Origin: Phytohabitans maris
GTDB lineage: Bacteria; Actinomycetota; Actinomycetes; Mycobacteriales; Micromonosporaceae
Direction of reading: 5' to 3'
Length of the DNA: 64,000 bases
Assembly: GCF_031085175.1 (NCBI RefSeq)
Contig: NZ_JAVHUY010000022.1
Location: 62,001 to 126,000, forward strand
Position 1 is the stretch's first letter; each line of letters opens with the position of its first letter. Position numbers and translations under genes: made by a program. A model generated the notes under the pieces. The model was not told where the DNA came from. It saw only the letters and a program-made list of their open reading frames with translations, and did not search any database. Positions 1-64,000 of the stretch are shown piece after piece.

Positions 1-311
1 TCGACGGCGTTCGTGACGAGGATGCCGTAGCCGTCACCCGGCCGCGCGAGCATCCGGCGGACGACCGCCCGGCCCTCCTCCCGGCCGAGGTCCAGGCTCA
101 CCGAGCGCTTGTGCCGGTTGAGCCCCGCCCAGTAGAGGCTGCTGCCGTCGGGAGCGAGCGGAAGCCGGCGCGTGTCCGGCGCCCCGCCCAGCGGGTCGAC
201 CCGGACGACGTCGGCGCCGAGCTGGGCCAGCACCATGGTGCCCGACGGCCCGGCCACGAACGTGGACAGGTCGAGGACGTGCAGCCCGGACAGCGGGCCG
301 GTGGAGACCAC
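1..311 (-). CDS. CaiB/BaiF family CoA-transferase, N-terminal part (cut by window edge)
   Basis: First 103 or so codons of a family III CoA-transferase, which moves CoA between organic acids. The N-terminal Rossmann-like segment is clear: residues VAGPSGTMVLAQLGADVVRV followed by the NRHKRSVSLDLG segment are typical of the family. The rest, including the catalytic Asp, lies outside the window. The GTG start at 311 comes 3 bases after the stop of the upstream VOC gene, so the two form an operon. Family assignment is firm; the substrate is unknown. The catabolic neighbourhood suggests activation of an organic acid. Confidence 0.85.
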   Translation of the reverse strand, partial: MVSTGPLSGLHVLDLSTFVAGPSGTMVLAQLGADVVRVDPLGGAPDTRRLPLAPDGSSLYWAGLNRHKRSVSLDLGREEGRAVVRRMLARPGDGYGILVTNAV

Positions 312-314
312 GGC

Positions 315-824
315 TCACTCGAAGGGGGAGACGAAGGGTACGCCGGCGGCGGCCGCGGCCTCGGCGATCCAGCCGCCGATCTCGGCCGCGATCTCGTGCG
401 AGACCAGTTCGATCCACATGCCGGGCGCTTGCGGGTTGTAGTGGAACGAGGCCCGGGTGATCCTGCCGTCCTCGGGCACGCCGGACAGCTCGCGCCGGTA
501 GCCCTGGGCCTCCAGCGCCGCGGCGGCGGCCGTGAGGTCGTCGGTGTAGTAGCCCAGGTGGTGGATGTACCGGCCGCCGGTGAGGGAGAGGTACGGCCCG
601 GCGTCGATCTGCTCCAGGAGCTCGACGAAGTGCGGCCCCCGCAGCGAGTACGTGAACCGGACGTGGCGGTCCCGCACGCCTTCGGGGCAGAGCAGCGGGG
701 TCTTCGCCTCCTTCGGCGGCGCCCAGAGCAGACCGAGCGCGCCGCCCATCTGGACCATGGCTTTGTCCAGATCGTCGACGATCATGCCGGTGTGGTAGAG
801 CCGCAGCAGTGGTCCGGTGCCCAT
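315..824 (-). CDS. VOC (glyoxalase/methylmalonyl-CoA epimerase-like) family protein
   Basis: A 169-residue vicinal-oxygen-chelate protein with two beta-alpha-beta-beta-beta modules. The four usual metal-ligand positions are occupied: His in RLYHTG, Glu in HFVELLE, His in YIHHLGYY and Glu in MWIELV. This fits a metal-dependent isomerase, epimerase or lyase acting on a small acid or CoA ester. The ATG at 824 was chosen because it follows a good ribosome site (GGAGGAG); an in-frame ATG at 857 lacks one. It is co-transcribed with the CoA-transferase and divergent from the P450 gene. The substrate cannot be read from the sequence. Confidence 0.8.
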   Translation of the reverse strand: MGTGPLLRLYHTGMIVDDLDKAMVQMGGALGLLWAPPKEAKTPLLCPEGVRDRHVRFTYSLRGPHFVELLEQIDAGPYLSLTGGRYIHHLGYYTDDLTAAAAALEAQGYRRELSGVPEDGRITRASFHYNPQAPGMWIELVSHEIAAEIGGWIAEAAAAAGVPFVSPFE

Positions 825-849
825 CTCTCCTCCTCGGTCAAGAGTGATA

Positions 850-863
850 TTACACATCGCTAA
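850..863 (+). promoter_or_regulatory. Weak match to the shared NTTTRCATKRYTAW motif
   Basis: TTACACATCGCTAA matches 11 of 14 positions of the motif seen at 8879, 30822, 37303 and 41526. It lies in the divergent promoter between the VOC gene and the P450 gene, 26 bases upstream of the VOC start. Weak on its own; listed because it is in the same kind of place as the better sites. Confidence 0.25.
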
Positions 864-904
864 GCATTCGCCAAACGCCGTTGACGTGCCAGAACCCCGG
901 ATGT

Positions 905-917
905 ACTAATAGTTAGT
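905..917. promoter_or_regulatory. Small inverted repeat in the VOC/P450 divergent promoter
   Basis: ACTAA-TAG-TTAGT is a perfect 5-bp inverted repeat in an A+T-rich island, 33 bases before the P450 start. It is a plausible operator for a TetR- or MarR-type regulator. The arms are short, so chance is possible. Confidence 0.3.
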
Positions 918-949
918 GAGGTTAAGCTTTGTGTCGGGGAGGAGCAGCC

Positions 950-2179
950 ATGCTGGCGGTCCAGAGCCTGCTGGCGCAGGAGACGGAGCGCGACCCGCAC
1001 GCGTACTACGCCTACCTTCGCGAGCACGATCCGGTCCACTACGACGAGGAGGCCGGGGCGTACCTGCTGACCCGCCACGAGGACGTCGGAGCCGCCTACC
1101 GCAACCCGGCGTTCTCCACCGCGAACTACCGCTGGCAGCTCGAACCGGTCATGGGGCGCACGATCCTGCAGATGGACGGCCGGGAGCACGCGAGCGTACG
1201 GGGGATGATGAGCCCCTCCTTCCGCGGCCAGGGCCTGCGGGCCTGGCTGCCGCTGATCGAGCGCACGGTCGGGGAGCTGCTCGACGACTCCCTTCGCACC
1301 ACAGTGGACAGTCTGGTCGGCCGGATGGCGAAGGGCGGCGAGGTCGACCTGGTGCCGCGCTTCAGCCACCTGCTGCCGGTCTACGTGATCGCCGAAGTGC
1401 TCGGGCTACCCAGATCCGACCACGAGCTCTTCTACGGCTGGTACCAGGCGCAGAGCCAGTTCCTGTCCAACCTCTCCCGCGATCCGCGGGTCGAGCGCCG
1501 CGGAGCGCGGGCACTGAAGGAGCTTCGGGAGTACCTCGCGCCCCTCGTCGCCCGCCGCCGCGCCGAGCCGGGTGACGACTTCGTCTCGAAGCTGGCGCGG
1601 GCGGAGGTCGACGGCCGGCGGCTGACCGACGAAGAGGTGATGACGCACGCCACCCACCTGCTCAACGCCGGCTCGGAGACCACCGACCGCACCGTGACCA
1701 ACCTGCTGAACCATCTGCTCACGGTGCCGGAGCGCTACGCGGCCGTACGCGACGACCGCTCACTCGTCCCGCGGGCGATCGGCGAGACCCTCCGGCTCAC
1801 GCCACCCTCGCAGATGAACGGGCGGGTGACGACCGAGGACGTCGAGGTCCGCGGGGTGCGGATTCCGGCCGGCTCGTTCGTGCTGCTCGTCATCGCCTCG
1901 GCCAACCGGGACGAACGCAGGTTCGCCAACGCGGCGCGGTTCGACATGTACCGCGACGACCTCCGGCACGAGCAGGCGTTCAGCGGCGTCGGGGAGCACT
2001 TCGCGTTCGGGTTCGGGCGCCACTTCTGCCTCGGTGCGACGGTGGCCCGAAGCGAGCTGGAGATCTCGCTCAACGCCCTCCTCGACGCGTTTCCCGACAT
2101 GCGGCTGGCGCCCGGCTTCGTCGCCGAGGAGCGCGGCCTCAAGATGCGCTCGCCGCGGGCGCTCCGCGTCGTCCTCTAG
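950..2179 (+). CDS. Cytochrome P450
   Basis: A 409-residue soluble bacterial P450 of normal length. Visible marks are the I-helix oxygen-activation motif NAGSETT, the K-helix ExxR as ETLR and the heme-binding loop FGFGRHFCLG (residues about 353-362, ligand Cys about 360). It needs a ferredoxin and reductase; a ferredoxin-reductase fusion is encoded at 18228-19901. It is closely similar to the P450 at 9991, including the shared LRLTPPSQMNGRV stretch. The ATG at 950 follows GGGGAGGAG. It is first in an operon with acyl-CoA synthetase, CoA-transferase and crotonase genes, so it probably hydroxylates the substrate or a side chain of it. Substrate unknown. Confidence 0.95.
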   Translation: MLAVQSLLAQETERDPHAYYAYLREHDPVHYDEEAGAYLLTRHEDVGAAYRNPAFSTANYRWQLEPVMGRTILQMDGREHASVRGMMSPSFRGQGLRAWLPLIERTVGELLDDSLRTTVDSLVGRMAKGGEVDLVPRFSHLLPVYVIAEVLGLPRSDHELFYGWYQAQSQFLSNLSRDPRVERRGARALKELREYLAPLVARRRAEPGDDFVSKLARAEVDGRRLTDEEVMTHATHLLNAGSETTDRTVTNLLNHLLTVPERYAAVRDDRSLVPRAIGETLRLTPPSQMNGRVTTEDVEVRGVRIPAGSFVLLVIASANRDERRFANAARFDMYRDDLRHEQAFSGVGEHFAFGFGRHFCLGATVARSELEISLNALLDAFPDMRLAPGFVAEERGLKMRSPRALRVVL

Positions 2180-2252
2180 CCGCCTCATCGCCGCAAATAT
2201 CGAGCCTAGCCAACACGCGCCGGAGCGGGGCGCGAGAGAGAGGAACCTGTCG

Positions 2253-4430
2253 ATGGCAACGCTGGAGTACGACAAGCGCCGTGCCTTGGTGACGCCGGGC
2301 CGTCTGCGCCACCTCTTCGGCGCCCGGCGCCTGGCCGTCGTGGGCGCTTCCAGTACGTCCAGCTGGGCGCGGAACCTGGTGCGCAGCCTCAACGCCGCCG
2401 GCGGGCTCAAGGAACTCGTCTTCGTGCACCCGAAGTACCCGGAGCTCTTCGGCCAGGCCACCGTGCCCAACCTGCGCGACCTCGAGGAGCCGATCGACCT
2501 CGCGTTCCTGATGGTGGGCCCGAGCCGGGTCGACGAGATCATCGAGGACGCCGCGGCCGCCGGTATCCGCAACGCCGTCGTCCTGGCGGCGGGCTACGGG
2601 GAAACCGGCCAGGACGGGCGCGCGCGGCAGCTCGCACTGGCCGAGCACGCCCGGCGGCTGGACGTCACCGTGATGGGACCCAACACGATCGGCTTCATCA
2701 ACGCGACAGCCGGCATCGCCCCCTGGGCCGTCGCCACCGAGCGTCCCCCGCTGAAGGGAACGGTCAGCGCCGTGTTCGAGAGCGGGTCGATGGCCCGCGC
2801 CACGCACGAGTTCGCCCAGGCCCACGGCGTCGGCGCGAGCCTCTGGGCCTCGGTCGGCAACTCCGCCGTACTCACCAGCCTGGACGTCCTGGAGTACCTC
2901 CTCGAGGACGAGCCGACCAGAGCCGTCGCGCTGTTCCTGGAGACGGTGGGCGAGCCCGACCGGCTGCTCGCGCTGGGCCGGCGCGCCCTGGAGCTCGACA
3001 AGCCGATCGTGGCCTTCAAAGCCGGCCGCACCGAGGCCGGCCAGCGCTCGGCCATGGCGCACACCGGTGCCGTCGCCACGGACGACGCCGTCGTCGACGC
3101 CCTCTTCCGGCAGGCCGGCATCGTCCGGGCGGAGAGCCTGGAGGAGCTGGTCAGCACCGTCGGGCTGTTCGGCCACTACCCCGAGCGTCCCAAGGGGCGG
3201 CGGATGGGCGTGGTCACCTCGTCCGGGGGCGGCTGCAACATCATCGCCGACCTGGCCGCCGCCAACGGCCTCGACCTGCCGGAGTGGGAGCGGTCGACCG
3301 TCGACGCGCTCGCCGAGCACCTGCCGCCGTTCGCCTCGATCCTCAACCCGCTGGACACCACCGGGTTCGGTCACGCGCGGGCCAGACCCCGCCCGACCAA
3401 GGCCGAAGACGACCTGATGGAGATCGCCGTCAAGGACAGCGGCATCGACTTCATGTTCACGATGATGACGCCGCTTCCCAGCAGCCGGCCGGAGGACCCG
3501 GCCTTCATCGAGAGCCGGCTGGAGATCCTCGGCCAGATCGTCCGCGATGCCCCGGTACCCCTGTTCCTCGCCTCCAACACCTGCCTGGACCTGCCCGACT
3601 ATCCGCGCGGCCTGCTCGCCGGGGCCGGTCTCCACCTGCTGCCGGGCGCGGACCTGGCGCTGAAGTCCCTGGGCCACCTGATGCGCTGGGTGGACCTGCG
3701 CGCCAGCGTGCTCGCCGACGAACCCCCCGCCCGGGTATCGCCGGACGGCGGCTCGGGTCCGGCGCTGACCGGTACGTGGGCCGAGGACGAGGGGCGCGAC
3801 CTGCTCACCGCCCACGGTGTGCCGATGGCGCCGGCCGTCCTGGTGACCGACCGGCGGGACGCCGCCCGGCTGGTCGCCGAGTGGGACGGGCCGGTCGCCA
3901 TGAAGGTGTGCTCGCGCGAGATCGCCCACAAGTCGGACATCGGCGGCGTGATCCTCGGTGTCGGCAGCCCACCGGCGGCCGAGGCCGCGTTCGACCGCAT
4001 CCTCGCCGCCGCCGCGACGCACGTGCCAGAAGCCACCGTCCGGGGTGTACTCGTCTCGCCGATGCGCACCGGGGGACTGGAGATGCTGATCGGCGTGACC
4101 AGCGATCCGACGTTCGGCGCGGTGCTCGCCGTGGGGCTGGGCGGGATCTGGGTCGAGGTGTTCAAGGACGTGAGCCTCCGGGTGCTGCCGGTGTGTCCGG
4201 GCACGGTGAAGGAGATGCTGCTGGAGCTGAAGGCGGCACCACTGCTGCGCGGCGTACGCGGCGTCGCGCCCGTCGACCTCGACGCGCTCACCGACGTCAT
4301 CATGGCGGTGAGTCGCGCGGCGCTCGCCCTCGGCGACCGGCTGGAGACGCTGGAGGTCAACCCGCTGCGCGTCGACGGCGCCGTGGTGGAAGGGCTCGAC
4401 GCGCTCGTCGTGACGGGGGACCGGGCATGA
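2253..4430 (+). CDS. NDP-forming acyl-CoA synthetase (acetate-CoA ligase family)
   Basis: A 725-residue fused alpha-beta acyl-CoA synthetase. In order: N-terminal CoA-binding Rossmann domain (RRLAVVGASS, about residues 25-35), succinyl-CoA-ligase-like flavodoxin folds with the GPNTIGF loop, the phosphohistidine region AMAHTGA (about residue 270), and a C-terminal ATP-grasp domain (about 510-725) with the VAMKVCSREIAHKSDIGGV segment typical of the family. These enzymes make acyl-CoA with release of ADP and phosphate. The ATG at 2253 was chosen because the protein begins there with family-like sequence. The next gene overlaps it by ATGA. Confidence 0.9.
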   Translation: MATLEYDKRRALVTPGRLRHLFGARRLAVVGASSTSSWARNLVRSLNAAGGLKELVFVHPKYPELFGQATVPNLRDLEEPIDLAFLMVGPSRVDEIIEDAAAAGIRNAVVLAAGYGETGQDGRARQLALAEHARRLDVTVMGPNTIGFINATAGIAPWAVATERPPLKGTVSAVFESGSMARATHEFAQAHGVGASLWASVGNSAVLTSLDVLEYLLEDEPTRAVALFLETVGEPDRLLALGRRALELDKPIVAFKAGRTEAGQRSAMAHTGAVATDDAVVDALFRQAGIVRAESLEELVSTVGLFGHYPERPKGRRMGVVTSSGGGCNIIADLAAANGLDLPEWERSTVDALAEHLPPFASILNPLDTTGFGHARARPRPTKAEDDLMEIAVKDSGIDFMFTMMTPLPSSRPEDPAFIESRLEILGQIVRDAPVPLFLASNTCLDLPDYPRGLLAGAGLHLLPGADLALKSLGHLMRWVDLRASVLADEPPARVSPDGGSGPALTGTWAEDEGRDLLTAHGVPMAPAVLVTDRRDAARLVAEWDGPVAMKVCSREIAHKSDIGGVILGVGSPPAAEAAFDRILAAAATHVPEATVRGVLVSPMRTGGLEMLIGVTSDPTFGAVLAVGLGGIWVEVFKDVSLRVLPVCPGTVKEMLLELKAAPLLRGVRGVAPVDLDALTDVIMAVSRAALALGDRLETLEVNPLRVDGAVVEGLDALVVTGDRA

Positions 4431-5716
4431 GCGGGAGTCGCGAGGCTACGGACATCGACCACGGCGGTGGGCGAGCGCCGAGCGACGGAGCGGGGGTAGG
4501 CAAGGGCCACAACCCGCGGGGTGCGCTCGCCGGCGTGCGGGTACTCGATTTCACCCGGTTCCTGCAGGGCCCGTACGCGACCCGGCTCTTCGCCGACATG
4601 GGCGCCGACGTGCTCAAGGTCGAGCGACCGGGTGGTGAATGGGACCGGCGGCTGCGGCCGGCGAAGGACGGGTTCACCGGGTTCTTCCACGGGCTCAACC
4701 GGGGAAAGCGGTCGGTGGCGATCGACATTTCCATCCCGGAGGGGCGCGACCTGGTCCTCGAACTGGCGCGCGAGGTGGACGTGGTCGTCGAAAACTTCCG
4801 GCCCGGGGTCCTCGACCGGCTCGGGCTGGGCTACGAGGCGCTCAAGGCCGTCAACCCGCGGATCATCTACGCCGGTGCCTCCGGCTACGGGCCGGGTGGC
4901 CCGCGCAGCGACGAGCCGATGTACGACATGGTCGCCCAGGCGGTCTCCGGCGTGTCGGACTTCATGCGCAGCCCGGAAGGGGTTCCCCGGCTCGCCACCC
5001 GGGCGATGGCCGACTCGGCGGGCGCGATGTTCCTGGCCATGGCGGTGGTCACCGCCCTGTACGTGCGGGAGCGGACCGGGCAGGGGCAGCGGGTCGACGC
5101 CAGCCTGGTCGGCTCCTGCCTCGGGATGCACACCGCCGAGGTGACCATCGCGCTGTACGAGAACCGGGTCCACCGGCCGCAGGGGCGGGTCACGTCGACC
5201 TCCGGTGCGTTCCGGTGCCGCGACGACCGTTGGTTGGTGATCGGTGCCACCGACCAGAAGCTCTGGCGCAACCTCACCCAGGCGCTCGGGCGGCCGGACC
5301 TGGTCGACGACGAGCGGTTCGCGTACGGCAAGATCCGCGAGGCCAACCGGGCGGTGCTCGAACCGATCCTGGAGGAGGTCTTCCGCACCGCCGACCGCGA
5401 CGAGTGGGTGGAGCGGATGCGCGCGGCCGACGTGCCGGTCGCGCCGGTCCAGACCTTCCTGGAGGTCGCCGACGACCCGGATGTGCTGGCCAACGGGTAC
5501 GTCGTGGAGCAGGACGATCCCGAGTGGGGCAAGGTCCGCACCGTCGGCCACCCGTTCCACATGAGCCTGACCCCCGGTGAGGTGGGGCCGGCGACGCCGG
5601 CCCTCGGCGAGAGCACCCTCGCCGAGCTGCGCCGGCTCGGGCGCACCGGCGAGGAGGCCGCGGACCTGCGGGCCCGCGGCGTGGTCGAGTTCCGGGAGGA
5701 GGGCGCGGCGGCATGA
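4427..5716 (+). CDS. CaiB/BaiF family III CoA-transferase
   Basis: A 429-residue, full-length single-domain family III CoA-transferase. The core starts near residue 35 (GVRVLDFTRFLQGPYATRLF) after a Gly/Asp-rich leader. The NRGKRSVAIDI, VENFRPGVLDRLGLGY and GQRVDASL segments are characteristic, and the probable nucleophilic Asp lies in RAMADSAGAM. It probably moves CoA to the acid made upstream in the pathway. It overlaps the synthetase and the next crotonase by 4 bases on each side, which points to translational coupling. Confidence 0.93.
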   Translation: MSGSREATDIDHGGGRAPSDGAGVGKGHNPRGALAGVRVLDFTRFLQGPYATRLFADMGADVLKVERPGGEWDRRLRPAKDGFTGFFHGLNRGKRSVAIDISIPEGRDLVLELAREVDVVVENFRPGVLDRLGLGYEALKAVNPRIIYAGASGYGPGGPRSDEPMYDMVAQAVSGVSDFMRSPEGVPRLATRAMADSAGAMFLAMAVVTALYVRERTGQGQRVDASLVGSCLGMHTAEVTIALYENRVHRPQGRVTSTSGAFRCRDDRWLVIGATDQKLWRNLTQALGRPDLVDDERFAYGKIREANRAVLEPILEEVFRTADRDEWVERMRAADVPVAPVQTFLEVADDPDVLANGYVVEQDDPEWGKVRTVGHPFHMSLTPGEVGPATPALGESTLAELRRLGRTGEEAADLRARGVVEFREEGAAA

Positions 5717-6630
5717 AACCCAAACGCTGGGGTACGCCGGAGAGCCTCGCGGCCGCCGACCAGCAGGTGCTCTACGACGTCGACCGGGCGGGCGTCGCGT
5801 ACATCACGCTGAACCGGCCGGAGAAGCACAACGCGCTGAGCGTGCCGATGCGCGAGCGCGTCGCCGAGCTGGTCGCCGCGGCCGACGCCGACGACGACGT
5901 GCGGGTTCTGGTCTTCCGGGGCAACGGCAGGTCCTTCTGCAGCGGCAACGAAATCAACGAGGAGTGGGGGCAGCGGCGGCCGCACGAGCGCCGCCGGACC
6001 CTCGACGTGGGCTACCGGTACGGCGCCGACATGGCCTGGGGGCGGCTGGGCTTCAGCCAGGCGATCTCCCGGTCGGACAAGGTCACCATCGCTCAGGTCC
6101 ACGGCTACTGCGCGGCGGCGGCGTACTTCATGATCGCCTGCAAGTGCGACCTCGTGGTGGCGGCCGCGGACGCCCGGATCGGGGCCCTGGAGGCGCGGTT
6201 CCTCGGCCCGGCGGGTGCGGTGGCCAGCGTGCACATCAACCGCATCCTGGGCATGAAGGCGGCCCGCCGGACCGGCTTCACCGCCAAGCCGATGAGCGGG
6301 ACGGAGGCGTACGACCTGGGGCTGGTGTACCGGTGCGCACCGGTCGAGGAACTGCCCTCGGTGACCGGGGAGATAGCCCGCGACATCGCCGCCCGACCCG
6401 CGGGCGCGCTCGACTTCCTGGTGGCTCGGCTACGCGCCGCGGAGGGCCTGATGGATACCAGCGTTCCGGCGATCACCGGGCTGCTCGTCTCGCACTTCCT
6501 GCAGGCGGCGCCCGACGAGATGGACTTCTGGCGCACGGCCCGCCGGGTCGGCGTGGGCGGTGCCCTCGATGCCGACAAGGCCCGCAAGGGCGCGGCCGAC
6601 CCGCGCGCGGACAGGAACCCGGCCTCATGA
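5713..6630 (+). CDS. Enoyl-CoA hydratase/isomerase family protein (crotonase 1)
   Basis: A 305-residue crotonase-fold protein. The oxyanion-hole segment FCSGNE and the second-glutamate region (IGALEARF) are present. The usual GGGxE glutamate position falls in HGYCAAAAYFMIAC and appears to be Met, so only one of the two hydratase glutamates is kept. It may be an isomerase, hydrolase or C-C lyase rather than a simple hydratase. First of three consecutive crotonases joined by 4-base overlaps. Confidence 0.9.
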   Translation: MKPKRWGTPESLAAADQQVLYDVDRAGVAYITLNRPEKHNALSVPMRERVAELVAAADADDDVRVLVFRGNGRSFCSGNEINEEWGQRRPHERRRTLDVGYRYGADMAWGRLGFSQAISRSDKVTIAQVHGYCAAAAYFMIACKCDLVVAAADARIGALEARFLGPAGAVASVHINRILGMKAARRTGFTAKPMSGTEAYDLGLVYRCAPVEELPSVTGEIARDIAARPAGALDFLVARLRAAEGLMDTSVPAITGLLVSHFLQAAPDEMDFWRTARRVGVGGALDADKARKGAADPRADRNPAS

Positions 6631-7346
6631 TCGACGTCAAGGTGGCCGACTGGGTCGGCACGGTACAGGTGGCGGACTTCGCCGGGCTGTCGCGCTACGA
6701 CGCGGCGTTCGCCTGGGAACTGCGGGATACCGTCGTCGCCCTCGCCGACGACAGCGAGGTCAAGGTGATCGTGCTCCGCACGGACGGCGGAGACTTCGCA
6801 CCGGACGTACCCGGGGCGCCGCTCCCGTCGGACCGGTCGGCGACCTGGCGCCGGGTCTTCGCCGGTGCCAAGGGCTTGTACCAGTCGCTCGCCTTCTGCA
6901 AGAAGGTGGTCGTCACCGAAGTGACCGGCGCGTGCCGCGGCGCCGGAAGCGCCCTCGTGCTCTGCTCCGATCTGACCGTGGCCGCCGAGGAGAGCAGCTT
7001 CGGTTCGCCGTTCCTGGCCGTGCCGGAGTCCAACTTCGTTCTGGCCGCGCTGACGATGAGGCTCAACCGGGCCAAGGCGTGGGCCGTCACCGGCGACGTC
7101 CTCGACGCAGCCCGCGCCGAAGAGGTCGGGCTGGTCAACCAGGTCGTCCCGGGCGCGTCGCTCAGAGCCGAGACGGACGCGCTGGCCGCCCGCGTCACAG
7201 CCATGCCCCTCGACGGGGTGACCATGTCCAAGATGCTGCTCCAGGCGGTGCTCGACGCCCACGGGGTGGGCCGCGACTTCGACCTCGCGACGCACTACGC
7301 GGCCCGCCGGCGGCATGCCGAGAACGCGGGAGGTGGGGCGCTATGA
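6627..7346 (+). CDS. Enoyl-CoA hydratase/isomerase-like protein (crotonase 2), degenerate active site
   Basis: A 239-residue crotonase-fold protein. The CoA-binding scaffold is recognisable (GACRGAGSALVLCSDLTVA, and MRLNRAKAWAVTGD in the second half). Both canonical glutamates are replaced: by alignment with rat-type hydratase they are Ala and Phe (FGSPFLAV). It may be a non-hydratase crotonase or a structural partner of its neighbours. It overlaps both neighbours by 4 bases. Confidence 0.85.
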   Translation: MIDVKVADWVGTVQVADFAGLSRYDAAFAWELRDTVVALADDSEVKVIVLRTDGGDFAPDVPGAPLPSDRSATWRRVFAGAKGLYQSLAFCKKVVVTEVTGACRGAGSALVLCSDLTVAAEESSFGSPFLAVPESNFVLAALTMRLNRAKAWAVTGDVLDAARAEEVGLVNQVVPGASLRAETDALAARVTAMPLDGVTMSKMLLQAVLDAHGVGRDFDLATHYAARRRHAENAGGGAL

Positions 7347-8203
7347 CCACGGACGGCGGTGCGGTCGAGTTGGCCCTCGACCACGAACGGCACCAGGCGG
7401 TCATCAGGATCCGCCGGGAGGAGCACGGCAACCGGCTGACCCGGGCCATGGCGCGGCAGTTCGTCGCCCACCTCGACGCGATCGACGCCGACGACGACAT
7501 CAAGGTCGCGGTGATCGAGGGTACCGGCGCGCATCTGTCGTCCGGATGGGATCCGCGGGAGGCGTGGGAGCAGTACGTCGAGGCGCCCGGCGGTGCGGTG
7601 AAGAAGCACCCGAGCCAGCGCGCCCGCCTCGTCGCGCTCTCCGACGAGTGGTGGGGACCGAACGGCCTCTACCGGCGCCTGCTGCACTGTCGCAAGGTCA
7701 CCATCGCGAAGGCGGTGGGGGACTGCTACGAGACCGGGCTGTACCTGACGCTCTGCAGCGACCTCGCGGTCGCCCACGAGAACGCCCGGTTCGCCGTACC
7801 GCGGTGGCGCAACGTCGGCGTGGACGGCGACCTGTCGCTGCTCATCGCCACGGTCGGGCTCAAGCGTACGAAGGAGCTCATGTACGCCGGGACGGCGTGG
7901 GACGCCGGCACCGCATCGCGTTACGGGCTGGTGGACGGCGTTTCGGCGGCCCCGGACGAGGAGGTGGGCCGGCTCGCGGAGATGTGCGCGTCGATCATGC
8001 GCGACGGCATCGTCACCGAGAAGTACGCCGTCTTCGCGTCGCTGGCCAAGATGGGCGTCGACCACGCGTTCGCCGCGGCGACCGTGGTCGGCGCGTCACT
8101 GAGCAACATCCACTTCCAGCCGGGCGAGTACAACTTCCTCGCCGACCGGCGCCGGCACGGCACGGCGGCGGCGCTGGAGCGGTCCCGCCGCGACCTCGGA
8201 TGA
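7343..8203 (+). CDS. Enoyl-CoA hydratase/isomerase-like protein (crotonase 3), degenerate active site
   Basis: A 286-residue crotonase-fold protein, last in the operon. The fold is seen in GTGAHLSSGWD, KVTIAKAVGDCYETGLYLTL and CSDLAVAHENARFAVP. The positions of the two hydratase glutamates look like Tyr and Arg, so ordinary hydration is unlikely. An acidic residue in its own GDCYE segment might substitute. It ends 14 bases before the end of the convergent MarR gene. Confidence 0.85.
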   Translation: MTTDGGAVELALDHERHQAVIRIRREEHGNRLTRAMARQFVAHLDAIDADDDIKVAVIEGTGAHLSSGWDPREAWEQYVEAPGGAVKKHPSQRARLVALSDEWWGPNGLYRRLLHCRKVTIAKAVGDCYETGLYLTLCSDLAVAHENARFAVPRWRNVGVDGDLSLLIATVGLKRTKELMYAGTAWDAGTASRYGLVDGVSAAPDEEVGRLAEMCASIMRDGIVTEKYAVFASLAKMGVDHAFAAATVVGASLSNIHFQPGEYNFLADRRRHGTAAALERSRRDLG

Positions 8204-8217
8204 GCCGGCGGCCCGGC

Positions 8218-8688
8218 TCAGGGCAACTCCGGGTCGCAGAGCAGCTCGAGCACGGGCAGCACGCCGAGCAGGGCGTGGAGCTGCTCGTCGGTGAGCCGCG
8301 CGAGATGGTCGGACAGCCACACCTCGCGGCTGCGCAGGATCCGCTGCCGCTCCTGCTCCCCGGCCGGGGTCAGCGAGATGACGGCGTTACGCCGGTCGAG
8401 GGGATCCGCCTCGCGGGCGACCAGCCCGAGCTCGACCAACCGGTTGAGGCTGCGGGTGACCGACGGCGGGCTCACCCCTTCGCTGGTGGCCAGGTCGCCG
8501 GCGGACGCCGGCTGCATGCGGTGGATCGCGAACATCAACGAGATCAAGGCGTAGGACAACCCGTCGTCGGTCTGCTGGCGCAGCACGCGGCCGAGCCGGC
8601 CCAGCGTCATCCGGAGCCGGACCAGGTCCTCGTGGCGGATCCGCCGGGCGGTGCGACGTCCACCGTTGGTGGACCGGGTAACTGTCAT
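8218..8688 (-). CDS. MarR family transcriptional regulator
   Basis: A 156-residue MarR-type winged-helix repressor. The recognition helix region is AGDLATSEGVSPPSVTRSLN, followed by the wing with the DPLDRRNAVISLTPAG signature; the dimerisation helices flank it. MarR proteins usually bind aromatic acids or CoA esters. The ATG at 8688 follows GGGAG; an in-frame ATG at 8736 has no such site. It is divergent from the NTF2-like/P450 operon and convergent with the crotonases, so it probably controls one or both. Confidence 0.9.
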   Translation of the reverse strand: MTVTRSTNGGRRTARRIRHEDLVRLRMTLGRLGRVLRQQTDDGLSYALISLMFAIHRMQPASAGDLATSEGVSPPSVTRSLNRLVELGLVAREADPLDRRNAVISLTPAGEQERQRILRSREVWLSDHLARLTDEQLHALLGVLPVLELLCDPELP

Positions 8689-8941
8689 GGTGATCGGACT
8701 CCCGACGCTCTGACCTGTTGCCGAACACGGTCGCACGCCGATGGGCGAACGTGTGAGGCAGTGAGCAATATTTTACCTAGTTAGCTAGTCGTGCGTTCGA
8801 CGCGGCCGTCCGGTCCAGACCACGAATGCCGGCGGATCGCATGATCGAAGTGGTTGCCAAGGCTCTAGTCGAGGATTACTTTACATGGTTATATATTGGG
8901 TCGCCGCACAAGGGCGGGCCGCTCAGGAGGAGGGGACGGCA
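8689..8941. promoter_or_regulatory. Divergent promoter region, marR / NTF2-like-P450 operon
   Basis: A 253-base gap with A+T-rich islands unlike the surrounding DNA: the stretch around 8765-8790 contains the near-palindrome CTAGTTAGCTAG, and 8870-8900 contains the motif CTTTACATGGTTAT. No coding sequence is seen. The first is a candidate MarR operator; the second is shared with other promoters in the window. Confidence 0.4.
8879..8892 (+). promoter_or_regulatory. Candidate operator, motif NTTTRCATKRYTAW
   Basis: CTTTACATGGTTAT, 50 bases upstream of the NTF2-like start at 8942. Near-identical sequences lie at 30822-30835, 37303-37316 and 41526-41539, each upstream of a transport or acyl-CoA operon. 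Confidence 0.4.
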
Positions 8942-9517
8942 ATGAACGACCTCGTCAAAGACCTCAAGCCGGAACTCACCTACACCAGCTTCGAGCAGCA
9001 CATGCACAAGGCCCGTACGCCGTTGCAGCGGCAGCACCTGGAGACCGTGGTGCATCACTCGAAGGGCGAGGTGCTGGCGGACCTGGACATGGTGCTGCCC
9101 ACGCTCAACCAAGACCCGCACTACCACGAGTACGGCGTCATCGCCGGCACCACGGAGGACACCGGACCCAAAGGGCTGGACGCCGTCCTGGCCAACTACA
9201 CGGAGATGGTCAACAACGGCTCGTACGTGATCGAGTCGAAGAAGACCCGCGTGGTCGTCTCCGACTACGAGATCGTGACCGAAGGCACCTACCGGCAGAT
9301 CCTGACCGCTCAGGTCGCGCGCAAGATGGGCTACGTCGACGACTCCTCGCCGCAGTCCTCCCACTACGTGCTCGCCGGCCGCACGGTCGTCTTCTGGGAG
9401 TTCGACGAGGACGGCAAGGCCAAGGGCGAGGACCGCTACGTGATGAACCACCAGGTCATCCCGATCGGCGAAGAGGACCTCCCGGAGAACTACCCGGCCA
9501 AGTTCCGGACCAGGTGA
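8942..9517 (+). CDS. NTF2-like (SnoaL-type fold) protein
   Basis: A 191-residue protein that I place in the NTF2-like superfamily from its pattern: N-terminal helices, LANYTEMVNNGSYVIESKK, then a beta-sheet half ending in EDRYVMNHQVIPIGEEDLP. NTF2-like proteins include ketosteroid isomerases, SnoaL cyclases and dehydratases; the catalytic activity here is not evident. The ATG at 8942 has a strong site (CAGGAGGAGG). It leads an operon with a second NTF2-like protein, a P450, an enone reductase and a TIM-barrel protein. Confidence 0.65.
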   Translation: MNDLVKDLKPELTYTSFEQHMHKARTPLQRQHLETVVHHSKGEVLADLDMVLPTLNQDPHYHEYGVIAGTTEDTGPKGLDAVLANYTEMVNNGSYVIESKKTRVVVSDYEIVTEGTYRQILTAQVARKMGYVDDSSPQSSHYVLAGRTVVFWEFDEDGKAKGEDRYVMNHQVIPIGEEDLPENYPAKFRTR

Positions 9518-9526
9518 GGAGCCGGC

Positions 9527-9988
9527 ATGACGCAGCGATCGATCGAGGCTCGGCTCGACGAGGTGGAGAGCCGTACGGCCATCGCCGCTCTCGTCGCGGG
9601 CTACTGCGAAGGCGTGGACCACGCGAACGTGGAGCTGTTCCTCCGCCTGTGGCACGAGGACGCCTCCTACCTCATCCCCGGTGGCCGCGGTGACTTCGTC
9701 GGCATCGACCGGATCCGCGAGTCCCAGGACGTCATCGGCCGCGCGTGGGCGTCGACCAAGCACTGGACGACCAACCACACGGTCACGTTCGACGATCCCG
9801 ACCGGGCGACCGGGCGCAGCGACGCGTTCGCCATCTGCGAGCACCACGACGGGCGGGTCAGCCTGGTGTCGGCCACGTACGACGACCAGTACGAGCGCCG
9901 CGACGGGACCTGGCGTTTCGCGAAGCGGCTGGTGACCCGGTGGTTCGTCAGCGACGGCCAGGACATCAAGCTCCTCGAGCCGTTCTAG
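9527..9988 (+). CDS. SnoaL-like / nuclear transport factor 2 family protein
   Basis: A 153-residue SnoaL-4-type protein. It starts with the usual helix (DEVESRTAIAALVAGYCEGVD), then LFLRLWHEDASYLIPG, a central His-rich part (KHWTTNHTVTF) and closing strands ending FAKRLVTRWF. The fold is shared with ketosteroid isomerase-like enzymes and the small subunit of ring-hydroxylating dioxygenases. The EDAS acid and the NH pair could be catalytic. It sits 9 bases after the previous gene and 2 bases before the P450. Confidence 0.8.
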   Translation: MTQRSIEARLDEVESRTAIAALVAGYCEGVDHANVELFLRLWHEDASYLIPGGRGDFVGIDRIRESQDVIGRAWASTKHWTTNHTVTFDDPDRATGRSDAFAICEHHDGRVSLVSATYDDQYERRDGTWRFAKRLVTRWFVSDGQDIKLLEPF

Positions 9989-9990
9989 CC

Positions 9991-11229
9991 ATGGCGACGA
10001 TGACGTCACTGCCCGCGCTGCTCTCCGAGGAGGTGGCGCGCGACCCGTACGCGTTCTACCGCCGGCTGCGCCACGAGGCACCCCTGCACTACGACGAGAG
10101 CGCCGGCGCGTACCTGCTGACCCGGCATGCCGCGGTCTCGACGGCGTACCGGCATCCCGCCTTCACCACGCGAAACTACGAGTGGCAGCTCGAGCCGGTG
10201 TTCGGGCGGAGCCTGCTGCAGCTCGACGGCACGGAGCACGCCAGAAAGCGGGCACTGGTGAGCCCGCACTTCCGTGGCGCGGGCCTCTCGGCGTGGTCCG
10301 GCACCATCCACCGCAACGTCGCCGAGATCCTCGACGGCACCGTGGAACGCGTGGTGGACCTGCTGCTGGAGCCGATCCGGCCGGGCGAGGAGTTCGACAT
10401 CCTGGAGCGCTTCGCCCACCTGCTGCCGGTCTTCGTCATCGCCGACATGCTCGCGCTGCCCAAGACCGACTACCGGCGGTTCTGGGACTGGTACACCGCC
10501 ATGATCGCCTTCCTGTCCAACCTGGCGCGGGACCCGAACGTGCACAAGCGCGGCGTCGCGGCCGCGCGGGAACTGCGGCAGTACCTCACGCCGATCATCG
10601 CCGAGCGGCGCGCGAATCCCGGGACCGACCTGATCTCGGCCCTGGCGACGGCGGAGGTCGACGGGCACACGCTCGACGACGACGAGATCAAGACGCACGT
10701 CACGCAACTGCTCAACGCCGGCTCGGAGACCACCGACAAGACCTTCGGCAGTCTCTTCGGCCATCTGCTGACGCGGCGGCAGCGCTACGAGGAGGTCGCC
10801 GCGAACCGCGACCTCGTGATCCCGGCGATCAGCGAGACGCTGCGCCTGACCCCTCCGTCGCAGATGAACGGGCGGGTGCTGGCGGAAAGCGTGGAGCTGG
10901 AAGGGGGCACGCTCCCGGCGGAGGCGCTGGTGTTCCTGGTGATCGCCTCCGCCAACCGCGACGAGTCGCGCTTCGCCGACGCCGAGTCGTACGACTTCCA
11001 CCGCACCGACCTGTCCCACGCCGACGCCTTCACCGCCCGCGGGGAGCACTTCGCGTTCGGCTTCGGCCGGCACTTCTGCCTGGGCGCCATGCTGGCCCGC
11101 TCCGAGCTCCAGATCGGTCTCCACGCGATCCTCGACCGGTTCCCCAACCTCCGGCTCGCCGACGGGTTCACCCCGCGCCACCAAGGGCTGAAGATGCGGG
11201 CTCCCGCCGAGATGCGCGTGGTCGTATGA
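9991..11229 (+). CDS. Cytochrome P450
   Basis: A 412-residue P450 with NAGSETT in the I helix, ETLR in the K helix and heme loop FGFGRHFCLG (ligand Cys about 363). It is a close paralogue of the P450 at 950: DPYAFYRRLR/DPHAYYAYLR, GAYLLTRH, LRLTPPSQMNGRV and the whole C-terminus align. The two probably act on the same or successive positions of one substrate. The ATG starts 2 bases after the SnoaL-like stop and its own stop overlaps the next start by 4 bases, so it is tightly coupled to the enone reductase. Confidence 0.95.
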   Translation: MATMTSLPALLSEEVARDPYAFYRRLRHEAPLHYDESAGAYLLTRHAAVSTAYRHPAFTTRNYEWQLEPVFGRSLLQLDGTEHARKRALVSPHFRGAGLSAWSGTIHRNVAEILDGTVERVVDLLLEPIRPGEEFDILERFAHLLPVFVIADMLALPKTDYRRFWDWYTAMIAFLSNLARDPNVHKRGVAAARELRQYLTPIIAERRANPGTDLISALATAEVDGHTLDDDEIKTHVTQLLNAGSETTDKTFGSLFGHLLTRRQRYEEVAANRDLVIPAISETLRLTPPSQMNGRVLAESVELEGGTLPAEALVFLVIASANRDESRFADAESYDFHRTDLSHADAFTARGEHFAFGFGRHFCLGAMLARSELQIGLHAILDRFPNLRLADGFTPRHQGLKMRAPAEMRVVV

Positions 11230-12317
11230 CGGACCGGCGCGTGCTCGTCACCGGCGGCACCGGTCTGATCGGGCGCGCGGCGGTGGACGCGTTCCTCGCC
11301 GCCGGCTGGCCGGTCGTCGGGATGTCCCGCGGGGCCTCCGGGCACGCCGGCGAGCGGTACGCCGGCGTGCCGGTCGACCTCCGGGACGAAAGGGCGGTCG
11401 CCGCCGCGCTGCGCGACCTGCCCGGCATCACCCACCTCGCCTACACCTCCGTGTACGAGAAGCCGGGGCTGGTCGCCGGCTGGTCCGACCCAGAACAGAT
11501 GGCGGCCAACCGGGCGATGCTCGACAACGTCCTGCGACCGCTGGCGGCGGCGGGCCACCTCGAGCAGGTGACCATCATGCAGGGCACGAAGGCGTACGGC
11601 GCGCACCTGCACCCGATCCCGCTGCCCGCGCGCGAGCGCCACCCGCGGGACCCGCACGAAAACTTCTACTGGCACCAGGAGGACCTGCTGCGGGAGGTCG
11701 CCGGCAGCGCCGGTTTCCGGTGGACGATCCTGCGGCCGGTGCAGGTCGTCGGCCCGGCGTACGGCGTGGGTTACTGCACCCCGCCGGTGATCGGCGCGCT
11801 GGCCGCCGTCTGCCACGAGACCGGCCAGCCGTTCGGCTTTCCCGGCCTGCCCCTCAGCACCCCCAAGCAGGTCGCGGACGTCCGCCTGGTCGCCGACGCG
11901 CTGCTCTGGGCCGCGACGGCCGAGGCGGCGCACGGCGAGCACTTCAACCTGACCAACGGCGAGGTCTTCTCCTGGCTGGAGCTCTGGCCGGTGCTCGCCG
12001 AGGAGCTCGGCGTCGCGGCCGCCGAACCGGTCGCCCGCCGGCTCGCGGACTTCCTGCCGGCCCACGCCGAGGCGTGGGCCAAGGTGGCCGCCGCCCATCA
12101 GCTCCGCGAGCCCGATCTCGCCGCGGTCCTGGGACAGTCGCACTTCTACGCGGACTACACCTTCGGGTACGGGCTGACCGAGGCACCGCCGCCGGCCCTG
12201 GTGAGCACCGTCAAGGTGAAGCGGGCCGGCTTCACGCAGGTCCGGGACACCGAGCTGACCTTCCGCCACGCCATCCGCGAGCTTCAGCGCCGGCGGATCC
12301 TTCCCCGGCTGTCATGA
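11226..12317 (+). CDS. PRISE-type NAD(P)H-dependent enone 1,4-reductase (progesterone 5-beta-reductase/iridoid synthase-like)
   Basis: A 363-residue atypical short-chain reductase. The dinucleotide motif GGTGLIG is at residues 10-16. The two family-defining active-site motifs are present: QGTKAYGAHL (catalytic Lys) and NFYWHQEDLL (catalytic Tyr; family form NFYYxxED). Known members reduce activated C=C bonds next to a carbonyl in steroids, iridoids and small enones. Its place directly after a P450, overlapping by 4 bases, suggests it saturates an enone in the degraded compound. Assignment to the family is strong; the substrate is inferred only. Confidence 0.85.
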   Translation: MTDRRVLVTGGTGLIGRAAVDAFLAAGWPVVGMSRGASGHAGERYAGVPVDLRDERAVAAALRDLPGITHLAYTSVYEKPGLVAGWSDPEQMAANRAMLDNVLRPLAAAGHLEQVTIMQGTKAYGAHLHPIPLPARERHPRDPHENFYWHQEDLLREVAGSAGFRWTILRPVQVVGPAYGVGYCTPPVIGALAAVCHETGQPFGFPGLPLSTPKQVADVRLVADALLWAATAEAAHGEHFNLTNGEVFSWLELWPVLAEELGVAAAEPVARRLADFLPAHAEAWAKVAAAHQLREPDLAAVLGQSHFYADYTFGYGLTEAPPPALVSTVKVKRAGFTQVRDTELTFRHAIRELQRRRILPRLS

Positions 12318-12330
12318 CGGAGGACGAGTC

Positions 12331-13167
12331 GTGAGTACGGTGCTCGCCTGGGGGACGGTGCGGCCGGCGTCGTTCCCGGACCGGGTGGCCGCGGCGGCGG
12401 CCGCGGGTTACGACGCGATCGGCCTGTCGGTCCCCTACTACCGGCACCTGCGGGAGCAGGGCTGGACCCACGCCGAGATGCGGCGGGTCCTCGACGACTT
12501 CGGGATCAGCATCGGCGAGGTCGAGGTGATCTTCGGGTTCTGCGCCGAACCCGGGCCGGCCAACGTCCCCGAGCGCCCGGGTCTGGTCTACGCCGACCCG
12601 GAGGTCGAGGCGGTCGTGCTGCGCCTGGCCGACGAGTTCGGGGTGCCGCACGCGCAGGCCGTCGGCACGTTCGACACCGAACCGCCGGGGGAGCGCGCGG
12701 TGCGCGCCTTCGCCGCGCTGTGTGACCGCGCCGCGCCGCACGGCCTGTCGATCGCGCTGGAGTTCGTGCCCTACACGAACATCCCGGACGTGGCGACCGC
12801 CGCCACGATCGTCTCGGCGGCAGGCCGGCCCAACGGTGGCCTGTGCGTGGACTCGTGGCACTTCTTCCGGGGCAACGCCGATTGGCACGAGTTGGCCAAG
12901 GCCGGATCGGAGTCGTTCACGATGGTCCAGGTCAACGACGGACCGGTGGTCGCGGAGACCGGCAACGTCCGGCTGGAGGCCGTATCGCGACGGCGGTGCC
13001 CGGGCCAGGGAGAGTTCGACCTGAGGCGGTTCCTCGACGTGGTACGCCCGCCGGGCGACCCGAGGCCGATCTCGGTCGAGGTCTACTCCACCGCGCTGGA
13101 CCGGCTCCCCTCGGCGGATGCCGCGCGGGCCGCGCTCGCCGGGCTGCCGGACCTGCTGCGCCGCTGA
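12331..13167 (+). CDS. Sugar phosphate isomerase/epimerase-like TIM-barrel protein
   Basis: A 278-residue xylose-isomerase-like (AP-endonuclease family 2) barrel. Metal-binding candidates occur at the usual strand ends: Glu in ALEFVPYTN, Asp and His in CVDSWHFF, Asp in QVNDGP and Glu in SVEVYS. Members include isomerases, epimerases and dehydratases of sugars and cyclic polyols (IolE, IolI, dehydroshikimate dehydratase). Start GTG at 12331 follows GGAGGA. Last gene of the P450/enone-reductase operon; a role on an oxygenated ring intermediate is possible but unproven. Confidence 0.8.
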   Translation: MSTVLAWGTVRPASFPDRVAAAAAAGYDAIGLSVPYYRHLREQGWTHAEMRRVLDDFGISIGEVEVIFGFCAEPGPANVPERPGLVYADPEVEAVVLRLADEFGVPHAQAVGTFDTEPPGERAVRAFAALCDRAAPHGLSIALEFVPYTNIPDVATAATIVSAAGRPNGGLCVDSWHFFRGNADWHELAKAGSESFTMVQVNDGPVVAETGNVRLEAVSRRRCPGQGEFDLRRFLDVVRPPGDPRPISVEVYSTALDRLPSADAARAALAGLPDLLRR

Positions 13168-13319
13168 TCCCGGACCTCAGGCGCCCCGGCGGACCCGTAC
13201 CGTGGCGGGCTGTCGCCGGCGCTCGTGGTCTCCCACTCCCCGGTCGCCGGTGTGATCCGGGAGGCGGGCCGGCGTGGCCACTAGGCTGGTCCTCTCGACG
13301 ACGACCGAGGGGGAAGGGC

Positions 13320-14192
13320 GTGGCACAGGTTGCGGAGGCGGGAGGCGTTCCGGCCGGCGCGGCGCGCACGACCGCACCGCTGAGCGGCACCCGTCCGTCC
13401 AGCGCGCGGGCGCTGCTGCTGGTGGTGCTCGGCGAGTTCGTCTGGCCCACCCGCAAACCGGCCTGGTCGTCGACGCTCCTGCGGGCCCTCGCCGAGCTCG
13501 GCATCGAGCCGAACGCGGCGCGTAAGGCCCTGCAGCGGACCGCGGAGTCGGGGATCACCGAGCCCGGCCGGGTCGGCCGCCGGGTGCACTGGACGATCAC
13601 CGCCAAGGGCGCCCGCGTCATGTCGTCCGGGCACGAGCGCACGTACAACTGGGACGCCCGCCGGACCACCTGGGACGGCACCTGGCTGCTGCTGTCGGTG
13701 TCGGTGCCGGAGACCCAGCGCAAGCTCCGCCACCACCTGCAAAACCGGCTCGCCTGGGCCGGCATGGGGTCTCCGGTGCCTGGCCAGTGGCTCACGACGC
13801 ACTGGGAGCGCGCGGACGAGATCGCGCAGATCGTGCGGGACCTGGGCCTGGAGGAGCAGGCCCACTCGTTCGTGGGCACGCTGGGACCGCTGGGCAGTGA
13901 GACCGGCATCGTCGAGACGGCCTGGGACCTCGACGCCCTCGCCGACGACTACCGCGCGTTCGTCGAGACCTACGCGGCGACCCATCCGCACACCGACGCC
14001 GAGTGCTTCCGGTCGCGGGTCCTGATGGTGCAGGACTGGCGCCGCTTCCCGTACCTTGATCCCGACCTGCCACGGCGCTTCCTGCCCGCCGGCTGGCCGG
14101 GGTACGAGGCGGTCAGGCTGTTTCGGGAGCGCCACGGCGCGTGGGGGGCGCGCTCCGCCGCGTACTGGGAGCACCTCGACGCACAGGAGTGA
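13320..14192 (+). CDS. PaaX family transcriptional regulator
   Basis: A 290-residue PaaX-like protein: N-terminal winged helix (about residues 30-95, ELGIEPNAARKALQRTAESG as the recognition part), a central domain with WLLLSVSVPE, and the C-terminal domain ending in the FPYLDPDLPRRFLPAGWPG signature. PaaX binds phenylacetyl-CoA in E. coli; relatives respond to other aryl or acyl-CoAs. Start GTG at 13320 after GGGGGAAGGG. It stands alone downstream of the P450 operon and is convergent with the CoA ligase, so it may sense the CoA ester that the ligase makes. Confidence 0.9.
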   Translation: MAQVAEAGGVPAGAARTTAPLSGTRPSSARALLLVVLGEFVWPTRKPAWSSTLLRALAELGIEPNAARKALQRTAESGITEPGRVGRRVHWTITAKGARVMSSGHERTYNWDARRTTWDGTWLLLSVSVPETQRKLRHHLQNRLAWAGMGSPVPGQWLTTHWERADEIAQIVRDLGLEEQAHSFVGTLGPLGSETGIVETAWDLDALADDYRAFVETYAATHPHTDAECFRSRVLMVQDWRRFPYLDPDLPRRFLPAGWPGYEAVRLFRERHGAWGARSAAYWEHLDAQE

Positions 14193-14201
14193 CCGGCGCG
14201 G

Positions 14202-15881
14202 TCATGGCCGGGCGACCTCCCCGCGCAGGATGTACTTCTGGATCTTTCCGGACGGCGTCCGGGGCATGGACTGGCGGATCTCGAGCCGCTCCGGCCAGAA
14301 CTGCTTGGCCATGCCCGCGGCTTCCAGATGCTGGGTGAGCTCCCGCAGCGTGGGCGGCGCGCCCTCGGGCACGACGACGGCGCAGCCGCGCTCGCCCAGC
14401 CGCTCGTCGGGGTAGGCGACCACCGCCACGTCCCGGACCTTGCCGTGCTGGGCGAGCAGGTTTTCGATCTCGACCACCGGCACGTTCTGGCCGCCGCGGA
14501 CGATGATGTCCTTGCTCCGGCCGGTGATGCGGATCCCGCCGTCCGGCATCCGCTTTCCGAGGTCGCCCGTCTCGAACCACCCGTCGGGCGTCTGGGCGTC
14601 CGTCGTCAGCTCGGCCTGGTCCCGGTAGCCCAGGATGATGCTCGGGCCGCGCGCCTGGAGCCGGCCCTCGGTCCCGTCGGGGACGGGCCGGAGGTCGTCG
14701 TCGACGATCCGGAGCCCCATGAACGGCACCTGCATGCCGTCGCTGGCGGCCAGCGTCTCCAGCGGTGACCCGAGCTCGTGGATGCTGCAGATGCCCACCT
14801 CGGTCATGCCCCACAGCGACACCAGGTCGACGCCGAGGTGCTCCTGCATCGCGGTCGCGGCGGACGGGGGGATGGGCGCGCCACCGCAGGCGAAGGCGCG
14901 GAAGGAGGACAGCGGCCGCGGCTGCGCCTTCTGCGCCTCGATCATGTCCATCGCGAACGGCGTCGCCGACAGCGTCCAGGTGATGCCTTCCCGGTCGATG
15001 ATGTCGACCAGGCCGCGGGGATCCCACTCGTCCTGGTAGACGACCTTCTGCCCGGTGGACAGCGGCAGGTACGTCCCCCAGAAGAAGCCGGTGAGGTGGC
15101 CGACGGTCGACGCCATGAAGCAGACGTCGTCGGCGGCGAGCCGCAGCGCCTCGGGCAGCGGCCGCCCGGCCGACCACGCCGTGTTGTGCGAGTGCAGCGC
15201 CGCCTTGGGCTGGCCCGTGGTCCCCGACGTGAACATCAGGAACGCGGGGTCGTCCGGCCCGGGACGGCGCGTCTCCAATTCCTGCCGCAGGCCGTCGTCG
15301 TGCTCGTGCAGGGGGCGGAGGAAGAAGTCGGTGAAGTCGATGCTGTCGCCGGTCGCCGGCCCGCCGATGGTGACCAGGTGCTCCAGGTGGGGCAGCGACG
15401 GCTTGAGCCGGAGCCCGAGGTCGCGGTAGGAGAACCTGCGGAACTCCGACTGTACGATGTAGACCTTCGACCGGGCGTGCCGGAGCATGAAGGAGAGCTC
15501 GCGCTCGCGGTAGATGTGCGGCACCGGGTTGGGGACGGCGCCGGCGCGCATCGCGCCGAAGACGAGGGCCGGAAACTCCCACGTGTTGGGGAGCTGGATC
15601 GTGACGACGTCGCCCGGCTCGACGCCCAGTTTGACGAACGCTCCGGCGAACCGGTCGATCATCGTGCCGAGCTGCCCGTACGTGACCACCGTCGGCAGCG
15701 GGTCGCCTTTGCGGTAGCAGACCACGGCCGCCTTGTGCGGATGCCGCTGGACGGCGCGCAGCAGCTCGTCGAGCCCCGTTACGTCGCGCCACCAGCCTTC
15801 CGCACGGAAGTGGGCGGCGTCCTCGGGGTCGACCACTCGTCGCCAGTCCTCCGGTATCGGGGTTGTCGTCGCCTGGCTCAT
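14202..15881 (-). CDS. AMP-forming acyl-CoA synthetase/ligase
   Basis: A 559-residue ANL-superfamily ligase. Motifs in order: P-loop-like MFTSGTTGQPKA, WGMTEVG, the hinge TGDLGKR and the catalytic Lys motif TPSGKIQKY near the C-terminus. It resembles the cyclohexanecarboxylate-CoA ligase type in general layout (inference). ATG at 15881 with AGGGAG. It would trap an imported acid as its CoA ester. Transcribed alone from a promoter that carries the palindrome at 15919-15932. Confidence 0.92.
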   Translation of the reverse strand: MSQATTTPIPEDWRRVVDPEDAAHFRAEGWWRDVTGLDELLRAVQRHPHKAAVVCYRKGDPLPTVVTYGQLGTMIDRFAGAFVKLGVEPGDVVTIQLPNTWEFPALVFGAMRAGAVPNPVPHIYRERELSFMLRHARSKVYIVQSEFRRFSYRDLGLRLKPSLPHLEHLVTIGGPATGDSIDFTDFFLRPLHEHDDGLRQELETRRPGPDDPAFLMFTSGTTGQPKAALHSHNTAWSAGRPLPEALRLAADDVCFMASTVGHLTGFFWGTYLPLSTGQKVVYQDEWDPRGLVDIIDREGITWTLSATPFAMDMIEAQKAQPRPLSSFRAFACGGAPIPPSAATAMQEHLGVDLVSLWGMTEVGICSIHELGSPLETLAASDGMQVPFMGLRIVDDDLRPVPDGTEGRLQARGPSIILGYRDQAELTTDAQTPDGWFETGDLGKRMPDGGIRITGRSKDIIVRGGQNVPVVEIENLLAQHGKVRDVAVVAYPDERLGERGCAVVVPEGAPPTLRELTQHLEAAGMAKQFWPERLEIRQSMPRTPSGKIQKYILRGEVARP

Positions 15882-15918
15882 CGGAGCTCCCTCTGTCAGT
15901 CGACACAAATTTGGAGCG

Positions 15919-15932
15919 ACGTGATTTCACGT
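15919..15932. promoter_or_regulatory. Palindrome in the acyl-CoA ligase promoter
   Basis: ACGTGA-TT-TCACGT is a perfect 6-bp inverted repeat 38 bases upstream of the ligase start, in an A+T-rich promoter stretch. A candidate operator; the regulator (PaaX-like, MarR or TetR encoded nearby) is not known. Confidence 0.4.
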
Positions 15933-15976
15933 ACACTATTTTTCGTTCACATAAGTGTCAACGGGTTGATCGGTTG

Positions 15977-18223
15977 TTAATGTTCATCCGCTGGCAGGGC
16001 GGTGACCCGCACCGGTATGCCGTTGAGCACCGCGTTGCCGGACGGCACGTCCAGTACCAGCTCGTCGGCGAGGCGGTTGCTGTTCACGCCCGGCCGGGCC
16101 CGCGCCGTGACCAGCTGGACGCCGTCGGGCTCGTGCAGCCAGCCGTGCGGCAGCGAGACGACCCCGGCCGGCACCCGCTCGGTCACCTCCGCCGGGGCGT
16201 GCACCGTGGACACCCGGGTGGCCACCGCCACCAGGTCGCCGGTGCCGACCCCGAGACGCTCGGCGTCGGCCGGGTTGAGCCACAGCGTCGAGCGCGGCCG
16301 GCCGGTCATCAACGAGGGCACGTTGCCCATCCACGAGTTGTTGGAGCGCACGTGCCGGCGCCCCACCAGCACCAGGCCGCCGGGCGGACCGGATGTGACC
16401 GCGGCGCGCAGCCGGGGCAGGTCGTCGACGACGAGCGGGGGATCCAGTACGACCGTGCCGGTCGTGGTGCGCAGGACCTCCGGGAGCCGCGGCCGCAGCG
16501 GGCCCAGGTCGACGCCGTGCGGCCGGTCCTCCAGGACGGCGAGGGTCAGACCGCCCGGCCGGCGGCCGAACCCGTCGCCGTACGGGCCGGACCGGATCAT
16601 CAGGTCGAGCAGGCGCTCGGGCCCCACGCGCGGAGCGACCGCGGCCATCAGCTCCTCGACGGTACGGCCGCTGACCGGCGAATGGGCGTCGGAGACCGCC
16701 GCGCGTGCCGTCGACTCGGCGTGGCGGCGGTCGATGTCGGCCTCGGACGCTCCCCGACCTTCGAAGGCGGCGGCCAGCCGGCACATGATCTGCCATTCCT
16801 GCGGCTGACCGGGGTCGAGGTCGAGGACGGCGGGACTGTAGTTCGCGACGTTCCGGACCGCCCACGTCGAGAAGTGCACGTCGTAGTGGGAGCGCTGCAG
16901 CGGACCGGGCGGGGGGAGGACGACGTGCGCGAACCGGGTCGAGTCGTTCACGTACGGGTCCACGGCCACCAGGGCGTCGAGCGAGGCGAGTGCCCGCGCG
17001 GTCCGCGCCGAGTTGGGCGCGGACACGACGGGATTGCCGCTGACCAGCAGCAGCCCTCTGAGGCGCCCGTCGCCCGGCGTGTCGATCTCCTCGGCCAGGC
17101 ACGAGGTGGGCAGCTCGCCGAAGCGCTCGGGCAGCCCGCGTACCCGGCTGGAGAACCGGCCCAGGCGCGGGGGTGGCCCGAACCGGGGCCGCCCTCGCGT
17201 ATTGACCGATCCGCAGGCCGGCAACGGAAACATCGCGCCACCGGCCCGGTCAAGGTTGCCGGTGAGGATGTTGAGCAGGTCGACCAGCCAGGAGGTCAGC
17301 GTGCCGAACTCGGTCGCCGTCGTGCCGATGCGGCCGTAGACGCACGCCCTCTCCGCGGCGGCGAACCGCCGGGTCAGATCCCGGACCGACCGCGCCGGTA
17401 CGCCGGTGAAGTCCGCCACGCGCTCGGGCGTGAGGTCGACCAGCGCCCGGCCCACGCTCTCGACGCCCGTGACGAACTCGCCGAGCCGCCCGAGCCGGAC
17501 GAGTCCCTCGTCGAAGAGCACGTTGACCATCGACGCGAGCAGGGCCGCGTCCGAGGCGACCCGCGGGCGGATGTGCTCGTCGGCCAGCTCGGCGGTCCTT
17601 GTGCGTACCGGGTCGACCACGACCAGCCGGCCGCCGCGCTCCCGGATGGCGCGCAGCCGCCGCGGCCAGCCAGGTGCCGTGGCCAGGCTGCCGTTCGACT
17701 CCACCGGGTTGGCGCCGACGACGACCAGGAAGTCCGTGCGGTCCAGGTCGGGCACCGCCAGCGTGAAGCGGTCGCCGTACAGCAGGGCGTTGACGAGGTC
17801 CTTCGGGCGCTGGTCCAGCGACGAGGCGGTGAAGAGCCGAGGTGACCCGAGCGCCTTGAGGTAGGTAGGGGCGTAGAGCAGCCCGCCGAGGTTGTGCGAG
17901 ATCGGGTTTCCGAAGTAGGCCGCCATGGCGGCCGGACCGCTCTGCTCGACCACCGTGCGGACCAGGCGGCCGGCCAGCTCGAACGCCTCGTCCCAGCTCG
18001 CCTCCACCAGCCGGCCCCGGTGGCGGATCAGCGGGCGCCGGTGCCAGTCCGGATCGTGGTGCAGCTCGCCCAGCGTGGCGCCCTTCGGGCACATGAAGCC
18101 CTCGCTGAACACGTCCCGCTCGTCGCCCGCGGTGCGCAGCACGCGGTCGCCGTACAGGGTGAGCACGAGCCCGCAGGTCGCCTCGCACAGCGGACAGGTG
18201 CGGATCGCCGTTCGCGCCGTCAT
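15977..18223 (-). CDS. Molybdopterin-dependent oxidoreductase with N-terminal [4Fe-4S] domain
   Basis: A 748-residue DMSO-reductase-superfamily protein. The N-terminus has the cluster motif CPLCEATC with a fourth Cys in FMCPKG (residues about 10-46). The central part binds the bis-molybdopterin guanine dinucleotide (VVVGANPVESNGS, VDPVRTRT), and the C-terminal dinucleotide-binding barrel ends in VNSNRLADE. I see no Cys or selenocysteine at the expected metal-ligand place: the aligned part reads ASSLDQRPKD. There is no Tat signal, so it should be cytoplasmic. It starts 4 bases after the end of the ferredoxin-reductase gene and is probably its redox partner. Confidence 0.88.
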   Translation of the reverse strand: MTARTAIRTCPLCEATCGLVLTLYGDRVLRTAGDERDVFSEGFMCPKGATLGELHHDPDWHRRPLIRHRGRLVEASWDEAFELAGRLVRTVVEQSGPAAMAAYFGNPISHNLGGLLYAPTYLKALGSPRLFTASSLDQRPKDLVNALLYGDRFTLAVPDLDRTDFLVVVGANPVESNGSLATAPGWPRRLRAIRERGGRLVVVDPVRTRTAELADEHIRPRVASDAALLASMVNVLFDEGLVRLGRLGEFVTGVESVGRALVDLTPERVADFTGVPARSVRDLTRRFAAAERACVYGRIGTTATEFGTLTSWLVDLLNILTGNLDRAGGAMFPLPACGSVNTRGRPRFGPPPRLGRFSSRVRGLPERFGELPTSCLAEEIDTPGDGRLRGLLLVSGNPVVSAPNSARTARALASLDALVAVDPYVNDSTRFAHVVLPPPGPLQRSHYDVHFSTWAVRNVANYSPAVLDLDPGQPQEWQIMCRLAAAFEGRGASEADIDRRHAESTARAAVSDAHSPVSGRTVEELMAAVAPRVGPERLLDLMIRSGPYGDGFGRRPGGLTLAVLEDRPHGVDLGPLRPRLPEVLRTTTGTVVLDPPLVVDDLPRLRAAVTSGPPGGLVLVGRRHVRSNNSWMGNVPSLMTGRPRSTLWLNPADAERLGVGTGDLVAVATRVSTVHAPAEVTERVPAGVVSLPHGWLHEPDGVQLVTARARPGVNSNRLADELVLDVPSGNAVLNGIPVRVTALPADEH

Positions 18224-18227
18224 CGCC

Positions 18228-19901
18228 TCACCCCTCCCGGCCGGTGATCCGCCACATGTCCGGGAGGGAGGTCACCTTGACGCGCGGCCGCGCCACGGCC
18301 TGCCCGGCCGCCCGCTCGTGCCGGTCGAGGCGGGTCCAGCCCGCCCAGTCGGTGAGGCGTCGACAGCGCTCGGCCAGCAGGGCGTCCAGCCACTGTGGAG
18401 GCTCGACGGGCGGCGCGAGCCGGCCGGCGGACGCGTCGGACCGCAGGTGCTGGACCGTCGCCGACGCGCAGTGCTTGTTGGTGCCGATCACGCCGTTGGG
18501 GCCGCGTTTGGCCCAGCCGACCACGTACGCCCCGGGCACCGGCCGGCCGTCCTCGTCGACGATCCGGCCGTCGGCGTTGCGTACCACGCCGCGGTCGCCG
18601 TCGTACGGCAGGCCGGGCAGCGGGACGGTGAGGTAGCCCACCGAGGTGAGGACCAGCCCGGCGCCGACCGTCTGCGCCGCGCCGGCGGGCCGGAACGTCA
18701 CCGCGCCATCCACGTCCCGTTTCACCTGCCGGCGCAGCCGTACGCCGGTCACCGCGGTCGAGCCGAGGATGCGTTCCGGGCGGGCGAGGAAGCGCAGCCG
18801 GATCCGCGGGCGCGCGGGTCCGCCCGGGGATCCGGTGGCCAGCCGGCGGAGCGCGGCGTACCGGGCGCGCAGGATCGGGTCGGCGGCCAGCGTGCGCTCC
18901 TCCGCCGGGGTGAGGTCGAGCCCCTCCCGCTCCGCCACCACGTCCACGCCGGGCAGGCGTTCGAGGGCGGTCAGCTCGGCCGTCGTGAACGCGGCCTGGA
19001 GTGGGCCGCGGCGGCCGACCACCAGGACCTCGCGGATCCCGCTCCGGCTCAGCGCCTCGACCGCGTGCTGGGCCATGTCGGTCCCGGCCAGCAGCGCGGG
19101 GTCGGAGACCAGGAGGCGGGCGACGTCGAGGGCGACGTTGCCGTTGCCGATGACGACCGCCCGCGGGCCGGACAGGTCGATCTCGCGGGCGCCGGCGTCC
19201 GGGTGGCCGTTGTACCAGGCGACGAACTCCGCGGCGGCGAGGCTGCCGGGCAGGTCCTCGCCGGGGATCCCGATCGTCCGGGCCCCGGCGGCGCCGACCG
19301 CGTACACCACCGCGTCGTAGGCCCGGCCGAGCTCCGCGGGGGTGAGGTCGGACCCCACCTCGACGCCGAACCGGAACCGCAGGTGCGGACGGCCGGCGTG
19401 GGCGGCGAACGCCTCGGCGGCCAGCTTGGTCGACGGGTGGTCCGGTGCGACGCCGTACCGGATGAGCCCGCCGGGGGTCGGGAGGCGGTCGTAGACGTCC
19501 ACCGCCGCCCCGGAACCGCCGGTCTCCAGCAGGTCGAGCGCCGCGTAGAGCCCGGCGGGTCCGGCGCCGACCACCGCGATCCGCAGCCGCCGGTCGAGGG
19601 CGAGGCTCGGCGGGAGCACCGACCGCGGTGGCACCGGGCCGGGGCGCCGGCCCTCGAAGTAGGCCGCGTTCAGCTCCGCGAAGTGGTGCAGCGACGGCGG
19701 GAGGTCCAGGTCCGGGCGGATCGCGTCGACCGGGCACTCCGGAACGCAGCACCCGCAGTCGATGCAGGTAGCCGGGTCGATGTAGAGCATCTCGGCCGCG
19801 GCGAACCCGGGCGTGCCCGGCGCCGGCTGGATGCAGTCGACCGGGCACACCGCCGTGCACGCCGCGTCGTCGCAGCAGGACTGCGTGATCACGTGGGTCA
19901 C
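18228..19901 (-). CDS. Ferredoxin-NADP(+) reductase with N-terminal 7Fe-type ferredoxin (FprB-like)
   Basis: A 557-residue fusion. Residues 1-65 are a ferredoxin domain with seven or eight ligand cysteines (CCDDAACTAVCPVDC and CIDCGCCVPECPVD). From about residue 95 it is an adrenodoxin-reductase-like FAD/NADPH enzyme with GAGPAGLYAA, the NADP motif VIGNGNVALDVAR and GWAKRGPNGVIGTNK. It transfers electrons between NADPH and iron-sulfur partners, so it can feed the two P450s and/or exchange electrons with the molybdoenzyme just downstream. GTG at 19901 was chosen because GGGGAGGA lies 6 bases before it; the ATG at 19928 has no ribosome site. Confidence 0.93.
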   Translation of the reverse strand: MTHVITQSCCDDAACTAVCPVDCIQPAPGTPGFAAAEMLYIDPATCIDCGCCVPECPVDAIRPDLDLPPSLHHFAELNAAYFEGRRPGPVPPRSVLPPSLALDRRLRIAVVGAGPAGLYAALDLLETGGSGAAVDVYDRLPTPGGLIRYGVAPDHPSTKLAAEAFAAHAGRPHLRFRFGVEVGSDLTPAELGRAYDAVVYAVGAAGARTIGIPGEDLPGSLAAAEFVAWYNGHPDAGAREIDLSGPRAVVIGNGNVALDVARLLVSDPALLAGTDMAQHAVEALSRSGIREVLVVGRRGPLQAAFTTAELTALERLPGVDVVAEREGLDLTPAEERTLAADPILRARYAALRRLATGSPGGPARPRIRLRFLARPERILGSTAVTGVRLRRQVKRDVDGAVTFRPAGAAQTVGAGLVLTSVGYLTVPLPGLPYDGDRGVVRNADGRIVDEDGRPVPGAYVVGWAKRGPNGVIGTNKHCASATVQHLRSDASAGRLAPPVEPPQWLDALLAERCRRLTDWAGWTRLDRHERAAGQAVARPRVKVTSLPDMWRITGREG

Positions 19902-19961
19902 CTCGGGTCCTCCCCGGTGGCGCGCCATTCGCTCGTCGGAGCGCTATTTCTATGTCCAGTG

Positions 19962-20774
19962 TTAGTCGTCGACGCGCCGCATCGTGACCAGGCCCGAGGC
20001 GGTACGCCCGAGCGGTGCCCTGAACTCGACCCGGAGCCGCAGCAGGTTGCGGGTCCGGCCGTCGACGGCGACCAGGACCGTCAGGCCCGGCCCACAGGCC
20101 GGCATCGGCGCCAGGTAGGCCAGAGTCGCGTCCAGCGGGCGCCACCGGTCGGGCTCGGGCCGGCAGAACTCCTCGGCGGCCACCACCAGCAGCGAATGCT
20201 GGGCCCCGCCGTGCATCACACCGAACGGGTTGCCGACATCCGGGTCACCGGCGACCTCCAGCAGCCCGCCGGCGCCGGTACGCTCGCGCCACGCCAGGCC
20301 GAAGAGATCGGGCAGGGAGCGCGTGGTGCGGTGGTTGCCCGCCTCGACCGTGTACATGCGGATCTGGTCGGGGTGGGCCGGCACCAGCCGCAGCCGTCCC
20401 ACGCAGCGGGCGACCGGGCGGCCGTCCGGCGCCTCGATGATGGCGTCGCAGAGCGCGAAGCCGCCGTCGAGGTCGCGCAGGACGCCCCGGCCGACGACGC
20501 TGCCGGCGGGTGGGTCCGCCGCGGTGAGGAAGTCGATCCGCAGGTCGATGGTGCGGCAGCCCATGGGGGCACCGTCGAGGCTCATCGCCGCGCGCGCCAG
20601 GAGCACGTCGGCGAGCGGCCCCAGCCAGCCCGAGCTGTCGCTGGCCGGCGGCACCACCGTCGTGGCGTGACACCGGCCGTCCCCGAGCGCGGTCACCCGC
20701 GTGCCGAAGGCGTTCTCCGCCGCGTTGCTCGCGATGAGCACCTGCTCGCGGGCGGGTGTGTCGCTGGCGGTCAA
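19962..20774 (-). CDS. Hotdog-fold (PaaI/acyl-CoA thioesterase-like) protein, two hotdog domains
   Basis: About 270 residues with two hotdog repeats. The second carries the PaaI-like segment NPFGVMHGGAQHSLL (about residues 185-200). The first has RTIDLRIDFLTAADPPAG, the long-strand part of a hotdog. It probably hydrolyses or dehydrates an acyl thioester. The start is uncertain: TTG at 20774 overlaps the ketosynthase stop as TTGA; a GTG about 11 codons in is the alternative. Last gene of a SnoaL-like - SDR - ketosynthase - hotdog operon. Confidence 0.75.
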   Translation of the reverse strand: MTASDTPAREQVLIASNAAENAFGTRVTALGDGRCHATTVVPPASDSSGWLGPLADVLLARAAMSLDGAPMGCRTIDLRIDFLTAADPPAGSVVGRGVLRDLDGGFALCDAIIEAPDGRPVARCVGRLRLVPAHPDQIRMYTVEAGNHRTTRSLPDLFGLAWRERTGAGGLLEVAGDPDVGNPFGVMHGGAQHSLLVVAAEEFCRPEPDRWRPLDATLAYLAPMPACGPGLTVLVAVDGRTRNLLRLRVEFRAPLGRTASGLVTMRRVDD

Positions 20775-22030
20775 CGCTGGCCCGCGCTGACGACCAGGGA
20801 GGCGTTCTGGCCGCCGAAGCCGAACGCGTTGACCTGCATCCACTCCATCGACCGCTTGCGCGGCTCGCCCAGCACGAGGTCGAAGCGGATCTCCGGCTCG
20901 GGGTCGGTGGTGGCGCCCGTCGGGGCCACCTGCCCGCGCCGGAAGCCCTCCAGCAGGATGGCGAGGCCGATGGCGCCCGCCCCGCCGGCCGGGTGCCCGA
21001 GGGTGCCCTTCGGGGAGGTCACCGACAGTTCCGGGGCGTGCGCGCCGAACAGGTCGTTGACGGCGCGGATCTCGGCGACGTCTCCCTTGGGGGTGCCGGT
21101 GGCGTGCGCGACGAGCACGTCGACGTCGCCCGGGGCAATCCGCGCCTCCTCGATGGCGAGGGACATCGCCAGCCGCTCCCACTCGCCGGAGGGGTCGGGG
21201 GTCGACGGGTGGTACGCCTCGGACGCGGTGCCCCAGCCCTGGATCCAGGCGTGGACCCGGGCGCCCCGGGCGCGCGCGTGCGCGGCGCTCTCCAGCACGA
21301 ACATGCCCGATCCCTCGCCCATCACCATGCCGGCCCGGTGGACGTCGAACGGCTGGCAGGCCTTGCGGTGGTCGGTCACCCGCGCCGAGCCCATCCCGTA
21401 GCTGTAGCGGGCGTAGCCGCTGGCCGGCACGAACTCGCCGTCGACGCCGTAGGCGAGCCCGCCCTCGGTGCCGCCCACCAGCGCGACGTCCACCTGCCCG
21501 GAGGCGACCAGCCGGGCGCCGAGACCGATCGCGTCCAACGACGACGCGCAGGCCGTCGTGATCGTCAGGCACGGCCCGTGCAGCTTCCACCGCATGGCGA
21601 TCTGGGCGGCGGCCATGTTGGGCCATACCTTGATCATCATCTTCGGATCGGCGGCCGCGCGGCCGAGCCGGTCCACGTCGTACTGGACCCGCTCCATCGT
21701 CTGGGTGCCGTTCTTCGACGTACCGACCACGACGGCGGTGCGCCGGTCGTCGAGCGCGGTGAGGCCGGAGTCGGCCAGCGCCGAGGTCACCGCCGCGCCC
21801 GCGTGCCGGGCGAAGGGGTCGATGCCCTCGAGCTTTCGCGCGTCCATCCAGGACGGTGGAACGAAGTCCGCGATGGGGGCCCAGTACTCGAAGCGCTCGG
21901 GGTCGCCCCGCGTCCACGGTGTCTCCTGGAGAGCGGAGTCGCCCGCCACCAGGCGGTCGAACAGGTCTCGTGGTGCGTGACCCAGCGCGGACACCACGCC
22001 GATCCCGGTGATCGCCACGTCAAGGCTCAT
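20771..22030 (-). CDS. Beta-ketoacyl synthase (FabF/KAS-like)
   Basis: A 419-residue condensing enzyme. The catalytic triad is in place: Cys in TTACASS, His in HATGTPKGD and His in GHPAGGAGA, with the conserved Lys in SPKGTLGH. The C-terminal FGFGGQNASL motif is intact. It would carry out decarboxylative Claisen condensation, yet no acyl carrier protein, acyltransferase or malonyl loader is near. In this setting it may use CoA esters or a carrier made elsewhere. ATG at 22030. It overlaps the hotdog gene and lies 65 bases after the SDR. Confidence 0.9.
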   Translation of the reverse strand: MSLDVAITGIGVVSALGHAPRDLFDRLVAGDSALQETPWTRGDPERFEYWAPIADFVPPSWMDARKLEGIDPFARHAGAAVTSALADSGLTALDDRRTAVVVGTSKNGTQTMERVQYDVDRLGRAAADPKMMIKVWPNMAAAQIAMRWKLHGPCLTITTACASSLDAIGLGARLVASGQVDVALVGGTEGGLAYGVDGEFVPASGYARYSYGMGSARVTDHRKACQPFDVHRAGMVMGEGSGMFVLESAAHARARGARVHAWIQGWGTASEAYHPSTPDPSGEWERLAMSLAIEEARIAPGDVDVLVAHATGTPKGDVAEIRAVNDLFGAHAPELSVTSPKGTLGHPAGGAGAIGLAILLEGFRRGQVAPTGATTDPEPEIRFDLVLGEPRKRSMEWMQVNAFGFGGQNASLVVSAGQR

Positions 22031-22095
22031 ATCCGCTCCCCGGTGAGGCTGATGTTGGACACAGATTAGGCTGAGCGACGAGCCAGTGTCTAGTG
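22031..22095. promoter_or_regulatory. Short gap with repeated GTGTC half-sites upstream of the ketosynthase
   Basis: The 65-base gap contains GGACACAGATTAGG and CAGTGTCTAGTGTCAG. A similar TGTCCAGTGTTAG lies in the gap upstream of the ferredoxin-reductase gene (about 19950-19962). These are possible regulator half-sites; the evidence is only similarity. Confidence 0.2.
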
Positions 22096-22953
22096 TCAGC
22101 CGGCGATGACGCCGCGCCCCCAGGAGTCGGGATGGGTCGGCTGCATCACGTCCGCCGTCAGGGCCGCGGCGAAGTCCTCCCGCCGCCAGGCCCCGAGATC
22201 GCGCGTCCAGGTCGCGGCCGGTGCCGGGTGCGACCAGACCGACAGCCGCCTCCCGTCGAACGAGACGACCTGCCCGTGCAGGTGGCTGGCGGCCGGACTG
22301 GCCAGGTAGCTCACGACCGGGGCCACCATCTCCGGCGGCGGAAAGGTGGACTCGTGACCCACGGCGGTGGCCGCGTCGGCGAAGACCGCGGTCATCCGGG
22401 TGCGGGCGACCGGGTAGAGCACGTTGCAGCGGATGCCGAACCGACCCAGCTCCATCTCCAGCACGCGGTTGAGCCCCACGATGCCGGCCTTCGCCGCCGC
22501 GTAGTTGGCCTGGCCGAACATGCCGAACAGCCCGGCACCGGACGTGACGCTGAGGATGTGCCCCCCGCTGCCACGCATCGCGCGGGCGGCGGCCGCGCTG
22601 CAGGCCCAGGTGCCTCGCAGGTGAACCGCGAGCACCTCGTCCCACTCCGGTGCCGTCATCTTCACCACCGACCGGTCCCGGGTGAGGCCGGCGTTGTTGA
22701 CCAGCAGGTCGATACGGTCGAACGAGTCCACGCAGGTGTCGACGAGCCGCTCGCAGAAGTCCGCGTCGACCAGCGAACCCACCTGGCACACCGCCGTGCC
22801 TCCCGCGTCCCGGATCAGCCGTACGGTCTCCGCCGCCGCCTCGGCGTCCGTGCCGTTGACCACCACGGCGAACCCGTCGGCGGCCAGAGCCATCGCGAAG
22901 CTCCGTCCAAGTCCCCGCGAGGACCCGGTGACGACGGCGGCCCGCCGGCTCAT
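22096..22953 (-). CDS. Short-chain dehydrogenase/reductase (SDR)
   Basis: A 285-residue classical SDR. Cofactor motif TGSSRGLG (residues 9-16), structural NNAG, catalytic Ser in SVTSGAG and the YAAAK active-site motif are all present. The C-terminus is longer than usual by about 40 residues (ending HPDSWGRGVIAG), as in multi-functional beta-oxidation-type SDRs. It probably interconverts a 3-hydroxyacyl and 3-ketoacyl thioester. Its ATG overlaps the SnoaL-like stop by 4 bases. Confidence 0.92.
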   Translation of the reverse strand: MSRRAAVVTGSSRGLGRSFAMALAADGFAVVVNGTDAEAAAETVRLIRDAGGTAVCQVGSLVDADFCERLVDTCVDSFDRIDLLVNNAGLTRDRSVVKMTAPEWDEVLAVHLRGTWACSAAAARAMRGSGGHILSVTSGAGLFGMFGQANYAAAKAGIVGLNRVLEMELGRFGIRCNVLYPVARTRMTAVFADAATAVGHESTFPPPEMVAPVVSYLASPAASHLHGQVVSFDGRRLSVWSHPAPAATWTRDLGAWRREDFAAALTADVMQPTHPDSWGRGVIAG

Positions 22954-23444
22954 CGGGACCCCGCGTGCAGGAGGGAGAGCAGGTAGGCGCCGCCGATCCG
23001 GTCCGCCCGCGGGGGCAGCACGTCGAACTGGGACATGATCTGCACCAGGTCGTACTGCGCCAGGTAGCGGGAGAGCAGCCCGTCCTTGAACGCGAGCAGG
23101 ATGTCGCATCCGTACGTGGTCGCCGTCTTTGCGGTGCCGAGGCTGGCCGGTGCCGAGCAGGTCTGCCGGAAGAGGAAGAGCGCCCGCCCGTCGGCCGGCG
23201 CGGTGAAGGTCTGGACCTCCTCGAAGCGCACGTCCGGCATCACCCGGTAGATGGCCTCGACGTACTCGCGGAGTTCCGCGTGCCCGTGGATCAGCCGCGG
23301 CCAGAACACGAGGTCTTCCCAGACGATGTCCGGATGCATCAGCCGCATCACGGTATCGATGTCGAGCGAGTTCCACGCCGCGGCCCACCGGTGGCAGAAG
23401 TCGCGCAGGAACTCCTCGGTGACGGTGTCGCCCTTGGGTATCAC
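22950..23444 (-). CDS. SnoaL-like / NTF2-like domain protein
   Basis: A 164-residue NTF2-fold protein: FCHRWAAAWNSLDIDTVMRLMHPD is the classic first helix of SnoaL-like proteins, followed by the IHGHAELREYVEAI and TYGCDILLAFKDGLL strands. Relatives catalyse isomerisation, dehydration or cyclisation of ketones. The GTG at 23444 was preferred because GGAGGGAG lies 8 bases before it; the in-frame ATG at 23462 precedes that site. First gene of the ketosynthase operon, divergent from the tandem-TetR gene. Confidence 0.8.
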   Translation of the reverse strand: MIPKGDTVTEEFLRDFCHRWAAAWNSLDIDTVMRLMHPDIVWEDLVFWPRLIHGHAELREYVEAIYRVMPDVRFEEVQTFTAPADGRALFLFRQTCSAPASLGTAKTATTYGCDILLAFKDGLLSRYLAQYDLVQIMSQFDVLPPRADRIGGAYLLSLLHAGSR

Positions 23445-23614
23445 GGTCGATGCTCCCTCCATGGGCAGGGTCGGCGCCAGTGAACGATGAATAGGCTGCT
23501 GGTGTCAAGGCTGCCTCCCGTGCTGACCCTGCAACCGGACCCTTTGGTGAACAGTCGATAGGGCGTATGTTGATAACCTGCGCTAGATTCCACAGCGAAC
23601 GAGGGGAAGCCACG

Positions 23615-24826
23615 GTGGGTGGTGCGGGGCCCGCGATACCCAAGGGACGGGATGTCACGCCGCGCCGGGACGCGCAGATCGCGCAGGTCGCCGGCCAGCT
23701 CTTCCAGAAGCGTGGCTACGCCAACGTCGCGGTTCGCGACGTCGCCGCGGCGGTCGGCGTGACCGCACCCGCGGTCTACCGGCACTTCCCGGGCAAGCAG
23801 GCGCTGCTGCTGGCGGCCATCGAGTCGGGCCTGGCCCTGGTCGACGAGTCGCTCCAGGAGGCGCGAGCCGGTTCCGCCGTCGGCGCCCTGTCCCTGATGA
23901 CGCCGCTGTCGCGGGTCGCGGTGGAGCGGCGCGACCTGTGGCTGCTCGTCCGCCGGGAGTCCAGGCACCTGCCCGACGGCGACGCCCGCCGGGTCAGGGG
24001 AGTGTTCAGCGCCCTCGTCGCCCGGATGCGGGCGCTGATCGCGGCGCAGCGGGCCGACCTGTCCCGCGACGACGGCGCCCTGCTGTCCCATGCCGCGCTG
24101 GCGACGCTGGAGGCGCCGTCGCAGTACCCGCAGCGGCAGGCCCGGGCCGCGCTGGCCCGGGCGCTGGCCGAGGCGGGCGCGCGGGTCGCCGCCTTCTCGT
24201 TCGGTGCCTTGCCCGCGTTGCCGCCGCCCGCGTCCCAGGAGGGCATCGCGCGCGTCGCCAGTGACGGCGCCCGAGCCAAGGCGATCTTCGCGGCGGCGGC
24301 GAAGCTCTTCGCCGAGCGCGGCTATCCCGAGGTGAGCCTCGACGACATCGGCGCGGCGGTGGGCATCAGCGGTCCCAGCATCTACCACCACTTCTCCAGC
24401 AAGTCGCAGATCCTGGCCCGCCTGACGCAGCGTGCCTTCGAGGCGATCGAGCTCAACCGCACCCACGCGCTGCGCCGCCACGGCGAGCCGCGGCGGATCC
24501 TGCGGCAGTTCGTCGTCGACCAGGTCGCCCTGGCGCTGACCCACAACGCCCTCTACCGTGTCTTCACCGACGAGTCGATCCACCTGGACAGCGGCCCGCG
24601 CCAGCGATTCCTCACGGCCCAGCGCTCGCTCTTCGACCACTGGGTCAGCATCCTGGTCCGGGCCCGGCCGGACCTGACCCCGGCCGGGGCGTACGTCCAG
24701 GTCTCGTCCGGGCTCTGCGTCGTCAACGACATGGCCCGGTCGCGCCGGCTGAAGGCACAGGACCGCATCCACCCGCGGGTGGCCGCGCTCGTCTGCCACC
24801 ACCTGGGGGTCGACGGCGATGGCTGA
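23615..24826 (+). CDS. TetR family regulator with two fused TetR units
   Basis: A 403-residue protein that holds two complete TetR N-terminal helix-turn-helix domains: residues about 20-65 (RDVAAAVGVTAPAVYRHFPG) and about 222-268 (DDIGAAVGISGPSIYHHFSS), each followed by an all-helical ligand part. Normal TetR proteins are about 200 residues and act as dimers, so this is a covalent pseudo-dimer. GTG at 23615 follows GAGGGGAAG. Its end overlaps the kinase gene by 8 bases, and it is divergent from the ketosynthase operon. A second such protein is at 29406-30611. It may respond to an acyl-CoA. Confidence 0.9.
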   Translation: MGGAGPAIPKGRDVTPRRDAQIAQVAGQLFQKRGYANVAVRDVAAAVGVTAPAVYRHFPGKQALLLAAIESGLALVDESLQEARAGSAVGALSLMTPLSRVAVERRDLWLLVRRESRHLPDGDARRVRGVFSALVARMRALIAAQRADLSRDDGALLSHAALATLEAPSQYPQRQARAALARALAEAGARVAAFSFGALPALPPPASQEGIARVASDGARAKAIFAAAAKLFAERGYPEVSLDDIGAAVGISGPSIYHHFSSKSQILARLTQRAFEAIELNRTHALRRHGEPRRILRQFVVDQVALALTHNALYRVFTDESIHLDSGPRQRFLTAQRSLFDHWVSILVRARPDLTPAGAYVQVSSGLCVVNDMARSRRLKAQDRIHPRVAALVCHHLGVDGDG

Positions 24827-25970
24827 ACCGTGCGTGGCCCGTGGGCGGGTGGAGGGCGCGCTGCTCGAACTGCTGGCCGAGCGGCGCCGCCTGCGCGACG
24901 CACCGCCGCCACACGCGCGGTTTCGCGCCCCGGAGGTGGTCCGGGCGGGGCTGCGGCGGTGGATGAGCGACGAGCACGGCCCGCACGCCAGGGTGAGTGA
25001 CCTTCGCCGCCTCTCCGGCGCGGGCACCAACGAGCTGTACTCCTTCACGCTGCACCGCGACGGCGCGCAGGAGAGCCACGTGCTGCGGGTCAAGGTCCCG
25101 GGATCCGGGGTCGTGACCCACCTGGGGCGTGAGGTGCAGGCCATGCGGGCCGTCGACGGGCTGATCCCGGTGCCGCGCCCCCGCTGGCTCACCCACGACC
25201 CGCGATACCTGGGCGCACCCGCGGTCGTCACCGACTTCAGCCCCGGCGTGCAGGCGCCGCGCGGGCAGGAGACCCGGGCCAGCGGCATGGGCACCACGTA
25301 CCCCGAGCCGCTGCGCTCGAGGCTGGCGCCGCAGTTCGTCTCGTACGAGGCCCTGCTGCACGCCTTCGACTGGAGCCGCGCCGGCCTCGACCAGTTCGAG
25401 CCGCCGCGGGCCGGCACCACCGACGCCGTCGACTGGCGGCTGGCGTTCTGGGACCGGGTCTGGGACGAGGACCGGCTGGAGGAGCATCCCTCGATGGCGC
25501 TGGCGCGGGACTGGCTCTGGGAGCACCGTCCGGTGGTCGACGTCGCGTCCCTGCTGCACGGCGACTACCGCAACGGCAACTTCCTCTTCGACGAGGAGCG
25601 CGGCGTGGTCACCGCCGTGATCGACTGGGAGATGACCTGGATCGGCGACCGCCACGCCGACCTCGCGTACACGATGTTCAAGTCGTTCGCGCACGTGCGG
25701 GACGGCGTGACCCTGGTGGCCGGGCTGCTGGACGCCGAGCGGTTCGTCGCGGCGTACGAGGAGGTCTCCGGGCTGCCGGTCGACCCCGAGCGGCTGCACT
25801 ACTACTTCGTGTTCAACATGTACTGGTCCAACGTCTCGCTGCTGGCCACCGGGCTGCGCAACGCCGCCGCCGGCATGACCCAGCTCGACGTCATGTACCA
25901 GGCGATGGCCGGCAAGGGCGCGATGTCCTGCGCCGCCCTCAACAAAGTGCTTTTCGGAGGCGCCCGATGA
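24819..25970 (+). CDS. APH-family phosphotransferase (LvaA / ACAD10-11 kinase-like)
   Basis: A 383-residue kinase of the aminoglycoside-phosphotransferase superfamily. The catalytic loop is HGDYRNGNFLF (about residue 248) and the metal-binding Asp is in VIDWEM. The N-lobe is seen in RRLSGAGTNELYSF and VLRVKVPG. In this family the members next to acyl-CoA genes phosphorylate hydroxyacyl-CoA (as LvaA does on 4-hydroxyvaleryl-CoA) and are not resistance enzymes. It overlaps the tandem-TetR stop by 8 bases and the next small gene by 4 bases. A hydroxyacyl-CoA kinase role is inferred from family and context. Confidence 0.8.
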   Translation: MAEPCVARGRVEGALLELLAERRRLRDAPPPHARFRAPEVVRAGLRRWMSDEHGPHARVSDLRRLSGAGTNELYSFTLHRDGAQESHVLRVKVPGSGVVTHLGREVQAMRAVDGLIPVPRPRWLTHDPRYLGAPAVVTDFSPGVQAPRGQETRASGMGTTYPEPLRSRLAPQFVSYEALLHAFDWSRAGLDQFEPPRAGTTDAVDWRLAFWDRVWDEDRLEEHPSMALARDWLWEHRPVVDVASLLHGDYRNGNFLFDEERGVVTAVIDWEMTWIGDRHADLAYTMFKSFAHVRDGVTLVAGLLDAERFVAAYEEVSGLPVDPERLHYYFVFNMYWSNVSLLATGLRNAAAGMTQLDVMYQAMAGKGAMSCAALNKVLFGGAR

Positions 25971-26494
25971 TCCCGTCGGTCGACCGTCACCTGGAGGCGA
26001 TCCGGGAGCGTCTCGCCGAGACGATCTTCCCGATGCTGCCGCCCGAGGCGGAGTTCGCGCGCGAGCAGGCGTCGTTCGTCCTCATGGCGCTCGACCTGGT
26101 CCGCGCCGCGCACCCGCACGCCTACCGGTACGAGGTGGTCGAGCGGCACGAGTACGCGGCCGCGGTCGGCGACCTTCTCGCCCTGGGCGTGAGCCCCGGT
26201 GCCGAGGCCGAGGCCCGCGACGCGCTGGCCGCCCCCGAGCCGCGTGCCGACGAGGCCAGCATCCCACTGGCCGCGCTGATCGAGGGCAACCGCGCGCTCA
26301 AGACGGTCGTGACCCGGCTGTTCGAGGCGCTCTGCGCGGAGGGCGGAGAGACGGCGGACAGCGCCCGCGAGGTGCTGCGCCGCCTCGCCGTGCGGCAGGT
26401 CGCCCGCGAGCGCGCGCTCTTCGCCAGCACCGGCTACACGCGGAGCGAGACGAGCCTCGCCGAGACGCTGGCTCAACCCGGAGCGGCCAGCTGA
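25967..26494 (+). CDS. Small helical protein downstream of the kinase (DUF6285/LvaB-like, tentative)
   Basis: A 175-residue, mostly helical, acidic protein with no catalytic motif that I recognise. Its start (LEAIRERLAETIFPMLPPEAEFAREQA) resembles the small proteins that commonly follow acyl-CoA-linked APH kinases, such as LvaB, which its kinase partner needs for activity. It overlaps the kinase gene by 4 bases, which supports complex formation. The family name is from memory of the pattern, so treat it as tentative. Confidence 0.6.
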   Translation: MIPSVDRHLEAIRERLAETIFPMLPPEAEFAREQASFVLMALDLVRAAHPHAYRYEVVERHEYAAAVGDLLALGVSPGAEAEARDALAAPEPRADEASIPLAALIEGNRALKTVVTRLFEALCAEGGETADSAREVLRRLAVRQVARERALFASTGYTRSETSLAETLAQPGAAS

Positions 26495-26504
26495 CCGCGC
26501 GCCG

Positions 26505-27272
26505 TCAGGGGGCCGAGCGGATCCGGTCGTACGCGGCGCCGACGCGGGCGACCACCTCGGGATGCCAGATGATCTCCCGGTACGCCAGCGTCTCGTAGGT
26601 CAGCGCCGAGATCGGGTCCATTGCCGGCGCCCGCAGGGCCATCTCCTTGTTGTTCATGGCGGACTCGGTCGACGTCTGGGCGATCGACTCCGCCAGGGCG
26701 GTCGCGGCCCGCACCACCGTGCCGGCCTCGACCAGGCGGTCGAGCAGCCCGATCCGCAGGGCCTCCGCCGCGTCCACCTTGTCGCCGGAGAACGTGAGGA
26801 GCTTGGCCTGGCTCAGCCCCACGATGCGCCACAGCGGCGAGAAGTACGGCGTCAGCCCCATCTTGATCTGCGGGTAGCCCATGACGGCGTTGGTCGCGCC
26901 GATCCGGATGTCACAGAAGACCGCGATGTCGCAGCCCCCGCCCAGCGCGGGCCCGGCCACCGCCGCGACGGTCGGCTTCGGGTAGTCCAGGAGTGTGCCG
27001 TAGGCCCGCATACACGCCTTCGAGTACGCCTCGCGCTTGCTCTTGTCGTCGAAGACGGACTGCAACGCGAGATCGAGGCCGGCGCAGAAGACGTCTTCGC
27101 CGCCGGTGAGCACGACGCAGGCCACACCGTCGTCGTCGCGCCAGGCGTCGAGGCAGTCGCTCACGTCGGCGAACAGCTCGAGGCTGAGCGCGTTACGCCG
27201 GTCGAGCCGGTCGAAGGTGATCCTTCCGACGCCGTTCTCTACGGAGGTCTTGATCTCGGTGAAGTGTGGCAT
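26505..27272 (-). CDS. Enoyl-CoA hydratase/isomerase family protein (crotonase 4)
   Basis: A 255-residue crotonase of standard length. Oxyanion-hole segment FCAGLDL and the GPALGGGCDIAVFCD helix are typical. The two catalytic positions read Asp (GGGCD) and Gln (YPQI) instead of Glu and Glu, as in some dienoyl-CoA or delta3,delta2 isomerases. ATG at 27272 with AAGGGG. It stands alone, convergent with the kinase operon and divergent from the CoA ligase at 27459. Confidence 0.92.
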   Translation of the reverse strand: MPHFTEIKTSVENGVGRITFDRLDRRNALSLELFADVSDCLDAWRDDDGVACVVLTGGEDVFCAGLDLALQSVFDDKSKREAYSKACMRAYGTLLDYPKPTVAAVAGPALGGGCDIAVFCDIRIGATNAVMGYPQIKMGLTPYFSPLWRIVGLSQAKLLTFSGDKVDAAEALRIGLLDRLVEAGTVVRAATALAESIAQTSTESAMNNKEMALRAPAMDPISALTYETLAYREIIWHPEVVARVGAAYDRIRSAP

Positions 27273-27458
27273 GGGACCCCTTCGTCGCGGAACGCATCCG
27301 CCGGCGCAGTGCCGGACGGGGAAATATGTGAACGACCACTTGGCTGAGCCTATCGAACCAAAAGTCCCGCAGAATCGTCAATCCCAGCGTTGTTTCGCTA
27401 GCTCAGGGCGGCTATGGTTCATCGTCACTAGGCTGCTCCACGGCGCAGGGAGGCGACG

Positions 27459-28994
27459 ATGGTGACGTTGGCGAGCGCGCTCGAAGGCTCGGCGGAGCGA
27501 GTGCCCGAGCGGACCGCGCTGGTGTTCGGAGACCTGCGGCAGACCTACGCGGAGCTCGACGCGACGGTCAACCGGGTCGCCGCGGCGCTCGCGGACGCCG
27601 GTCTCGGCGCCGGCGACCGGTTCGCCGTGATGGGCGTCAACACGCCCGGCTTCGTGTACGCGCTGTTCGCGACCGCCAAGCTCGGCGGGATCTTCGTACC
27701 CGTCAACCCGCGGTCCGCGCCGCCCGAGGTCGCGCACATCCTGCGCGACAGCGGCGCCCGCGTGCTCCTCGTCGACCCCGCCCTCGTCCCGGTCGCCACG
27801 TCGGCGATCGCGCAGCTCGGCGCCGAGACGGACCGGCCGGCCCTGCTCTGCCTCGGCCCCGCCGAAGGGCACACCGACCTCCTCGCCGAGGCGGCCGCGC
27901 GCCCCGCGGAGCGGCCCGCGTCGACCGTGACCGAGCAGGACGACGCCATGATCCTCTACACCAGCGGCACGACCGGGTTCGCCAAGGGCGTGCTCATGGA
28001 CCACCACCGTCTGGTGTGGACTGGCGTCACCATCCCCATCGGCACCACGGGCATGACCGAAGGCGCGTCACTGGTGCACGTCGCCCCGCTGTACCACTCG
28101 GGGGAGATGACGATGATGCTGATCCCGGGCGTACTGGTCGGCGCCACCCACGTGCTCCTGTCCCACTTCGACGCGGCGACGGTCCTCGACACGATGGAAC
28201 GCGAGCGCACCACGATCTTCTTCGGCGTCCCCACGATGTACCAGATGATGCTGGCCGAGCACCTGAAGCGCCCCCGTGACCTGACGGCCTGGCGCTCGGC
28301 GATCTACGGTGCGGCGCCGATGCCGCCCGAGGTGGCCGCGCGGCTGCAGGAGACCTTCAGCGGCGTGCGGCTCTTCTCTTGCTACGGTCCGACCGAGGCC
28401 GGGCCGAGCGGGTTCTTCTCCAACCCGGAGGAGGCGATCCGGCGCCCCGAGGTGACCGGCTACCGGGCGTTCCCGCTGATGCGGGTGCGCGTCGTCGACC
28501 CGGCGGGCAAGGACGTCGAGCCCGGTGCGGTCGGCGAGGTCCTGCTCGCCGGCGAGACGGTGATGAAGGGATACTGGCGCAACCCGGCCGCCACCGAGGA
28601 GGCGTTCCTCGACGGCTGGCTGCGCACCGGCGACCTGGCCCGGCTCGACCCCGACGGCGCCATGACCATCGTCGACCGCCTCAAGGACATGATCATCAGC
28701 GGCGGCCGCAACATCTACTGCGTCGAGGTCGAAAACGCCGTGGCGAGCCACCCGGCCGTGGCGGACTGCGCGGTGGTCGGGCGCCCCGATCCTGTCTTCG
28801 GGGAGACGGTGGTCGCCTGCGTCACCCTCGTCGACGGCCAGCGGCTGACCCTGGACGAGCTGCGCGCGCATTGCGCCGAGCTCATCGCCGACTACAAGCT
28901 GCCGCGCGAGCTCGTGTTCGGTCCCGTGCCCCGCAACCCGTCGGGAAAGATCCTCAAGCGCGTCCTCCGCGACAACCTCTCCCCACCGAGCTAG
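27459..28994 (+). CDS. AMP-forming acyl-CoA synthetase (FadD/ligase family)
   Basis: A 511-residue ANL ligase. Motifs: LYTSGTTGFAKG, CYGPTEAG, TGDLARL hinge and the C-terminal NPSGKILKR with the catalytic Lys. Length and layout fit short/medium-chain or aryl-acid CoA ligases. ATG at 27459 after GCAGGGAGG. Divergent from crotonase 4 across a 186-base gap. Followed by a hairpin-rich gap that probably ends transcription. Confidence 0.93.
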   Translation: MVTLASALEGSAERVPERTALVFGDLRQTYAELDATVNRVAAALADAGLGAGDRFAVMGVNTPGFVYALFATAKLGGIFVPVNPRSAPPEVAHILRDSGARVLLVDPALVPVATSAIAQLGAETDRPALLCLGPAEGHTDLLAEAAARPAERPASTVTEQDDAMILYTSGTTGFAKGVLMDHHRLVWTGVTIPIGTTGMTEGASLVHVAPLYHSGEMTMMLIPGVLVGATHVLLSHFDAATVLDTMERERTTIFFGVPTMYQMMLAEHLKRPRDLTAWRSAIYGAAPMPPEVAARLQETFSGVRLFSCYGPTEAGPSGFFSNPEEAIRRPEVTGYRAFPLMRVRVVDPAGKDVEPGAVGEVLLAGETVMKGYWRNPAATEEAFLDGWLRTGDLARLDPDGAMTIVDRLKDMIISGGRNIYCVEVENAVASHPAVADCAVVGRPDPVFGETVVACVTLVDGQRLTLDELRAHCAELIADYKLPRELVFGPVPRNPSGKILKRVLRDNLSPPS

Positions 28995-29034
28995 GGCCTG
29001 TATCAGATTCCTTGCCGGGCTGCGCCGGGCCCAG

Positions 29035-29106
29035 GCGTCAGGTGGTGGCGGGCGTAAGGCCACATACAACACCGGTATGCGACCTTGCGCCCGCCCCACC
29101 TGACGC
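29035..29106. terminator. Long imperfect inverted repeat, possible bidirectional terminator
   Basis: Left arm 29035-29059 (begins GCGTCAGGTGG, ends GGGCGTAAGG) pairs with right arm 29083-29106 (begins CCTTGCGCCC, ends CACCTGACGC), one bulge and one mismatch, 23-base loop. There is no T-tract, which is normal for actinomycete terminators. It lies 41 bases after the CoA ligase stop. Confidence 0.5.
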
Positions 29107-29259
29107 CGCCTGGACTCCGGCTCGCACCGACAAACTCTCTGACCCGGGCCCGGATGAGTGGGCAATGTCCCCGACATCGCCCACCGAGGCTCCGGGCTGG
29201 GCCTAGCCGCTCACGGGCCGAGCCGCAGACCGATCAAGGACACCCCGGGCGGTCGTCGA

Positions 29260-29307
29260 GATCGTGGTACGTAGGTGCCTCGGGAGGGGCACGGGAATAC
29301 CACGATC
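29260..29307. terminator. Hairpin between convergent genes
   Basis: GATCGTGGTA (29260-29269) pairs perfectly with TACCACGATC (29298-29307), and an inner GTGCC/GGCAC stem (29275-29279, 29288-29292) closes the loop. Suited to ending transcription of the tandem-TetR gene from the other side. Confidence 0.5.
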
Positions 29308-29405
29308 ACGGCGCGTCGACCGCTTTGGGGCGGGCCGGGTACCGAGGCCGGGCGTGCGAGATCACGTCGGCCGTCAGGAGCGGGCGCTGCTTTGGATCTG
29401 AGCGG

Positions 29406-30611
29406 TTACGCCTTCGGGCGCGCGGTGTCGCGGGCCACGTCGATGCAGCCGAAGGCCGCGTGCTCCAGGCGGGCGCGGAACGCCGGATGGACCCGCATGT
29501 GGGCCGAGCCGGCCAGGTCGTTGATGACGCAGAGCGCGGAGAACACGTGCACGCGCGCCTGTGTCTCGGTGTAGTCGGGGCGTGCGGCCCGGGCGAGCTC
29601 GACCCAGCGCTCCATGAACGCCTTGTGCGAGCGGGTGACCCAGCTGTGCTCGTCGGGTGGGAGCTGGATCGATTCGTTCTGGTAGACGCGGAACAGGTCC
29701 CAGTGGGTGAGCGCGAGGTCGACGTGGTCGGTCACGAGCTGGCGCAGGACGCGGACCGGGTCGTCGTGGGCGGTCAGCGCGGAGTGCAGGTCCAGCTCGA
29801 TCCACTCGGCGGCCCGGCGCAGCACGCCGACGAGGACGTCGATCTTGCGGTCGAAGTGGTGGTAGAGGCTGGGGCCGGCCATGCCCGCGGCCGATCCGAT
29901 GTCGGTGAGGCTGACCTCCTGGTAGCCGCGCTCGGCGAACAGCCGGGCGGCGATGCCCAGCAGCTCCTCCCGGCGGGAGAGCCCGCCGTCGAACGGCTTC
30001 TTGGGCAGGACGTCGGGCGCCAAGCGGTCGTCGCCGACGTCGAGGTTGACCACGTGGATGGCGACGTCGCCCATCGTGGTCGCCAGGATCTTGGGGTCGA
30101 ACCGGTAGCCGAACTGCGACGGCACCGCCAGCGCGGCCAGGGCCGACCGCGCGGCGAACTCGAGCGAGTCGGCGTCGAGGTGGGGACGCCGGAGCGCCAG
30201 CCGCTCGCGCAGCGTGCCGAGGATCCGGGCGAGCCGCTGCCGGATCGCCTTGCGCTGTGCCGGGGTCAGGTGGCGCAGCTCGCGGCGGACCAGGATCCAC
30301 ACGTCTTCGCGCGCCACGGCGGCCTCCGCGAGCGCCCGCAACGCGTCCTCCAGCGAGTCTCCGGCCTCGCGCAGGGCCTCCTCGACGACGTCCAGGCCGG
30401 AGGTGATGGCGGCGTGGAGCAGGTCGTTCTTGCTGTCGCAGTGGCGGTAGAGCGCCGAGGCGGTGATGCTGAGGGAGGCGGCGACGTCCTTCATCGCCAC
30501 CATCGGGTAGCCACGCCGCTGAAACAGCCGGGCGGCCGCCCGGACGACCTGGTCACGCCGCTCGGGAATGGGCGGCCTGCCGCGGCGGCGCGGGGCGTAC
30601 GTCCCTGGCAT
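29406..30611 (-). CDS. TetR family regulator with two fused TetR units (second copy)
   Basis: A 401-residue tandem TetR protein like the one at 23615. First helix-turn-helix at about residues 20-65 (KDVAASLSITASALYRHCDS), second at about 215-262 (TDIGSAAGMAGPSLYHHFDR). The second halves of the two tandem regulators align along their length (LFRVYQNESIQL versus LYRVFTDESIHL; CVINDLAGS versus CVVNDMARS), so they are paralogues. ATG at 30611 with AAGGGG. It is divergent from the branched-chain-type ABC transporter and is its most likely regulator. Confidence 0.9.
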   Translation of the reverse strand: MPGTYAPRRRGRPPIPERRDQVVRAAARLFQRRGYPMVAMKDVAASLSITASALYRHCDSKNDLLHAAITSGLDVVEEALREAGDSLEDALRALAEAAVAREDVWILVRRELRHLTPAQRKAIRQRLARILGTLRERLALRRPHLDADSLEFAARSALAALAVPSQFGYRFDPKILATTMGDVAIHVVNLDVGDDRLAPDVLPKKPFDGGLSRREELLGIAARLFAERGYQEVSLTDIGSAAGMAGPSLYHHFDRKIDVLVGVLRRAAEWIELDLHSALTAHDDPVRVLRQLVTDHVDLALTHWDLFRVYQNESIQLPPDEHSWVTRSHKAFMERWVELARAARPDYTETQARVHVFSALCVINDLAGSAHMRVHPAFRARLEHAAFGCIDVARDTARPKA

Positions 30612-30877
30612 CGGACCCCTTTCCTGAACGCTCAAACAGGACCACGTTACTTGCCGGCGTCCCATCCTCCGAGCGGCAGCCCGGCGGCGAACTGCTTAGT
30701 CAGATTAAGTGACCGATGGGTAGACGGCGCTCGGGTTCTCCGACTACGGTCAGGCGACCAGCGCTTCCGGGACGCCGCACCCCCTTGACGTAGGGGCAGC
30801 GTGACGTCAGTCTCATATTGGTTAGTCATGTAAAGGATCCCCCCAGAGGCCCCCACGCCTCGTCGAGGAGGTCGGCA
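30612..30877. promoter_or_regulatory. Divergent promoter region, tandem-TetR / ABC transporter
   Basis: A 266-base gap. It contains the inverted repeat CTTA-N7-TAAG (30695-30709), a TTGACG element at 30784-30789, and the shared motif (reverse strand) at 30822-30835. No gene is seen in it. Confidence 0.4.
30822..30835 (-). promoter_or_regulatory. Candidate operator, motif NTTTRCATKRYTAW
   Basis: Reverse strand reads CTTTACATGACTAA, 43 bases upstream of the livH start. See the matching sites at 8879, 37303 and 41526. Confidence 0.4.
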
Positions 30878-31741
30878 GTGATCTCACTGGCCATTACCGC
30901 GCTGTCCACGACAGCGGTGCTGGTTCCCCTGGTGATCTCGGTGAGCCTGCTCTTCCGGGTCAGCGGAGTGGTGAACTTCGGTACCGGCGGGTTCTGCGTC
31001 TTCGCCGGCGCCGCCTGTGCCACCTGGAGCGCGTCGAACGCGTTCACCGGCGTGGTGTTGACGCTGCTGGCGGGCGCCGTCCTCGGCGGGCTCTGCTACC
31101 TGGTCGCCATCTACCCCGCGCAGCGCCAGGGAGTGCCGGCGATCGGCCTCACCCTCGCCACCCTCGGCGTCGGCCTGCTGCTCACCTTCCTGACGCGCAC
31201 CTGGTTCGGCGGTGAGCCCTCGATCGTGCAGCCCTGGCTCTCCGGATCGGTGACGATCGGGGACTACCAGACGGCGCGGCAGCGGCTGCTGGTCATCGTC
31301 CTCGCGGCGCTGCTGGTGGGCCTGCTCTACCTGCTGTTCGACCGCACGCTGATCGGCCGCGCGCTGACCGCCGTCGCCCACGACCCCGAACTGGCGAGCA
31401 TGTACGGCATCCGCGCCCGGCGGTTCGAGATCCTCGCCTGGGTCGTGTCCGGCGTGTGCGTGATCATCGGCGGGATGTTCCAGGCCACGCTGGCCAGCGT
31501 CTCCGTGGACGTCGCGCCGACGCTGCTGGTCTACGCGCTGGTCGGGGCGGTGATCGGCGGACTGGGCAGCCTGTTCGGCGCCGTCGGCGGCGCGCTGATC
31601 GCGGGGATCGGCATGACCCTGACCGACGAGTACATCCAGACCGGTTACCACCTGACGGCGCTGTTCGTGATCTTGTCCCTTGTCCTCGTGGTGCGGCCGC
31701 AAGGCCTCTTCACCTTCCGCGGAACGGCGGAGCGGGTATGA
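30878..31741 (+). CDS. livH: Branched-chain amino acid-type ABC transporter permease (LivH-like)
   Basis: A 287-residue hydrophobic permease with about eight membrane segments and the LivH hallmark near the N-terminus (GVVNFGTGGFCVFAGA). The cytoplasmic coupling loop is around RALTAVAHDPELASMYGI. Transporters of this family carry branched amino acids, but in catabolic clusters often aromatic acids or other carboxylates. GTG at 30878 follows GAGGAGG; an upstream start would lack a ribosome site. It is followed by a mini-ORF and the LivM-LivG fusion. Confidence 0.92.
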   Translation: MISLAITALSTTAVLVPLVISVSLLFRVSGVVNFGTGGFCVFAGAACATWSASNAFTGVVLTLLAGAVLGGLCYLVAIYPAQRQGVPAIGLTLATLGVGLLLTFLTRTWFGGEPSIVQPWLSGSVTIGDYQTARQRLLVIVLAALLVGLLYLLFDRTLIGRALTAVAHDPELASMYGIRARRFEILAWVVSGVCVIIGGMFQATLASVSVDVAPTLLVYALVGAVIGGLGSLFGAVGGALIAGIGMTLTDEYIQTGYHLTALFVILSLVLVVRPQGLFTFRGTAERV

Positions 31742-31821
31742 GCGAGCGAAGCGAGCGAATCATCAGACAGAGCGCGTGCGGTGCCTCATGCCCGCCCGCA
31801 GCGAAGCGAGGACGGGCATGA
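31738..31821 (+). other. 27-codon linker ORF/repeat between livH and the livM-livG fusion
   Basis: An 84-base stretch opens with ATG overlapping the livH stop (ATGA) and closes with a stop overlapping the next ATG (ATGA at 31818). It encodes a peptide beginning MSERSERIIRQ and is rich in GAGCGAAGCGAG-type repeats. It may be an inserted repeat kept in frame so that translation re-initiates from gene to gene. A functional peptide is unlikely but not excluded. Confidence 0.45.
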
Positions 31822-33692
31822 GCTCTACTGTCAACGAGTCCAAAGCCGATCTGGCGCCACTGCGCACGGTCAAGCGCGGCGGCGGGCGGGCGGGCGTCCC
31901 GCGCTCGTGGCCGCACGTCGTCGGTCCGCCGTTGATCCTGGTCGCGGCCGGGCTGGCCACCTCGGGCAACGAGTACTACCTGCACCTCGCCACCGCGGCC
32001 GCCATCGCCTACGTCCTCACCGCGAGCTTCAACCTGATCTACGGGTACGGCGGCATCTTCAACCTGTCGATCATCATCACCTACGGGCTCGGGGCCTTCA
32101 CCAGCGTCTGGCTCGAGGTCCGGTTCGACATGTCGTTCTGGCTGGCCACCGTCCTCGCACTGCTGGTGACCGCCGCGCTGTCCGTCCTCATCGCACTGCC
32201 GAGCAGCACGCTCAACGAGCTGTTCCTGGCGATCCAGACGCTCGCCTTCGCCCTCGCGCTGGCCGAGGTCCTGAGCAACTGGGACGAGTTCACCGGCGGG
32301 ACGGTCGGCATCTACCTGATCCCGTCCCCCTCCTTCTTCGGCACCGACCTCATCGGCGGCCTGCCGGCGTTCTACTGGCTCACCGCCGTGGCGGTCGGTC
32401 TCGTCGCCGAGCTGATGCGGCGCATCCACCGCTCGGGAGTGGGCCGGCGGCTGGTCGCGCTGCGCGAGGGCCCGCGCGTGCTGGCCTCGGTGGGCGTCTC
32501 GCCCGCTTCGACCCGGCTGCTGGCCTTCGGCCTCTCCGGCGCGATGGCCGGCCTCGCCGGGGTACTGTTCGCGCACTTCCAGCTGGTCATCGAGCTGGAG
32601 ACGTTCAACTTCAACCGCCTCGCCGCGCTGCTGCTGGCGACGATCCTGGGCGGCGCCGGCTATCTCTACGGGCCGCTGTTCGGCGTGCTGGCGCTGATGG
32701 TCATGGACGAGCTGTCGCTGGCCACCAGCCAGGCACAGGACCTCATCTACGGCGTCGGCGTGCTGGTGCTGGTGCTGGCGACCCGCGGCGGGATCGCCGG
32801 AGCGATCGAACGCCTGGTGCGGCGGCTCACCGGACGGCGCCGCCGCCCCGAGCCCGAGCTGACCGCCGACGGCCACCCGGCCACGCCCATCCGCGCGGCC
32901 GCCCGGGACGCCGCACCACCCGGCGGCCCACCCCGCGAGCTGGAGGTACGCGACCTGCGCGTGGCGTTCGGGGGCACGGTGGCCGTCGACGACGTCAGCA
33001 TCGCGGTGCGCACGGGTGACGTCGTCGGGTTGATCGGACCCAACGGCGCGGGCAAGACCACCCTGCTCAACGCCATCACCGGCGACGTCCGGGTGGCCGG
33101 TGGCAGCCTCACGCTCGACGGTGGGAGCCTGCTCGGGATGCGGCAGCAGGACGTCGTCCGGCGCGGCGTGGGCCGGACGTTCCAGAGTCCCAAGGTCATT
33201 CCTGAGCTCACCCTGCTGGAAAACCTCATGATCGCCGGTGATGCGCGCGGCGGGGCCGGATGGGTGCGCCAGGTCGCCAACTCGCCCAGAAGCCGCCGGA
33301 TCGAGCGGGAGACGCGCGAGCGCGCGCTCGGCCTGCTCGCCGACTTCTCGCTGTCGAGCCGGGCCCACCACCGCGCGGCCGACCAGCCGTACGGCGTGCT
33401 GCGGCTCGTCGAGGTGGCCCGCAACCTGATGCTCGATCCCGCCTTCATCCTCCTCGACGAGCCCGGCGCCGGCCTGACCGAGTTCGAGCGTGAGGAGATC
33501 GCCGCGACGATCCGGTCGCTCAGCGAGCGGCAGATCGGTGTGGTGCTGGTCGACCACAACATGCTTCTGATCACCTCGGCCTGCGACCGCGTCTACGTGC
33601 TCGACGCCGGCAGGGTCATCGCGGAGGGGCCGCCCGCCGAGGTGTTCGCCCGGTCCGCTGTCCGCGCCGCCTACCTCGGAGCCGTCGAATGA
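31818..33692 (+). CDS. Fused ABC transporter permease (LivM-like) and ATPase (LivG-like)
   Basis: A 624-residue fusion. Residues about 30-340 are a LivM-type permease (SFNLIYGYGGIFNLSI near the N-terminus, VGRRLVALREGPRVLASVGV coupling loop). After a Pro/Arg-rich linker, residues about 375-624 are a LivG-type ATPase with Walker A GPNGAGKTT, Q-loop TFQSPKVIPELTL and Walker B FILLDEPG. The signature motif is changed: DQPYGVLRLVEVARNL stands where LSYGQQRRLEIAR is usual. The ATG at 31818 overlaps the mini-ORF stop. Confidence 0.92.
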   Translation: MSSTVNESKADLAPLRTVKRGGGRAGVPRSWPHVVGPPLILVAAGLATSGNEYYLHLATAAAIAYVLTASFNLIYGYGGIFNLSIIITYGLGAFTSVWLEVRFDMSFWLATVLALLVTAALSVLIALPSSTLNELFLAIQTLAFALALAEVLSNWDEFTGGTVGIYLIPSPSFFGTDLIGGLPAFYWLTAVAVGLVAELMRRIHRSGVGRRLVALREGPRVLASVGVSPASTRLLAFGLSGAMAGLAGVLFAHFQLVIELETFNFNRLAALLLATILGGAGYLYGPLFGVLALMVMDELSLATSQAQDLIYGVGVLVLVLATRGGIAGAIERLVRRLTGRRRRPEPELTADGHPATPIRAAARDAAPPGGPPRELEVRDLRVAFGGTVAVDDVSIAVRTGDVVGLIGPNGAGKTTLLNAITGDVRVAGGSLTLDGGSLLGMRQQDVVRRGVGRTFQSPKVIPELTLLENLMIAGDARGGAGWVRQVANSPRSRRIERETRERALGLLADFSLSSRAHHRAADQPYGVLRLVEVARNLMLDPAFILLDEPGAGLTEFEREEIAATIRSLSERQIGVVLVDHNMLLITSACDRVYVLDAGRVIAEGPPAEVFARSAVRAAYLGAVE

Positions 33693-34411
33693 GTACCCCG
33701 CTTCTGGAGGCGCGCGACCTCTCCGTCTCGTACGGACGTCTCGAGCCCGTCCTGCGGCACGTCAGCCTGGCCCTGCGGCCGGGGGAGATCCTGGGTCTGG
33801 TCGGCATGAACGGCGCGGGCAAGACCACGCTGATGCGTGCCCTCTCCGGAGGTCTGAAGGCGCGCTCCGGTGAGGTGCTCTTCCAGAGCGCGAGCATCCA
33901 GGGCCGTACGACCGCGACCCTCGCCCGCGCCGGCCTGGTCATCCTCCCGGAGGGGCATCGCGTGATCCGTCCCCTGACCGTCGACGAAAACCTCGAGCTC
34001 TCCACCATGTCGCTGGGTCGGGGGCGGGTCAGGGCGAGGCTGAACGCCACCCGCGAGCTCGTCTACGGGCTGTTCCCCATCCTGCGGGAGCGCCGGCACC
34101 AGCTCGCCGGGCTGCTCTCCGGCGGCGAGCAGCAGATGCTCTCCCTGGCCCGGGCGATCGTGCAGGACCCCAAGGTGCTCCTGCTGGACGAGCCCTCTCT
34201 CGGCCTCGCCCCGATGGTCATCGACCGGATCTACGAGTCGCTCGGGTCGCTGCGGGACAAGGGAATCTCGATGCTCATCGTGGAGCAGAACAGCCAGCGG
34301 GTCGCGAAGACCTGCGACCGGCTGATCGTGCTCCGGGAAGGTGTGATCGCCGCCGAGGGAAGCCCGGACATGCTGGCCGGCGACCGGTTGCAGGCCGCGT
34401 ACTTCGGTTGA
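33689..34411 (+). CDS. livF: Branched-chain amino acid-type ABC transporter ATPase (LivF-like)
   Basis: A 240-residue second ATPase of the importer. Walker A GMNGAGKTT, signature LSGGEQQML and Walker B LLLDEPSLGLAP are all canonical, in contrast to the fused LivG domain. The ATG overlaps the fusion gene stop by 4 bases. The substrate-binding partner is probably the lipoprotein at 41655, the only LivK-type gene in the window. Confidence 0.93.
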   Translation: MSTPLLEARDLSVSYGRLEPVLRHVSLALRPGEILGLVGMNGAGKTTLMRALSGGLKARSGEVLFQSASIQGRTTATLARAGLVILPEGHRVIRPLTVDENLELSTMSLGRGRVRARLNATRELVYGLFPILRERRHQLAGLLSGGEQQMLSLARAIVQDPKVLLLDEPSLGLAPMVIDRIYESLGSLRDKGISMLIVEQNSQRVAKTCDRLIVLREGVIAAEGSPDMLAGDRLQAAYFG

Positions 34412-34431
34412 GGCGGCCGCCTTCACGGGCG

Positions 34432-34459
34432 CGAAAACCCAATTCCTCAGGGATTTTCG
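34432..34459 (+). terminator. Terminator-like hairpin after the transporter operon
   Basis: CGAAAACCC (34432-34440) can pair with GGGATTTTCG (34450-34459) with one bulge, 20 bases after the livF stop. Confidence 0.4.
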
Positions 34460-34460
34460 A

Positions 34461-34520
34461 GCTACCGCGACGCCCGTCGTGGTCCAGACCGTCGCTCCCG
34501 CGGCCTCACCGTCCGCCGCT
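34461..34520 (-). repeat. Interspersed repeat, copy A
   Basis: Reverse strand begins AGCGGCGGACGGTGAGGCCG and ends GGGCGTCGCGGTAGC. It matches copy C (46226-46285) over its whole length with few differences, and copy B (34912-35025) apart from an insertion in B. Confidence 0.65.
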
Positions 34521-34611
34521 GGTCACGCTCGTGAGCGCCAGACCGTCGACCGGCCCGGGCGCGCCGGGCGGCTGTCGAGATCGTGGTATCTAGTGCCCTT
34601 TCGGGGTCAGG

Positions 34612-34665
34612 GTGATCAAAGCTCCCTTCAAGTCGTTCTAGCGACTTGAAGGGAGCTTCGATCAC
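34612..34665. repeat. Near-perfect 24-bp inverted repeat (strong hairpin)
   Basis: Left arm 34612-34635 starts GTGATCAAAGCTCCC; right arm 34642-34665 is its reverse complement with a single A/G difference; the loop is TTCTAG. Much longer and more A+T-rich than the other terminators here, so it may be a mobile or processed palindromic element. Confidence 0.75.
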
Positions 34666-34705
34666 AGGCGGGGTGGACGCGCCGGACCCCGACTCCCTAG
34701 GGGTT

Positions 34706-34746
34706 TGGTCCAGATCGCGGGCTCACCCGTCCGCCGCGGTCACGCT
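34706..34746 (-). repeat. Interspersed repeat, partial copy D
   Basis: TGGTCCAGATCG followed by GGCTCACCCGTCCGCCGC and GGTCACGCT corresponds to parts of copy A and its flank in the same orientation, with a deletion of about 10 bases. Confidence 0.45.
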
Positions 34747-34911
34747 TACTCCGTTCAGCCCCCAGACGGGATCCGGGCAGGGATGCGCGGCCCGCGCGGT
34801 GCCTGGGCCCGAAACGGGCCCGGCCCATCGGGCCTGGGCCCTGCGGATACATCGACCGTCGAGGGCAGGTGCCGCGCGTCCCGCTCGCCGCAGGCGCAGG
34901 GGTGACGCGGC

Positions 34912-35025
34912 CAACCGCGGACGGTGAGGCCGCGGGAATGCACCCCAAGAAAACGCTCCGCTGCGCTCCACGTTTCCCCGGGGACCCCGCGCGACGGTCC
35001 GGACCACGACGGACGTCGCGGTAGC
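34912..35025 (+). repeat. Interspersed repeat, copy B, interrupted by about 53 bases
   Basis: The left part (AACCGCGGACGGTGAGGCCG, 34912 on) and right part (GCGACGGTCCGGACCACGAC, 34991 on) are the two halves of copies A and C. Between them lies a 53-base insertion that contains GAAAACG/CGTTTCC arms. Confidence 0.6.
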
Positions 35026-35121
35026 CCACTGTCCCGGGTTTTGATCATGGCGAAAGGTTTGCGTCCTGGCCGGGCGACGCGCGCCGTGGCCACCCTGATC
35101 CAACGGTCTCCAGCGGCTCCA

Positions 35122-36036
35122 TCAGGCCAGGCGGTCGCGCAGCTCCAGGAAGTCGCCGATCCGCATCGTGTCGCTCCCGGCGCCGAGCCGCGCCACCGCC
35201 GCGTCGAGGGAGTCGTGGTCCCAGTGGACGTCCCGCCGGATCTGGGTGAGCGGTCGCCACGACTCCATCCGCTTGACCGTGTTGCCGTGCACGACGAACA
35301 CCTCGCCGCTGATCCGGCGGGCGCCCGGTCCGGCGAGGTAGACGATCCAGGGAACGATCCCCTCGGGGTCCCACTCGTCGACCTCGCCGGGGAGCGGGTC
35401 CATGTCCAGACCCACGCCCTCGGTCATCGGGGTCCGCGCCCGCGGGCAGATGGAGTTCGCCGTCACGCCATAGGCGGCGAGCTCGCGGGCGGCGACCTGG
35501 GTCAGCGCGATGATCCCGGCCTTGGCGGCCGAGTAGTTCGCCTGGCCGAAGGTGCCCCAGAGGCCGGCCTCCGACGACGTCGTGACGATCGCCGCGTCGA
35601 CGGGGCTCCCGGTCTCGCGGGCCCGCTCGCGCCAGTGGACGGCGGCGAAGTGTATCGGGACGAAGTGCCCGTGCAGGTGCACGCGGACGACGTCGTCCCA
35701 CTCCTTCAGGTCCATTTTGGCCAGTGTCCGGTCGCGGACGATACCGGCGTTGCACACCAGCACGTCCAGCGCGCCGGAGCGGGCCAGCGACTGCTCGATC
35801 AGCTCGCGCCCGCCGTCCCAGCTGGTGATGTCGGAGTGGTTCGCCTCGGCCGAGCCGCCCTCCGCCCGGATCTCGGCCACCACCCGGTCGGCGGTGCGCA
35901 CGGTCGGGTCGCCGGGGGCGCGGCCGACGTCGTTGACCACGACGTGGGCCCCGGCCCGGGCGAGCGCCCGGGCCTCCGCGCGGCCGATGCCCTGGCCCGC
36001 TCCGGTGACGATGGCGACCTTGCCGGACAGTGTCAT
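35122..36036 (-). CDS. Short-chain dehydrogenase/reductase (SDR)
   Basis: A 304-residue SDR of the multifunctional-enzyme/17-beta-HSD4-like type common in steroid and acyl-CoA catabolism. Motifs: TGAGQGIGRAEARALARAGA (cofactor), CNAG, TTSSEAG (catalytic Ser) and YSAAK. The expected product is a 3-ketoacyl-CoA from a 3-hydroxyacyl-CoA. ATG at 36036 with GGAGGG. Co-directional with and downstream of the acyl-CoA dehydrogenase. Confidence 0.92.
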   Translation of the reverse strand: MTLSGKVAIVTGAGQGIGRAEARALARAGAHVVVNDVGRAPGDPTVRTADRVVAEIRAEGGSAEANHSDITSWDGGRELIEQSLARSGALDVLVCNAGIVRDRTLAKMDLKEWDDVVRVHLHGHFVPIHFAAVHWRERARETGSPVDAAIVTTSSEAGLWGTFGQANYSAAKAGIIALTQVAARELAAYGVTANSICPRARTPMTEGVGLDMDPLPGEVDEWDPEGIVPWIVYLAGPGARRISGEVFVVHGNTVKRMESWRPLTQIRRDVHWDHDSLDAAVARLGAGSDTMRIGDFLELRDRLA

Positions 36037-36061
36037 GCGGGAACCCTCCTCGGGAGTCAGT

Positions 36062-36105
36062 TGCTGGAACGAGCGGGGGAGGCTGCTAGAACGAGCGGGG
36101 GAGGC
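36062..36105. repeat. 22-bp tandem duplication at the end of the acyl-CoA dehydrogenase gene
   Basis: TGCT(G/A)GAACGAGCGGGGGAGGC occurs twice back to back (36062-36083 and 36084-36105) with one base difference. One copy is the last codons of the dehydrogenase (LPRSF and stop); the other lies just past the stop. It looks like a recent replication slip. Confidence 0.8.
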
Positions 36106-37246
36106 CCTGCGCCTCCGCGACCATGTTGCGCGCCATCTCGCCGGTGATCGGCGCGATGCGGTACAGCCGGGAGTCGCGCCAGTAGCGCTGCATGTCGGTC
36201 TCCATGGAGTAGCCCAGGCCGCCGAGCAGCTGGATGCCCCGGTCGGCGGCCTGGTTCGCGTACTCGGCCGACACGTAGTGGGCCAGGGTCGCCTCGACCC
36301 CGCAGGGCCGGTCCAGCGACTGCAGCCAGGCGGCCCGGCGCACCAGCAGCTCCGCCTGCTCACGCCAGGCGACCATGTCGGCGACGTAGTGCTGCAGCGC
36401 CTGGAACTGGCCGATCGGCTTGCCGAACGCCTGGCGCTCCTTGACGTACTGCAGCGCGTCCTCCAGCACCGCGTCGAGAACGCCGAGCGCGGACGAGGCG
36501 GTGATGATCCGTTCGTTGTTGAGCGTCGGCAGGAGCTGGTGCCAGCCTCGACCGCGCACCCCGATCAGCATCTCGTCGGGCACGACCACGTCGTCGAAGA
36601 AGACCTCGCAGGCCGCGAAGCTGCGCATGCCGAGCTTGGGGATGCGCCGGATGTCCAGTCCGGGCGTGGTCGTGGGGACCAGCACGGCGGTGAGCGCAGA
36701 CCTGGACCGGCCGACCTCGTGGTCCTTGGCGAGCACGACGAGGTAGTCGGAGGTGTTGGCGCCCGAGGACCACACCTTCTGGCCGTTGAGCCGCCAGCCA
36801 CCGGGAACCTTGTCGATCCGGGAACGCATCGCGCCGAGCAGGTCGGTGCCCCCGCTCGGCTCGGTGATCGCGATGGAGAAGCGGATCTCACCCCGCGCCA
36901 GCCGGGGAAGGTACTCGGCTTTCTGCTCCGCCGTGCCGTACGTCGAGAGGGTCTTGCCGCCGGCGAACGACGAGACGCCCCAGACGCCGGAGAGCCCGCC
37001 GAGGTTTCTGGTCAGCTCCCTGGCGAGGATCGACTGGGTCACCACGTCGCCGCCCTCGCCGCCGTACTCCGGGTCGATCCCGATGCCGTGGAATCCGGCC
37101 TTGGCCATGTCGTTCCAGAGGTCGACGGGGAAGACGCCGTCGGCCGCCTCGATCGCCCGGCACCGCTCTTTGGGGTAGTTGTCGTCGACCCAGGACCGCA
37201 CGAGGCGGGTGAAAGCGACCTGCTCGGTGTCGAGGTCGAAATCCAT
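36086..37246 (-). CDS. Acyl-CoA dehydrogenase family protein
   Basis: A 386-residue flavoprotein of normal acyl-CoA dehydrogenase length. Signature ITEPSGGTD (FAD/substrate), KVWSSGANTSDYLVV, ERQAFGKPIGQFQ and the C-terminal GGLGYSMETDMQRYWRDSRL are clear. The base that is Glu in medium-chain enzymes (YEGT) is not visible: the aligned stretch reads IAPITGEM. It may use another base or perform a different elimination. ATG at 37246 with AGGGAGC. It is divergent from the ligase/thiolase operon, and a shared motif lies between them. Confidence 0.92.
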   Translation of the reverse strand: MDFDLDTEQVAFTRLVRSWVDDNYPKERCRAIEAADGVFPVDLWNDMAKAGFHGIGIDPEYGGEGGDVVTQSILARELTRNLGGLSGVWGVSSFAGGKTLSTYGTAEQKAEYLPRLARGEIRFSIAITEPSGGTDLLGAMRSRIDKVPGGWRLNGQKVWSSGANTSDYLVVLAKDHEVGRSRSALTAVLVPTTTPGLDIRRIPKLGMRSFAACEVFFDDVVVPDEMLIGVRGRGWHQLLPTLNNERIITASSALGVLDAVLEDALQYVKERQAFGKPIGQFQALQHYVADMVAWREQAELLVRRAAWLQSLDRPCGVEATLAHYVSAEYANQAADRGIQLLGGLGYSMETDMQRYWRDSRLYRIAPITGEMARNMVAEAQGLPRSF

Positions 37247-37302
37247 CTCGGCGCTCCCTGGGGCGGTCCGCACAGCTGGTGGTAACCCTTGCGAGGATTT
37301 CA

Positions 37303-37316
37303 TTAACCATGCAAAC
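37303..37316 (-). promoter_or_regulatory. Candidate operator, motif NTTTRCATKRYTAW
   Basis: Reverse strand reads GTTTGCATGGTTAA, in the 121-base gap between the divergent acyl-CoA dehydrogenase and CoA ligase genes, so it could control both. Confidence 0.4.
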
Positions 37317-37367
37317 TATCAAGAGTTTGGCGGCGTCAAAGGCTTTCGCGCATCAGGGAGGACGGTC

Positions 37368-39023
37368 GTGACGACTGTGACCGAGGATGCTCGGGACGAG
37401 GCACGAGCCCAGCGTGAGGCGGCCTACGTCGATGCCGGTCTGTGGGACGACGAGCGGCTCGGTTGGCTCGTCTACCGGGTGGCGCGCGACTTTCCGGACC
37501 GCGAGTTCCTCTGCATCGACGAGCTTCGTCTCACCTACGGCGAGTTCACCTCCTGGGCCACGGCGATAGCCACGGACCTCGTCGCCAGGGGAGTGCGGCG
37601 GGGCGACCGCGTGCTCGTCCAGCTCGCCAACCGCGTGGAGGCGTTGCTGGCACAGGTGGCCGCGTTCCGGATCGGTGCGGTCTCGGTGCCCGTGGTCCCG
37701 ATCTACCGTGAGCACGAGATGCGCCACATCGTCGCCGACTGCCGGCCGGCGGTGGTCATCGCCGGGCAGGACACCGCGACCCGGCGCCCCTGCGCGGAGT
37801 TCGAGCGGCACCTGGCCGGCGCCGGCCTCGACGGCACCGTCCGATACGTCGTCGGGGAGACGACCGTGCCCGGGTGGGCGCCGTTTCCGGCACGGCCGGA
37901 CGGGCCGCGCGAGGAGGCCGGCCTCCCGGATCCGCTGGAGCCGGAGGCGTGCGCGCTCATCCTTTACACGTCGGGCACCACCTCGGCGCCGAAGGGCGTG
38001 ATGCTGACCGGCCGGGCGTTCGTGGCCAACAACCGCAGCGTCGGCGCGCGGATGGCGTGGACCGAGGACGAGGTGTTCTTCTGCTGCGCGCCGCTGTCGC
38101 ACCTGGCCGGCTTCGTCAGCGGCTTCGCCTGGCCGGTGAGCGTCGGCGCCCGTGTGGTGATCATGCCGAAGTGGGACGGCGACGCGGCCGCCCGCCTGAT
38201 CGAGCGGGAGCGGGTCACGTTCACCACCGGCGCCGCGGTGTTCCTGCACGATCTGGTCCGCGGCTACCGCGACGGTCTGGGCGCGTCGCACCGCATCACC
38301 CGCTTCGTCAGCGGCGGCGCCGCGACACCGCCGGGCCTGATCCGGGAGGCGGACGCGCTCGGCGTGCACGCGATGCGGGGCTACGGCATGACCGAGACCG
38401 GCGGCGGGATCACCTTCCCCGGGCTCGACAGCGACCTCGAACGGCGGGCCGACTACGACGGGCGGCTCATCGACGGCACCGAGCTCGAGGCGGTCGACGC
38501 GTACCGGCGCCCGCTGCCGCCCGGCGCCGAGGGAGAGCTGCGCACCCGGGGGCCGCAGAGCCTCATCGGGTACACCGATCCGGCCCTCACCGCCGCGCAG
38601 GTGGACGAGGACGGCTGGTTCTACACCGGCGACGTGGGCACGGTCGACGCCGAGGGCTGGCTGCGCGTCACCGGCCGGATCAAGGACATCATCAACCGGG
38701 GTGGGGAGAAGTTCTCGGCGCGCGACATCGAAGAGGCGATCGTCGCGCATCCCGACATCGACCGCGCGGCGGTGGTCGGCGTGCCCGACGAGCGCTTCGG
38801 CGAGGCCGTCGGGGCGTTCGTCACGCTGGCGCCCGGGGTCACCTGGACCGGGCCGGAGAGCGTGCTCCGGCACCTGGAGACGTCGCGGCTCACCAAGCAG
38901 AAGTTCCCCACCGAGTGGTACGTCCTCGACGAGCTCCCGGCGACCGCCTCCGGCAAGATCCAGAAGCATCTCCTCCTGGAGCGTCGTTCCGACCAGAAAG
39001 GGAAGTCCACGCGTGGCACGTGA
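37368..39023 (+). CDS. AMP-forming acyl-CoA synthetase
   Basis: A 551-residue ANL ligase, third of its kind in the window. Motifs: LYTSGTTSAPKGV, GYGMTETGG, TGDVGTV hinge, INRGGEKFS and the catalytic ASGKIQKH. GTG at 37368 follows GGGAGGA. The operon it leads (thiolase-like, DUF35, MaoC) suggests that it activates a side-chain or ring-derived acid for beta-oxidation. It overlaps the next gene by 11 bases. Confidence 0.93.
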   Translation: MTTVTEDARDEARAQREAAYVDAGLWDDERLGWLVYRVARDFPDREFLCIDELRLTYGEFTSWATAIATDLVARGVRRGDRVLVQLANRVEALLAQVAAFRIGAVSVPVVPIYREHEMRHIVADCRPAVVIAGQDTATRRPCAEFERHLAGAGLDGTVRYVVGETTVPGWAPFPARPDGPREEAGLPDPLEPEACALILYTSGTTSAPKGVMLTGRAFVANNRSVGARMAWTEDEVFFCCAPLSHLAGFVSGFAWPVSVGARVVIMPKWDGDAAARLIERERVTFTTGAAVFLHDLVRGYRDGLGASHRITRFVSGGAATPPGLIREADALGVHAMRGYGMTETGGGITFPGLDSDLERRADYDGRLIDGTELEAVDAYRRPLPPGAEGELRTRGPQSLIGYTDPALTAAQVDEDGWFYTGDVGTVDAEGWLRVTGRIKDIINRGGEKFSARDIEEAIVAHPDIDRAAVVGVPDERFGEAVGAFVTLAPGVTWTGPESVLRHLETSRLTKQKFPTEWYVLDELPATASGKIQKHLLLERRSDQKGKSTRGT

Positions 39024-40185
39024 GGATCGCACTCCCGTCATCTGTGGCATCGGGCTGTCCGACTACCCGAAGGCCCCTCACCTCGACGCCCGGGGACACC
39101 AGGCCCAGGCCCTGCGGCGGGCGCTGGCGGACTCGGGTGTCCGCAAGCAGGACATCGACGGTCTGGCCGTCGCCGAGGCGTGGATCCCCGGCGTACCGGG
39201 CTCGGACCTGCCCGAGACCGCCGAGTTCCTGGGCATCGACGCCAGGTGGCTCGACGGCACCTACACCGGGGGATCGGCCTACGAGTTTCAGCTCCAGCAC
39301 GCCGAGGCGGCGATCCGGGAGGGTCTGGCCCACACCATCGTGCTCGTCTACGGCAGCGACCTGCTGACCCGGCTGGGCCGGTCGCTCGGCACGGCCTACG
39401 GCCGCCCACCCATCGGGGCCCAGCAGTACGAGGCGCCGTACGGGAACCCGACCGTGGCGGCGTACGCGATGGCCGCCCAGCGGCACATGTACCAGTACGG
39501 CACCACGGCGGAGCAGCTGGCCCAGATCGCCGTCGGCGTCCGCGAGTACGCCGCCCTCAACCCGAACGCGATGTACCGCGACCCGATCACCGTCGACGAC
39601 GTGCTGGGCTCCAGGATGGTCGCCGATCCGCTCCACCTTCTGGACTGCTGCGCGATCACCGACGGCGGCGGCGCGGTGATCGTCACCACCGAGGAGCGGG
39701 CGCGCGACCTCAGACAGCCGCCGGTCTACATCCTGGGCACCGCGGCCCGCCAGACGCACTGGTCCGTGAGCCAGGCCCCCGACCTCACCACCACGGCCGG
39801 CGCGCTCGCCGGCCCGGACGCCTTCGCCCGGGCCGGGCTCGCCCCGAAGGACGTCGACATGGTGATGCTCTACGACAGCTTCACCATCACCTGCCTGCTC
39901 CTGCTGGAAAGCCTCGGGTTCTGCGCTCCCGGCGAGGGCGGCGCGTTCGTGGAGGCGGGAAACCTGCGCAAGGGAGGTGCCCTTCCGATGAACACCGACG
40001 GGGGCGGGCTCTCCTCCTGCCATCCCGGGCTGCGCGGCATCTTCCTGCTCATCGAGGCCACGCGGCAGCTGCGCGGTGCCGCCGGCGACGCACAGGTACC
40101 GGGCTGCGAGGTCGCGCTGGCCGCCGGTTCGGGTGGCTGGCTGTCCACGATCGGTGTCTCGATCCTCGGAAGGAGTGCGCGATGA
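39013..40185 (+). CDS. Thiolase-like protein (SCP-x/lipid-transfer thiolase type)
   Basis: A 390-residue thiolase-fold protein of the type that pairs with a DUF35 protein. It shows the family segments GHQAQALRRALADSGV, YEAPYGNPTVAAYAMAAQRHMYQYG and NTDGGGLSSCHPGLRG. Such proteins act in thiolytic or retro-aldol cleavage of side-chain CoA esters. GTG at 39013 overlaps the ligase stop; a purine-rich site (GAAAGGGAAG) precedes it. The next gene overlaps by 4 bases, as expected for a thiolase/DUF35 complex. Confidence 0.88.
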   Translation: MAREDRTPVICGIGLSDYPKAPHLDARGHQAQALRRALADSGVRKQDIDGLAVAEAWIPGVPGSDLPETAEFLGIDARWLDGTYTGGSAYEFQLQHAEAAIREGLAHTIVLVYGSDLLTRLGRSLGTAYGRPPIGAQQYEAPYGNPTVAAYAMAAQRHMYQYGTTAEQLAQIAVGVREYAALNPNAMYRDPITVDDVLGSRMVADPLHLLDCCAITDGGGAVIVTTEERARDLRQPPVYILGTAARQTHWSVSQAPDLTTTAGALAGPDAFARAGLAPKDVDMVMLYDSFTITCLLLLESLGFCAPGEGGAFVEAGNLRKGGALPMNTDGGGLSSCHPGLRGIFLLIEATRQLRGAAGDAQVPGCEVALAAGSGGWLSTIGVSILGRSAR

Positions 40186-40610
40186 CGCTCGAAGTGATCG
40201 ATGTCGAGGACTGGGACCGGCCGCTGCCGGGAAACGACCCGCTCGCCAACGAGTACTTCCGGCTCTGCGCCGCCGGCACGCTCACGATCGAGCGCTGCCC
40301 GCAGTGCCGCTCCGCCCAGCACTACCCGCGCGGCATCTGCATGAGCTGCGGCGCGACGCCCGTGTTCGAGGCGGTCTCCGGCCTGGGCACGGTCTACACG
40401 TTCAGCGTCGTCCGGCAGAACGGCGTGCCGCCGTTCAAGGGCATGGTCCCGTACGTGCTGGCGCTGGTCGACCTGGACGAGGGTCCCCGGCTGATGGGAA
40501 ACATCGTCGACTGCGAGCCCGGTGAGGTGGCCGTCGGCGCCCGGGTGCGGGCGTTCGTGATGCGGGCCAACCCGGACGTCGGCATCCCCCAGTGGCGCCT
40601 GGCCCGATGA
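40182..40610 (+). CDS. DUF35 OB-fold protein with rubredoxin-like zinc ribbon
   Basis: A 142-residue acyl-CoA-associated protein. The N-terminal zinc ribbon has two CxxC pairs (CPQC and CMSC, residues about 39-56), followed by an OB-fold (GLGTVYTFSVVRQN, PYVLALVDLDEGPRLMGNI). DUF35 proteins form complexes with thiolase-like enzymes and assist retro-aldol, hydratase or thiolase steps. Overlaps by 4 bases with both neighbours. Confidence 0.93.
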   Translation: MTLEVIDVEDWDRPLPGNDPLANEYFRLCAAGTLTIERCPQCRSAQHYPRGICMSCGATPVFEAVSGLGTVYTFSVVRQNGVPPFKGMVPYVLALVDLDEGPRLMGNIVDCEPGEVAVGARVRAFVMRANPDVGIPQWRLAR

Positions 40611-41458
40611 GTCTCGACGTCGGGGTCGTGGGCCAGCCCTGGCCGCCGGAGCCGCGCACCTGGTCGAGCAGTGACGCCCTGCTCTACGCGCTGGGCGTCG
40701 GCGCGGGCTCGGACGAGCGCTTCGACGAGCTGGCGTTCGTCACGGAGAACTCCGCGGGCCGGCCGCAGCAGGTGCTGCCCTCCTTCGTGGTCACCCTGGC
40801 GTCGCTGGGTCTCGACCCGCGCCTCGGCGGCTTCGAGCTGAGCCAGGTGCTGCACGCGGGGATGGAGATCGAGCTTCGGGCCGCCCTGCCGCCGGAAGGG
40901 TCCGTCGAGGCGGACACCGTCGCCGAGGCGATCCTGGACAAGGGCCGAGACGCCATCGTGGTGCTGCGTACCACCCTCCGCGACCCGCACACCGGCGCGC
41001 CCGTGGCCGTGACCCGCAGCACCAGCCTCGTGCTGGGCGAGGGAGGTTTCGGCGGCGGGCGCGGCCCCGCGCCGGCCGAATGGCGACTGCCGGCCCGCGA
41101 CCCGGACGCGAGCCTGCGGATGGAGACGCGCGTCGAACAGGCGTTGCTCTACCGGCTCAGCGGCGACCGCAACCCGCTGCACTCCGACCCGGTCGCCGCG
41201 GCGCGGGCCGGGTTTCCGCGGCCGGTACTCCATGGACTGTGCACGTTCGGCGTGGCCGCCCGCGCGTTGCTGCACGCCTACGCGGGCGGGGATCCCGGCC
41301 GGTTCGGCCGGATGGGCGTGCGGTTCACCGCGCCGGTGTATCCGGGCCAGGACCTGTTGGTGAACGTGTGGAAGACTGGCGGCGGCGTCCAGTTCCAGGC
41401 CCGCGCCGGCGACCGCGTGGTCCTCGACCGCGGTGTCTTCGCGCTCCGCGCTTCCTGA
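40607..41458 (+). CDS. MaoC-like (R)-specific enoyl-CoA hydratase, two hotdog domains
   Basis: A 283-residue two-domain hydratase. The C-terminal domain carries the hydratase-2 motif SGDRNPLHSDPVAA (Asp and His) and FPRPVLHGLCTFG. The N-terminal hotdog (about residues 15-130) probably binds the acyl chain. It would hydrate the enoyl-CoA produced by the acyl-CoA dehydrogenase encoded divergently. Last gene of the operon. Confidence 0.92.
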   Translation: MSLDVGVVGQPWPPEPRTWSSSDALLYALGVGAGSDERFDELAFVTENSAGRPQQVLPSFVVTLASLGLDPRLGGFELSQVLHAGMEIELRAALPPEGSVEADTVAEAILDKGRDAIVVLRTTLRDPHTGAPVAVTRSTSLVLGEGGFGGGRGPAPAEWRLPARDPDASLRMETRVEQALLYRLSGDRNPLHSDPVAAARAGFPRPVLHGLCTFGVAARALLHAYAGGDPGRFGRMGVRFTAPVYPGQDLLVNVWKTGGGVQFQARAGDRVVLDRGVFALRAS

Positions 41459-41525
41459 GCCTGTGTGAAATCCGGGTCACGATCCGATGACAGATCCTTG
41501 ACGTGACCTGTGACCTGTGCAACTG

Positions 41526-41539
41526 TTTTGCATTGTTAA
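41526..41539 (+). promoter_or_regulatory. Candidate operator, motif NTTTRCATKRYTAW
   Basis: TTTTGCATTGTTAA, in the 196-base gap upstream of the LivK-type lipoprotein gene. The gap also has the direct repeat GTGACCTGTGACCTGTGC just before it. No gene is seen in the gap. Confidence 0.4.
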
Positions 41540-41654
41540 GTGATACGTGGATAGGTGGCGTTGTGAGCGCCGCGATGCCGGCCGGACCAGCGCGGCGGCT
41601 TGGGGACTGGGGCCTCTCCTCTCATCGGATGACATCGGCGAAGGGCACATTCCT

Positions 41655-42836
41655 GTGAAACGAATCCACGCGACCGCGGCGGGCATCTCCGCCCTCCTGC
41701 TGCTCCTGACGGCCTGCGGCGGCGGCGACGAGACCGGCCAGGGCGGCGAGGGCGGCGGCGAAGACCTCGTGGTGGCCGTCCCGGTCCCGCTCACCAGCGG
41801 CAACAGCGCGGCCGCCCAGATGATGCTCAACTCGGCGAAACTCGCGGTCAAGGACATCAACGCCGGCGGTGGCGCGGGCGGGCGCAACCTCGTCGTCAAG
41901 GAGTACGACGACAAGCTCTCCCCGGACGAGTCGGTCAAGGTGGCCCAGCGCGCGGTGACGGTGGACAAGGCCCAGGCGGTCGTCGGTGCGTACACGACGA
42001 TCGAGGGACTGGCGATCCGCCAGGTGACCGAGCCCCGCAAGATCGTCTTTCTCGGTCCGTCGACCATCTCGCCGGCGTTCCTCGACAAGGCGGTCTATAC
42101 CTACCGCGTCGGCCACGACCAGCGCGACTACCCGGTGCAGATGATGGAGCTGCTGACCAAGCTCGGTTACAAGAAGCCGGTCGTGCTCGCCGACGACGGG
42201 CCGACGGGCGCCACGCTGTTCGGCCCGATCGAGGAAGCGGCCAAGGCCGCCGGGCTCCAGCCCGCCGCCACCGTGAAGTACGCCCTCAACGCGACCGACC
42301 TCTCCGGCCCGATCGCCGAGATCAAGCGCTCGGGAGCCGACTCGGTGATCGCCATCGGCAGCTCCGCCGCCGACGCCGGCCTGGCGATGAAGACGATGGT
42401 GGAGCAGGGCGTGCAGACGCCGGTGCTCGGGTTCAGCTCGCTCATCGCGCCGGACGCCCTCAAGATCGGCGGCGACGCCTACACGAAGCTGCCGGCGATC
42501 TACACCTTCTCCAACATGCAGCCGTCGAAGCCGCAGTACCAGGAGTTCGCGAAGAAGTACGCCGACGAGTACAACAACGGCACGGAGGTGGCCCTGGTCG
42601 AGCAGGCCGGCGCGACGTACGACGCGTTCATGATCCTGGACAGGGCGCTCGACAAGACCGGCGGCGACACCGACGGGGAGAAGCTGGCGCAGGCCCTGGA
42701 CGGCATGGAGCCCGTCGAGGGTGTGAGCGGCAAGCAGGGCTGCCAGATGAGCTACAAGGAAGGCCACAGCGCGTTCAAGCTCTGCCTCGTCGCCTTCAAG
42801 TTCGAAAACGGCAAGCCGGTCGAGCAGGCCGGCTGA
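41655..42836 (+). CDS. ABC transporter substrate-binding lipoprotein (LivK-like, periplasmic-binding type 1)
   Basis: A 393-residue lipoprotein. The signal peptide ends in the lipobox LLTAC (Cys about 21), followed by a Gly/Glu-rich linker and a Leu/Ile/Val-binding-protein domain (VVAVPVPLTSGNSAA, AVVGAYTTIEGLAIRQV, KKPVVLADDG). It should deliver substrate to the LivH/LivMG/LivF complex encoded 7 kb upstream. The start is GTG at 41655, in front of a positively charged signal sequence. A hairpin follows the gene. Confidence 0.92.
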   Translation: MKRIHATAAGISALLLLLTACGGGDETGQGGEGGGEDLVVAVPVPLTSGNSAAAQMMLNSAKLAVKDINAGGGAGGRNLVVKEYDDKLSPDESVKVAQRAVTVDKAQAVVGAYTTIEGLAIRQVTEPRKIVFLGPSTISPAFLDKAVYTYRVGHDQRDYPVQMMELLTKLGYKKPVVLADDGPTGATLFGPIEEAAKAAGLQPAATVKYALNATDLSGPIAEIKRSGADSVIAIGSSAADAGLAMKTMVEQGVQTPVLGFSSLIAPDALKIGGDAYTKLPAIYTFSNMQPSKPQYQEFAKKYADEYNNGTEVALVEQAGATYDAFMILDRALDKTGGDTDGEKLAQALDGMEPVEGVSGKQGCQMSYKEGHSAFKLCLVAFKFENGKPVEQAG

Positions 42837-42852
42837 CCGTGCTGGCCGTGCG

Positions 42853-42885
42853 AGGTGTGCCCCGTCGGGCCGGCGGGGCACACCT
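42853..42885 (+). terminator. Hairpin terminator after the LivK-like gene
   Basis: AGGTGTGCCCC (42853-42863) pairs perfectly with GGGGCACACCT (42875-42885), with an 11-base loop, 16 bases after the stop. The rest of the gap up to 43075 shows nothing recognisable. Confidence 0.75.
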
Positions 42886-43075
42886 TGTCCGCACCCGGAA
42901 GAGCCGCGTACAGCCGGCACCGGCGCCACGCCTTTCGCGTCCCGAGTCCTGCGTGGCGGGCTGCCCGCCGGCAGCGGTGTCCACCGTGGACATCCGGTCG
43001 GGAGGGCGGCTGCGGCGCGGCGGATTGGCCTTCGTGACGTCCGGGCCCGGCTCGCGCCGGTCGCCGGAGGTCCGA

Positions 43076-43654
43076 TTAGGACGGTGCGGTGTCCAGGTAG
43101 GCGGATCCGTGGCGGAGCAGGGTGTGCAGCGCCGGTAGGGCCTGGGCCGCGAGGGGGGCGGGGTCGGCGCCGGGCGCGATGGTTTGGCAGGTGGCCCAGA
43201 GGTGGTCGTGTTCGGCGCCGAGCTGCCACAGCCGCGCGGTCAGCCGGTCCACGCGAACCCCTTGCTGGGTGTTGGCCAGGCCGATCCAGTAGCCGTCGAG
43301 GTCGTCGGGCTTGTTGCCGAGTCCGGCGCGCAGCGGCAGTAGCCGGTGGGCGCGGGCGAAGCCGGCCAGGTTCTGCGGTGGCACCTCGGCGGCCAGCCCG
43401 CTGGCCAGGAGCGCCTCGATCACGCCGGCCGTGGGCAGGCCCTGGGTGCGCAACGCGGCCTGGACCGTGCGGCGGGTCGGTGTGCCGCCGTCGGGTGTGC
43501 CGTGGGCGAAGACCCAGGCGGCGTACTGCCGGACGTCGTCGAGGCGGACGAAGCCGCGCCCGATCCGGATCTGCTGGTACCGGAACTCGCCGCGCGGGGA
43601 GAAGAACTGGCCGCAGTACTGGCCGACCGGCAACAAGGGCGCCTCATCGGGCAT
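43076..43654 (-). CDS. Hypothetical protein sharing a domain with the SMI1-type neighbour
   Basis: A 192-residue soluble protein with no family that I recognise. Its residues about 35-185 align with the C-terminal half of the protein encoded at 43644-44837: both have a short AHG motif, then GLGNxP, IG, V-VD, LW, HxxLWxxCQ and a terminal leucine-rich helix. ATG at 43654 overlaps the upstream gene by 11 bases, so the two are co-translated. Role unknown; partner or immunity-like regulator of its neighbour is one idea. Confidence 0.7.
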   Translation of the reverse strand: MPDEAPLLPVGQYCGQFFSPRGEFRYQQIRIGRGFVRLDDVRQYAAWVFAHGTPDGGTPTRRTVQAALRTQGLPTAGVIEALLASGLAAEVPPQNLAGFARAHRLLPLRAGLGNKPDDLDGYWIGLANTQQGVRVDRLTARLWQLGAEHDHLWATCQTIAPGADPAPLAAQALPALHTLLRHGSAYLDTAPS

Positions 43655-44837
43655 CGCTGGCCTCCTCGTGGCGGGGCGCCCGCGGGTCGGGCGCGTCCAG
43701 GTGAGCGGCTTCGACGGCGAGCAGCAGGTGCAGCACGTCGAGCAGGGCGTCCAGCAGCCGTTCGGGGTCGGTCTCGAAGCCCGGTGCCGAGTTGCGGGCC
43801 GCGCGGGTCAGGCCCTGGCAGGCCGACCAGAGGTCGGCGTGGATGGGCAGGCGGATCCAGAGCTGGTACACGTTCGAGTCCACCTTGACGAACGGGTTGG
43901 CCGGTGGCCCGATCCGGTGGAAACCAGGCTCCTGCGGGGTGTTGCCGAGCCCGGGTAGCTGCGGCACCACGCGGTGGCGGGCGGCGAAGTCGACGGCCTG
44001 CGACGTCCCGCGGCGCACGTACGTGACCAGCCCTTTGCGTCGCAGGCCGGCCAGCTGGGCGCGGGCGTCGGGGAAGTCGTCGCGTTCGGCCGCGGCCCCG
44101 GCGATGGACTGTGCCGTCCACGGGCGGTCCCGCCACCGCGCCTCGGTGGGGCCGTGCGCCAGCCGCCAGATCACGTACTCGTCCGGGCTCGTCATGTATG
44201 TGCGTCCGGCCAGCCGGATCCCGACCTCGGCGGGTGGCCCGGCGGCGGTGAACAGCGGCCCGAGCATCCGGCCGAGCGGCAAGACCAGCGGCTCCGGCTC
44301 CACCGCGCCGCTGGGCAGCGCGCGGTCCAACCGCTCCTCGTACCAGGTGAGGAAGTCCGGCTGGGGATGGATGCGCGGCGGCTGGCCGTCCCGGTCGAAC
44401 TCCAGCACCCGCCCGCGGGCCGGCCCGGAGACCACGAGCAGCAGGTAGAACGTGCCGCCCAGGTGCGCCAGGGTCAGCGTGCCGGGCAGCAGGTCGTCGT
44501 CGCTGTCCTCGTCGGCGGTGAGGTAGCGGTCGATCCAGTCCTGGCCGAAGTCGACCCCGAGCGGGAGCGGGCAGGGCGCGGCCATCCCGCCGGGAGAGTC
44601 CCACCACAGCCCGCGGTCCCACTGCTCCAGCGGCAGGATCGGGTTGTCCGGCGCCCAGCCGCCGTTGCCGATCTCGGTCAGGAAGAGCCGGTACGCCTCG
44701 GGCAGCCGCACCCCGTGCTGGGCCTCGAACGCCGCGACCTGCTCGGCGGAGAGCGCCGGGTTCATCCGGCGCAGGCCGGCGGCCTCGGGTAGCCAGGCGA
44801 GCTTTCGCTTGATCCGGTCGACTTGATCCACGTCCAC
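43644..44837 (-). CDS. SMI1/KNR4 (SUKH) family protein with an extra C-terminal domain
   Basis: A protein of about 397 residues. Residues about 20-180 look like a SMI1/KNR4 domain (LSAEQVAAFEAQHGVRLPEA, YRLFLTEIGNGG, then the Trp-rich WDRGLWWDSP and FLTWYEERLDRAL). SUKH proteins are often immunity proteins to toxins. The C-terminal part (about 210-390) matches the next gene. Start is uncertain: GTG at 44837 is in front of an amphipathic helix but has no good ribosome site; GTG at 44831 is an alternative. Confidence 0.75.
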   Translation of the reverse strand: MDVDQVDRIKRKLAWLPEAAGLRRMNPALSAEQVAAFEAQHGVRLPEAYRLFLTEIGNGGWAPDNPILPLEQWDRGLWWDSPGGMAAPCPLPLGVDFGQDWIDRYLTADEDSDDDLLPGTLTLAHLGGTFYLLLVVSGPARGRVLEFDRDGQPPRIHPQPDFLTWYEERLDRALPSGAVEPEPLVLPLGRMLGPLFTAAGPPAEVGIRLAGRTYMTSPDEYVIWRLAHGPTEARWRDRPWTAQSIAGAAAERDDFPDARAQLAGLRRKGLVTYVRRGTSQAVDFAARHRVVPQLPGLGNTPQEPGFHRIGPPANPFVKVDSNVYQLWIRLPIHADLWSACQGLTRAARNSAPGFETDPERLLDALLDVLHLLLAVEAAHLDAPDPRAPRHEEASDAR

Positions 44838-45019
44838 CCGGGTGAGGCTAACCCGGGCCGGCAAGATCCGCCCGCGACCCGCCCTGTTCCAGCCGACTCC
44901 TCGGGCCGCCGGCGCGGCCGGGTTCTCGCAAGCCAGGAAAACGGCGGAGCTCGGCCGCCGCCTGCTCGTAGCCTGAACCACCGTGCGCCAACGCCGTCCG
45001 AGCATCCAGGAGAGGTCCC

Positions 45020-46192
45020 GTGTCCATCCACATCGAGCCCTTCCGGGTACAGGTGCCGGAGTCCGATCTGGTCGACCTGCGCGCCCGCCTGGCGCGTACC
45101 CGCTGGCCCGAGCCGGCGCCGTCACCCGGGTGGTCACACGGCGTCCCGTTGGAGGTGATGCGGGACCTGTGCCGGTACTGGGCCACCGACTACCGGTGGC
45201 GAGCCGCCGAGACGCGGCTGAACGCGGTCCCGCAGTACCGCGTCGACGTGAACGGGGTGCGGGTACACGTGCTGCACGCGCGATCGGTACAACCCGGGGC
45301 GCTGCCGCTGGTCCTCACCCACGGCTGGCCCGGCTCGGTGCTCGAACTGGTCGGTCTCGTCGGGCCGCTGACCGACCCGGTCAGCCACGGCGGTGCGCCG
45401 GAGGACGCCTTCGACGTGGTGATCCCGTCCCTACCCGGGTACGGCTTCAGCGCCAAACCGACCGGTCCCGGCTGGGGCATCGAGCGCATCGCCACCACCT
45501 GGGCACAGCTGATGGCCGGCCTCGGCTACACCCACTACGGCGCGACCGGAAGCGACTGGGGCACCAGCGTCTCCAGCGCACTCGGCGCGCTGGTTCCCCA
45601 CCAGGTGGCCGGCGTCCATCTCGTCCCGCCCCTGGCCGGCCCGGACCCGACGACGACCGGCGACCTCACCGACGCCGAACGGGACGCGCTGGCGCGGATG
45701 CACGAGCGCGGACGAACCTCGTCGGCGTACTCCGAGATGCACCGCACCGCACCACAGACCATCGGCTACGCCCTCCTGGACTCCCCGGCCGGCCTGTGCG
45801 CCTGGATGGCGGAGAAACTGATCGCCTGGAGCGACCACGCTCTGGGACCGACCGACGATCTGCCGGGGGCGTTGTCCCGAGATCAGATCCTCGACCAGAT
45901 CACGCTGTACTGGTTGACCGGAACCGCCGCGTCCTCGGCACGGCTGTACGCGCAGAGCATCGAAAGCGTGTCGCGCTGGATCAGCGGCGCGTACGCCGAG
46001 CCGGTCCGCGTGCCGGTCGGCGCCTCCATCTTCCCCGCCGAGGTGCCGCGAACCTCCCGACGATGGGCCGCCCGCCGTTACCCCGACATCAGGTACTGGG
46101 CAGAACACGACCGCGGCGGCCACTTCCCGGCGCTCGAGGTGCCCGACCTGCTGGTCCAGGACCTGCGCGCCTTCTTCCGTCCACTCCGCTGA
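45020..46192 (+). CDS. Epoxide hydrolase (EHN-type alpha/beta hydrolase)
   Basis: A 390-residue microsomal-type epoxide hydrolase. Residues 1-110 are the EHN N-terminal domain (DLRARLARTRWPEP). The hydrolase core has the oxyanion motif HGWPGS, nucleophile Asp in ATGSDWGTS and catalytic His in GGHFPALE. It opens epoxides to diols. GTG at 45020 follows CAGGAGAGG. It stands alone between the SMI1-type genes and a repeat copy; a link to the P450s is possible but not shown. Confidence 0.93.
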   Translation: MSIHIEPFRVQVPESDLVDLRARLARTRWPEPAPSPGWSHGVPLEVMRDLCRYWATDYRWRAAETRLNAVPQYRVDVNGVRVHVLHARSVQPGALPLVLTHGWPGSVLELVGLVGPLTDPVSHGGAPEDAFDVVIPSLPGYGFSAKPTGPGWGIERIATTWAQLMAGLGYTHYGATGSDWGTSVSSALGALVPHQVAGVHLVPPLAGPDPTTTGDLTDAERDALARMHERGRTSSAYSEMHRTAPQTIGYALLDSPAGLCAWMAEKLIAWSDHALGPTDDLPGALSRDQILDQITLYWLTGTAASSARLYAQSIESVSRWISGAYAEPVRVPVGASIFPAEVPRTSRRWAARRYPDIRYWAEHDRGGHFPALEVPDLLVQDLRAFFRPLR

Positions 46193-46225
46193 CCGGCGCT
46201 CGATCGCGAGGGTACGGCGGATGCC

Positions 46226-46285
46226 AACCGCGGGCGGTGAGGCCGCGGGAGCAACGGTCCGGACCACCGCGGACGTCGCGGTAGC
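46226..46285 (+). repeat. Interspersed repeat, copy C
   Basis: Begins AACCGCGGGCGGTGAGGCCG and ends GGACGTCGCGGTAGC. It is the uninterrupted counterpart of copy B and the inverted counterpart of copy A. It lies 34 bases after the epoxide hydrolase stop, followed by a CCTGCCC/GGGCAGG hairpin at 46304-46325. Confidence 0.65.
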
Positions 46286-46303
46286 TCATGTCTTGGGATG
46301 GAT

Positions 46304-46325
46304 CCTGCCCTTCGGAGTGGGCAGG
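46304..46325 (+). terminator. Terminator-like hairpin after the epoxide hydrolase gene
   Basis: CCTGCCC (46304-46310) pairs with GGGCAGG (46319-46325), 8-base loop, about 110 bases downstream of the stop and just after repeat copy C. Confidence 0.4.
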
Positions 46326-46399
46326 GTGTCCGGCCGAACCGGTCCAGGTGCACAAGCGGCGCCCGGACGGGTCCGATGGAGTTGGCATGGTAGTAGACA

Positions 46400-46927
46400 A
46401 TGGCGGCCGTGTCTGACATGTCTCCAGCGGCCGTTTCGCCGCCTTCCGCCGCTGGCCGGCCCGCGCCCTGGCTACGTTGGGTCGTGCTACCGGCCGTGGT
46501 CGTGGCGGCGATGCTCTGCGGGGCGGGTGCCGCCACCGCGGTGACACTCCTGGTCGTGCGCGACGAGCAACCACAGTCCACGCGCGAGTACGAGGTGAGG
46601 GTGATTCTGGACGTGGACCTTCCCGCTGAGCAGAAGGCGGCCGTCGAATCCGCGCTCTCCTCGCGATACCCCGCGGACACGATCGGCTTGGAAACCCGCG
46701 AGGAGGCGTACCAGCGGTTCAAGGAGACCTACAAGGACGACCCGGACCTGGTCGAGAGCGTTCGGCCCGAGAGCCTGCCGGAGTCGTTCGTGGTGACGAC
46801 TACTGTCGAGGCGTTCGACTGCGCGGCACTGTCGCCGGTGGAGCGGATGGACGGCGTCGAGGCCATCCGAGTCTGGCAACCGGCCGCTGCCGGGCGCCCC
46901 TGCGCCGTGCTACTGGACTGCCCCTAA
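46400..46927 (+). CDS. Membrane-anchored protein resembling the FtsX extracellular domain (copy 1)
   Basis: A 175-residue protein: a Pro/Ala-rich cytoplasmic tail, one membrane segment (about residues 28-53, WVVLPAVVVAAMLCGAGAA), and an extracellular domain. The domain reads EVRVILDVDLPAEQKAAVES, ETREEAYQRFKETYKDDPDL and PESLPESFVV, a pattern typical of the FtsX extracellular domain that activates peptidoglycan hydrolases. The FtsX permease segments are missing. The ATG has no ribosome site; the messenger may be leaderless. Confidence 0.75.
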   Translation: MAAVSDMSPAAVSPPSAAGRPAPWLRWVVLPAVVVAAMLCGAGAATAVTLLVVRDEQPQSTREYEVRVILDVDLPAEQKAAVESALSSRYPADTIGLETREEAYQRFKETYKDDPDLVESVRPESLPESFVVTTTVEAFDCAALSPVERMDGVEAIRVWQPAAAGRPCAVLLDCP

Positions 46928-46928
46928 C

Positions 46929-47441
46929 ATGTCGACCATGCCCCTTGAGCCGCCGGCAGGCGCGCCCCCGCCCGGCGCACCGGCAGGCTGGTCGGCGCCG
47001 TGGCTGCGCTGGGTCGTGTACGCGGCCGTCGTCGTGGCCGCGTTCGTGGGCAGCGCGGTCGCCGCCACGACGGTGACGCTCCTCGTGGTGGACGACGGGC
47101 CGCCGGACGGCTACGTCGTGACCGTGTTTCTCACCGCCGAGATCACGACTGAGCAGAAGACAGCGGTGGAGTCGTCGCTGTCCCGTCTGTATCCGGCCGA
47201 CAGCGTCCAGGTGGACAGTCGCGAACGGACATTGGCGAGGCTTCGCGAGGTCGGCGGCGACTTGGGCCTCGCCGACGAGACGGCGGCGGTAGCGGAGTCG
47301 TTTCGCGTCGAGATCCCCGACCGATCGATTGACTGCGCGGCACTGGCTCCCGTGGGGAAGCTGGCCGGGGTGCGATTGGTCATCGTGGTCCAGCCACGCG
47401 CCGAGGGCCGTCCCAACGCCCTCCTCCTGGACTGCCCCTAG
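46929..47441 (+). CDS. Membrane-anchored protein resembling the FtsX extracellular domain (copy 2)
   Basis: A 170-residue paralogue of the preceding protein, 1 base after its stop. Same plan: Pro-rich tail, APWLRWVVYAAVVVAA membrane segment, then VTVFLTAEITTEQKTAVES, a RERTLARLREV helix, SFRVEIPD and the shared C-terminus (IDCAALAPV, LLLDCP). Both end in the same LLLDCP motif with conserved Cys pairs that may form a disulfide. Function unknown; a cell-wall or division-related role is inferred from domain likeness only. Confidence 0.75.
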   Translation: MSTMPLEPPAGAPPPGAPAGWSAPWLRWVVYAAVVVAAFVGSAVAATTVTLLVVDDGPPDGYVVTVFLTAEITTEQKTAVESSLSRLYPADSVQVDSRERTLARLREVGGDLGLADETAAVAESFRVEIPDRSIDCAALAPVGKLAGVRLVIVVQPRAEGRPNALLLDCP

Positions 47442-47499
47442 CCAGGGGAGTGGGCGCGGCGGACGTGCAGACCCGCCGCAGAGGTTCGAAGGCGGCGGG

Positions 47500-47859
47500 T
47501 CAGGCGTGGTCCCAGCGCTCGGCGTCGGCTCCCCACCGGGACGGCGCTGCCTGACGTGCGTCGTCTGGGCTCACCACCTGCAGGTCGGCCGCGCGGACCT
47601 TCACGACCGGTACATCGAATGCGAACTCCACGTTCGACCCGTCCGCGAACGAGACCGTCACGTGGGTGTCGGGACCTGCCGGGTGGTCGTCCATCCATTG
47701 CACGTGGACGACCTCAGCCGTCAGGGACCCGTCCGGACGCACCAACGCGAATCCCTCAAGGTCGCCCTGGGCAACGTCCGGATGGAGCCGTCTGCGTCGT
47801 TCCGCGAGCTGCTGCTCTCGCCAGCGCCGTCGTGCGTCGGTGTTCGCCACGCAGAGCAT
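47500..47859 (-). CDS. Small hypothetical protein
   Basis: About 119 residues, no recognised family. A charged helical start (RRRWREQQLAERRRRLHPD) is followed by a beta-rich part (VTVSFADGSNVEFAFDVPVV). ATG at 47859 lies right behind a purine run; GTG at 47850 has better spacing to GAAGA and may be the true start. It lies between the FtsX-like pair (convergent) and a broken gene (divergent). Confidence 0.55.
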   Translation of the reverse strand: MLCVANTDARRRWREQQLAERRRRLHPDVAQGDLEGFALVRPDGSLTAEVVHVQWMDDHPAGPDTHVTVSFADGSNVEFAFDVPVVKVRAADLQVVSPDDARQAAPSRWGADAERWDHA

Positions 47860-47879
47860 TCTTCAACGGGCCGCGCAGG

Positions 47880-48380
47880 CCGTAAACCCCGCGGTGTGCA
47901 CGTACCAGTCGTGGCTCTCGCGCGACCACAACCGCCGCAGTGTGCGGCCGGCGTTGGGGTTGCGCGCTCGCTTCCGGCCTGGCGAGATTGCCGGCTTGCG
48001 GCTGACCAACTCCGGTCTTGGCCCCGGCGGTACTCACCGGCACCGCGGTGTGGTTGGACGGTGTGCCCGTCGGACCGTTCGACCAGCAGACCTCCAACCG
48101 TATCCGGGGTGAGGCGCGGCCCCGCCCGTCCGCGCACACCTTCTCCGGCCGCGACGTGCTGGCCACCGGCTACGACGACTATCTGCTCTGGGTCCCTGAC
48201 TACGACCCGACGGTCGACTGGCACGCCGAGTTCGCCACCCTGCTCCAGGAGCGGATGACCGTGGAGATCCGCTACACCTCGCTGTACGGGGAGAGGACGT
48301 GGACGGCCCGCTGGCCCGCGTCCGGACGTGCGGCTGACGAGCCGGACCTCGGCGGCTGGTCTCAGTATGAAAACGAATGA
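47880..48380 (+). pseudogene. Frameshifted remnant of a hypothetical membrane-associated protein
   Basis: The reading frame that gives LSRDHNRRSVRPAL and GEIAGLRLTNSGLGP (up to about 48022) continues smoothly in another frame as AVLTGTAVWLDGVPVGPFDQ to the stop at 48380. The join makes the LxNxGLGPA...VWLDG pattern of a common actinobacterial hypothetical family. The N-terminus, usually a membrane helix, is not found upstream. A real frameshift or a sequencing error would look the same. Taken alone, the second part could start at TTG 48018. Confidence 0.5.
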
Positions 48381-48381
48381 A

Positions 48382-48395
48382 TGCAATCGTATGCG
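48382..48395 (+). promoter_or_regulatory. Candidate LacI-family operator upstream of the sugar ABC genes
   Basis: TGCAATCGTATGCG, 54 bases before the solute-binding gene start; a TATGGT (-10-like) follows at 48404-48409. The same 14 bases with one change occur upstream of the lacI-type gene at 53471-53484. Confidence 0.6.
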
Positions 48396-48449
48396 CAGCC
48401 GAGTATGGTCCGGTCAGGCCGGGTGGAACTCGATGTGAGGGAGCGAGGG

Positions 48450-49763
48450 ATGAGGACCCGTCTCAGGTGGCCCGTCCTAGCGGCCACGGCGACTCTGGTC
48501 GTCGCGGCTTGCAGCCCAGGGGCCGATGATTCCAGCGACGACCAGGCCGTCGCGGCGGCTACCACCGGATGCGCCAGCAGCGGCGAGTTGACGATGTGGG
48601 AGCGCTCTGGCGGCAACAAGCAGATGGTCGACATGCTCGTCGAGGCATGGAATGTCAAGAATCCCGACTGCCGGATCAAGCTGACCTACATCCCGCACAC
48701 GGAGATGGTCGGCAAGATCGCTCAAGGTATCGCGTCCGGTGAGGTGCCCGACCTGATGGGCATGGACCTCATCTACGCGCCGCAGTTCGAGAAGGCGCAG
48801 CAGCTCGTCGACCTCACCGACCGGATCAAGGAGTGGCCGGAGCTGAAGACGGCGAGCAAGGGGCACATGACGGTCGCGACGTACGAGGACCGGCTGTACG
48901 GCGTGCCGCTCTACGCCGACGTGTCGGCGCTGTTCTACAACAAGGACCTGTTCACCAAGGCTGGTCTGGATCCGGACAAGCCGCCGACGAGCCTGACCGA
49001 GCTGCGCCAGTACGCGGACAAGATCACCGCGCTGGGCGGTGACGTCAAGGGGTACTACCTGCCGGGCAACTGCGCCGGCTGCAACATCTTCACCGTCGGG
49101 CCGCTGATGTGGGCCTCGGGCGCGACGATCGAGGCGAAGGCGAAGGGCGACGAGCCGCTGGTCGGCGACGGGGTCAAGCAGGTGCTCCAGTTCGCCCGGG
49201 ACATGGTCCAGGCGGGCAACGTGCACAGCGGCGACCGCACCGAAAACGGCGAGACGTTCCACCTCCAGTTCGGGTCCGGCAAGGTCGGCATGATGGGCAC
49301 CGGCAACTTCAACATCACGCTGGCCCGCCAGCAAAACCCGGGCATGAAGTTCGGCATCGCGCTGCTGCCCGGGATGGCGCCGAACTCGTCCGCGTCGTTC
49401 ATCGGCGGCGACCTGGTGGTCGTGCCGCGCGGCAGCGAGCGGGTGGCCGACGCGGTCAACGTGATGAAGTTCCTGCTCTCCGACGAGGTGCAGGTCGAGG
49501 TGTACGCCAAGGCGCTCAACCTGACCACCCGCACCGACATGGTCGACAACAAGTACTTCCAGGCCGAACCGCTCGTGCAGGACGTGGCGAAGGCGCTCGA
49601 GGTCGGCCGTACGCCGTACACGCTGACGTTCTTCGAGCAGATCAACTCGCCGCAGGGTCCGTGGCTGAAGATGCTCCAGCGCGCCTACTACACGGACGAC
49701 GACCTCGACACCGTCATCGCGGACGCCAAGAAGGCGATGAAGGACATAGCCGGCCAGTCCTGA
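48450..49763 (+). CDS. Sugar ABC transporter substrate-binding lipoprotein
   Basis: A 437-residue lipoprotein with a signal peptide ending VVAACSPG (lipobox Cys about 21) and a family 1 extracellular solute-binding domain (GELTMWERSGGNKQMVDMLV, YGVPLYADVSALFYNKDLF, SSASFIGGDLVVVP). It should bind an oligosaccharide and hand it to the two permeases that follow. ATG at 48450 follows GAGGGAGCGAGGG. The GH127 enzyme in the same operon suggests arabinofuranose-containing sugars. Confidence 0.93.
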   Translation: MRTRLRWPVLAATATLVVAACSPGADDSSDDQAVAAATTGCASSGELTMWERSGGNKQMVDMLVEAWNVKNPDCRIKLTYIPHTEMVGKIAQGIASGEVPDLMGMDLIYAPQFEKAQQLVDLTDRIKEWPELKTASKGHMTVATYEDRLYGVPLYADVSALFYNKDLFTKAGLDPDKPPTSLTELRQYADKITALGGDVKGYYLPGNCAGCNIFTVGPLMWASGATIEAKAKGDEPLVGDGVKQVLQFARDMVQAGNVHSGDRTENGETFHLQFGSGKVGMMGTGNFNITLARQQNPGMKFGIALLPGMAPNSSASFIGGDLVVVPRGSERVADAVNVMKFLLSDEVQVEVYAKALNLTTRTDMVDNKYFQAEPLVQDVAKALEVGRTPYTLTFFEQINSPQGPWLKMLQRAYYTDDDLDTVIADAKKAMKDIAGQS

Positions 49764-49857
49764 CCGGCCACGCCGCCTGACCGCCACACCCACGTGGCCG
49801 CGCCCCATCGGATCCCCGCCCCGGTGGGCGCGGCCGCCAACCCCGTGGAGGAGCCGC

Positions 49858-50736
49858 GTGTACCGCAGCAAACGGGGCCGGCTGGTCGGGTTCGCCTACC
49901 TGGCGCCCGCCCTGGCCTTCGTCCTCGTCTTCACCGTCTATCCGCTCGGCCAGATGATGTGGATGTCCCTGCACAACTGGTCGCTGCTCACACCGCCGGT
50001 CTGGGTCGGGTTCGACAACTACGAGCGCGTGTTCGGCGATCGCCAGTTCTGGGTCTCGTTCCTGTTCACGCTGAAGTACACCGCGCTCATCACGCCGGTG
50101 CTGATCGTGGGTGGCTACCTGCTGGCCCTGCTGACCGCGCACAACTCCCCGCTGCGCAAGGTCACCCGCACCGTCGTGTTCGTCCCCGTGGTCATCGGCC
50201 TCGGCGTGTCGAGCCTGCTCTGGTACTGGCTCTTCAGCGCCGACTTCGGCCTGGTCAACCGGGTGCTCATGGACCTGGGCCTGGTCTCCGGGCCGGTGCT
50301 GTGGCTGGGCGTCGACGCCGACATGTCCAACCTGGCCATCAGCACCTCCGTCGTGTGGAAGGTGATCGGCTTCGGCATGATCCTCTTCGTCGGCGCGATC
50401 CAGGCGGTGCCCACCGAGATCACCGAGGCGACCATGGTCGACGGCGCCAGCCACCGGCAGCGGGTCACCCGGGTCATCCTGCCCCTGACGCTGCGCACGG
50501 TGCTGCTGGTGACGCTGCTGAGCGTCATCGGTTCGCTGCTCGCGTTCGACCAGTTCTACATCATGACCGCGGGCCAGCCGCAGAACGAGACGGCGACCTC
50601 GGTCTTCTACGTCTACCTCAACTCGTTCCCGTATCTGAAACTGGGCTACGGCGCCGCACTGTCGATGGTCCTCGCGGTCACCATCCTGGCGTTCACCGTC
50701 GTGCAGCTGCTCCTGGCCCGCCGGAGCGAGGTGTGA
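49858..50736 (+). CDS. Sugar ABC transporter permease (MalF/UgpA type)
   Basis: A 292-residue membrane protein with six segments. The coupling EAA motif is EITEATMVDGASHRQRVTRV. GTG at 49858 with GGAGGAG. It overlaps the second permease by one base (TGATG). Works with the binding protein upstream; no ATPase gene follows, so an MsiK-like shared ATPase encoded elsewhere is likely. Confidence 0.94.
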   Translation: MYRSKRGRLVGFAYLAPALAFVLVFTVYPLGQMMWMSLHNWSLLTPPVWVGFDNYERVFGDRQFWVSFLFTLKYTALITPVLIVGGYLLALLTAHNSPLRKVTRTVVFVPVVIGLGVSSLLWYWLFSADFGLVNRVLMDLGLVSGPVLWLGVDADMSNLAISTSVVWKVIGFGMILFVGAIQAVPTEITEATMVDGASHRQRVTRVILPLTLRTVLLVTLLSVIGSLLAFDQFYIMTAGQPQNETATSVFYVYLNSFPYLKLGYGAALSMVLAVTILAFTVVQLLLARRSEV

Positions 50737-51641
50737 TGGCCCGCGGTCTGCTCGACGCCCGGGCCCGCGTCGCGGGTCCACGGCGCGAGCCCCGGCGCGG
50801 CAGCGGCGGTCCCGGCCGGACCCGCTACCTCGTCGGCGCGATCTGCCTGGCCATCTGCGCGGTGATGCTGATGCCGCTGGTCATGTCGGTGCTCGCCTCG
50901 GTGAAACCGACCGCCGAGGCGGCCGCCTCGCCACCGACCTACCTGCCGCACTCGGTGAGCCTCGACAGCTACCAGCGGCTGTGGTCGTACCAGCAAGGGC
51001 TGCCGACGTACCTGTGGAACAGCCTCGGCACCGCACTGCTGACGATCGCCTTCACGCTGCTGCTCACGGTGCCCGCGGCGTACGCCCTCGCCCGGTTTCC
51101 GATACCCGGCAAGGAAGTCATCTTCGTCGTGCTGCTGCTGGCGCTGATCGTGCCCTACCAGGCGATGCTGACGCCGATATTCCTGATGTTCGCCGACATC
51201 GGGCTGACCAACTCGCTCGTCGGCCTCGCCATCCTGCACACCGCGATCCAGCTGCCGTTCAGCCTCTACATCCTGCGCAACAGCTTCAGCGCGGTGCCCC
51301 GCGAGCTGGCCGAGGCGGCCATTGTGGACGGTGCGTCGTCGTGGCAGGCACTGGTGAGGATCTTCCTGCCGTCGACGGTGCCGGCGATCGTCACGGTCGC
51401 GCTCTTCGCGTTCATCATGTCGTGGAACGAGTTTCTCGGCGCGCTGGTGATGATGAGCAAGGGCTCGAAGTTCACCCTCCCGCTGATCCTGGCCGCCGCC
51501 CGCACCGAGACCAGCCTCGGTGGCACCGACTGGGGCATGCTCCAGGCCGGGATCACCATCTCGATCATCCCGTGCGTGCTGGTCTACCTGCTGCTGCAGC
51601 GGTACTACGTGTCCGGCCTGATGAGCGGAGCGACGAAATGA
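50736..51641 (+). CDS. Sugar ABC transporter permease (MalG/UgpE type)
   Basis: A 301-residue membrane protein with an Arg-rich cytoplasmic N-terminus and six segments. The EAA loop is ELAEAAIVDGASSWQALVRI and the family segment IMSWNEFLGALVMM is present. Start overlaps the first permease stop by one base; its own stop overlaps the GH127 start by 4 bases. Confidence 0.94.
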   Translation: MARGLLDARARVAGPRREPRRGSGGPGRTRYLVGAICLAICAVMLMPLVMSVLASVKPTAEAAASPPTYLPHSVSLDSYQRLWSYQQGLPTYLWNSLGTALLTIAFTLLLTVPAAYALARFPIPGKEVIFVVLLLALIVPYQAMLTPIFLMFADIGLTNSLVGLAILHTAIQLPFSLYILRNSFSAVPRELAEAAIVDGASSWQALVRIFLPSTVPAIVTVALFAFIMSWNEFLGALVMMSKGSKFTLPLILAAARTETSLGGTDWGMLQAGITISIIPCVLVYLLLQRYYVSGLMSGATK

Positions 51642-53422
51642 AGGTAAGGATCACGGACGGGTTCTGGGCCGATCGGCTGCGGCTCAACCGGACGCGCACC
51701 ATCCCGCACGGGTTCGAGCAGCTGCGCCGCTCCGGTGTGCTCGACAACCTGCGGATGGCGGCCGGCGCGCAGGGGCGGTACCAGGCGTACTCCGACAGCG
51801 CCGGCACCGGCCTGAAGTTCCTCGACTCCGATGTGTACAAATGGCTGGAGGCGGCGGGCTGGGAGCTCGGCCGAGGTGCCGACGAGGGCCTGGCCGCGGC
51901 CGCCGACGAGGCGATCGGCGTGGTGGCGAAGGCGCAGCGCGCCGACGGCTACGTCAACAGCTTCGTCCAGGTGGTCGGCGGCGGCACACCCCACCGCGAC
52001 CTCGCCTGGGGCCACGAGTTCTACTGCGTCGGCCACCTGATCCAGGCGGGGATCGCGTGGCACCGCGCGCTCGGCGACGACCGCCTGCTCTCCATCGCGC
52101 GACGGGCCGCCGGCCGGGTCGACGAGGAGTTCGGGCCGGGGCGGCGCGACGGCGTCGACGGGCATCCCGGCATCGAGATGGCGCTGGTCGAGCTGACCCG
52201 CGTGACGGGGGAGCGGCGCTACCTCGACCTGGCCGCCCGGCTGCTCGACCTGCGCGGGCGCGGGCTGCTCGGCGCGGAGCGCTTCGGCGCCGCGTACTGG
52301 CAGGACCACGCGACGGTCCGGCAGGCGGCGACGGTGGCCGGTCACGCGGTGCGCCAGCTCTACCTCGACTGCGGAGCGGTGGACGTGGCGGTGGAGCTCG
52401 GCGACGAGGAGCTGCTGGCCGCCGTGCGCCGCCGCTGGGACGATCTGATCCGCACCCGGACGTACCTGACCGGCGGGATGGGCAGCCGGCACCGCGACGA
52501 GGCGTTCGGCGACCCGTTCGAGCTTCCGCCGGACCGCGCGTACGCCGAGACGTGCGCGGCCATCGCGAGCGTCATGCTGGCCTGGCGCCTGCTGCTGGCC
52601 ACCGGCGACGTGTCCTATGGGGACGCGATCGAGCGGGCCATGTTCAACGGCGTGCTGTCCGGCATCTCGCTCGGCGGCACGTCCTTCTTCTACACCAATC
52701 CGTTGCAGCGCCGCACCTCACGCACCTACGAGCCACCCGGCCACAGCGAACGCGCCCCCTGGTACCCGTGCGCCTGCTGCCCGCCCAACCTGATGCGGCT
52801 GCTCAGCAGCTGGGAGCGGTACCAGGCGACGAGCGACGGCACGGGCGTGCGGCTGCACCAGTACGCGACCTCGGAGATCTCGACCGGTGACGTCGCGCTG
52901 TCGGTGCGCACCGACTACCCGTGGCAGGGTCGCGTCACCGTCCACATCGGTCGGACGCCGGACGAGGCTTGGACGCTGGCGCTGCGCGTGCCGGCGTGGT
53001 GCACCTCCGCCACGGTCGCCGGCCCGGACGGCATACGGGACGCCGGCCCCGGCCCGGTCGAGCTGTCCCGGCGCTGGCGGGCGGGCGACACCGTCGTGCT
53101 CGATCTCGACCTCCGGGTGCGCGCCACCGAGCCCGACCCGAGGATCGACGCGGTACGCGGCTGCGTCGCCGTCGAGCGCGGCCCCATCGTCTACTGTGTC
53201 GAGTCGGACGACCTGCCCCCGGCGATCCAGCTCGAGGAGCTTACCTGGGATCCGGATCGGCGGCCGGTCACCGTCGCGCGGCCCGACGTCGGCGCGGCCG
53301 TGGGCGTGCGGATCCCGGTGCGGGCACCGGGTCGTGACGGCGAGCTGGTCGCCGGCGCCATCCCGTACTTCGCGTGGGGCAACCGCCGCGCGGACGGCAT
53401 GCGCGTGTGGATCCCGCGGTGA
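51638..53422 (+). CDS. Glycoside hydrolase family 127 (beta-L-arabinofuranosidase-like)
   Basis: A 594-residue cytoplasmic enzyme. The GH127 zinc/nucleophile residues are visible: Glu and Cys in AYAETCAAIAS and the Cys pair in WYPCACCPPN, where one Cys is the nucleophile in characterised members. An (alpha/alpha)6 barrel (about 10-420) is followed by beta-sandwich parts. It removes beta-L-arabinofuranosyl units from the imported saccharide. No signal peptide, which fits action after uptake. ATG overlaps the permease stop by 4 bases. Confidence 0.93.
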   Translation: MKVRITDGFWADRLRLNRTRTIPHGFEQLRRSGVLDNLRMAAGAQGRYQAYSDSAGTGLKFLDSDVYKWLEAAGWELGRGADEGLAAAADEAIGVVAKAQRADGYVNSFVQVVGGGTPHRDLAWGHEFYCVGHLIQAGIAWHRALGDDRLLSIARRAAGRVDEEFGPGRRDGVDGHPGIEMALVELTRVTGERRYLDLAARLLDLRGRGLLGAERFGAAYWQDHATVRQAATVAGHAVRQLYLDCGAVDVAVELGDEELLAAVRRRWDDLIRTRTYLTGGMGSRHRDEAFGDPFELPPDRAYAETCAAIASVMLAWRLLLATGDVSYGDAIERAMFNGVLSGISLGGTSFFYTNPLQRRTSRTYEPPGHSERAPWYPCACCPPNLMRLLSSWERYQATSDGTGVRLHQYATSEISTGDVALSVRTDYPWQGRVTVHIGRTPDEAWTLALRVPAWCTSATVAGPDGIRDAGPGPVELSRRWRAGDTVVLDLDLRVRATEPDPRIDAVRGCVAVERGPIVYCVESDDLPPAIQLEELTWDPDRRPVTVARPDVGAAVGVRIPVRAPGRDGELVAGAIPYFAWGNRRADGMRVWIPR

Positions 53423-53470
53423 TCCGACGCCGCGACCGAGCTCCTCGACAACCAGAGGCCAAACCCTGAG

Positions 53471-53484
53471 TGCAATCGTATTCG
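53471..53484 (+). promoter_or_regulatory. Candidate LacI-family operator upstream of the lacI-type gene
   Basis: TGCAATCGTATTCG, 13 of 14 bases identical with 48382-48395. A -10-like TAGTCT at 53488-53493 puts the transcript start at or next to the ATG at 53501, so the regulator is probably leaderless and self-controlled. Confidence 0.6.
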
Positions 53485-53500
53485 TGCTAGTCTGGCCGCG

Positions 53501-54610
53501 ATGTCGCCCGCTGCACGAGGTCCCCGGTCATCCCCGGACGAGGCGCCGGACGCGGGTGATCCGCCGGCGCCGTCCGCGGGTCCGCGTCCGGCCCCGACCA
53601 TGCGCGACATCGCGGCCGCGGCCGCCGTTTCGCAGAGCACCGTCTCCCGCGTCCTCAGCGGGGTGCCGACCACGGTGCGCATCGGCGCCGAGACCCGGGA
53701 GCGGGTCATCCAGGCGTCCCAGCGGCTCGGATACCGGCCCAACCCCCTCGCCAGGGGCCTGCGCGGCGCGTCCACCAACCTGATCGGCGCGGTGGTGCGC
53801 GACTTCAGCGACCCGTTCTACTCCGGCGCGGTGGAGGCCCTCGTCGTCGAGGCGATGGCCCACGGCTACAACGTGGTGCTCGGCCACGTGCACGGCCGGC
53901 TCGACGCGGCGACCTCGTTGACTTCGGTACTCGAGATCCGGCACACCGACGCCATCGTCCTGCTCGGCGACATGGGTGCGCAGCCGCAGCTGCTGGCCGA
54001 CCTGCGGGCCTCCCAGGTGCCGGTCGTGGCGCTGTGGCAGGGCACCAGCCCGCTGGAGTTTCCCACCGTCGACGCCAACGACCGGGCCGGCATCTGGTCC
54101 GGCCTCAGCCACCTCGCGTCGCTGGGCCACCGGCGCATCGCGTTCGTCAGCGCCGTGCTCCCCAACGACTACCGGGTGCGCGACGACGCCTACGCCGACT
54201 TCATGCGCGAACGCCTCGGCGGCGTCCCCGCCGGCTACCTGGAGCGCTGCCCCAACACGCTGGCCGGTGGCGACGCCGCGCTCCGGCGCCTGCTGGCACT
54301 GCCCGACCCGCCGACCGCGGTGGCGACCTCGACCGACCTGGTCGCCATCGGGGTGCTGCACGCCGCGCACAGCCTCGGCGCCACCGTGCCCGACCGGCTC
54401 TCCGTGGTCGGCTTCGACGACATCCTGATCGTGAGCCACACCGTGCCCGCACTCACCACACTGCGGATGCCGATCGCCGAGGTGGTCGGCCACGCCGTGC
54501 GCCAGGCGGTCATGCTGGCCCGCGATCCCGACGCGGCCCGCGAGCCCCGCCTCGACGTCTTCGACCCCGTCCTGGTCGTCCGCGACTCGACCGCCCCACC
54601 CGCGAGCTAG
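53501..54610 (+). CDS. LacI family transcriptional regulator
   Basis: A 369-residue LacI repressor. After a 32-residue Pro/Ser-rich extension comes the helix-turn-helix TMRDIAAAAAVSQSTVSRVL, the hinge helix RPNPLARGLR, and a periplasmic-binding-like sugar domain (IGAVVRDFSDPFYSGAVEAL, VVGFDDILIVSHTVPALTT). It most likely controls the sugar import and GH127 operon just upstream and itself, given the shared operator. ATG at 53501. Confidence 0.94.
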   Translation: MSPAARGPRSSPDEAPDAGDPPAPSAGPRPAPTMRDIAAAAAVSQSTVSRVLSGVPTTVRIGAETRERVIQASQRLGYRPNPLARGLRGASTNLIGAVVRDFSDPFYSGAVEALVVEAMAHGYNVVLGHVHGRLDAATSLTSVLEIRHTDAIVLLGDMGAQPQLLADLRASQVPVVALWQGTSPLEFPTVDANDRAGIWSGLSHLASLGHRRIAFVSAVLPNDYRVRDDAYADFMRERLGGVPAGYLERCPNTLAGGDAALRRLLALPDPPTAVATSTDLVAIGVLHAAHSLGATVPDRLSVVGFDDILIVSHTVPALTTLRMPIAEVVGHAVRQAVMLARDPDAAREPRLDVFDPVLVVRDSTAPPAS

Positions 54611-54807
54611 CGAGGTTTCGCGGTCGGCGTTCTCACCCCGGCCCCTGCGGGGAGCCGCAGGCCGTCCAAGGTGTCCCCGCGGCCACGACACCTCACCACC
54701 GCGCCGCCGCCCGCGCCGGACGTTCGCCGGTCCGCGGGACGGCCGGTCCTGGTGTGACGAAAAGGGCCGACCCCTCGTGGGGCCGGCCCTTTCGGTGGTG
54801 CGGATCG
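54611..54807. other. Gap between lacI-type gene and C39-like gene
   Basis: About 200 bases without a gene. The part near 54655 (GCCGCAGGCCGTCCAAGG) resembles 29222-29239. The terminator of the C39-like gene lies at 54761-54792. Confidence 0.6.
54761..54792 (-). terminator. Strong hairpin terminator of the C39-like gene
   Basis: AAAGGGCCGACCCC (54761-54774) pairs with GGGGCCGGCCCTTT (54779-54792) with one mismatch and a TCGT loop, 15 bases past the stop on the minus strand. On the other strand it may also end lacI transcription. Confidence 0.8.
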
Positions 54808-55455
54808 TCAGGAGGTGGAGTAGCCGCGGGTGGCGATCCAGTCGGCGAGGTTGTCCACGCTGATGCGGTAGGAGGCCTGGTCCGGGTTCGCGGAGTCGGC
54901 GATGGTGACGGTCTTCCCGTCATCGCGGTAGCCGACGACGCTGATGTAGTGGCCGCCTTCGAAGGAGTGGGTGACGCCGTCGGTGTCGGTGGTGGTGCCG
55001 GCGATGTTGGCGACCACCGCGCGGCTTTCGTCGATGGTGCGGACGATGTCGGTGCGCAGCTTGTCGGTCTGCTTGCCGTCGGCATTGTTCTCGCGGATCT
55101 CCACCGACTTGTAGGCGTCGTCGTCGCCGGTTTCCTTGTTCAGGACCGGGGTGATGTCGTTGATGCTGTTGGTGCCGGCCTCGGTGGTGCCCATCTCCTT
55201 GGCCATGGCGTCGACGTCGATGTTCTTGCCCTGCACGGACAGGGCGTTGCGGGCGGCGGCGGGGCCGCAGTAGTAGAAGTTCGGCTGGGCTTCGTAGCGC
55301 ACGTTCAGCTCCCGCTCACCGGCCGGCTTACGGTCGGCCTGCGCCTGCGCGGCCGGGCTGGCCTGGGCGGCGACGGCGGGGCCGGCGATGCCACCGGCGG
55401 TGGCGGCGACACCGGCGACGGTCAGGGCGAGCTTGCGCAGGATGTCGGTACGCAT
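54808..55455 (-). CDS. Secreted C39-like papain-fold protein
   Basis: A 215-residue exported protein. A signal peptide (about residues 1-30, ending AVAAQA) precedes a peptidase C39-2-like domain: catalytic Cys in FYYCGPAAARNAL, His in GGHYISVVGY and Asp in ADSANPD. It may be a secreted cysteine peptidase or a related transglutaminase-like protein. ATG at 55455 with GGAAGG. It stands alone with its own terminator. Confidence 0.85.
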   Translation of the reverse strand: MRTDILRKLALTVAGVAATAGGIAGPAVAAQASPAAQAQADRKPAGERELNVRYEAQPNFYYCGPAAARNALSVQGKNIDVDAMAKEMGTTEAGTNSINDITPVLNKETGDDDAYKSVEIRENNADGKQTDKLRTDIVRTIDESRAVVANIAGTTTDTDGVTHSFEGGHYISVVGYRDDGKTVTIADSANPDQASYRISVDNLADWIATRGYSTS

Positions 55456-55837
55456 GGTGAGTTCACGCCTTCCGTTGGGGGGACACACGGGGATACACGG
55501 CACGCACGCGCCGGGGACGCGGATGCCTTGCGTAAAAGCGGATTTCTCAGGAGGATCGCCGGCGGCCCGTGGGCCTGCTCGGGCGTCCGGGGGATGTAAC
55601 CATCCGCGGCGGCGGGCGATTCCCGCCAGGCGCGGGCCCGTGTGGTGGCGGGCTGGGCGACCGGCCAGCGCGCGGAGCGCGGCGCGGTCTGGCATATGTA
55701 ACGACCCCGGCCCCGGCATGATTCCGGCGGTGGCGTGGCCCCGGCCACGGGACGCCCCGGCATGAACCGGACATCGCGCCCGATACCGGAGAGCCCGCAG
55801 CTCGCGGGGACGAACGCGGCAACCGGTGGGTGGCTGC
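55456..55837. other. 382-base gap upstream of the C39-like gene
   Basis: No gene is seen. There are short repeats (GGCATGATTCCGG and GGCATGAACCGG near 55716 and 55760) and a GGATG/CATCC mini-hairpin near 55592-55605. I looked for a c-di-AMP riboswitch, as is common before secreted hydrolases, and could not make one out. Confidence 0.4.
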
Positions 55838-57881
55838 TCAGGTGTGCCAGCCGGGCGGCAGGTCGTCGAGCTGCACCACCCACGCCCGGGCGAGACCGTC
55901 GATCCGCCCCGGCGCCAACCCCATCTCGCCGAGGACGGCGACCGCGTCGGAGCCGGGTCGGGGCGCCGGCCGCCCGGCCCGGAGCGACCGGCTTTCCAAG
56001 GTCACGGCGGTACCGGGCATGACCACCGCACCAGCCTCGTCGCTCACCTGGGTCATGGACAGCCCCTGCGCGCGTACCGCGGGGTCGACCATCAGCTCGG
56101 CCAGCTCCACGACGCGGTGCGCGCCCAGGCCGGCGGCGCGGAGCCGGTCGACCCACGTGGCGACGGTGCCGGTGGCGAACGCCGCCTCCAGCGCCGCGAC
56201 GAGAGCGTCGGCGGTGCGGCCGGAGATCGCCGCCAGGCCGTCCACCGCGGCGAGCGACGGCAGGTCGTCCGGGGCCGCGCCGAGGTAGAACCAGCCGTCG
56301 GCCGCCGGGTAGAACCGCTGTAACGGGCCGGCGCCGAGGGCCCAGAGGCCGGCCGGCTCCACGCCCGGCAGCGGCCCCGCCTCGGGCTCGACGATCAACG
56401 TCGCCTGGTGCAGCGTCCCCACCTGGGCCAGCGACGTGCTGACGCGCAAGCCCTCGCCGCGTACGACCTGGTGGTAGATGGCGAGCGCGGCACCCAGAGC
56501 CGCCACGGCGCCGGTGCCGTAGTCGAGCACGTTGTACGGCCCTTGCACCATCGGTCGGCGGCCGCGGCCGGCCCGTTCGACGATCCCGGTGGCCGCCTGC
56601 CCCTGCGTCTCGTACCCGCGCCGGCTCTCCCAGGGGCCGCCGTCTCCGTAACAGCTCACCGACACGTAGACGATGTCGGGCCGGTGGGGCCGCACGTGCT
56701 CGTACCCGGTGCCGTAGCGCTCGGCGGTGGCCCGCGGGAAGTTCTGGAGGAGGACGTCCGCCTCCCGCACGAGCGGCCAGAGCACCTCCTCCTGGCCGCG
56801 GGCGGACTCGACGTCGACCAGCATCGTGCGCTTGCCACGGTTGACGTACCCGTGCGCGTCGACCCGGCGCTGTGGAGAGTTGATCTTGATGACCTCGGCG
56901 CCGAACTCGCCCAGTAGCCGCCCGGCGGTCGGCCCGGCGAGCACCTGCGTCAGGTCGATCACCCGCTTTCCCGTGTACGGCGGCGCACCCGTCGCGGGCC
57001 GCGTGGCCGGGCGCCGCGGCGGGGGAGCGTCGAGGGCGGCCAGGATGGCGGCCCGGTCGGCGTCCGGGAGGTGCCGCGGCCGCAGTGGCGCCTCGTGCGC
57101 GGAGAGCCGTATCGGGCGCCCGGGCATCCAGGTCGGTCCGAGGAGCGGGTCGTCCAGGCGGACGACCGCCCGCGTCTCACGGGCATGGTCGGTCCGCGTC
57201 CACTCGGCCGCCGTGCGCACCATGCACAGTGGAACGCCCGCCGCGTTCGCGAGGTCCTCCCACTCCCGCGCGGGCCGCTGGAGGAACAGTGTCGTAAGCC
57301 GCGCGCGCAGTTCGGCAGCGAGCGTGGGATCGGCCGCCAGCCGCTGCCGGGACGTGAAACCCTCACCGATCCACGACGACCGGCCGGCAGCGTCGAGGAA
57401 CCAGCTCATGAAGCGCATGCTTCCGCCGATCGGGTCGAACCGCACGTGGCGCCCGTCGGCACAGCGGTAGGTGCCGCTGCCGTTGGGATCCCGCCGCTTC
57501 TCCGGCGGCCGGCCGCGCTCGACCGGGTACGCGCCGGCGACCCCGATCAGCTCGAACGTGGCGTTGAACAGCGGCGCCTCGATCCGCTCACCGCGCCCGG
57601 TGCCGTGCCGCTCGGTGAGCGCCGCGACGATCGCGAGGCAGCCGAGGAACGCGGCGAAGTTGGCGGCGAGCGGCAGCGCGGAGTAGCTCGGCCGGGACCA
57701 GTCCCAGTCGTCCGGCGCCTCGTCCCGCCGCGGCCGGCAGTTGCCGGTCGCCGCGGCGATCACCCCCTCCCACCCCGGCATCGCGGCTCGCGCCGTGGTC
57801 GGCGAGGATCACCGCCGCGAGGGGGCCCGCGACGTGGTGACCGAAGTCGACCACCGAGATGCCGTCGAGTACACCGGGCAC
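55838..57881 (-). pseudogene. Two-domain CaiB/BaiF CoA-transferase, broken by an N-terminal deletion and frameshift
   Basis: From GTG 57881 the frame reads a perfect CaiB start (LDGISVVDFGHHVAGPLAAV, then ILADHGA) but runs into unrelated sequence at about 57790. Another frame then takes up the middle of the first CaiB domain (PGWEGVIAAATGN, SALPLAANFAAFLGCLAIVA) and continues through a second complete domain (IDLTQVLAGPTAGRLLGEFG) to 55838. So around 100 codons are lost at the junction. The long downstream frame (ATG 57781) is still open and might make a shortened protein. It follows the binding-protein gene by 3 bases. Confidence 0.75.
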
Positions 57882-57884
57882 GGC

Positions 57885-58952
57885 TCAGCCCACCTGCCAG
57901 GCGGTCCACTTCTTGGTCACCTCGGCGACGTTCTGCGCCCAGAAGGCGTTGTCCTGCCGCACCATCGCGCCGCCGCCCGAGGTCAGGAACGGGTTGAAGA
58001 GCTTGGCCGTCTCCGAGTACGGGATCGTGTTGGGGTCGACGTCGGTGCGGACCGGAGCGTCGCCGCTCATCGCCGCGTACTTGATCAGCTGGGCCGGTTC
58101 GAGGGCGAAGACGATGGCGTCCTCGGCGGCCTTCGCGTGCGGCGCGCCCTTGGGGATGAGCCAGTTGGCGTAGTCCCAGCTGGTGAAGTCCCAGACCGGG
58201 GCCATGGTGCCGCCGCTGTCGTTGATGATGGCCAGGCGGTTGCCGGTCGTCAGGGTCATGGTGGCCTGCTTGGCGACGAGGTTCTGCTGCAACGCCGTGT
58301 ACGACGGCGCGAAGATGATGTCGGACTTGATGGTGTCGAGCTTCCTGAGCGCCCGCTCGACGTCGAGCGGGTACAGCTTGTCCGGCGGCACGCCGTCGGC
58401 GACGAGGGCGACTTCGAGGGTCCCCTTCGGGTTGGTGTAGATCACCCGCTTGCCGGGGAACGTCCTGGTGTCGAAGAAGTCGGCGACCTTCGTCGGGACG
58501 GTGCCCTTGTACGCCGTGGTGTCGTAGGCGAACTCGCTCGCGAACTTGATGCCCGGCACCGAGCACTCGGTGGTCGTGCCCTCCGGCACCAGCGTGGCGG
58601 GCATCCTGCTGGTGTCGACCTTCTCGAACAGGGTGCCGCAGTAGGCGTTCGCCAGGTACGAGCCGGTGTGCACGACGTCCCAGATCGTCTTGCCGGCCTC
58701 CACCATCGTCTGTAGCTGGCTGATGTAGGTGGGCGAGCTGACGTTGTCGAACTTGACGCCCGTCTTCGCGGTGAACGGCTCCTGGATCGCCTTGGCCTGC
58801 TGGTTCATCGTTTCCCCGCCGATCGTCTGCCAGGCGAGGGTGATCTTGTCGCTCGGCACGGCCCGCGGCTCTCCGCCAGAGCTGGAGGAGCCGCACGCGG
58901 TCGTTGCCAACATGGTCGCCATCAAGGGGATCAACAGTCTCTGTGGGGACAC
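57885..58952 (-). CDS. ABC transporter substrate-binding lipoprotein (PotD-like), left copy
   Basis: A 355-residue lipoprotein with lipobox TTAC (Cys about 21) and a spermidine/putrescine-type binding domain (IWDVVHTGSYLANAYCGTLF, CSVPGIKFASEFAYDTTAYK, MAPVWDFTSWDYANWLIPKG). It is a close paralogue of the gene at 60810, in opposite orientation, with the same GTG start context (GTGTCCCCACAGAGACTG). The transported compound is not evident. In this copy the downstream gene is a broken CoA-transferase and there are no permeases. Confidence 0.93.
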   Translation of the reverse strand: MSPQRLLIPLMATMLATTACGSSSSGGEPRAVPSDKITLAWQTIGGETMNQQAKAIQEPFTAKTGVKFDNVSSPTYISQLQTMVEAGKTIWDVVHTGSYLANAYCGTLFEKVDTSRMPATLVPEGTTTECSVPGIKFASEFAYDTTAYKGTVPTKVADFFDTRTFPGKRVIYTNPKGTLEVALVADGVPPDKLYPLDVERALRKLDTIKSDIIFAPSYTALQQNLVAKQATMTLTTGNRLAIINDSGGTMAPVWDFTSWDYANWLIPKGAPHAKAAEDAIVFALEPAQLIKYAAMSGDAPVRTDVDPNTIPYSETAKLFNPFLTSGGGAMVRQDNAFWAQNVAEVTKKWTAWQVG

Positions 58953-59359
58953 GGCACCTACCTATTTCAACGGGGGACACGGCCGGCGGTGCGGGGTCGC
59001 TACCGGCTCGCGGGGAGGACACCGGGGATGGATAGCCCGGAACGGTAGACCGGAATTGTCAGACGGTCAATCATTTCTTTACAGCCCTGAAACATGGGCT
59101 GTCGATCGGAAACCGTTGCTGGGCAAGGCGTTCGACCCCATACCGGTCGCAAGGTGCGGTCGCGGGTCTGTGTGCCGACCCAAGCCGAGCCACCTCGGTC
59201 TTGTGCGCCTCCACATTCCCGCACCGGCCGTGCCGGGGTTAGCGTCGGGCCGACCCGGAGGCAGGGCGAGCGCTGAGCGCGACCATCGTCGACGGAGCGG
59301 CCGTGGCCGCCGGCCGACCCGGCCTGGTCGGCGCCGGCGCGGTCAAGCCCGGCGCCGGG
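58953..59359. other. 407-base gap with the left-copy promoter
   Basis: Holds the promoter and leader of the left binding-protein gene and, at about 59095-59230, sequence homologous to the upstream flank of the right copy. I see no convincing gene; the homologous flank might be an old coding remnant (conserved CAxPxxATxVxCAxTF-like translation). Confidence 0.5.
59042..59070 (-). promoter_or_regulatory. Promoter of the left binding-protein gene
   Basis: Minus strand: TTGACC (59070-59065), 17-base spacer, TACCGT (59047-59042). The same elements and spacing are kept in the right copy, which supports a real promoter. The leader is about 85 bases. Confidence 0.6.
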
Positions 59360-60334
59360 TCAGGACAGGAACGGGCGCACGTCGGCGGCCGCCTCGGCGC
59401 CGTAGCCGTCGGCCAGGCGGTCGAGCAGGTAGCCACGGTCGGTGGGGTGCTCCTGGGCGCCGGCCGTCTCCAGCGCGATGACGGCCAGGGTGCAGCCGAG
59501 CTGGGCCGCCCGCTCGTCGCTCAGGCCCCAGTGGCAGCCGGCCAGGAAGCCGGCTCGGAAGGCGTCGCCGCCCCCGGTCGGGTCGGCCAGCGTACGGGGC
59601 TTGGGCGGCCGGACGACCGTCGGCTCGCCACCGCCGCGGGTGACCGTGACGCCCTGCGCGCCCAGCGTGGTCACCACGACCGACACCCGGCGCACGAGCT
59701 CGACCGGCGGCCAGCCCGTCCTGTGCTCGATGAGCCGGCGTTCGTACTCGTTGCCGAACAGGAACTCGGCGCCGTCCACGAGGGCACGCACCTCCTCGCC
59801 GCCCAGCCGGGCCAGCTGCTGGGAGGGGTCGGCGGCGAACCGGTAGCCCCGTGCGCGGCACTCCGCGGTGTGGTGCAGCATCGCCGCCGGGACGTTCGGC
59901 GCGACGAGCACGAGCGGTGTCCCGCCGGCCCGGTCGACCACCGGCGCCAGCTCGATCGTGCGGGACTCGGCCATCGCGCCACTGTAGAACGACGCGATCT
60001 GCTTGCCGGCGTCGTCGGTCGTGCACAGGAACCGGGCGGTGCGCCGGGTCGCGGAGACGTGCAGGCATCCGGTGTCGACGCCGTGCGCGCGCAGCCAGTC
60101 GTCGTACTCGCCGAAGTCCGTGCCGACCGAGCCGACGAGTACCGGCGCCAGCCCGAGCCAGCCGAGGTTGAACGCGATGTTCGCGCCCGAGCCACCCCAG
60201 CGGATCTCGAGCTCGTCGACCAGGAAGGAGAGCGAGAGCGCCTCGACGTGCTCGGGCGGCAGCTGGTCGGCGAAGCTGCCCGGGAACACCATGCGGTAGT
60301 CCTGGGCGATCGCGCCGGTCACGATGAGGGTCAT
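59360..60334 (-). CDS. PfkB-family carbohydrate/nucleoside kinase
   Basis: A 324-residue ribokinase-superfamily kinase, adenosine-kinase-like. It begins LIVTGAIAQDYRMVFPG, has the substrate motif WGGSGANIAFNLGWLG (about residues 45-60), and the ATP/anion-hole signature DPTGGGDAFRAGF with catalytic Asp (about residue 258). It phosphorylates a sugar or nucleoside. ATG at 60334. It lies alone between the two arms of the inverted duplication. Confidence 0.9.
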   Translation of the reverse strand: MTLIVTGAIAQDYRMVFPGSFADQLPPEHVEALSLSFLVDELEIRWGGSGANIAFNLGWLGLAPVLVGSVGTDFGEYDDWLRAHGVDTGCLHVSATRRTARFLCTTDDAGKQIASFYSGAMAESRTIELAPVVDRAGGTPLVLVAPNVPAAMLHHTAECRARGYRFAADPSQQLARLGGEEVRALVDGAEFLFGNEYERRLIEHRTGWPPVELVRRVSVVVTTLGAQGVTVTRGGGEPTVVRPPKPRTLADPTGGGDAFRAGFLAGCHWGLSDERAAQLGCTLAVIALETAGAQEHPTDRGYLLDRLADGYGAEAAADVRPFLS

Positions 60335-60809
60335 CCCCGCAGCATCCCAGCCGGGCGGCGGGCGGGCACCGTGCGAAGGTCCAAGAGCCGGGCCGGGTTC
60401 GTTGTGGCGGGGCACAGCTCGCGCACCGCCTGTTGTGGACGGCCGTGCCCGCCGTCCGGGCGGGTCGAGCGGGCCGGGCATCGACAGGCACCTCCGGGCA
60501 GCGGGCGGTGGGGCCCAGAGGCTAGTCCCACCGCTCCCGGTCTGGAATGTGGTGGCGCACCAGACCTGGGTGGCGTGGTTTGGGTTGGCGCACAAATCGG
60601 GTCTTGCCGCTGCCGGCAGCGGCGGTCCGGATGCCTTGTGCGAAGCCATGTCCGGCCTGTCAGCGCCGTTTCGAGCCTGTTAAGAAATGATTGACGGTCT
60701 GACAATCTCGGTCTACCGTTCCCGGCAATCCGTTCCCGGCGTCCACCCCCTGCGGACCGGTGGCCCCGCGCCGCCGGCGATGTCCCCCGTCGAAGGTGAG
60801 GTAGGTCCC
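60335..60809. other. 475-base gap: kinase upstream region and right-copy promoter
   Basis: No gene is seen. 60335-60524 is unique; 60525-60809 belongs to the right arm of the inverted duplication, with its promoter at 60691-60719. Confidence 0.5.
60691..60719 (+). promoter_or_regulatory. Promoter of the right binding-protein operon
   Basis: TTGACG (60691-60696), 17-base spacer, TACCGT (60714-60719), identical in layout to 59042-59070. The conserved spacer begins GTCTGACAAT, which may be an operator. Confidence 0.6.
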
Positions 60810-61874
60810 GTGTCCCCACAGAGACTGTTGGCGCCGTTGGTGGCGACGATATTGGTGACGACCGCGTGCGGCTCCTCGTCGGGGGGAGCGCCGGAGGCCG
60901 TGCCGAGCGACAAGATCACCATCACTTGGCAGTCCACCGGCGGCGAGGCGCAGAAGCAGGAGGCGCAGGCTCTCCAGGAGCCGTTCACGGTGAAGACCGG
61001 GGTGAAGTTCAACAACGTCACCTCGCTGAGCTACATCAGCCAGGTGCAGACGATGGTGAAGTCCGGCAAGACGGTCTGGGACGTCGTGCACACCGGCTCG
61101 TACCTGGCCAAGGCGTACTGCGGCACCCTCTTCGAGAAGATCGACATGGCGCGGATGCCGGCCACGCTGGTGCCGGAGGGCACGACCACCGAGTGCTCGG
61201 TGCCGGGCACCAAGTTCGCCACCGAGTTCGCCTACGACACGACCGCGTACAAGGACACCGTCCCGACGAGGATCGCCGACTTCTTCGACACCGGGACGTT
61301 CCCCGGCAAGCGGGTCTTCTACAACAACCCGAAGGGCATCCTGGAGGCAGCCCTCGTCGCCGACGGCGTGGCTCCGGAGCGGCTCTACCCGCTCGACGTC
61401 GACCGCGCGCTCGGGAAGCTCGGCACGATCAAGTCCGACATCATCTTCGCGCCGTCGTACACGGCCTTCCAGCAAAACCTCGTCGACAAGCAGGCGACCA
61501 TGGCACTCGGGCTGAACGGCCGCCTGCACATCACCAACGACAGCGGCGGCACCATGGCCCCGGTCTGGGACTTCACCAGCTGGGACTACACCGCGTGGCT
61601 CATCCCCAAGGGCGCGCCGAACGCCAAGGCCGCCGAGGAAGCGGTCGCCTTCGCGCTCGAACCGGAGCAGCTGGTCAAGTTCTGCGCCATGAACGGTCTG
61701 ACGCCGGTCCGCACCGACATCGACCCGAACACGATCCCGTTCGCCGAGACGGCCAAAGTCTTCAACCCCTTCCTGGGCTCCGACCGCGGCCGGCAGGCGC
61801 GGCAGGACAACACCTACTGGGCGGAGAACGTCGCGGAGGTGACCAGGAAGTGGACCGCTTGGCAGGTGGGCTGA
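60810..61874 (+). CDS. ABC transporter substrate-binding lipoprotein (PotD-like), right copy
   Basis: A 354-residue lipoprotein, lipobox TTAC, with the same domain as the left copy (VWDVVHTGSYLAKAYCGTLF, MAPVWDFTSWDYTAWLIPKG). GTG at 60810 after GAGGTAGG. It is followed by two permeases and an ATPase, so this copy belongs to a complete importer. The ligand could be a polyamine, small carboxylate or similar compound. Confidence 0.93.
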   Translation: MSPQRLLAPLVATILVTTACGSSSGGAPEAVPSDKITITWQSTGGEAQKQEAQALQEPFTVKTGVKFNNVTSLSYISQVQTMVKSGKTVWDVVHTGSYLAKAYCGTLFEKIDMARMPATLVPEGTTTECSVPGTKFATEFAYDTTAYKDTVPTRIADFFDTGTFPGKRVFYNNPKGILEAALVADGVAPERLYPLDVDRALGKLGTIKSDIIFAPSYTAFQQNLVDKQATMALGLNGRLHITNDSGGTMAPVWDFTSWDYTAWLIPKGAPNAKAAEEAVAFALEPEQLVKFCAMNGLTPVRTDIDPNTIPFAETAKVFNPFLGSDRGRQARQDNTYWAENVAEVTRKWTAWQVG

Positions 61875-61876
61875 CC

Positions 61877-62782
61877 GTGACCGCCGCACCTGAGGTGGGC
61901 GTGCGGCCCACACCCGTACGGCGGGACGTGGCCCGATGGGTGACCTCTCGCGCGGCCACCCTCGTGCTCCTGATTCCGGCCGTCGTCGCGTTCTGCCTGT
62001 TGTTCCTGTACCCGCTCGGCCGCATGATCCACGTCAGCCTCACCGAGCCGACGAGCGGATTCGGCAACTACGTCAGCCTCTTCACCGACGGCTACACCGT
62101 CCGGGTGATGATCCGTACGATCTGGGTGGCGCTGCTCGTGGCCCTCATCGACATCCTCATGGCGTTTCCGTACGCCTACGCCATGACGGTATCGGGGCGG
62201 CGGATGCGGGCGGTGCTGTTCACGATCGTGCTCATCCCGTTCTGGACGAGCGCGATCGCCAAGAACTTCGCCTGGCTGATCCTCTTCCAGCGCGACGGCC
62301 TGCTCGACCGCGCGTTCGGGGTCTCGCTCCTCGGCACGACTCCGGCCGTGGTGATCGCGATGTCGCAGGTGCTGCTGCCGTTCGCGGTCCTGCCCCTCTA
62401 CGCGCGGCTGGACCAGATCGACCGCCGGCTGCTCGACGCCGCGCAGGGCCTCGGCGCGACCCGGTCCGGGGCGTTCCGCGGCGTCTACCTGCCGCTGTCG
62501 GTGCCGGGCATCGCCGCGGCGGCGACCCTGACGTTCATCCTCTCGCTCGGGTTCTACGTCACGCCCGCGATGCTCGGGTCGACCCAGCAGACGCTGATCG
62601 CACAGCTCATCATGATCCGCGTACAGCAGGTGCTGGACTTCGCCGGCGCGAACGCGATCGGCATCCTCCTGCTCGCCGTCACCCTCGCCATGCTCGGCCT
62701 GAGCCGGCGGCTCTCCACCCGGCGCGGCGGCGGCGCGGCGGGCGGCAAGGACCTCGTCCAGACGATCGGTGGTGACCTGTGA
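61877..62782 (+). CDS. ABC transporter permease (PotB-like)
   Basis: A 301-residue membrane protein, six segments, with the PotB-type EAA loop LDAAQGLGATRSGAFRGVYL and the segment GFYVTPAMLGSTQQTLIAQL. GTG at 61877, 2 bases after the binding-protein stop. Overlaps the next permease by 4 bases. Confidence 0.93.
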   Translation: MTAAPEVGVRPTPVRRDVARWVTSRAATLVLLIPAVVAFCLLFLYPLGRMIHVSLTEPTSGFGNYVSLFTDGYTVRVMIRTIWVALLVALIDILMAFPYAYAMTVSGRRMRAVLFTIVLIPFWTSAIAKNFAWLILFQRDGLLDRAFGVSLLGTTPAVVIAMSQVLLPFAVLPLYARLDQIDRRLLDAAQGLGATRSGAFRGVYLPLSVPGIAAAATLTFILSLGFYVTPAMLGSTQQTLIAQLIMIRVQQVLDFAGANAIGILLLAVTLAMLGLSRRLSTRRGGGAAGGKDLVQTIGGDL

Positions 62783-63579
62783 AAGCCGGCCGGTCGTCCC
62801 TGTACGCCCTCGTGTTCCTCATCGCGCTGCTCGTCACCGTGCCGACGCTGTTCCTGATCCCGATGAGCCTGTCGAGCGGCACCACGTTCCAGTTCCCGCC
62901 GCCCGGCTTGTCCGGCCGCTGGTACCAGAACCTCGTCGAGGAACCGGAGTGGCGCGCCGCGGCCGTGACCTCGCTCAAGGTCGCGGCCATGGTCACGCCG
63001 CTCGCGCTCGTCATCGGCACGTGCGCCGCGTTCGGGCTGCTCCGCCTGGGCCGGCGCCTGCGCACCGCTGGCTTCACCACGCTGATATCGCCGCTCGTGG
63101 TGCCGCACATCCTGCTGGCGCTGGCCATCTACGGCACGTTCCTCAAGCTCGACCTGAGCGGTACCTTGCAGGGTCTGGTCCTCGGCCAGACCGCGCTCGC
63201 GGTGCCGTTCGTCCTGATCCCCGTCCTGACCCGGCTGCAAGGCTACGACAGGTCGATGACGTCGGCGGCCCTGAGCCTGGGCGCCTCGCCGCTCACCGCC
63301 TTCCGGACCGTGACGCTTCCCCTCATCCTGCCGGGGATCGCCGCCGGCGCCGTGTTCGCGTTCGTCGCCTCCTTCGACGAGCTCGTCGTCGCACTGCTCC
63401 TACAGGGACCGGGCGCCACCACCCTCCCGGTCCAGATGTTCAACAGCGTCACCGAAGAAGCCAATCCGACGATCTCGGCCGCCTCGACGATCCTCGTCGT
63501 GGTCGTGAGCCTGGTCATCCTGTTGGTACAGCTCGGCTGGATCCGTACGGACCAGAAGGCAGGACTTCATGGACACTGA
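62779..63579 (+). CDS. ABC transporter permease (PotC-like)
   Basis: A 266-residue membrane protein, six segments, with EAA loop MTSAALSLGASPLTAFRTVT and the FVASFDELVVALLLQGP segment typical of PotC. GTG at 62779 overlaps the first permease stop; the ATPase start overlaps its end by 11 bases. Confidence 0.94.
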   Translation: MKAGRSSLYALVFLIALLVTVPTLFLIPMSLSSGTTFQFPPPGLSGRWYQNLVEEPEWRAAAVTSLKVAAMVTPLALVIGTCAAFGLLRLGRRLRTAGFTTLISPLVVPHILLALAIYGTFLKLDLSGTLQGLVLGQTALAVPFVLIPVLTRLQGYDRSMTSAALSLGASPLTAFRTVTLPLILPGIAAGAVFAFVASFDELVVALLLQGPGATTLPVQMFNSVTEEANPTISAASTILVVVVSLVILLVQLGWIRTDQKAGLHGH

Positions 63580-64000
63580 GCGCCGCACCGGTCACATCGA
63601 GATCCGCAAGCTGCGCAAGCGGTACGAACCGCACGACGAGCCGGCCGTGGACGACATCGACCTCACCATCGAGTCGGGGGAGTTCATCACGCTGCTCGGG
63701 CCCAGTGGGTCGGGCAAGACCACCACACTCAACATGATCGCGGGCTTCGTGCAGCCGACGTCCGGGACGATCCGGCTCAACAGTCGCGACCTCGCCGAGG
63801 TGCCCACGCACAAGCGCAACTTCGGCATGGTGTTTCAGAACTATGCGCTGTTTCCGCACATGACCGTCTTCGACAACGTGGCGTACCCGTTGCGGCAGCG
63901 GCGGCTCCCGCGCGAGAAGACGCGCACGCTGGTGGGCGACATCCTCGCCCTTTTCGGCCTCGGCGGCATGGAGTCCCGCAAGCCGGACCAGCTCTCCGGC
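63569..64000 (+). CDS. ABC transporter ATPase (PotA-like), N-terminal part (cut by window edge)
   Basis: The first 144 codons of the importer ATPase: Walker A LLGPSGSGKTTTLN (about residues 43-56), Q-loop MVFQNYALFPHMTV, and the first residues of the signature (DQLSG) at the window end. Walker B and the regulatory domain are outside. ATG at 63569; a purine-rich GAAGGCAGG precedes it. Confidence 0.95.
   Translation, partial: MDTERRTGHIEIRKLRKRYEPHDEPAVDDIDLTIESGEFITLLGPSGSGKTTTLNMIAGFVQPTSGTIRLNSRDLAEVPTHKRNFGMVFQNYALFPHMTVFDNVAYPLRQRRLPREKTRTLVGDILALFGLGGMESRKPDQLSG

Follow-up and report, generated by a model that had tools for sequence, protein, structure and literature searches.

A putative CoA-thioester regulon for carboxylic acid catabolism in Phytohabitans maris

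The steroid side-chain retro-aldolases Ltp2-ChsH2 and Sal-Shy combine a thiolase fold that lacks the usual nucleophile, a YD-x-F/Y motif (YDHF in Ltp2, YDCY in Sal), a DUF35 partner and an adjoining hydratase (PMC12329534). For the opening of an alicyclic CoA thioester by a crotonase, precedents are EchA20 (steroid) and BadI (cyclohexane) (PMC5380842). In Rhodococcus sp. P1Y, the branched terpenoid acid abscisic acid loses a C2 unit and yields a methyl ketone (PMC9599779, PMC7996341); the extract of PMC9599779 available to us reports metabolites and names no genes. The 4-hydroxyacyl-CoA kinases are represented by the levulinate lva operon and by ACAD10/11 (PMC12440821, PMC11342911).

Here we describe a locus of P. 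maris, found in a window of 64,000 nucleotides (the whole stretch of DNA that was analysed), that shares several of these traits. Judging from its genes and their conservation, we put at about 0.5 the probability that it would form a catabolic regulon for a single carboxylic acid, most probably one that is branched and alicyclic or terpenoid.

Extent of the block and related systems

Positions 1-42,836 of the window hold 38 called genes (GC3 0.91-0.97). The window cuts the cluster: the conserved block spans about 56 kb and about 50 genes, extending some 13 kb further left, where a beta-oxidation set is found. The block is conserved in Phytohabitans suffuscus, where the flanks differ. All 50 gene pieces match that species at no less than 74.8% identity, whereas none of the 20 window genes to the right of the block and none of the 7 genes to the left has a match there above 35%; the association of these genes is therefore not fortuitous.

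Pfam and NCBIfam scans retrieved among the 38 genes all families listed in a preliminary description of the locus: three AMP-forming ligases (g16, g27, g34) and one NDP-forming ligase (g4), CaiB CoA-transferases (g5, and g1, truncated by the window edge), four crotonases (g6, g7, g8, g26), the SDRs g21 and g32 with the epimerase-like g13, one acyl-CoA dehydrogenase (g33), the thiolase-like/DUF35/MaoC set (g35/g36/g37), a ferredoxin-reductase fusion (g18), a molybdoenzyme (g17) and a Liv importer (g29-g31) with its binding protein (g38). Absent from that list were a FabF-like ketosynthase (g20), SnoaL-like proteins (g11 and g22, perhaps g10), the glyoxalase-fold g2, the MarR and PaaX regulators, two tandem-TetR regulators and the portion left of the window. 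Its statement that no known pathway fits is in line with the titles and abstract openings surveyed, in which no described pathway matched gene for gene.

Unlike the EchA20 and BadI systems, the block has three linked crotonases, two of them without the usual glutamates, and no IpdAB-type CoA-transferase domain was found by Pfam in 60 proteins (40 from the window and 20 related). The C2 loss described for abscisic acid is the chemistry expected of the MaoC/retro-aldolase set of the block; the Rhodococcus loci among the 37 that we checked are without the core defined below.

The bile-acid bai operon of gut clostridia brings together a CoA ligase, a CaiB transferase, a SnoaL_4 dehydratase and a transporter, as the block does. 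To our knowledge, however, it works anaerobically and lacks P450s, a Liv importer and a trio of crotonases.

The conserved core

The left part of the block comprises the following genes (+ and - denote strands).

g1, 3..311 (-): N-terminal part of a second CaiB CoA-transferase (Pfam CoA_transf_3, profile positions 1-83)
g2, 315..824 (-): glyoxalase-fold protein (Glyoxalase_4; 70% in both Arthrobacter, 57% in G085)
g3, 950..2179 (+): cytochrome P450, paralogue of g12 (Pfam, heme motif, tree)
g4, 2253..4430 (+): NDP-forming acyl-CoA ligase, core (Pfam/NCBIfam; 58-64% in G085 and Arthrobacter)
g5, 4427..5716 (+): CaiB-type CoA-transferase, core (Pfam/NCBIfam)
g6, 5713..6630 (+): crotonase A, core, one of the two usual Glu kept (Pfam, alignment)
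g7, 6627..7346 (+): crotonase B, core, both usual Glu absent (Pfam, alignment)
g8, 7343..8203 (+): crotonase C, core, both usual Glu absent (Pfam, alignment)
g9, 8218..8688 (-): MarR regulator, candidate dyad binder (Pfam; 52-56% near the core in G085 and both Arthrobacter)
g10, 8942..9517 (+): small protein, core (no family in Pfam or NCBIfam; a SnoaL/NTF2 fold weakly suggested by models)
g11, 9527..9988 (+): SnoaL_4/LinA-like protein, core, probable dehydratase (Pfam, PDB search, alignment)
g12, 9991..11229 (+): cytochrome P450, core (Pfam, heme motif, tree)
g13, 11226..12317 (+): PRISE-like enone reductase (Pfam, PDB search, alignment; 57% relative near the core in G375)

The core consists of the NDP-forming CoA ligase, CaiB, three crotonases, two small SnoaL-like proteins, a P450 and MarR. 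Rare in every genome sample searched, it shows the same gene order in Phytohabitans, Arthrobacter sp. AZCC_0090, a second Arthrobacter (G375) and G085, a genome from another family. In both Arthrobacter the Liv genes form one run with the NDP-ligase, CaiB, crotonase, SnoaL and P450 genes. Gene g1 continues left of the window as u19, and u19 with g1 is conserved beside Liv in both of these genomes. In G375, g9 corresponds to two adjacent matches (53% and 41%). The earlier proposal that a catabolic gene set working on CoA thioesters has its own importer is supported by the linkage of Liv to the core, and by a dyad common to these genes in Phytohabitans. G085 argues against a regulon for one acid, since no Liv, PRISE or PaaX match occurs in the 60 kb covered around its core.

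The P450s g3 and g12, already viewed as a paralogous pair in the preliminary description, are indeed 58% identical over 409 residues, and they fall with those of Arthrobacter and G085a into one clade (support 100/100, midpoint-rooted tree). At the positions that we take to be those of the two catalytic glutamates of canonical enoyl-CoA hydratase, g8 has Tyr and Arg in all four sequences, opposite Glu and Glu of PDB 4k29, and g7 has Ala, Leu or Gly at the first and Phe at the second (three sequences, read by eye in an alignment without a characterised enzyme); the canonical pair is lacking from both proteins. Some solved 'enoyl-CoA hydratases' also deviate here, PDB 3njb having Asp and Met.

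The best PDB match of g11 is LinA (E 4e-13). Its GVD and HWTTNH motifs, presumably the sites of the Asp-His dyad of LinA and scytalone dehydratase, are conserved in 4/4 aligned sequences, as in a lyase of this kind. The assignment of g13 to PRISE holds in part: its Pfam score (25.0 bits) is below the gathering cut-off of 27, yet the PDB entries most similar to it are progesterone 5-beta-reductases and iridoid synthases of plants (E 1e-25 to 1e-19). GTKAY and NFYW, which we assume to hold the catalytic Lys and Tyr of PRISE, occur in all four sequences of an alignment without plant PRISE, so that both residues appear to be kept.

Importer, aldolase operon and a shared dyad

The right part carries the importer and a putative aldolase operon.

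g29, 30878..31741 (+): Liv permease (Pfam; 62-63% in Arthrobacter)
g30, 31818..33692 (+): Liv permease-ATPase fusion (Pfam/NCBIfam; 60-62% in Arthrobacter)
g31, 33689..34411 (+): Liv ATPase (Pfam; 64-65% in Arthrobacter)
g32, 35122..36036 (-): SDR (Pfam/NCBIfam)
g33, 36086..37246 (-): acyl-CoA dehydrogenase (Pfam/NCBIfam)
g34, 37377..39023 (+): AMP-forming acyl-CoA ligase (Pfam/NCBIfam)
g35, 39013..40185 (+): thiolase-fold protein, probable retro-aldolase (Pfam, PDB search, motifs)
g36, 40182..40610 (+): DUF35 partner, ChsH2 C-terminal type (OB_ChsH2_C, zf-ChsH2)
g37, 40607..41458 (+): double hot-dog MaoC hydratase (Pfam, motifs)
g38, 41655..42836 (+): Liv-type substrate-binding protein (Pfam/NCBIfam; 52% in both Arthrobacter)

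Together, g35 and g36 resemble lipid-transfer-protein aldolases and the DUF35 domain of ChsH2 (PDB 6ok1, E 9e-53), and their motifs suggest a probable Ltp2/Sal-type retro-aldolase. The N-terminal nucleophilic Cys of thiolases is lost from g35 (no Cys at residues 12-211), YDSF at 287 provides the catalytic Tyr motif, and g36 has a zinc ribbon (Cys 39, 42, 53, 56) as expected of the partner. The set differs from Ltp2-ChsH2 and Sal-Shy in the YDSF motif itself and in that DUF35 and MaoC are encoded by genes of their own. A Cys-to-Ser change at the third residue of the motif, where g35 has Ser, left Sal without detectable activity (PMC12329534). The nearest PDB relative of g35, 4u4e (E 1.5e-99), is named only 'Thiolase', which counts against the one-acid regulon.

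Does this resemblance point to steroid or bile-acid catabolism, with a ChsH/Ltp2-like aldolase removing the side chain and the remaining genes doing ring work? The names of the PDB relatives of g13 would agree. However, HsaA, taken as a marker, scores above its cut-off in none of the five core-bearing genomes (below it in four; no match at 1e-20 in the window's own draft genome), versus two of four Phytohabitans without the core (G298, G302). A steroid nucleus is disfavoured on that count, and the thiolase-like gene lies outside the conserved core. We therefore hold this explanation, and with it the steroid-like option of the preliminary description, to be very improbable.

A 13-bp dyad, TTA-N7-TAA, was located by pattern scan at these positions.

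913..925 (+): operator-like dyad upstream of the P450 g3
8880..8892 (-): copy with one mismatch, between g9 and g10
30696..30708 (+): copy 1 before the Liv operon
30822..30834 (+): copy 2 before the Liv operon
37303..37315 (+): copy between g33 and g34
41527..41539 (-): copy before g38

All six sites (five exact, one with a mismatch) are intergenic, intergenic DNA making up 8% of 1-42,836. In Phytohabitans, dyads stand in front of two P450 genes (u14 and g3), the importer, its binding protein and the thiolase-like/DUF35 operon, thereby tying this aldolase operon to the core and importer; a weaker copy precedes g10. The block holds six of the eight sites of the genome and all five in P. suffuscus, for a pattern fitted after the sites were seen; four Phytohabitans genomes without the core have two sites altogether. 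The shape ranks first among the 256 dyad shapes scanned, shapes that were chosen afterwards, and occurs in 3 of 22 regions against 0.12 expected (0/200 shuffles, 0/44 flanking regions). Site counts of this size can nevertheless occur elsewhere, since the reversed pattern reaches seven matches in G298, which has no block. A looser pattern has a single site in a 20-kb piece of each of the other three genomes: ahead of CaiB2/Liv in the two Arthrobacter, and in G085 between MarR and g4. MarR g9 is a candidate binder by its position.

Neighbouring operons and the nature of the substrate

Between the core and the importer lie the following genes.

g14, 12340..13167 (+): xylose-isomerase-like TIM barrel protein (Pfam)
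g15, 13422..14192 (+): PaaX-family regulator (Pfam)
g16, 14202..15836 (-): AMP-forming acyl-CoA ligase (Pfam/NCBIfam; best NCBIfam model cyclohexanecarboxylate-CoA ligase, 511.9 bits, short of its cut-off of 792.3)
g17, 15977..18223 (-): molybdopterin oxidoreductase (Pfam/NCBIfam)
g18, 18228..19928 (-): ferredoxin / NAD(P) reductase fusion (Pfam/NCBIfam)
g19, 19962..20741 (-): 4HBT_3 thioesterase-like protein (Pfam)
g20, 20771..22030 (-): FabF-like ketosynthase (Pfam/NCBIfam; TACAS, HATGT, GHPAG motifs)
g21, 22096..22893 (-): SDR (Pfam/NCBIfam)
g22, 22950..23462 (-): SnoaL-like protein (Pfam)
g23, 23615..24826 (+): tandem TetR regulator (Pfam)
g24, 24849..25970 (+): APH-family protein, candidate hydroxyacyl-CoA kinase (Pfam, PDB search)
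g25, 25967..26494 (+): partner of g24 (no Pfam family)
g26, 26505..27272 (-): crotonase (Pfam/NCBIfam)
g27, 27459..28994 (+): AMP-forming acyl-CoA ligase (Pfam/NCBIfam)
g28, 29406..30503 (-): tandem TetR regulator (Pfam)

The dyad has no copy at operons u9-u13, g16-g22 and g23-g27, which may be mere neighbours of the regulon. This bears on the possibility, which we regard as rather unlikely, that two or three independent units with different substrates stand side by side: core and importer, aldolase operon, and the ketosynthase/molybdoenzyme and kinase operons. Their separate tandem-TetR regulators would fit, and the three core-bearing genomes outside Phytohabitans have no g35 ortholog, only homologues at 33-39%. 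However, the dyads before g33/g34 and g38 as well as g3 and Liv, and the conservation of the whole block in P. suffuscus despite different flanks, argue for one system, and less than about 20 kb from the G085 core there are likewise a thiolase-like/DUF35 set and a g24-g25 pair. The 'one pathway' of the preliminary description, and the co-conservation expected of it, hold in part: the core and MarR recur, as do the importer in Arthrobacter and a PRISE relative in one Arthrobacter, and the dyad links the aldolase operon in Phytohabitans, but the thiolase-like gene has no ortholog in the other three core-bearing genomes and operons g16-g22 and g23-g27 carry no dyad.

The hydroxyacyl-CoA kinase proposed earlier (g24) stands as a family-level guess: like LvaA and ACAD11 it belongs to the APH family, with an HGDYRNGN motif, and its PDB relatives include ACAD11 among other kinases. 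Unlike in those systems, the g23-g24-g25 run has no acyl-CoA dehydrogenase, fused or in the operon, that of the window being g33.

SnoaL and P450 genes are frequent in biosynthetic clusters, and g20 keeps TACAS, HATGT and GHPAG, which we take for the Cys-His-His ketosynthase motifs. Yet a biosynthetic or tailoring role for the SnoaL and P450 genes, together with those for the ketosynthase and the thioesterase-like protein, seems hardly credible, given the importer with its binding protein, the CoA ligases and the beta-oxidation set; moreover, the Arthrobacter and G085 pieces lack a match to g20, and no carrier-protein domain occurs in the 60 proteins scanned with Pfam.

PaaX (g15) would suit an aromatic acid, which counts against the acid proposed here. 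A pathway of the phenylpropanoid or phenylacetate kind, with the P450s as hydroxylases or O-demethylases, would also agree with the Liv-type importer and with the hydroxycinnamoyl-CoA hydratase-lyases found among the many distant PDB relatives of g6. We nonetheless judge it improbable: the 60 proteins contain no Rieske, intradiol or PaaA-type epoxidase domain by Pfam, no PaaX match occurs in the pieces from Arthrobacter and G085, and PRISE and retro-aldolase would be superfluous. The superfamily of g2 does include extradiol dioxygenases, although the sole model above cut-off is glyoxalase.

Most likely, then, the block imports a bulky acid and degrades it through P450s and CoA chemistry, a reading suggested by the conserved core, the Liv link in Phytohabitans and Arthrobacter, the conserved MarR nearby and the Phytohabitans dyads. 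The Liv system would take up the acid, the NDP-forming ligase would make the first thioester and the CaiB transferases would hand CoA on from the product to incoming substrate. The P450s, fed by ferredoxin reductases, could hydroxylate unactivated carbons and g11 dehydrate the product, giving a double bond; crotonases would then hydrate or open the ring and g13 reduce an enone. A branched side chain could be shortened by ligase, dehydrogenase and MaoC hydratase, then by the thiolase-like/DUF35 pair as retro-aldolase. In the presence of the substrate or of its CoA ester, MarR would release the dyads.

More tentatively, and with considerable doubt, the core may embody an undescribed opening of alicyclic acids, where P450 and LinA-like dehydration replace an acyl-CoA dehydrogenase, CaiB recycles CoA and the crotonase trio, possibly one hetero-oligomer, cleaves the ring, all in a horizontally spread, MarR-controlled regulon; its substrate might be a terpenoid acid from plants, for instance abscisic acid or the cyclohexenones formed from it. 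In keeping with the replaced dehydrogenase, no g33 or u12 homologue was found on the Arthrobacter core pieces (L049, L077, L087, L088) or the G085 pieces. Were the substrate a terpenoid or alicyclic acid, the block would supply genes for a chemistry with metabolites but, in the extract of the abscisic acid report, without assigned enzymes, as well as crotonases with altered active sites to study. Importer, MarR, operator, ligase, CaiB, crotonase trio, SnoaL-like proteins and P450 define a compact, testable unit that is found in P. suffuscus NBRC 105367 and in Arthrobacter sp. AZCC_0090, both of them named strains.

Extent of the conserved block

The gene inventory that the preliminary description drew up for positions 1-42,836 was confirmed by gene calling and by family scans with Pfam and NCBIfam. 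The cluster extends further, to the left of base 1. In the P. maris genome (9.87 Mb in 95 contigs; the window is C15:62001-126000), genes u8 to g38 (u-numbers for genes called left of the window, g1-g58 for those within it), at about C15:48,738-104,836, form a block that is kept in Phytohabitans suffuscus: each of its 50 gene pieces has a match of at least 74.8% there, u19 and g1 being parts of one gene, with g1 the N-terminal part. The P450 g12 is 94% identical to a P. suffuscus P450, and g10 has a 93% match in the same-genus genome G300. Outside the block (u1-u7 and g39-g58), only three genes match the fetched P. suffuscus stretches, all at 35% or less. The following genes lie left of the window.

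Thiolase, FadB-like protein, SDRs, acyl-CoA dehydrogenase and a crotonase-SnoaL fusion
Third P450 (u14), small ferredoxin, ferredoxin reductase, one protein without assigned function, and the rest of the CaiB transferase
Tandem-TetR-like regulator (recognized by eye)

Two regulators in the window (23615-24826 and 29406-30503) are single chains with a pair of TetR DNA-binding domains. By eye, the gene at L008:6738-7907, on the piece fetched left of the window, resembles such tandem regulators, and the palindrome CCTAGTGAATATTCACAAGG adjoins it. The catabolic block also contains a FabF-like ketosynthase whose Cys-His-His motifs are intact, accompanied by SDR, SnoaL-like and thioesterase-like genes (19962-23462); nothing in the pieces from Arthrobacter or G085 matches this ketosynthase (G085 being a core-bearing genome of another family).

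We found no described cluster matching the block in a literature represented mostly by titles and the beginnings of abstracts; for PRISE, a single plant paper came up.

The core in distant genomes

The gene order g4-g5-g6-g7-g8-g10-g11-g12, which we call the core, recurs unchanged in Arthrobacter sp. AZCC_0090 (58-78% identity when window proteins are mapped onto fetched loci), in a second Arthrobacter, G375 (57-77%), and in G085 (54-76%). The two Arthrobacter share a layout in which the Liv genes and the binding protein gene run into g4 with the second CaiB gene divergent alongside; the MarR gene g9, the third P450 and the glyoxalase-fold g2 lie near the core. Downstream (3') of g12 come an HTD2-like hydratase (Pfam FAS1_DH_region at 23.1 bits, just over the cut-off of 22), an SDR, a thiolase and crotonase-like pieces. 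A PRISE relative (57%) is found about 9 kb from g12 in G375 and none in the AZCC_0090 pieces; in G085, g9 and g2 accompany the core, but neither Liv nor PRISE was matched within 60 kb. By eye, genes like those of the 2-methylcitrate cycle are seen near the core in both Arthrobacter (L087:336-3959 and L077:7299-8661), a hint that propionyl-CoA could be a product.

Beside the G085 core, piece L037 (G085:C87:40001-60000) holds a flavin monooxygenase of Baeyer-Villiger-like appearance (Pfam FMO-like), genes that by eye form a thiolase-like/DUF35 set with MaoC-like members, and a counterpart of the g24-g25 pair (47% and 26% identity). Elsewhere in G085, at L091:9732-11137, a distant g10 homologue (29-34%) follows a relative of the MaoC gene g37 (47%), in a cluster that differs from the core and holds thiolase-like and CaiB genes; the g10 family may therefore belong to such clusters more generally.

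The twin P450s g3 and g12 share 58% identity, and both keep the FGFGRHFCLG and AGSET motifs. In a 14-row tree rooted at midpoint they form one group with the Arthrobacter and G085 core P450s (100/100), while the pairing of g12 with Arthrobacter reaches 90/87, under the threshold of the tool. As both copies are present in both species, the duplication predates the two Phytohabitans. A wider family at 40-48% identity occurs in Geodermatophilus, Thermocrispum, Rhodococcus, Herbidospora and Streptomyces. It was rejected as a guide to the pathway, because core genes at 50% identity or more were present in only three of the 37 loci checked (L036, L048 and L049; the G375 pieces were mapped separately).

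How rare is the core? The samples comprised 296, 61, 2, 198, 396 and 295 genomes, with differing queries. A g10 match was found in two of six Phytohabitans genomes and in none of the 55 others of the 61-genome sample, in two of the 198 Arthrobacter genomes sampled, and in one of the two genomes of G085's genus. The g6 profile at 1e-60, scored on the best few candidates per genome, retrieved a single genome among 396 of the phylum (P. maris itself) and one among 295 of the Arthrobacter family (AZCC_0090). P450 matches at 1e-80 occurred in 23 of 296 genomes, and the core appeared only in G085 among the 10 surroundings inspected out of 22 from other genomes. Exact eight-residue words of g12 pointed to 21 loci across 84,980 species genomes, two of them with the core. 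In the mapping that revealed the core in AZCC_0090 and G085, maps of window proteins were inspected for 18 of 68 loci. Spread on plasmids was rejected, since neither g10 (limit 1e-5) nor g6 (limit 1e-30) had a match in 72,556 plasmid records; PRISE relatives occur on plasmids of R. opacus (53%) and Blastomonas (45%), both without the core.

Core enzymes and proposed pathway

The places of the catalytic glutamates in crotonases are those we take to be the reference. In g6 the second usual Glu is kept and the first is gone. In g7 the first place is Ala, Leu or Gly and the second is Phe (3 sequences), so that only the second replacement is conserved. In g8, Tyr and Arg occupy the two places in all four sequences, aligned to the Glu/Glu of PDB 4k29. 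These changes alone are not unique, since the reference places are assumed and some solved crotonases (3njb) deviate too. The best match of g11 is LinA (E 4e-13), with GVD and HWTTNH present in 4/4 sequences, and g13 keeps GTKAY and NFYW. No family was assigned to g10, whose weak model (pLDDT 47.8) matched nothing in the PDB below E 0.001; ketosteroid-isomerase or epoxide-hydrolase folds make up many of the 50 weaker matches listed, which can serve as a hint only.

In the aldolase operon (g34-g37), the thiolase-like g35 has no nucleophilic Cys and bears a YDSF motif. It is likely a retro-aldolase, judging from these residues. The assignment is not safe, because a Cys-to-Ser change in the YD-x-F/Y motif of Sal abolished detectable activity, according to PMC12329534, and the nearest PDB entry of g35 bears the name Thiolase only.

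Of the proteins scanned with Pfam (40 from the window and 20 related ones), none carries a Rieske, intradiol or PaaA-type domain; g2 belongs to the glyoxalase superfamily, of which extradiol dioxygenases are also members. Homologues of the acyl-CoA dehydrogenases g33 and u12 were absent at 1e-5 from the Arthrobacter pieces L049, L077, L087 and L088 and the G085 pieces L036, L037 and L038, and weak ones (23-31%) lie further away, in L078 and L090. The binding protein has no PDB relative at 1e-20 to offer a clue to its ligand.

We propose that an imported acid would be activated to a thioester, which the P450s would hydroxylate before a dehydration. Crotonases may then hydrate or open the product, a PRISE-like enzyme would reduce the enone, and the MaoC/thiolase-like/DUF35 set would cleave a branched side chain. 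Ring opening of alicyclic thioesters by crotonases has precedents in EchA20 and BadI, as described in PMC5380842. A paper on Rhodococcus sp. P1Y (PMC9599779) reports conversion of abscisic acid to dehydrovomifoliol by C2 loss, its authors leaving the enzymes open; on account of this reaction, as given there, abscisic acid is a candidate substrate, not a finding.

A steroid-like acid had been among the substrates initially suggested. HsaA exceeded its cut-off in two of nine genomes, G298 and G302, which are Phytohabitans lacking the core. Among core-bearing genomes, nothing matched at 1e-20 in the P. maris draft, and every match in the other four fell short of the cut-off. This disfavours the steroid-like option, and we rejected a steroid reading of the core.

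A dyad shared by several operons

Comparison of promoters across genomes yielded TTAG-N6-TAA, and a further comparison yielded TTARYVWKRYWAA. This pattern has five distinct exact sites in the window (913, 30696, 30822, 37303 and 41527) and a one-mismatch site at 8880, against 0.00 exact sites and 0.32 with one mismatch in shuffles. All six are intergenic, and intergenic sequence makes up 8% of 1-42,836. The whole genome has eight distinct sites, two elsewhere (C33 and C63) and six in the block, as follows.

Before u14
Before g3
Before the Liv genes (two sites)
Between g33 and g34
Before g38

In P. suffuscus, 5/5 sites fall in the block; the four Phytohabitans without the core have two sites in all. 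The reversed pattern has no site in P. maris or G300 and 1 to 7 in the four genomes without the core, a warning that counts of this size occur. Because TTARYVWKRYWAA had been fitted to sites already seen, we scanned 256 AT-rich dyad shapes with 3-base arms and spacers of 3-10, shapes likewise picked post hoc. TTA-N7-TAA ranked first, in 3 of 22 intergenic regions of the block versus 0.12 expected (0/200 shuffles), and was found in 0/44 flanking regions.

A looser pattern occurs once in each of three 20-kb pieces: ahead of CaiB2/Liv in the two Arthrobacter, and in G085 between MarR and g4. It has no site in L049 or L087. Judging by position, MarR may be the dyad binder. The dyad is absent from g16-g22, g23-g27 and u9-u13, and a search for one common to the accessory operons gave none that was prominent. 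In Phytohabitans, the dyad links the aldolase operon and the binding protein to the core. The single pathway first proposed for these operons is supported in part: conservation of the core and the dyad common to several operons argue for it, but an ortholog of the aldolase is missing in the other core genomes.

Right of the block, at 43076-44837, lie a gene for a SUKH/SMI1-domain protein and a small gene with no family assigned; immunity proteins are common among SUKH proteins. Further on, 48594-64000 holds apparent sugar ABC importer genes (by eye), with permeases and the binding proteins g46, g53 and g55; the N-termini of g53 and g55 look similar by eye.
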